Shown piece after piece: positions 1 to 64,000 of a stretch of 64,000 bases of DNA. The position numbers and the translations under genes were made by a program. The notes below the pieces were generated by a model. That model did not search any database. It saw only the letters and a program-made list of their open reading frames with translations, and was not told the origin of the DNA. This DNA comes from Goniomonas avonlea (Eukaryota > Cryptophyceae > Goniomonadida > Goniomonadaceae). The DNA is taken from assembly GCA_003573635.1 (NCBI GenBank), contig QUTJ01031852.1:25296-89295 (forward strand), given 5' to 3'. Each line of letters opens with the position of its first letter. The first letter of the stretch is position 1.

Positions 1-1
1 T

Positions 2-916
2 CGCTGACACTTGCACTGTCAATGAAGGCGACTGTACACCTCGTCCGATGGTCGGATAGGAAGGAAGGCTGAAAGTCTTGGCAGGTTGAATAATCACGGC
101 GCCATTCTTTGGGGGGGTGTACTCATACTTGTCAACTCCAGTGATTTCATACGAGATGGGTTGTTCACCAACCTCGTTTCCTTCCACGGTCCAAGTCTTC
201 GACCTGGTGCCTCCAGCATCGAACAAGAGCTGCGATGGAATGAATGTCAGTCCCGGACCGCTCGGCGTGATGATGACTCTGGATGGGGGCAGGGCCGACA
301 CTGCTACCGAGAGCTGTGGCGATTGGACATTCTTGCCCAACACAATATAGGTCGGAAGCTCGAACGTTTTTGCCTCTTGAATCGTCACACTCCCAGAAGC
401 CGGCAGGAAGTGCAACCTGTCCCTCCCAGATCGAGTGTACTTGATGTTCTGGATGCCATTGGTGTCACCCGTCACAGTCCAAGTCTGCGCTCCAGTTCCA
501 GTGAACGACAACGAACCAGGAGTGAAGGTCAGTCCAGGACCCGACGGGGTGATGGTGATGCTGGCTGGAGCCGAAATATCGACACTCATCTGGGGAGAGT
601 GCACTTTGTTACCCAACACGGGGTAAGTCGGAAGCAAGAACCTTTTCGCGGCAATGACAGTAACTGTCGTCGGGTCTGGGACAGTGAAGTTATATCGCGA
701 TGCCCCCGACAGGGTGTAGGTGACCGCCTGCACCCCTTGCTGAGAGCCGTGGAAGGTCCAGCTCGCTGCCTGTGGACCTCCTACTTGCCATGTGAGAGAG
801 CTTGGGGTGAACGTCAGACCATTTCCGGTGGGCGTGATGGTCACTTCCTCCCTCGGTGTGGATGACACCCGCAGCACCAAAGGATCAGATTCAACGTTCA
901 ACCCAATTACCGGGTA
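2..916 (-). repeat. Unit U0, partial (D1-D3 and start of D4)
   Basis: Start codons are at 914, 623, 347 and 56. D1, D2 and D3 are complete with the usual 97, 92 and 97 residues. D4 is cut after 19 codons by the window edge, where it reads YPTIGRGVQSPSLTVQVSA. This is the most C-terminal part in view. The array clearly continues beyond it. Confidence 0.9.
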
Positions 917-3900
917 CGGCGGAATGACGAAGAAATGGAAGGCGCCTTGGACAACCTGCTGTTGATCTGCAGGTGGAGTGTACTCGTACATATCTGCTCC
1001 AGAGCGCACATGCTTGACACTGTGAACTCCCTGCTTCGCTCCGTAAACCGTCAAAGTGTACATTGTCGCGCTGGAAGGAGTGAACGTAAACTCCGCCGGA
1101 GTGAACACCAGACCCTCACCGGACAGGGAGATAGTCACAGACGTTGTGGGCTGATCCGAGATACTGATGAACTGTGGCTCACTGGTCTGCTCCGTGTTAA
1201 CAGGGTGGTACCCAGGTAGGATAAATGTCTTGGCAGGCTGGATCCTCACGCTGCCTGGAGCTGGTGGCGTGAAGTGATATTTGTCCCGACCAGTCACAGT
1301 GTATGTGATAGGCTGCACTCCGTCGATCTCACCCATGACAGTCCATGTCTGGACCACAGTGCCAGTGAACGTCAGGCTTGTCGGGTTGAACGTCAGTCCG
1401 GGACCTGATGGAGTCACTGTGACGTCCGCTGGTTCTGAAATGCCGACATTGATTTCGTTGGATACCACGCGGTTGCCGAGCACAGGGTAACCTCCGAATG
1501 CGAAGGTCTTCGCAGGCTGTATAACGATATGATCCGGAAGTGGAGGAGTGTACAGATACTTATCCACACCAGTGATCTCGTACACAATCACCACTGGATC
1601 ATTGGGAATGCTCCCCATGACGTTCCACGATCCGGTCGTGACTCCAGGAGTGAAAGTTCGATTGGGAGGAGAAAAGATCAGTCCCTCTCCGGTCGGTGTG
1701 ATCATCACATCAGTCGGCGGCGCAGATGACACTTCGACATTCAGGGACACAGAAGTCACGTCCTTGCCTAAAGTCGGATATGTCGGCAAAATAAAAGTTT
1801 TGGCGGGCTGGATGATCACCGATCCATCAGCAGGAGGAGTGAACTCATACTGATCAGCACCGCTGATAGTGTACGTGACAGGAATGGTCCCGTCTTCCGT
1901 CCCGCGCACAGTCCAAGTTCCTTTCTTGCTGCCGCCGGCCTCAAATACCAAGCGTGACGGCTCGAAGGTCAGACCAGAACCGCTCGGTGTAATCACAACT
2001 CGGGTGGGTGGCAAATCTGACACAGACACCTCGTTGGGAGGCGACGTCACGCCGTTCCCGAGAGTGGTGTAAAGGGGAAGTTCAAAAGTCTTCGGATCCT
2101 GAACCTTCACGAAGCCGGTCTCGACCGTGAAGTGGAGCTTGTCTCGACCGGAGTACTGATACGTGATGACGTGATCGCCGTTGACGGTGCCTGTCACCTT
2201 CCATGTCTGCCCTCCGGGCCGGTCAAAAGTTAACGAGGCAGGCTCGAACGTCAGGCCTGCCCCTGATGGGGTCACAGTGATCTGGGCCGCAGAAGAGATG
2301 TCCACTCTCAGCTCACCAGAAGTCACACTGTTGCCAAGGACTGGATACTCTGGGAGATACATAGTCTTGGCAGGTATGATCGTTATCTTGGCCGGGTCCG
2401 GTGTGGTGAAGTTGAACTGAGACGCGCCAGCCAGAGCATAGGTGATTGTCTGCTCGCCCAATATGCTGCCGTTAACGACCCAGGTGTGGGACAGCGGACC
2501 GTTGGGTACCCATGTAAGTGAAAAGGGAGAGAAGGTAAGGCCCAGGCCAGAGGGGATCAACGTTACTTCCTCCTCAGGTCGGGTGGAAACGCGAATTTCC
2601 AAAGGATCCGACCTCACAGACTGTCCGAGCACTGGATAGTTAGGAATCTCAAAGATGTGATGAGTGCCTTGCACGGGCTGCACGCTCGTCTTTGGTGGGG
2701 TGTACTCGTACTGATCCGGTCCCGTCACGGTGTGCGTCACTGTGTGGAAACCAATTTCAGCAGCGGAGACGGTCAAAGTCCTCGTCTCCATGCTCGTAGG
2801 AGTGAACGTGAAGGAAGACGGAGAGAAGGATGCTCCGGTAGCAGACAGCGTAATGGTCACCGAAGTGGGAGGACGCTGCGACACAGTAATAGACAACGGC
2901 TGCGAGGTTTCACCAAGGTTGAGGGTGTAATACTCTGGCAAAACGAAAGTCTTGGCAGGCTTGATCAAGATGCTTCCATCCACAGGCGGCGTAAAGAGGT
3001 AGCGGTCCGGACCCGACAGAGCATAAGAAATCTGCTGGACCCCATCCAAAACACCCTTGACCGTCCATGTCCTGGTGAGCATGGCAGGAGAGAACGACAG
3101 CGTCGGAGGGGTGAACGTCAGCCCAGGGCCCGTTGGAGTCACGGAGACGGTCGCATTGGAAGAAATGTTGACCATCAACGGAGGCGACGTCACGTTGTTT
3201 CCGAGAGTCAGGTATGGCGTGAAGTAGAAGTGCTTCGCCGGAATAATTGTGATGTTGCTCGGCGCTGGGGGGAAGTAATGGTACTGATCCTCGCCAGAAA
3301 GAGTGTAGATGATTTCCTTGTAGCCGACAGCGCTGCCTTGCACCTTCCAGGTGCCCGACATCTTGTCACTCGTCATAGTGAGGTCCGAGGGATAAAAGGT
3401 GAGTCCATCCCCACTTGGCGTGATCTGAACACCGTTCGGAGGAGGAGGATTCGACACACCGACTGAGCGTAACGGACCCCACACGTTTTGGCCCTGCAAT
3501 GGATACGTGGGAATGAAGAACTTCTTCGCAAGGGTCACATACACAACCCCATTGTCTGGCTGGATGTACACATAACGGTCCAAGTCGGTGATGGTGTAGA
3601 TAATGTCCACGTAACCATACTGAATCGACACGACCTTCCATGTTTGGGACGTCACGCCCCCAGCTTCGAACAACAACGACGGGGGCGTGAACGTCAAGCC
3701 TTCGCCAGTCGGCGTGATGATGACACGTCTCGGGGGTGGGCTCGATACCGACACCTCCAACTGGCCTGAACTGACACCGTTGCCCAGCACCGGGTAGGTT
3801 GGAAGCAGAAACCACTTAGCGTCCACAATCCTCACGACACTTGACGCAGCTGCAAAGTGCAGCCTGTCTCGGCCAGAGAATGTGTAGGTGATTGGAATGT

Positions 3901-6900
3901 CACCGTTGATGGTGCCCATCAGAGTCCAATTCTGAGCACCCACACCAGTGAAATCCGCCCAACGGAGCTCCGAGGGAACAAACGTCAGGCCAGGGCCAGA
4001 CGGAGTCACCCTCACCTCAGAGGTCCTTGAAATATCCACCGGAAGCCCACCAGAAGTTACTGCATTGCCCATTAAGGGGTACTCTGGCAGGAGCAGGCGC
4101 TTTGCCTCGATGATACGGATGGTACCGTGATCGGGCACGGTGTAGTTGTGCATGGAAAAGCCAGACAGCTCGTATGTGACGGCCTGCAACCCTTCAATGT
4201 CACCCTTGACTCTCCAGGTCGCTGCGGTGCTGCCATCGGCGCGGAACGTAAGCGAACTCGGTGTGAAGGTCAATCCGGTGCCATTGGGTGTGATGGTCAC
4301 GTGCGCCTTGGGCGGCGATGACACACGGACAATCAAGTCCTCGGAGGTAACACCGGTTCCAAGGACAGGGTATTCGGGCAGCAAGAACGACTTGTGGGGA
4401 CCTTGCACCACCTGAATTTCGTCCGCAGGCCGTGTGAACTTATACATGTCGTTGCCAGACGTCGTGTGCGACACTGTGTGGAAACCAATCACGACACCAG
4501 TGATAACCAAACTCTGAGTCTGTGCGCTTGTTGGAGTGAACGTAAACTGAGAAGGCTCCATCCGGACCCCGAGGCATGTCAGCGTGATCGTGACAGAGGT
4601 CTCTGGCAGCTGGTTGACACTGATGAACTGACGCTCGCTCGTCTGACCAACATTGACGGTCAAATATGGTGGCAGGATGAACTTCTTAGCAGGTTGAATC
4701 TTGATGGTGTCAGCTTCAGGTTGCGTGAAGTGGTACTTGTCGGGGCCCGAGACTGTGTATTCAATGCTTTGCACGCCATCGAGGATACCACGGACCCGCC
4801 ATTGCTGCACTGTCGTATTGGTGAACGTGAGACTTGGAGGCGTGAAGGTCAACCCTGGGCCCCTTGCAGTCACAGTGACCTCCGCCGCCGCGGAAATGCC
4901 GACGCTGACGCCAGACCCCAGGATATCGTTGCCTTGCACGGGATATGTTGAAAAGCCAAAGGTCTTCGCGTTCTGGATGACGATTTGCCCCGTTTGGGGC
5001 GGTGTGAACAAGTACCGGTCCTTTCCTGAGATCGCGTAGACCACAGGAACCGGGTCACCCAGCACATTTCCTGTGACGGTCCACGTTGCAGACGTTTCAG
5101 CGTTGGTAAAGGTCAAACTGGCAGGTGAGAAGACCAGCCCGGTACCACTGGGTGTGATTGTCACCTGGGTAGGTGGCCCGGCCGAGACACCCGCCGTCAG
5201 TGCAGGCGACGTCACGTACTGCCCGAGAGTAGGGTACGTTGGCAGGGTGAAGGTCCTAGCTGTCTCAACCTTTACAATTCCCTGGGCAGGAGGTTTGTAC
5301 TCGTACTGATCGTTGCCGCTGATCAAATATGTAATTGGGATATTTCCGTTGACCGTGCCTCGAACAGTCCAGGTCTTGGAAGTGACTCCACCAGCCTCGA
5401 ACACCAGCTGAGCTGGAGCAAAGGTCAACCCAGGCCCACTCGGCTTGATCACCACTCGTGTTGGCGGTAAGTTGGAGAGGGAAACTGAAAGCTCTGGAGA
5501 GGTGACGCCGTTGCCAAGATCGGGGTAAGTTGGGAGGGTGAACGTCTTCGCATCCTGGATCGTGACGTTACCCGATGAGGGCAGGAAGTGCAACTTGTCT
5601 GGGCCTGAGAAAGTGTACTTGATGGACTGAAGACCATTAATGACACCTGTGACAGTCCATGATTGTGCGCCGCGAGAGACGAACGACAGAGAAGACGGAT
5701 TGAAGGTGAGGCCGGGGCCCGAGGGCGTCACTGTCACTTGTGCAGACGCAGAGATATCAACGCTTAGCTGTCCGGACGTCACACCATTGCCCAACACAGG
5801 ATAGGTGGGCTCCACGAGAGTCTTATTCGTGATGATGGTGATGGTGCCGGGGTCTGGTACAGTGAAATTGAAACGGGACGTGCCGCCAAGGGTGTACGTG
5901 ATCGCGTGAACACCCTCCTCCGTCCCGGTGACAATCCAGCTGCCCGTCATCGAGCCACCTGCTTGCCAGGACAAGAAACTCGGCGTGAAGGTCAGCCCAG
6001 TTCCCGTTGGGGTGATCTTTACATCGGCCCGAGGGAGGTTGGAGACTCGCAAAACCAAAGGATCAGACTTGACATCTGAACCGAGGGTCGGATACAGGGG
6101 GATCATAAAACCGTGGTATGGACCTTGGACCGCCTGCAGCTTGTCTTCTGGAGGCGTGTACTCGTACTTGTCAGCACCGGACACAACATGCGAGACCATG
6201 TGGAACCCGGTCTCAGAGGCGTACACGGTGAGGCTTTGGGTGGCCGCGCTGGCAGGCGAGAATGTGAAGGACGCCGGGGTGAACACGAGTCCTTGTCCAA
6301 AGAGGGTGACTGTGACAGAAGTAGTGGGCATCTGCGCCACACTAATGGTCAGAGGATTGCTGGTTTGCTCCACGTTCAGAGTGTAATACTCTGGCAAGAC
6401 AAAGACCTTCGCGGGTTGAATGGTGATGCTTCCAGGATTCGGAGGCGTAAAGTGGTACTTGTCTCGCCCAGTGACTTCGTACGTGATACTGTGAACACCA
6501 TCAATCGCACCAACGACAGTCCAAGACTGCACGTCTGTTCGGGTGAATGAGAGGCTGGGCGGTGTGAACGTCAGACCAGCTCCTGACGGTGTCACGGTCA
6601 CCGTAGCAGCCTCTGAAAGCCCGACGTTGCGTTCTCCTGACTCAACATTCACGCCCAGCACCGGGTAAGGCGAAAAGGCGAAAGTTTTTGCTGGCTGTAT
6701 GATGATCTGACCCGCTTGTGGGGGTGTGAACTCATACTGATCTGGACCAGTTATGAGATACACGATCTCCACTGGATTGCCCAGGGTGCTTCCCGTGACT
6801 TTCCAGGAACCAGAGGCCACAGCGTTCGTGAATGTTAAGCTCGGCGGAATGAAAGTCAGGCCGTCCCCACGGGGAGTGATCGTCACAGATGTAGGCGGGA

Positions 6901-9900
6901 CAGCAGAGACTTCCACTGGGAGAGACGCAGAGCGCACGTTTTGGCCCAATGTCGGGTACGTTGGAAGCAAGAATGTCTTGGCGGGTTGGATAGTGATTGT
7001 TCCAGGGGCTGGCGGTGTGTACTCGTACCGATCATCAGAAGAAATCTGATATGACACTGAGTGGACACCGTTCTGTGTTCCTCGGACGTTCAAGGTTGTT
7101 GAAGTTCCCGAAGTTGATTGGACAGCGCGAGTCGATGGCGTGGGAGCCAAAAACATCAGCCCAGCAGCGGTGAAGGTCAGACCGGTGCCACTGGGTGTGA
7201 TCACCACCCTGGTGGAGGGCGATTGCGACACGGACACAGTCAATGGTCCAGAAACCACTCCGTTGCCAAGAATCGGGTAGACAGGGACAGCAAATGTCTT
7301 CGCCTGCTGAACTGTTATATTGCCCGATGCAGGCAAAAAGTGGAGTCTGTCACGTCCGGTGACAGAGTACGAGATGGGCTGCATGCCGTTGATCACACCC
7401 GTGACTTTCCAAGTTTGCGCCCCGACAGCGGTGAACGTCAAAGAAGATGGCTCAAACGTCAAGCCAGAGCCTGATGGTGTCACCGTGACGGTTGCCTCTG
7501 CTGAAATGTCCACACTCAGGGCTCCTGACTTCACTCCGTTGCCCATCAAGGGGTATGTTGGAAGTGCGAGAGTCTTGGCCGGAATGATGGTGATACTGCC
7601 CGGATCCGGCACTGTGAAGTTGAACTGCGAGGCGCCCGAAAGGGTGTACGAGACAGCATAAAGTCCTGTCACTGAGCCCTGGACCTTCCAGCTTCCACTC
7701 AGGGATCCTCCGTTGACAAACGTCAATGCGCTGGGAGTGAACGTCAACCCAGTACCGGAGGGTGTAATGGTCACATCGACTCTGGGTTCAGAAGAGACCC
7801 GCAATATCAGTGATTCAGACTTGACTCCAGCCCCAAGCACAGGATACGCTGGGATGTCAAAGAAATGGAAGGCTCCTTGAACAACTTGGGCTCCGTCTGC
7901 GGGCGGGGTGTACTCATATTGGTCGGCTCCTGAAAGAGTCGAGACGACAGTGTGAATTCCAACCTCTGCACCATAGATGGTGAGGCTGAAGGTCTGTGCA
8001 CTGTGCGGGGTGAAGGTGAACTCGGTGGGAGTGAAGACGAGGCCAACAGCAGACAGGGTGATGGTCACCGACGTTGTTGGCTTTTCTACAACACTGATGG
8101 ACAAAGGCGTGCTCGTTTGTTCGACGTTGAGGATATAGTACGCAGGGAGCACAAACGACTTTGCTTGCTGAATGGTGATACTACCGTCAGCAGGAGGCGT
8201 GAAGTGGTACTTGTCGCGTCCCGTCACATCGTAGTAGATGCTGTGAATGCCATTGTACCAGCCCACAACGTTCCAGGTGAGAACCTCCGTTCCTGTAAAC
8301 GACAAACTGGACGGATTGAAAGACAAGCCAGCGCCAGTGGGAGTGATAGTCACAGACGCCGGAGCAGAAATCCCTACGTTCAGCTCGCCTGACGTCACGT
8401 TGCTTCCCAGCAATGGATAAACCGGCAACAAAAACGTCTTCGCGACCTGGATCGTGATCTGACCTGGCTGTGGTGGAGTGTACTGATAGCGATCTGCCCC
8501 GGAGATGGTGTACGCAATGTCCACAGGATCACCCAAGGTGGCTCCCGTCACATGCCAATGAGCGGAACCATTCGAGCTTGTGAACGTCAAGCTCGTGGGG
8601 GCGAATGTCAATCCTGAACCGCTAGGCGTGATCGTCACACCAGTGGGTGGCACAGCGGACACTTGCACCGGAAGGAGAACCGAGCGCACATTTCGTCCAA
8701 GAGTGGGATAACTCGGCAGGACAAATGTCTTTGGAGGTTGCACTGTCACCCTCCCATTCGCAGGAGGTGTGTATTCATATCGGTTCTCAGCGCTGATTGC
8801 ATACGTGATAGGGATATCGCCGTTGAGCGTCCCATGGACAGTCCAAGTTGCGGATGTGCTGCCACCGACCACAAACACCAGCTGTGATGGAGTGAACGTC
8901 AGCCCTGGTCCAGTGGGAGTAATCACCACCCGCGTGGTCGGCAGACTGGTCACTGACACGGTCAGAGGACCAGATTTCACGCGGTTTCCAAGAATCGGAT
9001 ACACCGGAAGTTGGAATCTGTTCGCCTCCTGAATGGTGATGGTGCTCGACGTTGGGGTAAAGTGCAGCTTGTCCGCGCCCGAAAGCGTGTACGTGATCTC
9101 ATGAATACCGTTGAACCTCCCAGTAACCTTCCATGTCTGAGCGCCAGTCACAACAAACGATAGTGAACTGGGTGTGAAGGTCAAACCCAAGCCCGAAGGA
9201 GTGATAGTGACACGCGCGTCGTCTGAAATGTCGACACTGAGCTCCTGTGACGTCACATTGCTGCCCAGCACGGGGTAAGTAGGCAAGAACAACGTCTTCG
9301 CCGGGATCACGGTGATGCTCCCAGGCTCAGGAACAGTGTAGTTGAAAGCAGATGCACCGGAGAGCGTGTACGTGACTGCGTGCTCGCCCTCGATGCTGCC
9401 TTTGACTGTCCATGTTGCTGTGATCCCGCTGTCGGGCTTCCAGGTCAATGATTGCGGAGCGAAAGTCAACCCAGATCCAGACGGAGTGATAGTGACTTCG
9501 ACATTTGGCAGCTTGGAGACGCGCAACACCAACGGATCTGACTCAACGTTGGTACCGATGAGCGGGTAACGTGGCACATCAATGATGTGATAAGCTCCTT
9601 GTACAGGTTGTAACCTGTCCTCTGGGGGAGTGTATTCGTACTTGTCCGTCCCTGTGACTTCATGCGAAACTACGTGGAAACCAATCTGAGATCCCCGGAC
9701 AGTCAATGTGCGAGTCTGGGCGCTTGCTGGCGTAAATACAAACGTTGACGGGGTGAACGTCAGGCCAAGCCCTGACAAGGAAACGGTGACCGACGTCGTC
9801 GGCATCTGGGCCAAGCTGAGGGACAATGGCTTGCTGGTCTCCTCGACATTCAAGCTGTAGTACTCTGGCAGCACAAATGTCTTGGCAGGCTGAATTTTGA

Positions 9901-12900
9901 TGCTTCCATGGGCAGGCTGCGTGAAGTGGTACTGGTCTCGTCCAGTCAGCTCGTAAGTAATGGACTGGGTCCCGACAACACGTCCCATGACGGTCCATTG
10001 CAGGACCTCCTTGCCAGTGAAGGAGAGGCTGGGGGGTGTGAAAGTCAGCCCAGGACCCGAAGGGGTAACTGTCACGGTCGCAGCCCTTGTGATGCCTACG
10101 TTGAGCTGCGCCGAGGTTACGTCAGAACCCAGGACGGGGTATGACGAGAACGCGAAAGTGTTTGCAGGCTGGATAACGATCCCGTCTTGGTTTGGTGGCG
10201 TGAATTCGTACCGATCTGCGCCAGAGATGGCGTACACAATTTCAATGGGATCACCAAGCGTGCTTCCCTTCACCTTCCAAGTGTCAGATATCTGGCCACT
10301 AGTGAAAGCCAAACTCGGAGGAGCAAACGTCAGCCCGGTGCCACTGGGTGTGATGGTGACAGCGGTCGTTGGCGCCGCAGACAACTGCACGGTGAGGGAT
10401 GCCGAGGTTACGTCCTGACCAAGAATCGGGTAGGAAGGAATAATGAAGGTCTTTGCTGCCTGGATGGTCACCGAGCCCGCTGGCGGCGGCGAGTATTCAT
10501 ATTGGTCGACACCACTGATAGCATAAGAAATGGGTTGCTTGCCATTGATCGTGCCTCGCACGGTCCAAGTGCCCGAAGTGCCATCGGCTTCGAAAGTTAA
10601 CTGAGTGGGCGTAAATGACAGTCCTGGCCCACTCGGAGTGATGATGACGCGTGTCGGGGGCGGGTTCGACACAGACACAGTGAGCTGTGGTGAGGTCACA
10701 CCGTTACCAAGAACAGGATAAGGTGGCAGAGCAAATGTCTTGGCTTCCTGAACCTTGACCAAACTTGTTGCTGGCAAGAAATGGAGCCTGTCGCGACCTG
10801 TGTACTTATATGCGATCGGTTGATTTCCGTTAACCAGTCCAGTCACAGACCACGTCTGCGGACCAACAGTGCTGAAGGACAAAGACGGTGGAGAGAAGGT
10901 CAGGCCCATCCCAGAGGGAGTCACGGTCAACGAGGCGGGATCCGAAATATCTACGAGGAGCTGGCCGGAGGTTACGTTATTGCCCATGGTGGGGTACGTT
11001 GGCAGAACCATGGTCTTCGGAGCGATGATCGTGATGCTTCCAGGATTCGGCACTGTGAAGTTGTATTGCGATGCACCCGAGAGGGAGTACGAAACTGCGT
11101 GTGTGCCCTCGTATAAACCACGTACAGACCAATTGCCTGTCATGAATCCACCATCTACCCAGGTGAGGGAGGAGGGGGTGAACACCAATCCTGATCCAGA
11201 AGGAGTAATTGTCACTTGCTGCCTTGGCATAGACGTGATTCGCACAGTCAATTGCTCAGACTCGACCCCAGCACCAAGAACGGGGTATGGCGGGATGACA
11301 AACTCATGAGTGGCGCCCTTCACTTGCTGAACCCTGGTGTTTGGAGGGGTGTACTCGTACTGATCGGTACCCGAGACCGTGTGGGTCACGGTGTGCGACC
11401 CAGTCACCTTGCCATGGATGGTCAAACTTTGAGTGGTCGCACTTTCGACAGAGAACGTGAACTCAGAAGGAGAGAATTCCAGCCCAATGGCAGACAAAGT
11501 GATTGTGACGGAGGACGACGGTGCTTGCGCCACGCCAATGGACTGAGGCTGGCTGGTTTGACCGTGATTGAGCACATAGTACTCAGGCAGAATGAACTCC
11601 TTTGCGGGTTGGATCGTGATGGAGTCAGCGGCGGGCTGAGTGAAGTGATACTTGTCTCGACCAGTGATCTCGTAAGTGATTGGAATGTCACCATTGATCA
11701 CTCCTTTGACAGTCCACCGCTGGACATCCGTGCTGGTGAACGTCAAGGAGGCGGGTGTGAAGGTCAGGCCCGAGCCCGATGGTGTGACAGTGATTGCAGA
11801 ATCTGCCGACGTTCCGACACTGAGCTTCGCGGACGTCACGTTGTTCCCAAGGATCGGATATGTCGAGAACGCGATCGTCTTCGCAGGTTGGATTGTGATG
11901 ACTCCTGGGGGAGGAGGAGTGTACTGATACTGATTCGCTCCGGAGACTACGTACGTGATCTCCACAGGGTCACCCAGAGTGTCTCCAGTCACCTTCCATT
12001 GCAACGAGTCTTTGCCAGGAATGAATGACAGACTCGGGGGGAAGAAAGTGAGTCCCTCTCCATTGGCAGTGATGGTCACGTCGCTTGGTGGGGGCATGGA
12101 GACGTTGACCGTCAGGGGTGCAGAAGTCACAGACAGCCCCAGAGTCGGGTAGGTCGGTAGCACGAACTGCTTGGCGGGGATAACCCTGACAACACCCGGC
12201 GCAGGGGGGTCGTACTCCAAACGATCCTCACCCCCGACGGCATAGTTCACAACGATGTCTCCGTTGCGCGTGCCACGCACAGTCCAAGTTGCAGACATGC
12301 TGCCACCCGCCATAAACACTAGCTGCGCTGGCTCGAAGGTCAAGCCCAGCCCGCTCGGTGTAATCGTCACTCGAGTCGGTGGCAATGTGGATATCGACAC
12401 TGCCAGCGGTCCTGAGGTGACACCGTTCCCAAGAATAGGGTACGCAGGAAGCGTGAACTCGTTTGCATCCTGCACGGTCACGTTGCCGAACACCGGCGTG
12501 AAGTGCAGCTTGTCCCTTCCGGTCAAAGAGTAAGTGATTCCGTGGTCGCCACTGATGGTTCCGGTTACTGTCCAAGTTTGAGCACCGGTTCTTGTGAACT
12601 CAAGCGAAGGAGGAGAAAAGGTGAGACCCTTGCCGGAGGGCGTCACCGTTACAGTAGCATCAGAGGAAATGTCAACTCCCAGCTGCTCAGACGTAACACC
12701 CTTACCGAGCACCGGATAGACCGGCAGAATAAGATTCTTGGCCGGAATGATGGTCACACGTCCCGGAGCGGGGATGCTGTAGTTGAATTGAGAAGCGCCA
12801 GACAGTCTGTACGACACGGAGTGAACACCCGTTTGGCTCCCCTTAACTGACCAGCTTCGGGCGAGGGGCTCGCCAGCCAACCAGGTGAGAGAGCTCGGCG

Positions 12901-15900
12901 AGAACGTCAGGCCATTGCCAGATGGGGTGATGGTGACCGCTTCTTTCGGGGAGAAGGAGGCTCGCACAGGAAGCGGGTCGGCCCAGACGCCAGCACCAAG
13001 GATCGGGTACAGTGCGATCTCGATGGCATGGTGCGCAGCCTTCACGATCTGCATCAAATTGGCAGGAGGCGTGTACTCATACTGGTCTGCGCCTGATACC
13101 GCATGGGTGACGGAGTGATCTCCAACCTCCTCACCGAAAATCCTCAAGCTCTGGGTCGTCGCAGTGGAAGAAGTGGACGCATCGAACCTGAACTCTGAGG
13201 GCTCAAACTGCACACCAGTGGCAGATAGGGTGACAATGACAGAACTCGTAGGCTGTTGAGCAACGCTGATGGAAAGAGGCTTGGTGGTTTCGCCAACGTT
13301 AATCGTGTAGTACTGCGGCAAGATGAAAGTCTTTGCAGCCTGGATCTTGATGCTTCCCGACGCGGGTTGAGTAAAGTGATACTTGTCTCGTCCCGACACT
13401 GCATATGTGATGGCCTGCATTCCGTTGATTACACCCTTAACAGTCCACGTTTTCGCCACAGTATCAAGGAATGACAGGCTTGCGGGAGTAAAGGTCAAGC
13501 CAGGACCAGACGGCGTCACGGTGACATTTGCCTGCTCGGAGATGCCCACATTTAGTTGGGCGGAAATCACTCCATTCCCGAGAACGGGGTACGTCGCGAA
13601 ACCAAATGTCTTGGGCAGTTGGATGACGATATGACCCGGTTGCGGTGACGTGTATTGGTATCGATCCGATCCTGACACCTCATAGGCAACATTGATAGGA
13701 TCACCCAAAGTGTCCCCTTTGACCATCCAAGCGCCGGAAGACATCTCATTGGTGAACGTCAGGCTGCTTGGAGTAAATGTCAGGCCAAGGCCGCTTGGCG
13801 TAATCGTCACCGAGGATGTTGGCTGCGCCGACAGTTGAACCGGCAACGACGCAGAAGTTACATGACGACCCAAAGTAGGGTAAGATGGCAGGACGAACGT
13901 CTTGGCGGACTGCACCGTCACTGAGCCATTGGGCGGAGGAGCGTACTCGTAACGGTCGACGCCACTGACGGTGTAGAAGACCGGGATGGTGCCCTCCTGT
14001 GAGCCCTCCACATTCCAAGTCTGCGACGTGCTCCCGCCAGCAACAAAGGCCAACTGAGCTGGGGTGAACACGAGGCCCCGACCGCTGGGGGTTATGACCA
14101 CACGCGTCGGTGGCAGACTTGACACTGACACGGACAACGCGCCAGAGACAACTCCATTACCAAGAGTAGGATAAAGCGGAAGAGTGAAGCTTCTCGCTTC
14201 CTGAACAGTCACACTGCTTGTGGCTGGAGTGAAATGAAGCTTATCCCGACCCGAGAGGGCGTGTTTGATAGTTTCGACACCGTCAACAGTGGCGGTGACC
14301 GTCCACGTCTTGGGGCCAACTCCATTAAATGACAACGAAGCAGGCGAAAACGTGAGACCTGGGCCAGATGGAGTGACAGTCACTGTGGCTGTGTCGGATA
14401 TGTCCAAACTCAGCTGCCCGGACTGAACACCGTTGCCGAGCACGTAGTATGTCGGCAAGAGAAGCGTTTTAGCCACGATGATCGAAATGGTGCCTGGATC
14501 CGGTACAGTAAAATTGAACCTGGACGCTCCGGTGAGCACGTATGTCACAGCATGGAGCCCGAGCTCGCTGCCCGAAACGGCCCAGGTAGCAGCCATGGAG
14601 CCACCGGCTTGGAATCGAAGCGAACTGGGCGTGAACGTCAGGCCCTCCCCTGATGGCGTGATCGTGACCTCTTGTCGAGGCAAGGCTGACACGCGGATGG
14701 TCAGCGGATCCGATTTGACATCAGCGCCAAGAACAGGATAGGCTGGAATATCGAACACATGGAACGCTCCTTGTACTGGCTGGATCCTATCCTCAGCAGG
14801 TGTGTACTGGTATTGGTCAGCACCGGAGGCCACGTGGGAGACTGCGTGGAAACCGAGTTCAACACCGCGCACTCGAAGGGTTTGGGTCAGCGCGCTGCCG
14901 GGCTTGAACACGAAAACTGATGGGAAGAACTCCAAGTTTGCTCCCGAAAGAGTGAGAGTAACTGTGGTCGAAGGCTGAGACGACACACCGACCTCCAAGG
15001 GATCACTTGTCTGCCCGACATTGATGACATGGTATTGGGGCAGAACGAACGATTTCGCAGGTTGGATGGTGATGGTTCCATCAGCGGGTGGCGTGAACTG
15101 GTAACGGTCACGGCCCGACAACGCGTACTTGATTGCATGCACGCCATTCACTTCGCCTGCAACCTTCCATGTCTGGACAGCCGTGCCGGTGAACGACAAG
15201 CTCGGCGGTGAGAACGACAGGCCCGGACCGGACGGAGTCACTGTCACTGTTGCCGCCGCAGAGATGCCAACGTTCAGCTCCGGTGACAAGACTAGATTAC
15301 CGAGTGTCGGGTATGTCGAGAACCCGAACGTTTTCGCAGTTTGGATCACGATCTTACCCGCCTGTGGCGGTGTGTACATGTACTGGTCAGCACCCGAGAT
15401 AGCGTAAACAATCTCCACGGGGTCACCCAGAGTGGCTCCAGACACCCTCCACTGCGCAGGCGTGCCAGCGCTGTTGAAGGTAAGGCTTTCCGGAGTGAAG
15501 CTGAGACCCAAACCGCTCGGTGTGATGGTGACTTCATTGGGAGGTGCAGAAGAGACTGAAACAGTTAAGGATGCAGACACAACGTTTTGACCCAGAACGG
15601 GATACGATGGGAGCAAAAACGTCTTCGGGTCGCGTATCTTGATGATTCCATTCTCGGGAGGGGTATACTTGTACTGATCCTCTCCTGTGATGGCATACGA
15701 GATTGGGATGTCACCGTTCTCCGTGCCGCGCACAGTCCATGTTGCCGAGGTGCTCCCGCCCGCAACAAACACCAATGAAGTTGGTGTGAACGTGAGTTGA
15801 TTTCCGCTGGGCGTGACCACAACGCGTGTCTTAGGCAAGGTGGTGACAGACACGGTCAATGGGGCAGACGTGACCCCCTTACCTAGGACTGGATACATTG

Positions 15901-18900
15901 GAAGCGTGAACGACATCTGCTCCTGGACCTTAACCCTGCTCGTCACCGGGGTAAAGTGCAACTTGTCCTGACCCGACAGATCGTACGTGATGACATGGTC
16001 GCCATTGACAGTGCCGGTCACCTTCCATGTTCGTGGACCCTTGCCTGTGAACGACAAGGTCGAAGGATCGAATGTCAAGCCCGTGCCTGATGGTGTCACA
16101 GAGACGATGGCGTCGGCGGAGATGTCGACAGACAACTCTGTGGACGTGACACCCTTGCCGAGGACAGGATAAACTGGCAGCAAGAGCTTCTTTGGAGGAA
16201 TTACAGTGATGCTGCCAGGAGCCGGGACGGTGTAATTGAACCTGGATAGCCCTGACAGAGTGTACGTGACCGCATGGGTCCCCTCGACAGTGCCATTGAC
16301 AGTCCAGCTTGCAGTGAATGCACCTCCAGCTTGCCAGGTGAGGAATCTCGGAATGAACGTGAGTCCCGTTCCGGACGGTGTGATCGTCACTTGCTGTTGA
16401 GGTAACGCCGAGACTCGCAGAGTGAGAGCATCTGACACAACGGCAGTTCCGATCAATGGATAAGGAGGAATATCAATCATGTGCTGAGCACCCTTAACCG
16501 GCTGCACAGCATTGGCTGGGGGGGTATACTCGTATTGGCTTGGGCCTGACACGACATGGGAGACCGCATGGAAGCCGATTTGAACTCCCCTGATGACGAA
16601 ACTGTACGTAATAGCGCTGGAAGGAGTGAAGGTGAACATATTGGGCTCAAACTCCATTCCGGGTCCAGACAGGGCGATCGTCACAGATGTCGTCGGTCGT
16701 AGGGACACGCTGATAGATCGAGGGTCGCTGGTCTGACCCACATTGATCGAAGCGTAGTCGGAAACAACAAACGACTTCGCTGGCTGGATGGTGAGGCTGC
16801 CGGGCGGGGGAGGCGTGAAGTGATACTTGTCCACACCCGACACAGCGTACGTGACGGGCTGCTCACCATTGATCACACCCTTGACTGTCCAAGTCTTGAC
16901 AGACGTGTCAGTGAAAGACAAACTGGCTGGAATGAAGGTCAACCCCGGTCCAGTGGGCGTCACTGTCACGGTTGCAGGTGCTGAGATGCCCACGTTGAGC
17001 TGTCCCGATGTCACATTATTGCCCAATGGCGGTGAGGTAGAGAATGCAAAGGTCTTGGCTGTCTGGATCGTGATCTTGCCAGGTTGAGGAGGCGTGTACT
17101 CGTACTGATTCGTGCCGGTGATTTGATACACAATTTGAACAGGGTCGCCAAGGATCTCGCCTGTCACCTTCCAGGAGCCGGAAGTCACCCCCCCAACGAA
17201 TGTCAAGCTCGCCGGAGCAAACTTGAGCCCTGTGCCACTGGGAGTGATCGTGACTGATGTAGGGGGAGCTGCCGAAATTTCCACTGGCAGCCACGCGGAA
17301 GTCACGCGCTGGCCAAGAGTGGGGTATGTTGGCAACACGAAGGTCTTGGTGGCCCCCACCTTGACCTTCCCAACAGCCGGGGGCGTGAACTCATACTTGT
17401 TCTCGCCACTCACCGCGTATGTCACAGGAATCTCGCCATCTTGTGTGCCCGTGATCTTCCAGGTTGCAGACTCGCTTCCTCCTGCGACGAACACCAACTC
17501 TCTCGGGTCGAAGGTGAGACCGGGCCCCGAAGGTGTAATGATCACACGCGTAGATGGCGAGTTCGTCACTGACACTGCCAATGGGCCGGACTTTACACCA
17601 TTGCCGAGGACATAGTACGCAGGAAGCACGAAAGCTTTTGCCTCCTGAATCGTGATGAAGCCCGACACTGGAGTGAAGTGCTGCCTGTCCGGACCCGAAA
17701 TCGTGTAGACAATGTTATGAGATCCAGTGACACTGCCGGACACAGTCCATGTCTTGGCACCAATCGCGGTGAAGGAGAGAGAAGCAGGGGAGAACGTCAA
17801 TCCAGCACCTGATGGTGTCACCGTGATAGTTGCTTGATCCGAGATGTCCACACTCAGTTCTCCGGATGTGACATCCTTACCCAACACAGGGTAGGACGGT
17901 ACGACCAGATTCCTCGCAGGTATAATCGTGACTCTGCCTGGGCCGGGGACCGTGTAGTTGAACCGATCCGCGCCTGCCAGTGTATATGAGATGGCGTAGA
18001 CGCCTTCTTGACTGCCCCTCACTGTCCAGGTCCTTGTCAATGGGGTGTGCGGTCGCCAGGTCAAGGACGTCGGCTTGAACGTCAAACCAGTCCCGGAGGG
18101 GGTGATCCTCACTTCCTCCTCAGGCAACTTCGACACGCGAATGATGATTGGCTCGGACTCAACATTGACACCGAGTGTCGGGTACGCAGGAATATCAAAC
18201 GCATGGTGCGCCTGCTGTACTGCCTGCACTTTGCTCCCTGCTGGAGTGTACTCGTACTGATCGGTTCCTTCAACAATGTGTGATACTGTATGGAATCCGA
18301 TCAATGTCCCGCGGACCGTGAAACCCTGAGTCATAGAGCTCGTTGGAGTGTAGGTCAAGAGCGATGGATTGAACTCGAGCCCAGTGGCAGACAGCCTTAA
18401 AGTGACCAAGGTGGACGGAGGCTGAGCGACACTAATGGACAAGGGGCCACTCGTTTCTCCCAGGTTGAGAGGTTCATACTCGCGAATCACGAACGTCTTG
18501 GCAGCTTGGATAGTGATGCTTCCAGGAGAAGGAGGCGTGAATAAGTACTGGTCCGGGCCAGACAGTCTGTACGTGATTCTCTGCACGCCATCAATTTCAC
18601 CAGAGACGATCCAAGTTTTGGGGACAATGTTGGTGAAGGACAGGGTCGTGGGTGAGAAAGTCAGTCCTGGACCCGACGGGGTGACTGTCACTGTAGCATT
18701 CGAAGAAATCTTCACGTTGAGCTTTGGCGACCAGACTTGGTTGCCTAGAAGTGGATAGTCGGAGAAGAAGAATGATTTCGCGGGCTGGATTGTGATCTGC
18801 CCAGGCGCTGGCGTGGTGTATTGGTTCCTGTCAGCACCGGTGACCTCGTACAGGATGTCAACAGGTGCTCCAAGCGTGCTCCCGCTCACTGTCCAAGTTG

Positions 18901-21900
18901 CCGACCTCGCACCGCTGGAAAACGTCATGACGGAAGGAACGAATGTGAGTCCATCCCCGCGAGGTGTAATCTGGACCTCATTGGTTGGTGGTACAGAGAG
19001 TTGAACCATCAAGGGAGCAGATGTTACGAACTGGCCAAGGACCGGATAGGTTGGCAGAATGAAAGTCCGAGCTGGTTGAATAGTGATCTGTTGAGCCTCT
19101 GGTGGCATGAATTGACCCCGGTCCGCCCCACTGAGATTGTACCGCACCACGATCGCACCGTCTTGCTCACCCCGTACTGTCCAGGTGAGCGACGAGCTGC
19201 CACCCCCAACGAAGGAAAGGAATGGTGGCACAAAGGTTAGTCCGGATCCACTGGGCGTGATGATCACCTCCCCAAGAGTCAGGCCAGAAACAGACACAGT
19301 CTGCTCCGTGGAGGTCACATTGTTGCCAAGAACTGGGTAATCAGGCATAATGAACCATTTCACGTCCTGAATGGTAATGTTGCTGTACGCAGGCAGGAAA
19401 TGCAAGCGGTCACGGCCATCATACTCGTATGTAATCTGGTGGAAACCGTTGATGACGCCCTTCACCGTCCAGGGTTGCAGCTCCCGTCCAGTGTACACAG
19501 CCCAGCGGTGGAAAACAGGATTAAATGTCAGTCCAGTGCCCTTGGGCAGAGCTTGTACCTCCGCTGCGTCGTCGATGTCCACGAAGAGTTCCTCTGAAGT
19601 CACCCCGTTGCCCATTGTTGGGTAACGAGGGGGCAACAGGTGCTTCGGCGGAATGATGGTGATGGTCGCAGGGTTGGGTGCAGTGTAATTGTAGCGAGAC
19701 ACTCCCGATACACTGTATGAGACGGCTTGCTCACCAATGATAGTACCCTTGACGATGTAACTCAGCGTCGGTGGTCCGCCAGCCTCGAACGTGAGAGACG
19801 AAGGAGCAAAAGTCAACCCGTTACCGAACGGCGTTATTGTCACTCTGACCTGGGGCAATGACGAAACCCGGACAACATGAGGGTCTGACTCAACACCCGC
19901 ACCAAGGACGGGGTAGGCAGGGATGTCAAAGGACTTCTGCGCCATCTGCACTGACTGCGCCTGATCTGCAGGAGGCGTATACTCGTACTGTGCGTCCCCG
20001 GTAACAGTATGCTTCACCATATGGGTCCCAACCAAAACACCCTTGACGGTCAGAGCCTGGGCTTCTGAACTGAAGGGAGCGAACGTGAAGCGCGATGGAT
20101 TGAACTCCAGTCCTGGAGCAGAGAGTGTGATAGTCACCGACGTTGACGGAGGCTGCGCAACACTAATAAATCGAGGGCGGCTTGTCTCTCCCACATTCAG
20201 CACAGTGTACTCAGGAAGCACGAACTGCTTGGGCGACTGGATTGTGATGCTGCCAGGCTGGGGTTGTGCGAATTGGTACTTGTCGCGACCAGATACCGAA
20301 TACACGATGCTGTGCTGCCCAATGATTTGACCCTTGACAGTCCACGTTCGCACACCCGTGTCGATAAATGATAAACTCGAAGGCGCGAATGTGAGCCCAG
20401 GGCCAGAGGGGGTCACTGTCACCTCGGCGTTGGCTGAGATACCAACAGTGAGCTCTTCAGATCGAACTCCCGCTCCCAGGACTGGATAAGTAGAGAAACC
20501 AAAGGTCTTGGCTGGCGCGATCACTATCTGTCCTGACTGTGGAGGGGTGTACTTGTACTGGTCCACACCGGAGATGGCATACAAAATCTCCACAGGGTCA
20601 CCTATCAGACTTCCGGTTACCCTCCAAGCACCAGAGGACATTGCGTTCGTAAACACGAGGCTTGACGGCGTGAATGTCAGCCCAGCACCGCTAGGAGTGA
20701 CGATGACCTCGGTCGGTGGAACGGACGAAACGGACACTGACAACGATGACGAAGTCACGCCTTGTCCCAGCGTGGGATATGTCGGCAGCACAAAGGTCAG
20801 CGCTGGTTGCACCTTCACTGTTCCCGCAAGCGGTGGTGTGTACTCGTACTGGTTCTCGCCGCTGATCATGTACGAGATAGGTATGTCCCCAGCCTGCCCA
20901 CCTGTCACTGTCCAGGTTGCTGACGTGGCACCCCCACCAATAAACTCGAGCTTTGAAGGCTTAAAGACGAGCCCAGGCCCACTGGGTGTGATCACTACCC
21001 TTGTTGCTGGCGAGTTGGACACGGATACTGGCAACCGGGCGGAAGTCACATCGACGCCGAGCGTCGGATACGGTGGCAGAGTGAATGTCTTCGAATCCCG
21101 GACCTCCACGGTGCCCACCGCAGGTGTGAAATGCAACTTGTCTCGGCCGGAGAGGGTGTATTTGATCGGATGGACTCCATTGAAGGTTCCCTTGACCGTC
21201 CAAGTCTGGACCCCAACACCGGTGAATGATAGAATCTCCGGTGTGAAGGTGAGTCCAGTTCCTGAGGGAGTAACGGAAACAACAGCTGTGGAGGAGATAT
21301 CCACATTCAGCTGCCCAGAAGTCACGCCATTGCCAAGAAGAGGATAAGTAGGAAGCGACATCGACTTGGCCTCAACGATCGTGATGCTTCCCGGATTCGG
21401 AACAGTGAAGTTGAACCTTGATGGCCCGGACAGCGTGTAGGTGATCGCATGCTCTCCGAGTTGACTGCCCCTCACAGTCCAGGAACGGGTAATGGTTCCA
21501 CCAGCAACCCAGGTCAGAGAAAGAGGGGAAAATGTCAACCCAGTGCCAGCAGGCGTGATGGTGACCTGTTCAGTAGGCAAGGCTGATACACGGAGCGTCA
21601 GTGGATCAGATTGCACCTCGCGGCCGAGCACGGGATACTGAGGGATGTCAAATATTTTATCAGCTCCTTGCACCGGTTGGATTCCGTTGGACGGAGGCGT
21701 GTACTCGTACTGGTCGACACCTGTGACCACGTGAGAGACTGTGTGGAATCCTGTCACAGTGCCCTTGATAGTCAGGCTCTGCAACGCGGAATTGGAAGGC
21801 GAGAAGATGAATTCGGATGGAGTGAACACCAGACCGTTTCCGAGCAGAGTGATCTTCACCGAGGTGGTTGGCGCTTGCCGCACCCCGATTGTCAGAGGGT

Positions 21901-24900
21901 TGCTGGTCTGACCGGCATTGAGGGTGTAGTAGTTCGGCAGCACAAACTCCTTTGCGGGCTGAATCGTGATGCTGTCAGCCGCAGGTGGAGTGAACAGGTA
22001 CTGATCAGGCCCTGAGATTTGGTAGGCGATGGGTTGGAGGCCGTTTACTTCACCGACGACCTTCCAGGAATGAACTTCGGTTCCCACGAAGTCGGCACTG
22101 AACGAAAGGCTCGATGGCACAAAGGTGAGCCCTGGGCCGGAAGGAGTCACTGTGACAGTGCCGGGTTCCGAGACGCCAACGCTGAGCGCTTGAGACGAAA
22201 CACCATTGCCTAGGACGGGGTATGTCGAGAAACCGAAGGTCTTGGCGGGCTGGATCGTGATCTGTCCCGGTTGGGGGGGGTTGTACTCGGCGCGGTCGAC
22301 TCCAGTGACAACATACACAATTTCCACAGGTCCAGGAGAGCTCCCCTTCACCTTCCATGACAGGGAAGCAACCCCAGTGGTGAAAATCAGGGAGGATGGA
22401 GTGAATGTGAGACCTGCTCCACTCGGCGTAATTGTGATCGAGGTTGGTGGCGCGGCAGACAGTTGAACGCTGAGGGAGGCCGATTGAACACCCTGTCCCA
22501 GAGTTGGGTATGCTGGGAGGATGAATGTCTTGGCTGGTTGTACAGTCACCACGCCGGAAGGAGGTGGGGCATACTCGTACTGATCATTCGAGGAAATTGC
22601 GTAGGTAATAGGCACGTCGCCATTCTGAACGCCTTGTACCGTCCATGAGCCAGAAGCCTCCCCAGCAACTTCAAACACTAGCTTCGCTGGTGTGAAAGTC
22701 AGCCCAGGCCCGCTGGGTGTGATGATCACCCGGGAGGACGGAGAGCTCGAAACTGAGACTGTCAGAGGAGAAGACGTCACACCATTACCAAGTCGCGGGT
22801 AGATGGGGAGCGTGAACAACTTTGCCGCTTGAATTGTTACGCTGCTTGACGCCGGAGTGAAGTGCAACTTGTCACGACCAGTCAAAGCATAGGTGATAGG
22901 CTGCACCCCGTTCATGTTTCCGGAGACTGTCCATGTCTTGGGTCCGACTCCAGTGAATGACAGGGAAGCAGGCGAGAAAGTCAAACCAGGACCGGAGGGA
23001 GTCACGGTGACGGTCGCGTCGGACGAAATGTCCAGGTTCAGGAGACCCGATGTCACACCGTTGCCAAGCACAGGGTATGTCGGCAGCCGAAGAGTCTTTG
23101 CTGGGATCACTGTGATGCTGCCATCATCAGGAACCGTGAAGTTGAACCGCGAAGCGCCGAACAGTTCGTAAGTAATGACGTGGACACCTTCCTGGGCTCC
23201 GGAAAGTGTCCAGGAGGCAGTCATGGAGCCGCCGGCAACCCAAATCAGAGTGGGGGGCGTGAATGTCAGACCTGGGCCTGAAGGCGTGATCCTGACTTCC
23301 TGCCTTGGCAAGTCGGACACACGGAGTGTCAGGGGATCGGATTGGACACCGATTCCAAGTACAGGGTACGCAGGGATGTTAAACGCCTTGAATGCTCCCT
23401 GGACAGCTTGCACGTCTTGTGAAGGAGGTGTGTACTCGTATTGATCCGTGTCAGACACCTGATACGAAACTGGGTGGAAGCCATTCACCAACCCAGTCAC
23501 TTGCACAAACTGTACAGTGGCGGTGGAAGGATTAAACACGAACCGTGAAGGAGTAAATTCAAGTCCCGGCCCAGACAACGATATCGTCACTGAGGTGGAC
23601 GGCGCCTGGTTCACACTGATAGCCAATGGCTCACTGGTTTGCAAGGCATTGATGGTGTAGTACTGAGGCAGACTAAACGTCTTGGCCGGCTGGATAGTAA
23701 TGCTTCCGGGTGCAGGTTGCTCGAAGTGATGCTTGTCGGGACCTGATAGGGTGTAGGTGATGCTCTGTACTCCATCGATGGTGCCAACCACAGTCCAGGT
23801 CTGCACGGTTGTGTCCGTGTACGTCAGACTTGTGGGGGTGAAGGTCAGCCCCGGCCCTGTCGGGGTCACTGTTACTGATGCCGCCTCCGAGATGCCGACT
23901 GACAGCTCTGCCGACACCACACCGTTACCGAGCACAGAATATGGAGAGAACGCGAAGGTCTTTGGAGATTGGATCGTGATTCCTCCGGAAGCAGGCGGCT
24001 TGTACTCGTAGCGGTCGGGACCAGAGATTGCGTAAACAATTTCAATAGGATCTCCGAGAACGCTCCCGGTCACTTTCCACGTCTGGGATACAACGCTGTT
24101 GGAGAACGTCCGACTCGACGGGGAGAACACTAGTCCGGCCCCGCTGGGAGTAATGGTGACAGCAGTCGGCGGCGCTGCCGACACTTGCACAACGAGAGAC
24201 TCAGAGAGCACACCTTGCCCAGTCGCTGGATAGGAAGGCAGCACAAATGTCTTGGCCGGCTGCACCTTGATTGAGCCCGCTGCAGGTGGAGTGAACTCGT
24301 ATCTGTCAACTCCACTGATGGAATACGTCACAGGAATATCGCCGTCCTGAATTCCTCGCACTGTCCAAGTGGCCGACGAGGCGCCGCCCGCAACGAACGC
24401 CAATTGCGTTGGTGCGAAGGTTAGCCCTGGGCCAGTCGGGGTGATCACCACGCGGGTTGGAGGCAAGCTAGACACCGACACAGTTAGTGAGCCCGAGGTC
24501 ACGCCATTGCCGAGGACTGGATAGGACGGAAGAGCAAAGGTCTTGGGGCTTTGCACCGTCACGTTGCTGGTCGCTGGCAAGAAGTGCAACTTGTCTCGTC
24601 CAGACAGGGCGTACCGGACAGAGTGAACACCGTCGATGGCGCCAGTCACGGTCCAAGTTTGGCTCGCAGTGTCGGTGAACGACAGGCTGACGGGGGAAAA
24701 TGTGAGGCCAGGGCCGGAGGGTGTCACAGTCACGGTGGCAGGGGCCGAGATGCCAACGATAAGTTGACCAGACGTGACTCCAGTCCCCAACACTGGGTAA
24801 ACCGGTAGTCCCAAAATCTTGGAGGGAATGACAGTGATGCTGCCTGCATCGGGAACAGTGAAGTTATGTCTGGAAGTTCCAGACACTTGGTAAGTCACTG

Positions 24901-27900
24901 CATGCTCGCCCTCCTGGGAGCCACGGACGATCCAGGACTGTGTCAGAGAGCCACTGGCGGCCCAAGTCAAGGAGCTCGGCGTGAACGTCAGGCCCGGTCC
25001 CGAAGGGGTGATGGTAACATCGTGCCTCGGAAGTGCGGACACTCGCACTGCCAATGGATCAGACGTGACCCCGGCGCCAACGACAGGATACGCAGGGATG
25101 TCAAAAAGGTGATGGGCTCCCTGGACGGCCTGGACACGGTCGGCAGGAGGTGTGTACTCGTACTTGTCGAGCCCAGACACTGTGTGCGACACCGTGTGGA
25201 AGCCGACTTGCGTGCCCCTAACAGTGAGACTCTGAGAATTGGAGCTCGTGGACGCGAACGAAAATTGAGCTGGAGTGAACACTGCTCCTCCTGCCGCCAT
25301 CTGGATGTTCACAGACGTCGAAGGGGCTGACGACACACCAACAGAAAGAGGTGCACTGGTCTGTCCCACGTTGATAGTGTAGTACTCTGGCAGGACGAAC
25401 GCTTTAGCGGGCTGGATCTTGATACTGCCATCCTGAGGCGGTGTAAAGTGATACTTGTCAGGACCGGACAGAGTGTAAACAATAGTCTGGGTCCCGTCGG
25501 TCACACCGGTCACTTTCCAGCTCTGCACCGCGGTGCCAGTGAACGACAGGCTCGAAGGCACGAAGGTCAGACCAAGGCCAGAAGGAGTCACCGTCACAGT
25601 GGCGATGGCAGAGATTTGGACATTTAGGTCGCCAGATGCCACACCATTGCCCATCACAGGGTAGGAGGGCAACAAAACCGTCTTCGCAGGCTGAATGACG
25701 ATCTTGCCCTGAAGCGGGGGGGTGTACTCATAACGGTCAGCGCCCGTGATCGCGTACACGATTGCCACTGGGTTACCAACAGTTGTACCGGTCACGGTCC
25801 AAGACCCAGTCATCACGGCATTTGTGAACGTGAGGCTCGTCGGGGAAAACACCAGGCCCTCACCAGATGGCGTGATCGTGACTTGTGTAGGAGGAAGTGC
25901 GGAAACTTCCACAGTGAGTGGCGCCGAAGTCACGGTGCGGCCGAGAGTCGGATACGTCGGCAGCACGAAAGTCTTGGCCATTTGCACATTGACCGAGCCT
26001 TGCGCGGGAGGCGTGTACTCGTACCGGTCCTCACCACTCACTGCGTAAGAGATCGGAATGGCTCCAGTTTGGGTCCCACGCACTGTCCAGGTTCCGGACA
26101 TGCTCCCACCAGCTACGAACGCAAGTTGTGCAGGCGTGAAGGTCAGACCAGGTCCACTCGGTGTGATCACAACTCGCGTGAGCGGTGAGTTGGAGATGGA
26201 CACCGATCGAGGAGGAGAGGTTACACCACTGCCAAGGATTGGGTACGTCGGAAGCATGAAGGACTTGGGCTCTTGAATTGTCACCATGCTCGATGCCGGA
26301 GAGAAATGCAACTTGTCACGGCCTGTGATTGCATATGAAATAGGCTGCTGTCCATTGATAGCCCCAGTCACTGTCCAGGTTTTGAGACCAGTGTCTGAGT
26401 ACGACAGGGACGAGGGCGAAAATGTCAACCCAGGCCCAGATGGCGTGACGGTCACCGTAGCAGCCCGCGAAATGTCAACGCTCAGCTGACCCGAGGTCAC
26501 GCCATTGCCGAGCGTTGGGTAAACAGGGAGCACAAGCGTCTTGGGTGAAATGACGGTGATGGCGCCTGGATCAGGAACAGTGTAGTTGAATCGAGATTGC
26601 CCTGTCAACGTGTACGTGACCGCCTGGGTACCCTCCACCGTACCGCGAACGGTCCATGTTGCTGACCTAGAATCACCCGGTAGCCATGTGATGGAGCTGG
26701 GCGTGAAGGTTAAACCTGTTCCTGATGGAGTGATGGTGACCGACTCCGAGGGAAGTGAGGAAACGCGAACCGTAAGTGGATCCGAGAGAACACCTGACCC
26801 AAGCACGGGGTAGCTGGGGACCTCGAAGATCTTCGTTGTCCCTTGCACTGCCTGCACCCGGTCTGGAATGGGAGGGTATTCGTACTTGTCTGCTCCCGAC
26901 ACCGTATGCGTCACTGTGTGGAAGCCTTCAAGCACTCCCGTGACAGTAAGACTCATTGAGGTTGCGCCCCACGAGTAGAAAGTAAATTGCGAAGGCTCAA
27001 ACTCTAATCCCGGGGACGTGAGGGTCACGGTGACTGTGGTTGATGGAGGCGCCGACACACTGATGGTCTGGGGACCGCTCGTTTGGCCGACGTTAAGTGT
27101 GTAGTATTCAGGCACACCGAATGTCTTGACGGGCTGGATTGTGATGCTCCCAGGCATAGGTGGCGTGAAATGATACTTGTCTTGACCAGAAACCACGTAG
27201 TTGATGGGCTGTGCACCGTCAATTAGACCTGTGACCTTCCACGTTTGGGCGACAGAATCGGTGAAAGAGAGGCTTGTCGGTTCGAACGTGAGTCCTGGGC
27301 CAGAAGGCGTGACAGTCACCGTTGCCGGCGATGAAATACCAACATGAAGCGCACCCGACGTAACACCATTCCCGAGCACTGGATAGGCCGAGAAACCAAA
27401 GGTCTTAGCAGGCTGGATGGCAATCTGCCCAGGTTGTGGAGGAGTGTATTGATACCTGTCAGGACCGGCGATGGCGTAAGAAATTTCAACCGGATCACCG
27501 AGAGTGTTGCCAGTCACAGTCCAAGTTCCTGAGACAATACCATTGAGGAACCTCAACTCTGGCGGCGAAAACGTCAACCCGGTTCCGCTTGGAGTGAGAA
27601 CCACTTCAGTGGGAGGAGCCGATGATACCGTTACCGTGAGTGACGCTGATGTCACACCCCTGCCGAGAGTCGGGTATGCGGGCAAAGCAAAAGTCTTTGC
27701 AGGCTGCACCGTCACGGATCCCACAGTTGGCGGCGTGAACTCGTACTTGTCCTCTCCACTTACTGCGTAAGACACTTCCTGCACACCATTCTGGGTTCCA
27801 CGAACAGTCCAAGTTGCCATCATACTGCCGCCCGCTTGGAATATCAGCTGAGATGGCACAAACGTCAGTCCAGCCCCGCTGGGTGTGATCACCACTCTTG

Positions 27901-30900
27901 CGTTCGGCAGAGATGACACAGACACTGACAAAGGCCCGGATGTTACACCGTTGCCCAGAATCGGGTATGTCGGGAGAGTAAAGGTCTTCGGTGCTTGGAT
28001 AGTGATGCTACCAGACACTGGAGTGAAATGTTTTTCATCACGACCAGAGATCAGGTAGTTGATGGTCTGCATACCGTTGGCAGAACCCTTCACGCTCCAG
28101 GTTTGCGCTCCGGTTCCAGTGAACGAAAGTGATGGCGGAGTGAAGGTGAGTCCCGTGCCTGACGGCGTCACAGTCACAGTCGCCGCCTCCGAAATATCGA
28201 CACTGAGTTGCCCTGAGGTCACGCCAGTACCCAGCACAGGGTAACGGGGCAGTGCCAGAGTCTTGGCTGTAATGATGCTGATAGTGTCAGGATCCGGGAT
28301 GGTGAAGTTGAACCTCGATGGGCCAGACACCGTGTACGAGATATCCTGAACTCCGGCCTCAGTCCCGACGACAGTGAAGCTTTGAGAGACGGCGCCAGCA
28401 GACGACCAGGTCAAAGAGATGGGTGAGAACGTAAGACCGGATCCCGATGGTGTCAGAGTCACCTCCTCCCTCGGTAAGGAGGACACACGGAGCGTGATCG
28501 GATGCGACCTGATCCCAGTTCCAAGAACAGGATAGGTCGGGATATCGAAGAAGTGAGAGGCTCCAGCAACGGTCTGTACTCCATCCGAAGGTGGGCTGTA
28601 CTCGTACTGGTCTTGGTCAGTGACATGGTAAGAAATCGTGTGCATGCCAGCGCGAAGGCCTCGCACGGTGACACTCTTTGCGGTGGAGTCAGCCGCCGTG
28701 AAGACGAAGACTAGAGGAACGATCTCGACACCAGTTGCAGACAGAGTGAGAGTGACCGAGGATGTGGGAGGCTGCGCCACGGACACCAACAGTGATTCGC
28801 TCGTCTCTCCCACATTCAAGGTGTAATACCTGGGAAGGACAAAGGTCTTCGTGGCCTGGATCCTAATACTGTCGGGTGCCGGCTGCATGAAGTGGTAAAA
28901 GTCACGTCCAGACACGTTGTATGTGATCGTCTGCAGACCGTCAATCTCACCAGTGACGGTCCATGACTGTGATGAGGAATCTGTGAAGGACAAACTGGGA
29001 GGGTTGAAGGTGAGTCCTGGACCCCGTGGAGTAACGGTCACCGTTGCTGCTTCAGAGATCTTCACATTCAGATTCGCGGAGGTCACACCGTTGCCCAACA
29101 AGGGGTACGTGGAGAATGCAAACATCTTGGCAGCTTGGATTGTGATCTGCCCTGGCTCTGCGCGAGCATATTCTGCCTGGTCCACACCCGTGATGGCGTA
29201 CAAGATCTCAACGGGGTCACCGAGCGTGCTGCCTGACACTGTCCATTGCCCAGACGGAACACTATTTGTGAAAGTCAAACTAGCAGGGATAAAGGTCAGT
29301 CCTGAGCCACTCGGCGTGATCGTGACTGACGTCGGCGGGGTTGCAGAAACTCGAATGGCTAGTGACGCCGACCGCACATTCTGTCCCAGAGTGGGGTACG
29401 TCGGGAGCACAAAGGTCTTAGGCGACTGAACAGTCACAGATCCCGTTGCCGGAGGCATGTACACGTACTTGTCTGTCCCAGTGATGGCGTAGGAAATAGG
29501 GATGCTGCCATCAATGGTGCCACGGACCGTCCAAGTGCCGGACGTTGGCCCGCCTGCCACAAACACCAGCTGCGATGGCGTGAACTCCAGTCCATTCCCG
29601 CTCGGAGTGATGACGACACGAACAGTCGGAGCGTTCGACACGGACACTGTCAGAGGGCTCGATGATACACCCCTTCCGAGAATAGGATAGGATGGAAGAG
29701 TAAAGGTCCTTGCCTCCTCGATGGTCACAGTGCCAGTGGCAGGAGTAAAGTGCAACTTGTCAGCACCAGAGAGCACATAGGTGATCGGCTGTGTACCAAT
29801 AGTGGAACCCTTCACAGTCCAGGTCTGAGGACCAGTCCCCATGAACTCAGCCCAGCCGAGGCGGAACGGTGAGAAGGTCAGTCCAGGTCCAGACGGAGTC
29901 ACAAACACGGACGCTGGTGCAGATATATCGACATTGTGCATTCCGGAGGTGACGTTCTTGCCGAGTGTGGGGTATGTGGGCAGCAGCAAAGTCTTCGCCT
30001 TGATGATTTTGACAGTGCCTGGATTCGGGATAGTGAAATTGAACCTGGAAGGACCAGCCAAGGAGTACGTGATGGCGTGCACCCCTTCCTGGCTGCCCCT
30101 GACCGTCCAGGTGAGAGTTGTTGGTCCACCAGCAACCCATGTCATGGTTGAGGGAGTGAAGGTCAGACCGGGGCCAGTCGGGGTCAGACGGACCTCCTGT
30201 ATTGGGAGGGTCGACACACGGACACTCAGCGGGTCCGACTCGACATTTTGCCCGAGAACAGGGTAGGACGGGATCTCAAAGACGTGCTGCGCGCCCTTGA
30301 CCACCTGGGCTCCGTTTGCAAGTGGCGTGTATTCATACTTGTCCGCTCCCGAAATGACGTACGTAACAGCGTGCGTTCCAGCTTGGGCACCATAGACAGT
30401 CAAGCTATGGGTACTGGCGCCTGCGGCTGTGAAGGTGAACTCCGAAGGTGTGAAGTCCAGCCACGGGCCCGACAGCTGGATCGCGACGGAGGCTGTCGGC
30501 GCTTGCGCAACACTTACGAACATCGGCTCGCTAGTCTGGCCGACGTTGATCGCCGAGTACTCCGGCGGAGTAAATGATTTCGCTGGCTGGATCTTGATGC
30601 TCGTGGAGGCAGGCGGGGTGAAGTGATACTTGTCAGGACCAGACACAGCGTACGTGATCGCCTGGACTCCATCGATTTGGCCCTTGACAGTCCACGTCTG
30701 GAGCGCCGTTCCGGTGAATGAGAGACTCGATGGCAAAAACGTCAGCCCTGGGCCTGAAGGCGTCACCGTCACAGTTGCTGCCTCGGAGATGCCAACGTTG
30801 AGCTGCCCAGAAGTTACACTGTTGCCCAGGACAGGGTACGTTGAGAATCCAAAAGTCTTAGCCGGCAGAATCGTGATGCGTCCGGGCTGAGGTGGAGTGA

Positions 30901-33900
30901 ACTCGTATTTATCCTCACCGGAAACAACGTAGAGGATTGCCAACGGATCACCCAGAGTGCTCCCAGACACCCTCCAAGCCAAAGAGGTCACTCCACTCGT
31001 GAAAGTCAAGCTCGTAGGAGTGAAGGTCAAGCCGGAACCACTGGGTGTGATCGTGACCGCAGTTGGCGGCGCGCGTGAGACGCGCACCGGCAAAGTCGCA
31101 GATGTCACTCCTCGGCCAAGGTTGGGATAGGCTGGTAAGATGAATGTCTTCGCTGCCTCAACAGTCACAGTGGTGGACGGTGGAGGCGAGTAACGGTATT
31201 GGTCTTCTCCAGAGATCGCATAGGAAACTGGTACAGTCCCTTCCTGTGAGCCGCGGACTGTCCAGGTTTGGTCAGTGCTGCCACCTGCCTCGAAAATCAG
31301 CTGCGTGGGAGCAAAGGTCAATCCTGTGCCAGTTGGTGTGATCATAACCCTCGTGGGAGGTAGGCTGGTCACGGACACCGTCAAAGGTCCAGATGCAACA
31401 CCAACAGCGAGCACAGGGTAGGCCGGGAGCATGAAAGCCTTTGCGTCCTGGATTGTCACGCTGCCCGAGGTGGGCGTGAAGTGTAGAGTATCCGGACCTG
31501 ACAAGGTGTACGTGACGACTTGATTTCCGTTGATGGTACCGACGACAGTCCAAGTCTGAGCGCCCCTCTCGGTGAACGACAGAGTGGTGGGAGTGAAAGT
31601 GAGTCCGGGCCCAGACGGTGTCACTGTCACGGTTGCATCTGATGAGATATCGACGCTGAGCTGCCCCGACGACACTTGATTGCCGAGGACCGGGTAGGTT
31701 GGGACAGAGAGGATCTTGGCTTCAATGATGGAGATGAAACCCGGATCAGGCACAGTGTAATTGTACCTGGACTCGCCAGAGAGCATGTAGGTGATACCCT
31801 GCACTCCAACAACATCACCATGGACTGTCCAAGTCCTGGCCATGGCACCTCCTGCCCGGAAAACGAGAGATGGTGGTGTAAACGTGAGACCTGTTCCTGA
31901 GGGAGTGATCCTGACTTCTTCCTTTGGCATCGAAGACACACGAATGGTCAACTGAGGAGACTCAACAGCAGCTCCCAGCACCGGGTAAGCGGGAATGTCG
32001 AAGGACTTGCTCGCGCCCTGCACGACTTGCAGACCTTCTCCAGGAGGGGTGTATTCATACTGGTCCGCACCAGTCACCACATGTGAAACGGCGTGGAATC
32101 CAGGAGTTCTACCCATGACCGTAAAGCTCTGAGCGGCAGCTCCCGCAAGAGTGAAGGTGAATTCGGCGGGAGTAAATTCCAGACCAGGTCCCGAGAGTGT
32201 GATAAACACAGACGAAGACGGAGGTTGGGCAACCTTGATGATCAAGGGCTTGCTCGTCTGACCTGGGTTGAGGGTGTAGTACTCCGGGAGGACGAACCGC
32301 TTAGCGGCTTGGATCGTAATGCTTCCGGGTGTAGGGGGCGTGAAGTGGTACTGGTCGCGCCCAGACACCGTGTATGTGATGGACTGCACACCGTCAATCA
32401 CTCCCATCACTGTCCAAGACTGGTGAAGGGTGTTGGTGAACGAGAGGCTCGCAGGTGTGAAGGTTAGCCCTGCACCCGAGGGAGTCACAGTCACCGTCGC
32501 ATTCTCTGAGATTCGGACGTTAAGGGAAGGCGATGTTACGCCGTTGCCCAACAAAGGATATGTCGAAAACGCGAACGTCTTGGCTGGCTGAATGACAACT
32601 CGATCTGTTGCTGGGACTTTGTACATGGCTTGATTCGGGCCCGAGACGACATATGAAATTTCGATCGAACCCAAGTTGCTTCCAGTTACCGTCCATGCTC
32701 CAGACACATCCCCATTTACGATGGTCAAGCTTGAGGGAGAGAACGTCAGTCCATCCCCACTGGGCGTCACTGTCACAGAGGAAGGAGGCGTCTCGGAAAC
32801 TGTCACTGTCAGCAACCCTGATGTCACTGCCTGACCAAGAACCGGGTAAGTCGGCATCGTGTATGTCTTGGCTGGTTGCACCGTGACCTCACCAGACGCA
32901 GGAGGCATGTACTGTGAGCGAGCATCCCCGCTGAGGGTATATGTCACTGGGAACGTCCCGTCGTAGGCACCCTGGACAGTCCAGGTCTGTGACAATTGGC
33001 CACCAGCCTCAAACACCAGCTGCGGCGGGTTGAAGGTGAGCCCAAGGCCACTTGGGGTGATCACCATGCGGGTTGTTGACAAGCTCGAAACGGAAACAGT
33101 TAGCGGCCCAGAGGTGACTTTGTTGCCGAGCACAGGGTACGATGGTACGTAGACATACTTGACGTCCTGAACCGTAACGTTACTCCACTTCTCGAGGAAG
33201 TGATACATGTCCCGGCCCGAGTAGGTGTACTTGATATCATGGAAACCGTTGATAACGCCCACAACTGTCCACGTCTCAACACGAGTTCCAGTAAACACAG
33301 CCCAGCGCCTGTACACAGGGTTGAAGGTCAGGCCATTGCCAGTGGGCGTAACCTGAACTTCAGCTTCAGCCGAGATGGTGATTTCGATCTCTTGGGATGT
33401 GACACCGTTGCCCAGGATAGGATACGGGGGTGCGATAAATCGCTTTGGTGGGATAATTTCGATGGTCGTGGGCTCAGGAACTGTGTAGTTGTACATCGAC
33501 ATGCCCGAAACCGAGTACGTGATTGCCTGCGGTCCTTCCACTGTTCCCATCACCTTCCAGGTCTGCGACACCGGGCTATTCGGAAGCCAGTTGAGGGAGT
33601 CAGGCGAGAAGGTAAGGCCATTGCCGATCGGTGTGAGTGCGACGGACACCTTCGGCAACGTAGAGACCCGAATATTCAGCTCCCCGGACCACACACCGGC
33701 ACCGAGCACATAGTACGAATCGACCAGGAACATGTTCGCTCCCTTTTGTACGGGCTGCACCCCGTTACCTGGCGGCGTGTACTCATACTGACTGGCCCCA
33801 GAGACGACGTGCGTAACGGTCTGGAATCCAACTTCAAGACCAGTGATTGTCAGGCTGGCACTCATAGCGGTGAACGGAGTGAACGTGAACACTGAGGGTG

Positions 33901-36900
33901 TGATGCGCAACCCAGGACCGGAGAGTGTGATGGTAACCGAGCTTGTTGGGATCTCCACCACACGGATCGTGCGAGGCTCGCTCGTCTGACCAACATTGAT
34001 GGTTGCATATGACGGAACGATGATCGACTTGGGTGGGTTAATTCTGATGCTCGAAGCTGGAGGTGGCGTGAAATGATACATGTGTGGGCCGGAGAGAACG
34101 TAGGTGATTGGCTGCTGCCCGTTGACCGCCCCCGAGACCTTCCAGGTCTGAATCGCCGCGTCCACGAATGACAGGCTCGAGGGGGCGAAAGTCAAGCCGG
34201 GGCCAGATGGCGTCACTGTCACCAAAGCGGCGTCAGAGATGCCCACGTTGAGTTCTCCGGATTGCACGCTGTTGCCAAGAGGAGGGTAGGTCGAGAAAGC
34301 AAACGTCTTTGCAGGTTGGATTACGACCGCGCCCGCCTGCGGTATGGTGTACTTGTACTGATCAACGCCAGAAACAGCGTACGAGACTTCCACAGGGTCA
34401 CCAAGGACTGCTCCAGCAACCGTCCATGTCCCAGAAGTTTGCGCTGGAGTGAACGTCAGGCTCGCAGGAGTGAAAGTCAGTCCATCGCCGCGTGGTGTGA
34501 GCGTTACTGAGGTCGGTGGCGTCTCCGAAACCGACACCGTCAGAGGCGGCGACTGGACATTCTGCCCCAGGGTCGGATAGCTTGGAAGAGTGAACGTCTT
34601 GGCCGCCTGTACGGTCACCGAGCCGACAGCCGGGAGTGTGAACTCGTACTGGTCCTCGCCGCTGATGGCGTATGTGACCGGGATATCACCGACCTGGGTG
34701 CCTTGCACCATCCAGGTGGCTGATGTGCTTGCTCCAGCCACGAACTCCAAGCTGGAAGGAGTAAAGGTCAAACCTGGTCCACTCGGCGTGATGACCACTC
34801 GGGTTGGCGGCAAGCTCGACACAGAGACCGTCAGCGGCCCAGAGGTCACCTTGTGACCAAGCACCGGGTAAGTCGGGAGTCCAAACGTCTTTGGCTCTTG
34901 CACCAGAATGCTGCTGGAGGCTGGTGTAAAGTGCAATTTGTCCGGACCGGTCAGAGCGTAATCAATCTGATGGCGGCCATTGACTGTGCCCATGACCTTC
35001 CACGTCAGAGCGCCAACCCCGGTGAACGACACTGTTGATGGCGAGAATGTTAAGCCTGGGCCCGATGGGGTCACCGACACAGAAGCTGTGTCCGAGATAT
35101 CCACCTGGAGCTCGCCTGACATCACCCCGTTGCCCATGACAGGGTAAGTCGGAAGCAACAGCGTCTTCGGGGTGACGATTGTGATGCTTCCAGGGTTGGG
35201 AACGGTGTAGTTGAACCGTGATGCACCCGAGAGCGTGTAAGAAACAGCGTGCTGGCCAACTTGGCTGCCCTTGACCTTCCAATTAGCAGTTATGGACCCA
35301 CCCGACTGCCAGGTCAGAGAGGTTGGCGTGAAGGTAAGACCCGTGCCGAATGGGGTAATTTCCACCTGCGCGGTGGGCAAACTGGACACGCGCACTGTCA
35401 GCGAATCTGATTCCACATGAGCACCGAGAACAGGATAAACAGGAATGTTGAAAATCTTCTCAGCTCCTTGCACTGCCTGCTCCGGATTTGTTGGCGGCGT
35501 GTACTCGTACTGATCAGGGCCTGAAACCACATGAGACACAGTGTGGAATCCAGCCTCTGCGCCATACACAGTCAAAGACTGGCTCTTGACACCAGCAGCC
35601 GTAAACGTGAATTGCGTCGGAGAGAACTGCACTCCAGGTGCAGAGAGAGTGACGGTGACAGAGGAAGTGGGGGATTCAACCACGGTGATCGATTGAGGCC
35701 CGCTCGTTTGACCAACATTGACCGTGTAGTATTCTGGCATAATAAACGACTTGGCAGGCTGAATCCTGATACTGCCAGAGGCAGGCTGAGTGAACTGATA
35801 CCTGTCAGGTCCCGACAGAGCGTACACGACAGACTGCACACCGTTGACCAAGCCCTCGACCTTCCAAGACTGCACCGTTGTGTCAGTAAAGGACAAGCTC
35901 GCTGGCGTAAACGTTAGGCCGGGTCCAGTCGGAGTCACGGTGACGGTCCCTGGAGCCGAGATGCCCACATTGAGTGCTCCCGACGTCACACCGTTGCCCA
36001 GTACAGGGTAGGTCGAGAACCCGAAAGTCTTGGCAGGTTGGATGACAATGCGGCCAGGTACGGGAGGGGTGTACTCAGCAAGGTCTTGCCCTGAAATGGC
36101 ATACACAATGTCAACGGGGTTGCCGACAACGCTTCCCATCACTCTCCAAGACAACGAAGTTGCACCAGTTCCAGTGAATGTCAGGCTCACCGGAGAGAAG
36201 GTCAAACCTTCTCCACGGGGTGTGATTGTGACAGAGGCCGACGGGACCGCAGAGACACCAACATTGAGCCATGCCGACTGAACGTTCTGTCCAAGCGTGG
36301 GGTAGGTCGGAAGCACGAACGTCTTGGACGCCTGTACCTTGACCGAGCCCTCTGCTGGGGGGACGAACTCGTACTTGTCGGCCCCGCTGATTGCGTACGA
36401 GATAGGAATAATTCCGTCTTGTGTGCCTCGCACCTTCCAGGTGGCGGACAAGCTTCCCCCAGCCACAAACTCAAGCTGCGGCGGTGTGAACGTCAAACCG
36501 GGCCCGCTCGGCCTGATCACAACACGGGTCGACGGCAAACTCGACACGGAGACGGTCAGCGACGCTGACTCGACATTATTGCCGAGCACAGGATAGGTCG
36601 GCAATGTGAAGGCCTTTCCGTCCTGAATGGTCACACTGTCGAATGATGGCGTAAAGTGCTGTCTGTCTTGACCCGAGAGAGTGTAGGTGATCGATTGCAC
36701 ACCATTCACCGTACCAGAGACCGTCCATGTTTGCGACCCGACACCAGTGAAAGAAAGTGACGTCGGGGAGAAGGTCAGTCCGTTGCCTGATGGAGTCACA
36801 GTCACAGTCGCCGCAGCAGAGATGTCCACGCTGAGCTGCCCAGACGTCACACCGTTGCCCAGCACAGGGTATGTGGGGCGCAGGAGAGTCTTGGCTGAGA

Positions 36901-39900
36901 GGATGGTGATGCTGCCATCATTGGGAACCGTGAAATTGAACTGCGAGGCGCCGGAAACAGTGTACGTGATGACATGTTCGCCCTCTGCGCCTGAAACCGT
37001 CCAGGTCATCTGGGTTGCGCCGCCAGCCAGCCATCTGAGGGATGGAGGCGTAAATGTAAGTCCGGCTCCGCTCGGCGTGAGCCTGACTTCTTGCTGAGGC
37101 AAGGTTGAGACACGAATAGTCATCTGTTCCGACTGAACGCCTGAACCAAGCACAGAGTATGCAGGAACATCGAAGATGTGCTGCGCTCTCTGTACCGGCT
37201 GCACCCTGTCCGCTGGCGGTGTGTACTCATACTGGTCAGGCCCCGAGACCGTGTGTGAAACGGCGTGGAATCCTTCCAAGTTTCCAGTAACCTGCACAAA
37301 CTTCACAGCTGCGTCCGTTGCACTAAACAGGAACGAGGAAGGAGTGAAGGTGACACCGGGGCCAGACAGAGTGACCGTGACCGATGACGTGGGTGGCTGC
37401 GACACGCTCACTGCTTGCGGTTCGCTGGTCTGACCCACATTGACAGTGGAGTAGGATGGGAGGTTGAGCGTCTTGGCTGGCTGAATCTTGATGCTGCCAG
37501 GCGAAGGCTGGGTGAAGTGGTACTTGTGGGGGCCCGACACGACATACGTGATGGGGTGCGTCCCATCGATTTCACCCTTCACAGTCCAAGTTTTGACAGT
37601 GGTGTCCGTGAAAGACAAGCTCGCTGGGGTGAAGGTCAGCCCCGGACCGGACGGTGTCACTGTCACGGTCCCTGGGTCGGAGGTTCCCACGTTTAATTCG
37701 CCAGACGTCACGCTGTTGCCCAACGTACGATAGGGTGCAAAGCCAAAGGTTTTCGCAGGCTGAATGGCGATCTGACCAGGCTCAGGCGGGGTGTACTGAT
37801 ATTGATCAGTTCCTGATATCGCGTAGAGGATAACCACAGGATCGCCAACCACGGCACCAGTCACCTTCCAAGTCCTCGAAGTGAAGCCACCCGAGAAAGT
37901 GATGCTTGAAGGCGAGAACGTTAGTCCTTCACCGCTCGGGGTTATCGTGACAGACGTGGGCGGTGTTTCTGAGACTTCCACAGTGAGCGAAGCTGACTGA
38001 ACACCTTGGCCAAGAGTGGGGTAGGCCGGCAGGATGAAGCTCTTCGCTGGTTGGATGGTCAAGCTGCCGGTTGGCGGCTGTGTGTACTCGCCTGGGTCCT
38101 CGCCTGTGACCGTGTAGGTCACAGGGATATTGCCTTCTTGTGTCCCCACCACAGTCCAGTATTGGGTCGTTGAATCACTCGCGCGGGTCGTCGAGCGAAG
38201 AGAAGCTTGGCTAGGTTCAAAAACAAGATTCGGCGGTGTGAATGTCAGTCCAGGTCCAGAGGGTGTGATCACCACTCGATTCGATGGCATACTCGACACC
38301 GTCACAGGAAGTGGCGCAGAGCTCACGCTGTTGCCGAGAACTGGGTAAGCAGGGAGCGTGAATGTACGGGCATCCTGGATCGTAATATTGCTCGTTTGAG
38401 GAGGGAAGTGCAACTGGTCTTGGCCAGACAATGTGTACGTGATTGTGTGCACCCCGTTGATAGAGCCTCGAACAGTCCACATCTGCGCCCCCTTCGAAGA
38501 GAAGGAAAGCGAGGCCGGAGTGAACGTAAGGCCAGTTCCAGACGGAGTCACAGCCACCGTCGCAGCAGACGAGATGTCAACACTCAGAGGTCCTGATGTG
38601 ACCTCCTTGCCCAAAGTCGGGTACGTTGGCAAAACCAAGAGCTTGGCGGGAATGATTGTGATGCTGCCTGCATCTGGGACTGTGTAGTTGAACCTTGACG
38701 GACCCGAGAGTGTGTACGTGATAGGCTTCGTCCCCACGAGGCGACCGATGACTGTCCAGGTGCGAGACGACGGGTCACTAGGAGACCACACAAGCGAGCT
38801 CGGGGTGAAAGTCAGACCCTCCCCAGATGGTGTGATCGTGACAGACACCTTGGGCAGTGCAGAGACACGTACGGGCACGGCACTCGATTTCACATTGGCT
38901 CCCAGCACAGGATACGCCGAAATGTCAAAAATGTGGTGTGCACCCTGGACAATCTGCAACCCGTCAGCAGGAGGCGTGTATTCATACCGATCCAGCCCAG
39001 AAACCACATGGGAGATGGGGTGGAACCCAACAGTGAGCCCCTTCACTGTGAGGCTCTGTGGCGAGTTACTCGAGGAAGTGTAGGTAAACTGTGCTGGGGT
39101 GAACTCGAGCGTGGGCCCTGACAGCGAGATCATGACAGACGTTGTCGGACCTTGCGACACACTGATGGTCTGAGGCTGGCTGGTTTGACCCACATTCAAT
39201 GTTGGGTACTGAGGGAGCAAGAAAGTCTTGGCAGGCTGGATTGTGATGCTTCCAGACGACAATGGAGCGAAGTGGTACTTGTCTGGACCAGACAAGGTGT
39301 AGACAATGCTCTGCACGCCATTGTTGACACCCATGACCTTCCATGTCTGCACTGTTGTGCTAGTGAAGGACAGGCTCGTCGGAGTAAACGTCAGACCGTT
39401 CCCGCTAGGAGTAACAGTCACAGTTGCAGCTGCTGAAATGGCGACGTTGAGGGTCTTGGACGTGACACTGTTGCCGAGAACCGGGTAGGCAGAAAACGAG
39501 AAGGTCTTCGCTGGTTGAATGACAATCTGCCCATTCTGTGGTGGGGTGTAATGGTACATGTCCGGACCAGACACAGTATAGGAAATTGCAATGGGGTCGC
39601 CGAGATCAGAACCCTTGACTTGCCATGTCAAGGAGGTGACTCCGGACGTGAAGGTCAAGCTCGACGGAGAGAACGTCAGGCCAGTTCCACTGGGCGTGAT
39701 GGTGACTCCAGTGGTCGGTGCCGCGGACACTGCAACAGTCAAGGTGGGAGACTGGACACCTTGTCCAAGGGTAGGGTAGGTCGGTAGTGCAAATGACCTT
39801 CCCGACTGAATCTTGACGGCACCAGGGGTCGGTGGAGTGTACTGATACTGGTCCGGCCCGCTAATAGCGTAGGAGATTGGAATGTCACCGTCTTGGGTGC

Positions 39901-42900
39901 CGCGGACCTTCCATGTTGCAGATATGCTATTGCCAGCCTCAAACGCCAATTGAGCAGGAGTGAATGAGAGACCAGCCCCGCTTGGTGTGATCACGACCCG
40001 GGTAGACGGCAAGCTCGATACTGACACGGTCAGAGATGGCGAAGTCACACTGTTGCCAAGTGTTGGGTACGAAGGAAGCACGAACGATTTGGCTTCCTGG
40101 ATCACGACGCTGCCAGAGATGGGCGTGAAATGCAGCTTGTCCTGCCCCGACAAAGCGTAAGTGATCGTTTGGGTGCCGTCGATTGTGCCCTTGACCGTCC
40201 AGGTTTGGGCTCCGGTGCCAGTGAAAGACAGGGAGGTGGGTGTGAACGTGAGTCCCGCACCCGATGGTGTCACAGTCACAGTCGCAGCTCTCGAGATGTC
40301 CACGTTCAGTTGTCCAGAAGTGACCCCGTTGGCCAGAACCGGATAGCTCGGTTGAATCACAGTCTTGGAGGCGATGATACTAATGCTACCCGGGTTGGGC
40401 ACAGTGTAATTGAATCTTGAGGGCCCAGCCAGGGTGTAGGTGACAGCCTGGTCGCCCTCGACGGTGCCCTTGACGGTCCAGGTCGCTGACGTCGGAGAAC
40501 TTGACGTAAAGATCAAGGTGCTGGGAGTGAAAGACAGGCCTGTTCCAGCAGGCGTGATCCTGACTTCCTGCCCTGGCGAAAGCGACACTCGCACGATCAG
40601 CGACTCAGACATAACGCCAACTCCAAGAGAGGGATAAACTGGGACCTCAAAGATCTTGTTGGTTCCTTGGACAGCTTGGACACCCGACGGAGGTGGATTG
40701 TACTCGTACTTATCGGCACCTGTCACATCGTACACCACGGTGTGGAAGCCCTCAACAACACCCTTGATGGTCAAGCTCTGAGTGGTTGCCCCCCAAGAAT
40801 GGAAGACAATCTGTGAGGGGTTGAATTCCAGACCCGGGGCCGATAGCGTAACTGTGACGGATGTTGTTGGGGGTTGCGACACGCGAAGTGTCCGAGGTTC
40901 ACTTGTTTGCCCCACATTGAGGGTCGTGTAGGATGGTAAAACAAAGTTCTTGGATGGCTGGATCTTGATGGTTCCGGACGACGGCTGCAAGAAATGGTAC
41001 TTGTCAGTCCCTGTTACAGTGTACGTGATGGGCTGCACTCCGTCAACAGCACCGACAACATTCCAGGACTGCACGCCAGTGCCAGTAAACGACAGGCTCG
41101 ATGGCGTGAAAGTCAGGCCCGGACCCGAAGGAGTCACAGTGACAGTGGCTGCTTCCGAGATACCGACGTTGAGCTGCCCCGACCTGACACCATTGCCCAG
41201 CACAGGGTAAGCCGAGAACGCAAACGTCTTGGCTTGCTGAATTGTAATCTGCCCAGACAAAGGCGGGGTGTACTCGTACTGATCTGCACCAGAAACCGAG
41301 TACACGATGGCCAGAGGGTCACCGAGAGTGTTGCCCGTAACAGTCCATGAACCAGCCGAAATGCTGTTCGTGAACGTAAGGGTCGCGGGGGCAAACGTCA
41401 GGCCTGGTCCACTTGGTGTGATAGTGACTGATGTTGGCGGCGCATCAGAGACTCGCACCGACAGGGAACCAGAAGTCACATCCTGTCCGAGAGTGGGATA
41501 CGTTGGGAGCACAAACGTTTTAGCAGCTTGCACCGTCACCGATCCGTCAGCTGGAGGGGTGTACTCGTAGCGATCATCAGAACTGACTGTGTAAGATACG
41601 GCAATTACACCGTTCTGCGTCCCTTGCACCTTCCACGTCGCGGTTTGAACACCACCGGCGACAAACATGATTTGGGGCGGCACGAACGTCAAACCAGAAC
41701 CTCTCGGTCTAATCACCACCCGTGTCGGGGGCAAGCTGGACACAGACACCGACAAATCGCCGGAAGTGACTCCATTCCCGAGGATCGGGTACGTCGGAAG
41801 CAGGAAAACCTTCGCAGGTTGGATAGTCACACTGCTCGATGCGGGTGCAAAATGCAGTCTGTCACGACCTGAAAGAGTGTACGTGATTGCTTGATCCCCG
41901 TTGACAGCACCGCTGACCGTCCAAGTCTTGGCACCGGTTCCAGTGAAAGACAAGGACGAAGGAGAGAAAGTCAACCCGTTTCCTGACGGCGTCACCGTGA
42001 CCATCGCGGACCTTGAGAGGTCCACACTCAGTTGCCCTGACATCACACCGTTCCCCAGAGTTGGGTAAGTCGGCAGTGACAGAGTCTTCGGAGTAATTAT
42101 GGTGATACTTCCGTCATTGGGAACCGTGAAGTTGTACCTTGATGCTCCAGAGAGGGTGTAAATGATTGGATGTACGCCCTCCTGATTGCCAACCACCGAC
42201 CAGGTTTGTGACAATGAGCCCGTGGAAGACCAAGTCAAAGAGCTTGGACTGAAGGTCAGCCCCGCTCCAGTTGGTGTGACAGTGACTTCCTCGTTGGGCA
42301 AGGATGATACGCGAACAGAAAGTGAATCAGAGCTGATGCCAGTGCCCAACTCTGGGTACTCGCCAATCTCGAAGATGTGGTGCGCGCCGATGACCGCCTG
42401 AGATCCATCCGCAGGTGGAGTGAACTCGAACTGATCAGCTCCAGAAACTTCGTGCTTGACAGGATGAACTCCTTGCTGCACACCTCGGATGGTCAACGAT
42501 TGAATCAACGAGCTTGATGGCTGGAAAGTGAACACAGCAGGAATGAATTCCAGCCCAGGAGCAGACAGTACAATGGTGACGGAGGTCGATGGAGCCTCGG
42601 ACACTCGAATCGAGCGCGGCTCACTCGTTTGCCCAAGATTGATGGTGGAGTAATCCGGAACAATAACAGACTTAGCGGGCTGGATCTTGATGGTCCCGGT
42701 TGCAGGAGGAGTGAAATGGTACTTGTCAGGGCCAGACAACACGTACGAGATGGTTTGCTGCCCATTGACATCTCCAACAACAGTCCATGGCTTGGAAATG
42801 GTGTCTGTGAAGGACTGACTGGAAGGCGAGAAGGTCAGGCCAGCGCCAGAAGGAGTTACAGTCACTGTCGCCTGCTCGGAAATCTGAACATTGAGTGGTC

Positions 42901-45900
42901 CAGATCTCACGCTGTTGCCAAGCACGGGGTATGTGGAGAACACAATGGTCTTTGCTTTCTGAATCTTGATGCCACCTGGCTGGGGCGGTGTGTACTGCGC
43001 TCGATCAACACCAGACACAGCGTACACAATCTCAACAGGATCGCCGAGAGTGCTGCCGGTCACTTGCCACGTTCCCGAAACGACACCATTCGTGAACGTC
43101 AAGCTCTCTGGTGAAAACACCAGCCCAGACCCGCTCGGCGTGATGGTCACCTGTGATGGGGGCGCCGACGACACCTGCACCGTCAGCGACGCAGAAGTAA
43201 CTCCTTGTCCCAGAGTGGGGTACGTTGGCAGTACAAACGTCTTCGGAGTCTGGACCGTTACTGTTCCAGCAGCGGGCTGCGCATACTCGTACCTGTCTGC
43301 ACCGCTGATTGCGTACGAAATGGTAATGAGGCCATCTTGAGTTCCTCGAACCTCCCAGATCTTCGACAGGCTGCCGCCTGCCACGAACTCGAGCTGTGAT
43401 GGTGTGAACGCCAGCCCGGCCCCAGTCGGTGTGATCACAACTCGAGTCGGAGGTAGGCTGGACACAGAAACGGTGAGGGGTCCCGACGACACGCTGTTCG
43501 CAATCACAGGGTAGGTCGGAAGTGCGAAAGTCCTAGCATCCTGAATCGTCACCGAGCTTGTGGCAGGCGAGAATTGGGATCGATCGGGGCCTGACACAGT
43601 GTAAGTGATCGGTTGGTCACCATTGACGGTGCCGGTCACCGTCCACGTCTTTGCTCCCGTTCCTGTGAACTCGGCCCATGTGAGCTGAGTGGGATTGAAC
43701 GTCAGCCCAGGTCCCGAGGGAGTCACCGACACCGTTGCCGCAGCAGAAATATCAACACTCAACTGACCAGATGTCACTCCGTTGGCAAGGGTCGGGTATG
43801 TTGGGAGAATCAGAGATTTGGCAGCTCCAATCGTGATGGTGCCGGGCTCTGGAGCGGTGTAGTTGAAACGTGAGGTGCCAGCCAGGGAGTACGAGATGGC
43901 GTGCACTCCCTCCTGGCTGCCCTGGACAGTCCATGTCTTGTCTGGAGACTCATTCGGCAACCAAGTGAGCACACTGGGTGAGAAAATCAATCCGGTCCCC
44001 GATGGAGTAATCCTCACTTCGTGGTTTGGCAGAGCAGAAACGCTCACGGTCAGCGGGTCAGACACCACACCAGCTCCCAGTGCGGGGTACGTCGGAAGGT
44101 AAAAAGAGTGCTCGGCTCCCTTCACTTCTTGTCTGCCATCGGGGGGCGTTGTGAACTCGAACTGGTCTGCGCCTGACACCACATGAGAGACTGTGTGGAA
44201 TCCTTCACGAACTCCATACACAGTGAAGCTTTTGGACAACGAGCCGGCATTGGTGAATGTAAGCTGAGTAGGCGAGAATTGAAGTTGTGGACCAGACAGG
44301 GTAATTGTCACCGTTGTGGATGGCGCTTGCGAGACACTAATGAAGAGGGGCTGGCTGGTTTGTCCAACATTGATGGTGTTGTACTGCGGCAACGCGAAAG
44401 TCTTGGCCGGCTGGATCGTGATGCTTCCTGCGCCAGGTGGAGTGAAGTGATACTTGTCGGGACCGGAGACTGCATATGTGATGCTCTGCACTCCGTCAAT
44501 CTGGCCCTTCACGGTCCAAGTCTTCAAGGATGAGTCCGTAAAAGACAGGGTTGGCGGACTAAACGTCAAGCCCGGACCCGACGGAGTCACGCTCACAGTT
44601 GCCGCGGACGAGATGCCCACATTGAGCTGCGCAGATGTCACACCGTTGCCCAACACAGGGTAGGTCGAGAAGCCAAAGGTTTTGGCCGCCTGAATGACGA
44701 TTTCAGATGGCAGTGGCTCGCGGTACTGATACATGTCGGGACCCGAAATAGTGTAAGTAATTGCGATAGGGTCACCCTGCACGCTGCCCTTGACCCGCCA
44801 AGCACGAGATGTGACTCCAGGTGTGAACTCAAGCCTTGAGGGGGAGAAAGTCAGACCCTCCCCACTCGGCGTAATCGTGACCGATGTGGGCGGCGCCGCC
44901 GAAACTTGCACCGTCAACGAAGCTGAGTTCACGCCCTGTCCAAGAGCAGCATAGGTCGGCAGGAGGAAGGTTCGCGCCGGCTCAACTGTCACCACTCCGT
45001 CTGCTGGAGGGACGTAGCGGTACTGGTCTTCACCACTGATGGTGTACGCGACTGGAACATTGCCGTCCTGTGTGCCCTTCACCTTCCATGAGGCCTCGGA
45101 ACTGCCCCCGGCAACGAAAACAAGCTGGGGAGGAGTGAAGGTCAGTCCTGGACCGCTCGGTGTGATGACTACCCGGGTCGGCGGTAGGCTTGAGACGGAG
45201 ACGGACAGTTCCCCAGACGACACGCTATTAGCCAACACAGGGTAAGTCGGGGGGGAGAAGGCTTTGGCCGCCTGAATGGTAATGCTCCCAGAAGCCTTCT
45301 TGAAATGGAGTCTGTCCGGCCCTGACAGTGCGTACGTGATTCCATGCCCACCGTTAATAGTCCCGGTCACAGTCCAGGTCTGAGCTGCGGTGCCAGTGAA
45401 TGAAAGCGCAGAGGGTGAGAATGTCAGTCCAGAACCAGAGGGAGTCACGGTAACAGTCGCAGGGGATGAGATATCAACACTCAGCTGCCCGGACCTCACG
45501 CCGTTGGCTAGAATGGGATATGTCGGAAGAGATAATGTCTTGGCCGCGACAATGTTGATGGTGCCTGGCTCCGGGACCGAGAAGTTGAACCTAGACGGAC
45601 CCGACACTGTGTATGAGATGGCTTGGACGCCTTCAACAGAGCCAGTGACAGTCCATGTCTGTGACAGCGCACCAGCAGATCCCCAGAGGAGCGAGTTGGG
45701 CGTGAACGTCAGCCCTGTGCCCGATGGAACGATGCGCACCTCGTCCTTGGGAAGTGACGATACACTGACCGTAAGTGGATCGGACTTGACACCAGAGCCA
45801 AGAACTGGGTACGCTGGAAGGTCGAAGGACTTAGAAGTTCCTTGAACCACTTGCCTGCCATTGGCCGCAGGAAGATATTCGTACCGATCGGCTCCAGAAA

Positions 45901-48900
45901 CAGAATGGGTCACAGTGTGAAACCCGGTCTGGATGCCCTTGACAGTGAATGATTTGGTTGCGCCACTGACCGGCGAAAATGTGAGCTGCGCAGGGGTGAA
46001 CTCCAAGCCAGGACCATCGAGAGTGACCGTCACTTCGGTCGAGGGGGCCTGTGTCACACTGAGGTACAAAGGATCACTGGTTTGCCCAACATTGATGGTG
46101 ACATAATCGGGCAACGTGAATTGCTTCGCCGGCTGAATCTTGATGCTGCTCGGGGAGGGTTGGGCAAAGAGGTACCGATCGGGTCCCGAGATTGCGTATG
46201 AAATGCTTTGCGTGCCATCAATCACACCCTTGACAGTCCAGGATCGGGGAGCTGTGTCAGTGAACGACAAGCTTGTTGGGGTGAATGCGAGTCCAGCACC
46301 AGAAGGAGTCACAGTCACAGACGCATTGGCAGAAATTTGAACATTCAAGCTCGGCGAAGTTACACCGTTGCCCAGGGTTGGGTACGTCGAGAAAGCAAAA
46401 GTCTTTGCAGGTTGAATGACAATCTGGCCCGGCTGTGGCTCAGAGAACTGCGGCTTGTCCACACCAGAAATAGCGTACGAAATTGCCACGGGATTCCCAA
46501 CAGTACCACCAACCACCCTCCATGATCCAGATGTCGTGGAGCTCGTGAATGTCAGGCTCATGGGAGAGAATGTGAGTCCTTCGCCGCTTGGGGTAATCGT
46601 GATCGATGATGGAGGGGCCATGGACACTCCCACCGACAAGGATGCTGACTGAACGCCCTGCCCAAGTGTTGGATAGGTCGGCAGGTTAAATGTCTTCGCT
46701 GGCTGAATGGTCACTGTGCCTGAAGCGGGAGGAGCGTACTCAGACTGGTCAACCCCGCTTACGACATACGTCACGGGCTGGTTGCCATCCAGCGCACCTG
46801 TGACGGTCCATGTCGCCGAGCTGCTGCCACTTCCCAAGAATTCAAGTTCTGTAGGCTCGAAAGAGAGACCTGGCCCACTGGGGGTGATAACCACTCGCGT
46901 GGGCGGTAGAGCGGTTAACGACACGGTCAGAGGTCCAGATGTTACCCCGTTGCCGAGGACGGGATAGCTGGGGACTGAGATATACTTGACGTCCTGAACC
47001 CTGACAGTGCTGGCTGCTGGTTGGAAGTGGAACCTGTCCCTACCGCCAAACGCGTATGCGATCGGGTGTACGCCATTGATGGTGCCTGTGACCCTCCATG
47101 GTTTTGTTTCAACTCCGGTAAACACAGCCCAGCGCAAGGTCAAGGGCGAGAACGTCAGGCCTGGGCCGCTCGGGATCACCTCCACCTCCGCTGCTGCTGA
47201 GATGGTGATACCAATTTCAGCTGACTGGACACCATTGCCCAGCACCGGGTAAGTCGGCACAATGAGGAACTTGGGAGGAATGATGGTGATCTCGTTGGGA
47301 TTCGGCACCGTGAAGTTGAACCTGGACGGTCCAGACAGGGAGTATGAAACAGCGTGGGTGCCTTCTTGGCTGCCGGATACTGTCCAGCTCTGAGTTAGGG
47401 AGCCACCAGCTTGCCAAGTGAGAGTACTTGGAGTGAATGTCAGTCCCGTGCCGGACGGTGTAATGGTCACAGCGGAGTTTGGAAGAGACGACACACGCAA
47501 CACGAGAGGATCTGATTGGACATCAACACCCAGCTCGTAGTACGCCGGGATATCAAAACCCTTGAGAGCTTGCTGAACGGCTTGAACTTGGTCAGCGGGA
47601 GGAGTGTACTGATGCCGATCCGCCCCGCTCACCAGGTGAGACACGGGATGGAAGCCTACTTGGATTCCCTTGACAGTCAAGCTGAACACCAAGGCGCTGG
47701 AAGGAGTAAAGGTAAACTGCGATGGAGTGATCTCCAGGCCAGGGCCAGACAGCGCGATCGTGACAGCAGTCGTCGGACGTTCAGAGACGCTGATGGTCTG
47801 GGGGTTACTGGTCTGCCCAACATTAATCGTGGAGTATGCTGGCAAGATAAACGTCCTGGCCGCTTGGATTGTAATGCTGCCAGTGGCAGGCTGTGTGAAG
47901 TGGTACTTGTCCTGCCCAGTCACAGTGTATGTGACAGTCTGGACCCCATTGATCACGCCCATGACCGTCCATGTTTGGACAGCAGTGTTGGTAAACGACA
48001 GGCTCGTTGGAGTGAACGTCAGTCCAGGACCTGAAGGAGTCACTGTCACTGAAGCGTCGGCTGATATGCCAACATTGAGCTCCGGTGAAGTGACGCCGTT
48101 GCCAAGCACAGGGTAGGTTGAGAAACCAAACGTCTTGGGCACAATGATGTTAATTTGGCTCGGCTGAGGTGGGGTGTACAAGTACTGATCCTGACCAGAG
48201 ACGGCGTAAAGAATCTCCACTGGGCTCCCCACAATGCTCCCCCGGACCCTCCAGATCCCTGACGTCACTCCGTTCGTGAAAGTCAGGCTCGACGGCGAGA
48301 AAGTCAAACCATTGCCACTTGGAGTGATGATCACCTCAGCAGGAGGGGCATCGGAAACTTGAACTGTGAGAGACGCAGAAGTCACATCGCGAGCAAGAGT
48401 CGGGTAGCTCGGGAGCACAAACGTCCGAGCGACTTGGATCGTGACGACCCCTGCCGGCGGCGGGGTGTACTGGTACTGATCAGCCTGGCTGACCGTGTAC
48501 GTGACAGGGATATCGCCCACTTGCGACCCAGTTACAGTCATCGATTGTGACGTCGCAGATGCACGCGTGGCTGAGCGCAGCGAGGAGGATTGGGGCTCAA
48601 AAACAAACTGGGGGGGCGAGAACGTGAGGCCAGCGCCACTCGGCGTGATCACCACACGGGTTGGCGGCAAGCTTGAGACCGACATGGTGAGGGGTCCAGA
48701 TGTCACTCCGCTCCCTAGCACCGGGTACGTAGGGACGGTAAAGACCTTGGCAGGCTGAATGGTCACGCTGCCTGAAGCAGGTGTGAACTGTGAGCGATGT
48801 TGCCCTGATACAGTGTACGTGATTGGTTGCACACCATTGAAGGTACCAGTGACTGTCCAAGTCTGAGCACCCGTTCCAGTGAACGACAGTGATGGAGGAT

Positions 48901-51900
48901 TGAAAGTCAACCCAGTGCCAGAGGGTGTAATGGTGACAACAGCGGCCGATGAGATATCAACGTTCAACTGCCCAGATGTGACCCCGTTTCCGAGAATAGG
49001 ATACGACGGAAGCAAAAAGTTCTTGGCTTGGGTGATCGTGACGCTGCCCGGGTCAGGGACGGTATAGTTGAACCGAGAGATGCCTGACAAGGTGTATGTA
49101 ACAGCGTGGACTCCCTCTTGGGTGCCCTTGACACGCCAGCTGAATGAAGTTGCGCCTCCAGCGACCCACGTGAGGGCGCTTGGAGTGAAGGTCAGCCCAG
49201 TTCCGGATGGCGTGAGCGTGACTTGATTTGATGGCAAGGTCGAGACACTGATGATCAATGAATCTGATTGGACACCGGTTCCGAGCTCGGGGTACAATGG
49301 GATATCAAAGATTTTCCCCGCTCCCTGCACCGGTTGCATCCCAGCTGCAGGTGGCGTGAACTCGAACTTGTCGGCCCCAGTTACCGTATGAGTGACCGTG
49401 TGGAATCCAACAGTTGCACCATACACAGTCAACGACTGAGTGGTTGCGCTTGAAGGAGTGAAAGTGAACTGCGACGGCGTAAACTGAAGCCCTGGCGCGG
49501 ACAGTGTGACCGTCACTGAGGCTGTCGGCGGCTGTGATACACTGAGCGACAATGGGTCACTAGTTTGCTCAACATTGATCGTGTAGTACTGCGGGAGCCC
49601 GAAAGTCTTGGCAGGCTGAATGGTGATAGTGCTGGAGGCTGGGGGAGCGAACTGATACTTGTCAGGGCCGGACACCGCGTACGTGATCGGTTGTGCACCG
49701 TTGATGGTGCCACTGACGGTCCACGATCGCACCGTTGTGCCAGTAAACGACAGACTCGAGGGAGTGAAGGTGAGTCCTGGTCCTGATGGAGTCACAGTCA
49801 CAGTCGCCGGCTCCGAAATACCGACATTGATATCAGGAGAAGTCACGGCGTTGCCCAGGACCGGATAGGTCGAGAATCCAAATGTCTTGACCTGTCGGAT
49901 AACAATCTGCCCAGGTTGGGGAGGGGTGTACTGGGCTTGATCCTGACCGGAAATGGTGTACAGGATATCAATCGGGTTGCCAAGGGTGTCGCCTGATACT
50001 TTCCATGTCCCAGAAGAAGTGCCAGCCGTGAATGTCAGACTTGATGGAGAGAACGTAAGTCCAGATCCACTCGGGGTGATCGTAACCGAGGTTGGTGGCG
50101 ACTGCGACACCGATACCATCAAGGATGCTGATTGGACACCCTGTCCAAGAGTCGGGTACGACGGCAACACAAAGGTCCTTGGCCCTTGGACCTTAACCGA
50201 TCCTTGTGCAGGCGGCGTGTACTCGTAGCGATCCACTTCGCTGATAGTGTACGAGATCGGTATATCACCGTTCTGTGAGCCCTTGACGGTCCATGTCGCC
50301 GAAGAGGAACTCCCCGCAACAAACACCAATTGGGCAGGCGTAAACGTCAGTCCCATGCCACTTGGCGTGATAACTACTCGAGTCGACGGCAAGCTTGACA
50401 CAGAGACGGTGAGTGGCGCCGTGTTCACACCATTGCCGACCGTGGGGTAAGCAGGGAGCGAGAAAGTCTTCGGTGGATTGACTGTCACACTGCTTGATGC
50501 CGCTGCAAACTGGGAAGCATCCCGGCCCGACAATGCGTAAGAGATGGTATGGATTCCATCAATTGCGCCAGTGACGGTCCAGGTCTGCGCCCCAGTAGTA
50601 GTGTAGGAAAGTGTGGGGGGTGAGAACGTCAAGCCAGTGCCAGATGGCGTCACGGTGACCTGAGCTGACTCCGAGATGTCCACGTTCAGCTGTCCCGACC
50701 TCACTCCATTGCCCAGCACAGGGTAGGTAGGAAGAATCAGGGACTTTGCAGATCTGATTTCGATTGTCCCAGGATCTGGAACAGTGAAATTGAACCGAGA
50801 CACGCCAGTCAACGTGTAAGAGATAGCGTGGACTCCGATTTGGCTCCCCCGAACCTTCCAGGTGGAACTCATTGGGCTTCCGGCTTGCCATGTGAGAGAA
50901 GCAGGAACAAAAGTCAGCCCAGTTCCGGAAGGAGAGATCGTGACCGAGTCCCTTGGCAAGGATGACACGTGAACGGTCAGTGGATCAGACAGCACATTTG
51001 CTCCAAGAATCGGATAGGCTGGGAGACCAAACACCTTGGTCGCTCCTTGAACAGACTGCGACTTGTCAGAGGCCGGAGAGTACTCGTATTTGTCATTTCC
51101 AGTCACCACGTGCGTGACCGTGTGGACACCGACCTGCACGCCACGAGCCGTCAGGCTGAATGTGGTTCCACTGGAGGGGGTAAAAGTGAATTGCGCAGGG
51201 ACGAACTCCACTCCTGGCGCAGTCAGCGAGATTGTAACAGACGTCGAAGGCGGCTGAGCAACACCAATAGTCTGAGGCTCGCTCGTCTGACCTGCATTGA
51301 GGACGTAGTACTGTGGGAGCACAAATGTCTTTGTTGGCTGGATCGTAATGCTTCCATCCGCAGGAGCACTAAAGTGGTACTTGTCAGCACCTGACAACGC
51401 GTAAACGATGTTCTGGAGGCCATTGATTTCACCGACCACGCTCCACGCCTGGACCGTGGTGTCAGTAAATGACAAGCTGGAGGGGGAGAACGTCAGTCCA
51501 GGACCCGAGGGAGTCACGGTCACGGTCGCGGGCGCCGAGATGCCCACATTGATCTGTGGCGACATGACACCATTGCCAAGCACAGGATAGGCGGAGAACC
51601 CAATCGTCTTGGCAGCCTGAATAGTGATTTGTCCAGGGGCAGGAGGGGTGTACTTGTATTGATCCAGGCCGGAGATGGAGTACACAACGTCCACTGGGTT
51701 GCCTACGATGCTCCCACTAACCTTCCAAGTGCCGGAGGTCACTCCGCTCGTGAACGTGAAGCTCGCGGGCGTGAAGGTCAGCCCGGATCCGCTTGGTGTG
51801 ATCGTCACCTGCGACGGCGGCGCCGACGACACCTGCACTGTCAGCGATGCCGACGTCACTTCCTGTCCCAGAGTGGGGTATGTAGGCAGAACAAACGTCT

Positions 51901-54900
51901 TGGCTGCCTGCACCGTCACAGACCCTTCCGTAGGCGGAGTGTACTCGTACTGGTCAACACCGCTGATCGCGTACGCCACAGGAATAACCCCATCCTGGGC
52001 TCCCTTCACAGTCCATGTGGCCGATGTGCTTCCGCCGGCCTCGAACATCACCTGAGTGGGAGTGAACGTCAGCCCGGCCCCACTTGGGGTGATGACGACC
52101 CGTGTCGTTGGCAGGCTTGATACCGAAACCGAGAGCGGCCCAGACACGACACTGTTACCGAGCGTCGGGTAGGTTTGAATCGCGAACGTTCGCGACGGCT
52201 GAATCGTCACGGTGCTCGAGGCTGGCGTGAAGTGTTGCCTGTCGGGTCCTGACAGCGAGTACGTGATCGCCTGGTCCCCGTCAATGGAACCCGTTACAGT
52301 CCAAGTCTTAGCCCCCTTGGCCGTGAACACAAGAGACGCCGGGGTGAAAGTGAGACCTGGACCAGACGGGGTCACAGTAACTGAGGCTGACGCGGAAATA
52401 TCAACACTGAGTTGAGCAGAAGTCACTCCGTTGCCTAAGACAGGGTACGTCGGCAGTAACAGCGACTTCGCCGCGATGACAGTGATTGTACTATCGGTGG
52501 GGATAGTGTAGTTGAACCTCGATGCGCCCGCCAGAGTGTAGGACACTGCGAACACGCCCTCCTGGGTACCCTGGACCTTCCAGGTGGCATCGGGCGAGCT
52601 TCCAGGTAACCAGGTGAGGGAACTCGGGGAAAAGGTCAGCCCGTTCCCGGACGGGGTGATTGTAACGGTTTGCTTTGGCAAAGTGGATACTCGAATGGTC
52701 ATGGGGTCCGATTGCACATTGGAACCCAGGACGGCAAAGGCCGGGATATCAAATATATGCTGCGCTCCCTGCACGACCTGCACCTTGTCAGCAGGTGCAG
52801 AGTACTCGTACTGATCGTCGCCCGTCAATGTGTGCGTCACAGCATGGAAGCCCGCCTGAATCCCCTTGACAGTCAAGCTCTGAGTTGCTGCACTGGATGG
52901 AGTAAAGGTAAACTGGGACGGAGTTATCTCAAGCCCCGGCGCTGCGAGAGTGATCGTCACTGAGAATGAAGGCAGTTGAGCCACTCGGATGGTCTGTGGA
53001 TCGCTGGTCTGACCCACGTTCAGGGTGTAGTACTCTGGCACGACGAATGTCTTGGCTTGGCGGATGGTGATGCTCCCTGGGGCTGGTTGAGTGAACTGAT
53101 ACTTGTCCACGCCCGACAGGACGTAAGTGATGCTGTGTTGGCCGTTGACAGTTCCCGTCACCTTCCAGGTCTGAATCTCCGTTCCAGTGAAGGAAAGCGA
53201 TGCAGGGGAGAACGTGAGTCCAGGACCCGACGGCGTCACTGTTACCCCTGCCGCAGCTGAAATGCGAACATCAAGTTCGCCAGAAGGCACACTGTTGCCT
53301 AATACCGGGTAAGGGGCAAAGATGACCGATTTTGCTGACTGGATAGTGACTTGTCCTGGAGCGACAGGCGTGTACAAGTATTGGTCAGCGCCTGAGATGG
53401 CATACAAAATATCGACCGGATCGCCAATTGTAGTCCCAGTCACCTTCCAGGTCACTGACGTTATCGAACTGGTAAAAGTCGCGCTGGTTGGAGAGAAGGT
53501 CAATCCTGCGCCACTCGGAGTGATTGTGACCTGAGTAGGTGGAGCAGATGCAACCTTGACCGTTAGCGACGGCGACTGGACACCCTGTCCAAGAGTAGGG
53601 TATGTTGGGAGGACGAAAGTCTTGGGCGGCTGTACCCTCACAGAACCAGGTGCAGGCGTCGCGTACTCAGACTTGTCGACGCCAGTGATCTTGTAGTCAA
53701 CGGGCCAGTTGCCGTTTTGGCTCCCAGACACTGTCCAAGTTGCTAACATGCTCCCACCACCCACAAACACAAGTTCGGTTGGAGTGAAGATCAGATTTGG
53801 TCCACTGGGTGTGATGGTCACTCTCGATGGCGGCAAAGCTGAGATTGCCACAGTCAGTTCTCCAGATGTTACATACGTGCCAAGGACCGGATAGGTTGGC
53901 ACAGAGAATGTCTTGACATCCTGGACTGTGATCTGACTAGTGATCTCTTGGAAGTGATAGCGATCAGGTCCTGATATAGCATAGGTGACGGTTTGGATGC
54001 CGTTAACGACGCCCTTGACGGTCCAAGTCTCCTGACGAGTTCCCGTGAACACACCCCAACGAAGCTCAGAGGGCGTGAACGTAAGTCCCATACCGGAGGG
54101 AGTGACTACGACATCTGCAGGAGCAGACACATCCACAATCAGTTCACCAGATGTCACACCATTACCCATGATGGGATAGGTCGGCACCAGGATTCTCTTG
54201 GCCGCAATGATGGTAATGGTCCCATCGTCAGGAACGGTGAAGTTAAATCGAGAAGGACCTGTGAGCACATAACTGATCGCTTGGACGCCTTCTTGAGTGC
54301 CCTTTACCGTCCAAGTGGCTGTCATTGACCCGCCGGCAACCCAAGTGAGAGAGCTCGGGCTGAAAGTGAGACCAGTTCCGGAAGGAGTGATTGTTACCTC
54401 CTGCTTCGGCAGGGCTGACACCCGGAGTGTAAGCTGGTCAGACTGGACGCCAAGTCCGATCTTAGGGTAAGCAGGAATTCCAATCATCTTGTTGGTGCCT
54501 TGTACGACCTGCACTCCATCAGCAGGCTCCACGTACTCGAACTTATCAACTCCAGAAACAACGTGAGAAATAGGATAAAACCCTTGCTGAGAGCCACGGA
54601 TGGTGAAGCTCTGAGAAGCTGCTCCCCAAGAATGGAACACAATCTGAGGAGGGGTAAACTCGAGTCCTGGGCCCGAAAGACTGATCGTCACTGTGTCAGT
54701 CGGCAGCTCCGTCACGCTGATGAATTGCGGATCACTCGTCTGACCCACATTGATCGCTGCGTAATCAGGCAAAATGAACCTTTTGGCGGGCTGAATCCTG
54801 ATGCTTCCTTGAGAAGGATGGGTGAAGAGGTGCTTGTCTTGACCCGAGATCGTGTACGTGATGGCGTGAGTTCCATCAATCTCGCCAACCACAGTCCAGG

Positions 54901-57900
54901 TCTGTATTCCCTTGCCCGAGAACGATAACCTCGTTGGCGAGAAGGTCAGGCCAGGACCCGAAGGAGTCACTGTTACAGTTGCGGCTTCTGAAATATCAAC
55001 ATTGAGCCCACTGGAAGTGACGCCGTTGCCCAACACTGGATACGTGGCGAATCCAAAGGTCTTGGCAGGTTGCACAGTTATCTGGCCGGGCTGAGGGGGA
55101 GTGTACATGTACTGATCAGTGCCCGTGACATCGTACACGATCGCAACAGGGTCTCCGAGAGTGTTACCAGCGACGGTCCAAGTGCCAGAAGCAACTCCAT
55201 TGGTGAACGTAAGGCTCGTCGGTGAGAACACGAGTCCAGCGCCACTGGGAGTGAGGGTGACCTGAGAAGGCGGCGCCACAGATGCTTGCACCGCAAGAGA
55301 GCCAGACCTGACATCAAGGCCGAGTGTAGGGTAGCTCGGAAGCACAAACTCGAAGGCCGCCTGAACCGTCACCGAACCGTCGGGTACCGGAGTGTAGTCG
55401 TAGAGATTCTCTCCGCTGATCGAATACGACACAGCAATGACACCATCCTGTGCTCCTCGCACCGTCCAGGTGGCGGATGAGCTCTGACCGTTGTTGAATG
55501 TCAATTGTGCCGGTGTGAATGTCAGGCCTGATCCACTCGGAGTGATTACTACTCGAGTGGGCGGCAATTCTGAAACAGACACAGTCAGTTGGCCCGACGT
55601 TACACCGTTGGCGAGTGTCGGATAGGTAGGGACCGCGAATGTCTTAGCTGCCTGAATGGTGATCACACTCGATACAGGTGCGAACTGAGCCTTGTCAGGA
55701 CCCGAAAGATCATAGGAGATGGGTTGATCACCATTGAGGTTGCCCGTAACCGTCCAAGTTTGAGCTCCAGTTGCGGTGAAGGACAATGCCGAAGGTGAGA
55801 AGGTAAGGCCCGGACCAGATGGCGTGACTGTCACGGTTGCGGCGGCCGAAATATCCACGCTCAGCTGCTGGGAGGTCACTCCAGTGCCCAACACGGGGTA
55901 AGTTGGCAACGCCAACGACTTGGAAGCAACAATCGTGATACTGCCAGGATCAGGAACAGTGTAGTTGAACCTGGACATGCCCGACAACTGGTATGTGACA
56001 GCGTGAACACCTTCTTGAATGCCCTTCACCGTCCAGGACTGGGTGATTGAGCCACCAGCGGTCCAAGTGAGGGACGGTGGAGTGAATGTGAGGCCGGTGC
56101 CCGATGGAGTCAAAGTAACAGAATCCTGGGGCAATGCCGAAACTCGAGATGTCAGCTGGTCTGATGCCACACCGACACCAAGAACGGGGTAGGCTGGAAT
56201 ATCAAAGTCGTGTTGGGCTCCAGTGACCGGCTGTACTTTGTCTGGGGCAAGAAGATATTCGTACTTGTCTGTGCCAGTCACCACGTGAGTCACCGTGTGG
56301 AAACCGGCTCGCAGGCCCGTTACAGTCAGCGACTGAGTGGTGGCACCAGATGGGACAAAAACAAACTGCGCAGGAGAGAACTCGAGACCAGGCCCAGCGA
56401 GGTGAATTGTCACCGAGGTTGAGGGCGCGACGTCAACGCTGATTGATCGCGGCTCGCTCGTTTGTCCCACGTTGAGGCTGTCGTATCGAGGCACCACAAA
56501 CCTCTTGGCGGGCTGGATTGTAACGCTACCGGAAGCCGGAGGAGTGAACTGGCGTCTGTCAGGACCAGAAACCGTGTAGGTGATGCTCTGCACCCCGTTG
56601 ATAGAGCCTGAAACTGTCCAGGGCTGAACTTCCGTGCCAGTGAAGGAAAGACTTGAGGGTGAAAAGGTCAAACCTGGACCAGATGGAGTTACAGTCACCG
56701 TCGCCGCTGCAGAGATCTGCACGTTGAGCTTGCCAGACGTGACACCGTTGCCCAGCACTGGGTACGTGGAGATTGCGATAGTCTTCGCAGCTACAATGAC
56801 GATCTGCCCAGGAGGCGGAGGCGTGTACTGTGCCTGATCAGCACCAGAAATGGCATAGGTGATCTCCACAGGGTCACCCTCAGAAGCACCGGACACAGCC
56901 CAGGTGGCAGACGTCACCCCACTCGTGAAAGTGAGAGTCGTAGGGGAGAACGTCAGCCCCGATCCACTCGGTGTAATTGTCACAGCAGCAACAGGCGCTG
57001 AAGACACTCCTACGGTCAGAGGCTCAGATGTTACGCCTTGACCCAGAGAAGGATAAGTTGGCAGCGCAAACGTCTTGGCTGTTTGCACTGTGACAGTGCC
57101 AGCCTCTGGTGGTGTATATTCATACTTGTCCAAACCACTGATTGAGTATGTCACCGGGAAACTGCCAGCCTGCGAGCCTCGCACAGTCCATGTCTGCGAG
57201 CTGCTTCCACCCGCAACAAATTCAAGCTGCGATGGAGTGAACGTCAGCCCGGTTCCACTCGGTGTGATCACGGCTCTCGTTGAAGGCAGGCTGGAGACCG
57301 AAACACTTTGAGAACCAGAAGCAACACCAACACCAAGCACAGGGTAGGTTGGTAGTGCGAAGGTCTTCGCTGCCTGAATCTTGATGTTGCTGGAAGAAGA
57401 GGAAAACTGGAGCTTGTCCGGGCCCGACAGGGCGTAGGCAATTGGCTGATTACCAGTGATGGTGCCGGCAACAGTCCAAGTCTGCACACTCGTCCCCGTG
57501 AACGACAGCGACGAGGGAGAGAACGTCAGGCCCGGGCCCGATGGAGTCACCGTCACTGCTGCCGGAGCAGAAATAGCAACATTCAGCTGCCCAGAGGTGA
57601 CACTGTTGCCCAAAACAGGGTATGTGGGGAGCACAAGCGTTTTGGCAGCGATGATGGTGATGCTGCCGTCGTTTGGCGTGGTGAAGTTGAACTTTGAAGC
57701 ACCGGTCACACTGTAGGTGATGACCTGCTCGCCTGTCTTGCTGCCCTGGACCTTCCATGTTGCAGTGGTAGCGCCAGAAGACTGCCATGTGAGCGAACTG
57801 GGTGTGAAGATCAACCCTGTTGCTGAAGGAGTGATTGTCACATCTTGCTGGGGGAGGGCAGAAACGCGGACACTCAGCTCCTCTGACGGCACATCCTTTC

Positions 57901-60900
57901 CAAGAACAGGGTATGCAGGAATCTCAAACACTTGGTAGGCTCCTTTGACATGCTGAACTCGGTCGGAAGGAGGAGTGTACTCGTACTGATCCGCACCAGT
58001 GACCACATGCGCAATGGTGTGGGCGCCCACTTGAAGCCCCTTGATTGTCAAGCTCTGAGTGGTCGCACCAGACGGAGTGAAAGTGAACGTGGCAGGGTTG
58101 AACTCCAGATTCGGCGCCGAGAGTGTAATCACAACCGAGGACGACGGCACTTGCGACACGCTGAGCGACTGAGGATTGCTCGTCTGACCCACGTTGATGG
58201 CAGAATATGACGGCAAAATAAACACCTTCGCGGGTTGGATCGTGATAGTTCCTGGTGAAGGTTGAGTGAAGTGGTACCGATCCGGACCTGAAATCGTGTA
58301 GGTAATAGACTGAACACCATCAATCACACCCTTCACGTTCCAAGTCTGTACATCTGTGTTCACGTTCGTGAATGACAAGCTCGCAGGGGTGAAGGTCAAC
58401 CCAGGGCCGGAAGGAGTCACTGTCACAGTCGCCGGAGCCGAGATGCCCACCGTGAGTTGTCTGGATACCACCCCGTTGCCCAAGACAGGGTAGGTCGAGA
58501 ACCCAAACGTCTTCGGCGACAAAATGACAATCTGTCCCGGTTGAGGGATAGAGTAAAGATACTTGTCAGAGCCAGAGGTTGTATAAACCACCGCCACAGG
58601 GTCTCCCAACGTGCTGCCAGTCACCTTCCATCCACCAGATGTCACTCCTCCATTGGTGAAGGTCAAACTCGTGGGGGTGAACGTCAGTCCGGAGCCGCTC
58701 GGCGTGATAGTGACGTCTGTCAAGGGGACAGAAGAAACTTGAACGGTTAGCGACGCCGATGTCACATCCTGGCCAAGCGCGGGGTACGTCGGCAGGACAA
58801 AGGTCTTGGCGGGCTGCACAGTCACGGTACCAGCGGCGGGAGGCGTGTACTCGTGCCTGTCCTCACCACTAATCGCATACGAAACTGTGATAGTGCCATC
58901 TTGGACGCCGCGCACAGTCCATGTCTTTGACGTGCTCCCACCGCCCTCGAACGACAGTTGTGGCGGATTGAAGGTCAGGCCAGGCCCTGAAGGGGTGACC
59001 ACCACCCGAGTTGGCGGCAACGCAGACACCGACACTGCCAGCGGGCCAGAGGTGACGCCGTTTCCGAGGACGGGATAAGAAGGCACAAAGATACTTTTGG
59101 CCTCCTGGATTGTCACACTCCCCACCGACTTGGAGAAGTGCAGCTTGTCTGGGCCAGACAGCGTGTAAGTGATTGCCTGCACACCGTTGATTGTTCCAGA
59201 GACCGTCCAAGTCTGCACCCCTGTGCCGGTGAATGATAAGGACCTTGGAGAGAACGTTAGGCCTGGGCCCGATGGCGTCACGGTCACTGTCGCTGTCGCG
59301 GATATATCTACAGCCAGCTGACCGGACGCGACACCCTTGCCCAGCACGGGATAGACGGGCAGCGCCAACGTCTTGGGAGTGATAATCGTGATGGTGTCGG
59401 GCGCTGGAACAGTGAAATTGAACCTCGAGGCTCCAGTTAACGTGTACGTGATGGCATGGGTGCCCTCTTGACTGCCCTTCACTGTCCAAAGCTGGCTCAA
59501 GGCACCACCTGCTTGGAACCTGAGGGAGCTGGGAGTGAAGGTCAATCCAGTCCCAGATGGTGTGACCGTAACATCTTGCTGGGGTCGCGAGGACACCTGA
59601 ACCGTCAGAGAATCGGAATCGACGTTTGCTCCGAGAGCAGGGTACACGGGGATACTGAAGAACTTCGCTGCCCCTTGAACTGGTTGTACACCATCGCCAG
59701 GTGGGGTGTACTCGTACTGGTTTGCACCAGTGACGGTGTGCTTCACCGTGTGGAAGCCTTGCTGCAGGCCCTTGATCGTCAAGCTCTGCGTGGTTGCGAC
59801 CGACGGGGTGAAAGTGAACAGAGATGGCGTAAACTCTAGCCCCGGGGCTGAGAGCGCGATTGTTACGGTCGTCGTTGGGGCCTGGGACACACTGATGTAC
59901 CGGGGCTCGCTCGTCTGGCCAACATTCAGCGACTCGTACGAAGGGAGCGTGAAAGTTTTGGCTGGCTGGATCGTGATGCTGCCTGGAGATGGCTGAGCAA
60001 ACAGCTGGCGATCGGCGCCGGAAACGGTGTATGTGATGGATTGCGTCCCATCAATCACACCCTTGACTGTCCAAGACATGATTGTAGCTCCGGAGAAAGA
60101 CAGGCTCGATGGAGCGAATGTCAGCCCCGCACCGGATGGAGTCACAGCGACCGAAGCATTGGAGGAAATCTCAACATTCAAGCTCGAAGAAGTCACACCA
60201 TTGCCTAGGATCGGGTACGTCGAGAAAGCGAAACTCTTCGCGGGAACGATTGTGATCTGTCCCGGCTGCGGAGGAGAATACTGCGCTTGATCCACGCCTG
60301 AGATTACGTACACAATCTCCAACGCGTTGCCAACAGAGCTGCCGCTGACCTTCCAGGTTCCCGATGTAACCCCACTTGGGAACGTCAGACTGGATGGGGA
60401 GAAGGCTAGTCCGGGCCCGCTCGGTGTGATCGTCACTGCGGTGGGCGGGGCGGTGGACACCTGGACTGTTAGTGATGCAGATTGGACATTCTGCCCAAGG
60501 ACTGGATAGGACGGGAGATTGAAGGTTTTTGCTGGCTGGATGATGATCGATCCTGATGGAGGAGGAAGGTACTCAGACTGGTCGACTCCGGATATCACAT
60601 ACGATACTGTGATAGTGCCATCCTGAGTCCCCTTCACCGTCCACATCAATGAAGTGCTGCCACCGGGAACGAAAGACAGCTCTGCCGGAACAAATTTCAG
60701 ACCAGGTCCGCTGGGAGTGATTGTGACGCGTGTCGGCGGCAAATCGGAGACAGAAACTGTCAACGAGGAAGATACCACCCCGTTCCCAAGAGTAGGGTAA
60801 CTGGGCACCGAGAACAGTTTCACGTCTTGAACGGTCACGGTGCTCGTAGCCTCCTGGAAGTGGAATCTGTCGGGACCTGAGATAGTGTATGCGATTGGAT

Positions 60901-63900
60901 GGACACCGTTCACTGTGCCCGTCACAGTCCACGTCTCAACACGCCTTCCAGTGAACACCGCCCAGCGATGCACGGAGGGTGAAAAGACCAATCCGTTGCC
61001 AGAGGGTGTGACAATGACGTCAGCTGGAGCTGAGATATCCACATTCAACTGGCGTGATTCCACGCCGTTACCAAGAACGGGGTATGTTGGCACCAAGATC
61101 GATTTGTGCGGGATGATGGTGATGCTGCCTGGATTGGGAACGGTGTAGTTGAACTTAGAAGGACCCGACACCAAGTATGTGATGGCTTGAACGCCTTCTT
61201 GACTGCCCTTCACCTTCCAGGTGGCCGTCATCGACCCGCCAGCTAGCCAAGTGAGGGAGCTAGGAGTGAATGTGAGTCCGTTGCCGGTTGGAGTAACCGT
61301 GACACCGACGTTGGGCAAGGAAGACACTCGAATCACAAGAGGATCAGACTCGACATTGTCTCCAAGCGTGTAGTAGGCGGGAATATCAAACGCCTTGTGG
61401 GATGTCTGTACAGACTGGACCCTGCTCGATGGAGTGAGATAGCGGTACTGATCAGCTCCGCTCACAACATGCGACACAGTATGAGAGCCAACTTGAACTC
61501 CCTTGACCCTGAGGGTTTGCGTCGTAGCCCCCCAGGAATGGAAAGTAAACTGTGGAGGAATGAACTCCAGCCCAGGCCCGGACAGCGTGATCATTACTGA
61601 CGTTGTCGGAGCCGCTGAAACACTGATGGACTGGGGGTCGCTCGTCTGCCCCACATTGAGAGTTGGGTACGCCGGCAGGATGAAAGTCTTGGCAGGCTGA
61701 ATTGTGATGCGGTCAGCGGCCGGCTGAGCGAACTGATACTGGTCCGAGCCAGACACCACGTACGTGATTGTCTGAGTGCCGTCTATCACACCCTTCACCG
61801 TCCATGTCTGGACAGTGGTCCCAGTGAACGACAGGCTCGAAGGCACAAACGTCAGTCCGGGACCAGATGGAGTGACGGTGACTGTCGCCGCAGCGGAGAT
61901 ACCGACATTAAGTTCCTGCGAAGTGACACTGTTGCCAAGGACTGGGTACGTCGAGAAACCAAATGTCTTGGGAGTGACAATGACAATCTGACCAGTCGAC
62001 GGTTGCTCATAAAGGTACTTGTCGGTGCCGGAAATGGTGTACGCGATGGAAATAGGATCACCGACAACATTCCCAGTCACACGCCACGTGCCAGAGGTGA
62101 CACCACTGGAGAATTGAACACCTGAGGGGGAGAACGCGAGTCCTGATCCCGCGGGTGTGATGGTAACATCGGTACCCGGAGCCTCAGATACATCGACCGT
62201 CAGCGATACAGACTGAACACCCTTAGCCAATGTCGGGTAGGCTGGAAGGACGAAACGCTTCCGGGGTTGAATTGTCACCGTGCCGTCTTCCGGTGGCACA
62301 AAGGTGTACTGATCCGCACCACTGACCGTATAGGTCACAGGAATCACCCCGTTCTGCGTACCAGTCACAGTCATTGTCTGCGATGTCGGATTGGCACGGG
62401 TGGAAACAGAGCGGACGGATGTCGTGCCAGGCTCGAACACGATGCTGGGCGGGTTGAAGGTCAGCCCGGGACCGCTTGGTGTAATCACCACTCGAGTAGG
62501 TGGAAGGCTTGACGCAGAGACCGTTAGTGGCCCTGAGGACACGCCGTTGCCCAGCACCGGATACGTTGGGAGACTGAACGTTCGGGCATCCTGAATAGTC
62601 ACGCTGCTCGAAGCTTGTGTAAAGTGCAACGTGTCGGGACCGGACAGAGTGTAGGTGATAGCCTGAGCGCCGTTGACTGTGCCAACTACTGTCCACGTCT
62701 GCGATCCGGTTCCAGTGAACGAGAGCGATGCTGGAGAGAAGGTTAGACCTGTTCCAGAGGGAGTCACCGTCACCGTAGCTGCCGCAGATATGTCAACATT
62801 CAGCTCCCCGGACCTCACACCGTTCCCAAGTGCGGGATAGGTAGGGAGAATCAGAGTTTTCGGAGCAATGATGTTGATGGTGCCCGGGTTTGGAACCGTA
62901 TAGTTGAACTGGGAGGCACCAGAGAGAGCGTAAGAAACTGCATGGGTGCCCTGCTGACTGCCCTGGACGGACCAGGTCAAGGCCGAGGCCCCGTTTGATT
63001 GCCACGTCAGGGCACTCGGAGTGAAGGTCAACCCTGTGCCCGAGGGAGTGATCGTCACTTGCGAGTTGGGCAGAGACGACACACGGACTGTCAGAGAACC
63101 GGACTTGACACCTGCACCAAGAGCTGGATATGGAGGAATGTCAAATATTTTGTTGGCTCCTTGGACGGCCTGCACTCGTTCACTCGGCGGCGTGTATTCA
63201 TACTGGTTGACCCCAGAGACATCGTGCGAAACTGTGTGGAAACCTTGCACAGCTCCGTAGATTGTCAAAGACTGAGTTGTCGCACCCGAAGCAGTAAAAG
63301 TGAACTGGAACGGGGTGAACTCTACACCCGGAGCCGACAGGGTGACTGTGACCGAATCCGACGGAGGCTGCGATACACTGATCGTCTGCGGGCCACTGTT
63401 CTGCCCGACATTCAGGGTGCCGTATGCCGGGAGAGTGAAGAACTTGGCAGGGCGAATCGTGATACTGTCAGATGCAGGTTGAAGGAATTGATACTTGTCT
63501 GGCCCCGACACAGAGTACTCAATAGGTTGGGTCCCATCAATGGCACCAGTTACAGTCCATGTCTGCACTGTGGTACCCGAGAAAGACAAGCTCGCAGGTG
63601 AGAAAGTTAGGCCTGGACCCGAGGGAGTTACCACGACCGTGGCTGGAGCAGAAATGCCAACATTGAGTTGCTTCGAGGTCACACCGTTGCCCAGCACCGG
63701 GTACGTCGAGAAGGCAAACGTCTTCGAGGCAAGGATTGTGATCTGGCCTGGCTGGGGCGTTGTGTATTGGCTTTGATCACTCCCAGAGACAACATATGAA
63801 ACCGCCACTGGGTTGCCAATCGTGCTTCCGGCCACCTTCCAAGTCGCAGAAGTGACTCCCGGAGTGAACGTGAGGCTCGGAGGTGAGAAAGTCAGTCCCG

Positions 63901-64000
63901 ACCCGCTCGGCGTGAGAGTGACCGAGGACGGCGGCGCAGACGAAACTTGCACCGTCAGTGCGCCAGACTGAACGTTCTGTCCCAAAGTCGGATAGGCAGG
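2..64000 (-). CDS. Giant tandem Ig-like repeat protein, internal part (open at both ends)
   Basis: One minus-strand frame is open across 21,333 codons. The start codons of all 222 complete repeats (and one truncated repeat at the low end) fall in this frame, so there is no frameshift or intron. The product is a string of 92-98-residue domains. Typical parts in order are a YPVLGNGVTSG-like start, an LxVxIS strand, VTVTPSGPGLTFTPSSLTF, TWTVTG, a GVQPITY-like strand, SGxDxYxFTPP and ITIQPAKTFVLP. Alternating hydrophobic and Thr/Ser/Val residues and a conserved central Trp suggest a beta-sandwich of Ig-like or Calx-beta-like type (inference). The consensus has no Cys; I noticed one at 4574 in U3. 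No signal peptide, membrane segment, catalytic domain or anchor is visible because both ends lie outside. At roughly 103 Da per residue, the visible part alone is about 2.2 MDa. The likely role is a secreted or surface structural/adhesive protein. I do not recognise a named gene. Confidence 0.95.
917..1210 (-). repeat. Domain class D6, reference copy (98 aa)
   Basis: Sixth domain of the unit, shown in U1. The class usually starts LPEYYTLNVGQTSEPL with a Tyr pair (Tyr-His in U1), continues ISVxQPPxTSVTITLSG, QFTFTPSSATTQSLTV and AGFHTVSHVVSGADQYEYTPP, and ends with a distinct QVVQGAxHFFDIP segment that leads into D1. This ending replaces the ITIQPAKTF strand of the other classes. The class has 98 residues, except 101 in U8. 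Confidence 0.85.
1211..1489 (-). repeat. Domain class D5, reference copy (93 aa)
   Basis: Fifth domain of the unit, shown in U1. It is preceded by KTFAF and starts YPVLGNxVxS. The short VGIS-xAAxVTVTPSGPGLTF core is like that of D2, followed by VQTWTVTG and GVQxITYTLSGPDKYHFTPP. It is 93 residues except in U2 (94), U13 (97) and U34 (95). Its near identity of layout to D2 is the main sign that the six-domain unit arose from a three-domain one. Confidence 0.85.
1490..1780 (-). repeat. Domain class D4, reference copy (97 aa)
   Basis: Fourth domain of the unit, shown in U1. The signature is YPTLGQGVTSASLTVQVS, then APPTSVTITPSG, a loop GVTSxTWKVTGSTLGDPV with Gly-Asp-Pro before the IVY strand, and an ending SGADQYEYTPPxPGQI. 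Lengths are 97 residues, with 96 in U13 and U19 and 98 in U21 and U34. The first Tyr of the DQYEY motif is the residue that changes to Ala, Pro, Ser or Asn in a subset of units on the right side of the window. Confidence 0.85.
1781..2071 (-). repeat. Domain class D3, reference copy (97 aa)
   Basis: Third domain of the unit, shown in U1. The signature is GVTSGPLTVSVSxLPPTRV, VITPSGPGLTF, LVFEAGGS, a GTxNGDIPITY strand, and an ending SGADQYEYTPP. The start in U1 reads YTTLGNGV. Most copies have 97 residues; U6 has 96. U4, U22, U28 and U36 have 107-108, from an inserted Ser/Thr/Arg-rich loop with a shared TRA triplet. Confidence 0.85.
2072..2347 (-). repeat. Domain class D2, reference copy (92 aa)
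   Basis: Second domain of the unit, shown in U1. The signature is YPVLGNGVTSGQLSVDIS followed directly by AAxVTVTPSGPGLTF; it lacks the extra LPP residues of the 97-residue classes. It ends with SGPDKLHF and VTIQDAKTF. Twenty-nine complete copies have 92 residues. Eight copies (U2, U11, U17, U19, U25, U27, U31, U35) have 95, because SFTG is replaced by a longer aromatic stretch of the type RWAxFTG. D2 resembles D5 closely. Confidence 0.85.
2348..2638 (-). repeat. Domain class D1, reference copy (97 aa)
   Basis: First domain of the six-domain unit, shown in U1. The class signature is a YPVLGxGVxSDPL start with Asp-Pro-Leu, then RVSxLP, LTW in place of LTF, an Ala-Gly-Gly-Ser loop, a GTEG turn, and an end with FNYTVPDPGSI before IIPAKTLLLP. 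It is 97 residues in every complete copy in the window except U21 (96). The TVPDPG ending, in place of TPP, separates it from all other classes. Its closest relative in the unit by length and position is D4. Confidence 0.85.
2639..4372 (-). repeat. Unit U2, six domains, 578 aa
   Basis: Start codons are at 4370, 4079, 3794, 3503, 3212 and 2930. D2 is three residues long (95) and carries LRWADFTG in place of the short SFTG. D5 is one residue long (94). This is the only long aromatic D2 in the left third of the window. Confidence 0.9.
4373..6094 (-). repeat. Unit U3, six domains, 574 aa
   Basis: Start codons are at 6092, 5801, 5525, 5234, 4943 and 4664, the standard spacing. D6 contains a cysteine (codon at 4574, in TLTCLG) at the place where other copies read TLSGPG; Cys is absent from the consensus. 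Confidence 0.9.
6095..7846 (-). repeat. Unit U4, six domains, 584 aa, long-loop D3
   Basis: Start codons are at 7844, 7553, 7277, 6956, 6665 and 6386. D3 has 107 residues. The ten extra residues lie around PSTRAVQSTSGTSTT, and the usual TWTV strand reads TLNV. The loop shares the TRA triplet with U22, U28 and U36 but is otherwise different. Confidence 0.9.
7847..9568 (-). repeat. Unit U5, six domains, 574 aa
   Basis: Start codons are at 9566, 9275, 8999, 8708, 8417 and 8138, the standard spacing. D4 keeps Tyr (DRYQY) and ends VLPSYPTLGRNV at its upstream junction. No indel is seen. Confidence 0.9.
9569..11287 (-). repeat. Unit U6, six domains, 573 aa
   Basis: Start codons are at 11285, 10994, 10718, 10430, 10139 and 9860. 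This is the shortest unit in the window: D3 has 96 residues, one fewer than normal. The other five domains have standard length. Confidence 0.9.
11288..13009 (-). repeat. Unit U7, six domains, 574 aa
   Basis: Start codons are at 13007, 12716, 12440, 12149, 11858 and 11579, the standard spacing. D6 has FSVESATTQSL where the consensus reads FTPSSATTQSL. Confidence 0.9.
13010..14740 (-). repeat. Unit U8, six domains, 577 aa, long D6
   Basis: Start codons are at 14738, 14447, 14171, 13880, 13589 and 13310. D6 has 101 residues, the only long D6 in the window. The three extra residues lie in FDASTSSTATTQSL, the same strand region that carries variants in other units. Confidence 0.9.
14741..16462 (-). 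repeat. Unit U9, six domains, 574 aa
   Basis: Start codons are at 16460, 16169, 15893, 15602, 15311 and 15032, the standard spacing. D4 keeps Tyr (DQYMY), although units U17, U25 and U33, which lie at multiples of eight above it, have Ala. Confidence 0.9.
16463..18184 (-). repeat. Unit U10, six domains, 574 aa
   Basis: Start codons are at 18182, 17891, 17615, 17324, 17033 and 16754, the standard spacing. D5 starts with Ser in place of Tyr (STSPPLGN, codon at 17033). This is the last unit before the eight-unit pattern becomes visible. Confidence 0.9.
18185..19915 (-). repeat. Unit U11, six domains, 577 aa, long aromatic D2
   Basis: Start codons are at 19913, 19622, 19337, 19046, 18755 and 18476. 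D2 has 95 residues, with FHRWAVYTGRELQPW and a QDVKWF ending. D4 has Asn in place of Tyr (DRNQY). Both traits recur in U19, U27 and U35 with related residues. Confidence 0.9.
19916..21637 (-). repeat. Unit U12, six domains, 574 aa
   Basis: Start codons are at 21635, 21344, 21068, 20777, 20486 and 20207, the standard spacing. D6 reads FAPFSSEAQAL; the FxPF form is shared with U20, eight units away. Confidence 0.9.
21638..23368 (-). repeat. Unit U13, six domains, 577 aa
   Basis: Start codons are at 23366, 23075, 22799, 22508, 22220 and 21929. D4 has 96 residues and Ala in DRAEY. D5 has 97 residues, four more than usual, with FSADFVGTEVHSW. This is the longest D5 in the window. Confidence 0.9.
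23369..25090 (-). repeat. Unit U14, six domains, 574 aa
   Basis: Start codons are at 25088, 24797, 24521, 24230, 23939 and 23660, the standard spacing. D6 reads FNPSTATVQFVQV in place of TTQSLTV; U22 has the related form FSATDAAVKFVQV. Confidence 0.9.
25091..26812 (-). repeat. Unit U15, six domains, 574 aa
   Basis: Start codons are at 26810, 26519, 26243, 25952, 25661 and 25382, the standard spacing. D4 keeps Tyr (DRYEY), as do U23 and U31 at distances of eight. D6 reads FASTSSNSQSL. Confidence 0.9.
26813..28534 (-). repeat. Unit U16, six domains, 574 aa
   Basis: Start codons are at 28532, 28241, 27965, 27674, 27383 and 27104, the standard spacing. D6 has FYSWGATSMSL and ends QGTTKIFEVP in place of the usual QGAFHFFDIP. 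Both features return in U24 and U32. Confidence 0.9.
28535..30265 (-). repeat. Unit U17, six domains, 577 aa, long aromatic D2
   Basis: Start codons are at 30263, 29972, 29687, 29396, 29105 and 28826. D2 has 95 residues with LGWAEFMGTGPQTW, like U25 eight units away. D4 has Ala in DQAEY. Confidence 0.9.
30266..31987 (-). repeat. Unit U18, six domains, 574 aa
   Basis: Start codons are at 31985, 31694, 31418, 31127, 30836 and 30557, the standard spacing. D4 keeps Tyr (DKYEF). D6 reads FTAAGASTHSL. Confidence 0.9.
31988..33715 (-). repeat. Unit U19, six domains, 576 aa, long aromatic D2
   Basis: Start codons are at 33713, 33422, 33137, 32846, 32558 and 32279. D2 has 95 residues, with RRWAVFTGTRVETW and a QDVKYVYVP ending. 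D4 has 96 residues and Ala in NQAMY. D1 begins YYVLG. Confidence 0.9.
33716..35437 (-). repeat. Unit U20, six domains, 574 aa
   Basis: Start codons are at 35435, 35144, 34868, 34577, 34286 and 34007, the standard spacing. D6 reads FTPFTAMSASL, similar to U12. D4 keeps Tyr. Confidence 0.9.
35438..37159 (-). repeat. Unit U21, six domains, 574 aa with compensating indels
   Basis: Start codons are at 37157, 36869, 36593, 36302, 36008 and 35729. D1 has 96 residues and D4 has 98, so the total stays 574. This is the only D1 with a changed length. D4 has Ala in the DxYxY position (LAEYTPP). Confidence 0.9.
37160..38914 (-). repeat. Unit U22, six domains, 585 aa, long-loop D3
   Basis: Start codons are at 38912, 38621, 38345, 38021, 37730 and 37451. 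D3 has 108 residues, with VFEPSQASLRSTTRAS and DSTTQYWTV. D6 has FVQV as in U14. D5 starts YRTLGNSV in place of YPVLGNGV. Confidence 0.9.
38915..40636 (-). repeat. Unit U23, six domains, 574 aa
   Basis: Start codons are at 40634, 40343, 40067, 39776, 39485 and 39206, the standard spacing. D4 keeps Tyr (DMYHY). D6 reads YTSSSNSPQSL. Confidence 0.9.
40637..42358 (-). repeat. Unit U24, six domains, 574 aa
   Basis: Start codons are at 42356, 42065, 41789, 41498, 41207 and 40928, the standard spacing. D6 has FHSWGATTQSL and ends QGTNKIFEVP, matching U16 and U32. Confidence 0.9.
42359..44089 (-). repeat. Unit U25, six domains, 577 aa, long aromatic D2
   Basis: Start codons are at 44087, 43796, 43511, 43220, 42929 and 42650. 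D2 has 95 residues with LTWAEFTGTGAKTW, like U17. D4 has Ala in DRAQY. Confidence 0.9.
44090..45811 (-). repeat. Unit U26, six domains, 574 aa
   Basis: Start codons are at 45809, 45518, 45242, 44951, 44660 and 44381, the standard spacing. D4 keeps Tyr (DMYQY). D6 reads FTNAGSLSKSF. Confidence 0.9.
45812..47542 (-). repeat. Unit U27, six domains, 577 aa, long aromatic D2
   Basis: Start codons are at 47540, 47249, 46964, 46673, 46382 and 46103. D2 has 95 residues, with LRWAVFTGVETKPW and a QDVKYISVP ending. D4 has Pro in DKPQF, the only Pro seen at that position. Confidence 0.9.
47543..49294 (-). repeat. Unit U28, six domains, 584 aa, long-loop D3
   Basis: Start codons are at 49292, 49001, 48725, 48404, 48113 and 47834. 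D3 has 107 residues, with FEPQSSSLRSATRASATSQ, and its TWTV strand reads SMTV. The closest match is U36, eight units away. Confidence 0.9.
49295..51016 (-). repeat. Unit U29, six domains, 574 aa
   Basis: Start codons are at 51014, 50723, 50447, 50156, 49865 and 49586, the standard spacing. D4 has Ala in DQAQY. D6 matches the consensus FTPSSATTQSLTV. Confidence 0.9.
51017..52738 (-). repeat. Unit U30, six domains, 574 aa
   Basis: Start codons are at 52736, 52445, 52169, 51878, 51587 and 51308, the standard spacing. D1 starts with Phe in place of Tyr (FAVLGSNV, codon at 52736), the only such D1 in the window. Confidence 0.9.
52739..54469 (-). repeat. Unit U31, six domains, 577 aa, long aromatic D2
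   Basis: Start codons are at 54467, 54176, 53891, 53600, 53309 and 53030. D2 has 95 residues, with LRWGVFTGTRQETW and a QDVKTF ending. It is a QDVK-type D2 that falls halfway between U27 and U35. D4 keeps Tyr. Confidence 0.9.
54470..56191 (-). repeat. Unit U32, six domains, 574 aa
   Basis: Start codons are at 56189, 55898, 55622, 55331, 55040 and 54761, the standard spacing. D6 has FHSWGAASQSF and ends QGTNKMIGIP, as in U16 and U24. Confidence 0.9.
56192..57913 (-). repeat. Unit U33, six domains, 574 aa
   Basis: Start codons are at 57911, 57620, 57344, 57053, 56762 and 56483, the standard spacing. D4 has Ala in DQAQY, as in U17 and U25. D2 is of the short type, unlike U17 and U25. Confidence 0.9.
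57914..59644 (-). repeat. Unit U34, six domains, 577 aa
   Basis: Start codons are at 59642, 59351, 59075, 58784, 58490 and 58205. D4 has 98 residues and D5 has 95, the latter with FTNVNTDVQTW. D4 keeps Tyr (DKYLY). Confidence 0.9.
59645..61375 (-). repeat. Unit U35, six domains, 577 aa, long aromatic D2
   Basis: Start codons are at 61373, 61082, 60797, 60506, 60215 and 59936. D2 has 95 residues, with HRWAVFTGRRVETW and a QDVKLFSVP ending. D4 has Ala in DQAQY. Confidence 0.9.
61376..63130 (-). repeat. Unit U36, six domains, 585 aa, long-loop D3
   Basis: Start codons are at 63128, 62837, 62561, 62237, 61946 and 61667. D3 has 108 residues, with FEPGTTSVRSVSTRANPTSQ. D6 has FHSWGATTQTL, an extra occurrence outside the U16, U24, U32 series. 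Confidence 0.9.
63131..64000 (-). repeat. Unit U37, partial (D4-D6)
   Basis: Start codons are at 63992 (D4), 63701 (D5) and 63422 (D6). The three domains have the standard 97, 93 and 98 residues. D4 has Ser in DQSQY. Two further residues (Pro-Ala) of the preceding domain are visible at the window edge, so the protein continues toward its N-terminus outside. Confidence 0.9.

Follow-up and report, generated by a model that had tools for sequence, protein, structure and literature searches.

An uninterrupted exon of 84,765 bp or more predicted to encode a giant glycosylated membrane protein of Ig-like repeats

Here we describe an exon of at least 84,765 bp that, in the reading we consider reasonably probable, encodes a giant type I membrane protein whose outer part is a glycosylated rod of Ig-like domains, probably acting as an adhesive tether. 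The exon fills the window, the 64,000-nt stretch of DNA analyzed here (C717:25296-89295), which is the right end of the 89,295-bp contig C717. The draft assembly to which the contig belongs (9,884,452 bases in 717 contigs), in which genes match exon by exon, was searched for related sequences. The predicted product would belong with the giant tandem-domain surface proteins; its anatomy is well supported, and adhesion or tethering is its likeliest function.

A six-frame stop count over the whole window gives 21,333 codons and 0 stops for minus-strand frame 0, read from base 64000 down to base 2 (2..64000), with 426 to 1,578 stops in each of the remaining five frames. This agrees with the original prediction that one open reading frame occupies the entire window and that the complete protein is larger, its termini lying outside. 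Extending the frame along the contig on both sides, as had been proposed, leads in the 3' direction to a stop at C717:4489-4491, for a total of 28,268 codons (C717:4489-89295, with an encoded mass of 2.95 MDa as read); on the gene's 5' side the frame is still open at the right edge of the contig. Neither an in-frame stop nor a frameshift occurs across these codons. As approximately 976 stops would be expected over such a frame from base composition, and 571 from position-specific composition, a chance origin is excluded.

The stop at C717:4489-4491 itself sits within an inferred intron, because a TIG domain resumes in-frame beyond it and a paralogous contig, C673, reads straight through the site without an intron. 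Four short GT-AG introns are predicted on the minus strand in the 3' part of the gene, at C717 4530-4420 (111 bp), 4208-4153 (56 bp), 4071-4012 (60 bp) and 3934-3873 (62 bp), their splice sites having been placed by eye from the GT-AG signals and paralogy; the exon is measured up to the first of the four donors. Splicing had been named as a finding that would count against an intronless stretch of this size. Introns are indeed predicted in the gene, but all of them lie downstream of the 84.8-kb exon, which they leave uninterrupted. The earlier observation is correct and understated, and its description of the exon as exceptional for a eukaryote holds as far as it is testable, in a host that looks eukaryotic.

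The greater part of the frame consists of tandem Ig-like units of about 97 aa, of which 268 were detected on the contig with a profile built from the sequence itself, in keeping with the original placement of the protein in the repeat-built class of titin and the giant surface proteins. There is no gap of more than 5 aa between unit envelopes, and the repeat is unbroken to residue 25,723; 222 unit segments, mostly 92-98 aa long and the first of them cut by the contig edge, lie in the window (1..64000, minus strand). Pairwise identity between units is ~60% at lags of 6n, 47% at 3+6n and 42-43% at other lags. From this pattern, the array grew first by the unit, then perhaps by a triplet, and then by a six-unit super-repeat of ~574 aa. 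When the units are assigned to six classes, the order 0-1-2-3-4-5 is strict for the first 262 of 267 classed units. A third, weaker period is also present, in that similarity between super-repeats at a distance of eight exceeds expectation (none of 2,000 permutations reached the observed value), and length variants of classes 4 and 5 recur partly at this eight-super-repeat spacing; examples are a class-4 unit of 95 aa instead of 92 (60815..61099, minus strand) and a class-5 unit that has 108 aa where 97 is usual (62255..62578, minus strand). Only 2 cysteines occur in array residues 1-25,629. The sole break in order falls outside the window, at unit 262 near codon 25,151, where 0-1-2-3 is followed by 1-2-3-4-5 and the end of the array, as if classes 4, 5 and 0 had been lost.

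Among 150 sampled full-length unit pairs per class, within-class pS is 0.69-0.72 and pN 0.23-0.31, corresponding to a corrected dN/dS of ~0.12-0.20, a rough value given that dS is near saturation. Because synonymous divergence is close to saturation at these values of pN, the units have been under long purifying selection; the copies are old, remain in frame and are under selection.

Against this background of divergence, class-3 units carry an N-[YF]-[TS] motif at one fixed position in 45 of 45 cases on C717, and in 9 of 9 on C572, a second contig with the same repeat. All 41 full-length class-3 units of C717 have the asparagine, with T as third residue in 38 of them and S in the other 3; units of the remaining classes mostly have E, Q or H at the corresponding position. 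A representative class-3 unit lies at 59369..59659 on the minus strand by class assignment, with its N-F-T sequon at 59411..59419 (minus strand; coordinates derived from the position in the unit). Sequons are depleted over the array as a whole, with 98 found and 145 expected from composition. Since the motif is invariant despite near-saturated synonymous sites, and sequons are otherwise below expectation, it points to a used N-glycan, one per super-repeat, and to an array that would be extracellular and would pass through the ER.

Downstream of the array, Pfam matches Big_6 (82.6 bits, cut-off 27.6) and TIG (57 bits, cut-off 20.9). Past the putative introns follow an EGF-like exon, a membrane-proximal domain, a hydrophobic helix and then the sequence RRRRQKRK. 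The EGF-like module is short and has four cysteines, recognized by eye; it matches an exon carried by C673, and Pfam gives no EGF match in the C717 gene. The membrane-proximal domain is common to two further contigs, C575 and C524, and is 28% identical to that of C575 (E 1.8e-7), where Pfam reports ZU5 at 23.6 bits (cut-off 21); there is no ZU5 match in the C717 gene itself. The helix is a strong candidate for a transmembrane (TM) segment, reaching a hydropathy of 2.92 over 19 residues, compared with at most 1.89 anywhere in the 28,268-aa frame. By inference, the gene product would be a type I membrane protein.

AlphaFold2 models of array pieces are high-confidence beta sandwiches. A three-unit stretch of classes 0, 1 and 2 (59660..60523, minus strand) is modelled as tandem beta sandwiches with a mean pLDDT of 96.1 and a pTM of 0.80, and a complete six-unit super-repeat of 574 aa (58802..60523, minus strand) has a predicted mean pLDDT of 94.0 and a pTM of 0.53. 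Foldseek matches to the modelled units are beta-sandwich proteins, many of them Ig-like; as Ig-like folds are generic, these matches are uninformative on function. Pfam searches with the units give little, with three sub-threshold families on a 999-aa piece of the window, and 11 families on 15 single units (best E 0.0049, Big_3_5).

We propose that the outer part of the protein would be a rod in which 268 or more Ig-like beta-sandwich domains stand in tandem, six to a super-repeat, each super-repeat with a single conserved N-glycan site; the rod would be followed by Big_6, TIG, the short EGF-like module, a ZU5-like domain, one TM helix and a basic cytoplasmic tail. The glycosylated rod would be roughly 1.2 micrometres long by our estimate, and could serve as a rigid or semi-rigid tether holding a putative N-terminal binding head more than 1 micrometre out from the cell surface, where it might act in adhesion, contact between cells or prey capture. 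The frame, the repeats and the selection on them, the sequon and the Big_6 and TIG domains are evident from the sequence; splicing, secretion, orientation, length, head and adhesive role are predictions drawn from it.

The strongest competing explanation, which we regard as distinctly less probable, is a structural coat or glycocalyx fibre, in which the protein would assemble in many copies into a surface layer, sheath or stalk, lacking a specific binding head, and rod length would set the thickness of the coat. The regular glycan site, once every six domains, would suit such a coat, as would the S-layer proteins SbsB and SbsC among the fold matches and the many giant frames in the same assembly. 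However, the fold matches are generic, and the TM anchor and basic tail are no less fitting for a tether or receptor.

A more distant candidate, and an improbable one in our judgment, is a titin-like molecular ruler or spring inside the cell or between membranes, with the number of domains setting its length. Titin (connectin) is likewise a giant chain of ~100-aa beta-sandwich domains in a similar size class, with higher-order super-repeats (10xIg in PMC12198301) that the hierarchy found here, of six units and then eight times six, resembles, and titin I65-I70 is among the Foldseek matches (E 9.2e-7), as one of many Ig-like chains. Yet no titin-type Ig (I-set) or FN3 domain was matched by Pfam in the 999-aa piece or the 15 single units, and the invariant sequon and the EGF-like and TM parts downstream indicate an extracellular array. 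The domain family, the extracellular-type C-terminal end and the N-glycan sequon all differ from titin, as does gene structure: human titin has 38,138 aa coded by all exons together, from 363 exons of which the largest is 17,106 bp (PMC12198301), whereas at least 84,765 bp lie in one exon here, a frame approximately five times as long as that largest titin exon. The array resembles titin in build, through its six-unit and eight-super-repeat periods, and not in descent.

A falsely concatenated or decaying repeat array is a very unlikely explanation: although the contig ends within the array and the repeat recurs on C572, the exon contains exact direct repeats of at most 28 nt, and identity reaches no more than 85% in any 100-nt in-phase window among 4,620 unit pairs, so that confusion of such old, diverged copies by an assembler is unlikely, while relic status sits poorly with a frame kept over 28,268 codons, strong purifying selection and a six-unit order that is strict for 262 units. 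Misassembly, named in the original prediction as a refuting outcome, has left no sign in the repeats, as judged from the assembled sequence. Microsatellites (at least 7 copies of a 1-3 base unit, at least 12 nt) number 0 in the coding part and two in the 4.5-kb flank.

Equally unlikely is that a bacterial contig was binned with a eukaryotic draft, an idea to which the Big_6 domains, the occurrence of giant single-frame adhesins in bacteria and the bacterial repeat proteins related to the unit lend something, but which is opposed by the predicted 3' introns, the first of them absent in the paralogue C673, by the EGF-like, ZU5-like and TM end, by the invariant N-glycan sequon, and by the finding of just four partial relatives among 51 pattern matches in a scan of a prokaryote collection. 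The host looks eukaryotic because of the GT-AG introns predicted in the 3' part of the gene and because actin-family matches come in five pieces, all on one contig of the assembly. This single actin-family locus suggests that the assembly is incomplete; searches of it returned no match for cadherin, POR_N, SH2 (for which the control was likewise silent) or an rDNA pattern, absences that are weak in an assembly of this kind. In a search of four loci, the unit profile matches a 2,526-aa frame from a Dehalococcoidia MAG (OY282355.1) at E 9.5e-31, a hint that the unit has bacterial kin. The same frame consists of bacterial repeats and ends in a proline-rich stretch and a hydrophobic segment.

The likeness of the proposed tether to the giant bacterial adhesins is one of working principle, as both MpAFP, with roughly 120 copies of 104 aa spanning ~0.6 micrometre (PMC4083281), and SiiE, with 53 BIg domains (PMC5466336), are long cell-surface rods of tandem Ig-like domains. 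MpAFP repeats are identical and are stiffened by Ca2+ bound to acidic residues between them (PMC4083281). The C717 repeats, in contrast, are diverged, and they belong to a eukaryotic gene with putative introns and a TM helix. MpAFP-type acidic Ca2+-binding linkers were not found in the array when D+E content was taken, class by class, over the last 8 and first 8 unit positions, where it is 0.2-6.6% in the six classes; acidic columns conserved in at least 80% of units are inside the units and not in the linkers. Because the gene ends in introns, a TM helix and a basic tail, it would appear to have neither the type I secretion C-terminus of an RTX adhesin nor a bacterial host. Giant size is also shared with the PKZILLA synthases, multi-domain enzymes of a microbial eukaryote, yet the pieces of the window scanned with Pfam (999 aa and 15 units) contain no polyketide-synthase domain. 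In a survey of proteins of more than 5,000 aa, Apicomplexa and Fornicata are described as rich in them (PMC11573180), a pattern to which we claim no link for this host. A word search of open literature on very long exons, giant proteins and comparable protist genes returned no report of a similar exon or gene, which is not proof of absence.

The exon may be longer than the contig allows. C572 (15,525 bp with two N) is open throughout, for 5,174 codons of the same super-repeat, and its best phase against C717 is an offset of 1 modulo 8 super-repeats. It may be an upstream part of the same gene, with approximately six super-repeats missing between the two contigs, or a close paralogue. Simple adjacency with a 45-aa gap, as the six-unit phase alone would have it, was rejected on the eight-super-repeat phase, which gives the approximately six intervening super-repeats. 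Should C572 belong to the gene of C717, with the eight-super-repeat period continuing across the gap, the exon would reach ~37,000 codons.

C717 is also not alone in the assembly. A TIG search, with 150 of 1,956 candidates scored, found at least 18 contigs with frames of at least 5,000 codons, which together with C717, C673, C572 and C575 makes at least 22; the frames read among these 22 are those of C717 and C572 and parts of those of C673 and C575. To judge from this family, giant surface rods would seem to be a principal trait of the organism. We tentatively extend this to the view, short of an even chance, that a nuclear single exon of at least 84.8 kb, and probably more than 100 kb, encodes a surface rod in the titin size class, and that the single-frame giants of the assembly reflect a strategy of the genome in which exons without interruption supply a giant extracellular surface. 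Such a gene poses questions about the synthesis, export and error-free translation of its transcript, about the passage of a multi-megadalton glycoprotein through the ER, and about what preserves, over so long a time, the number of domains and a glycan site that recurs once per super-repeat.

Of the traits of TIG, DUF4215, EGF and ZU5 membrane proteins, a group represented in the same assembly by C575, C673 and C524, the C717 gene has the TIG domains and a predicted single TM helix with a basic cytoplasmic side. C575 is a 15,548-bp contig with a frame of 5,182 codons; the part read (C575:1-6000) has a long TIG-like array, three DUF4215 domains by Pfam, an EGF-like part, ZU5 and a hydrophobic helix, and differs from C717 in these TIG repeats with DUF4215. 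C673:14500-20500 has the repeat unit of C717, Big-like and TIG-like stretches recognized by eye and the EGF-like exon, and unlike C717 it has a T/S-rich, mucin-like linker. Past the modelled tail of the C717 gene, C717:1-3000 contains open stretches, three of them without a Pfam match, together with a GT run and a 35-base poly-C; the open stretches may be further exons or another gene. The largest frames among the TIG-search matches listed are those of C716 (19,158 codons) and C715 (19,025 codons), with TIG domains spread along both.
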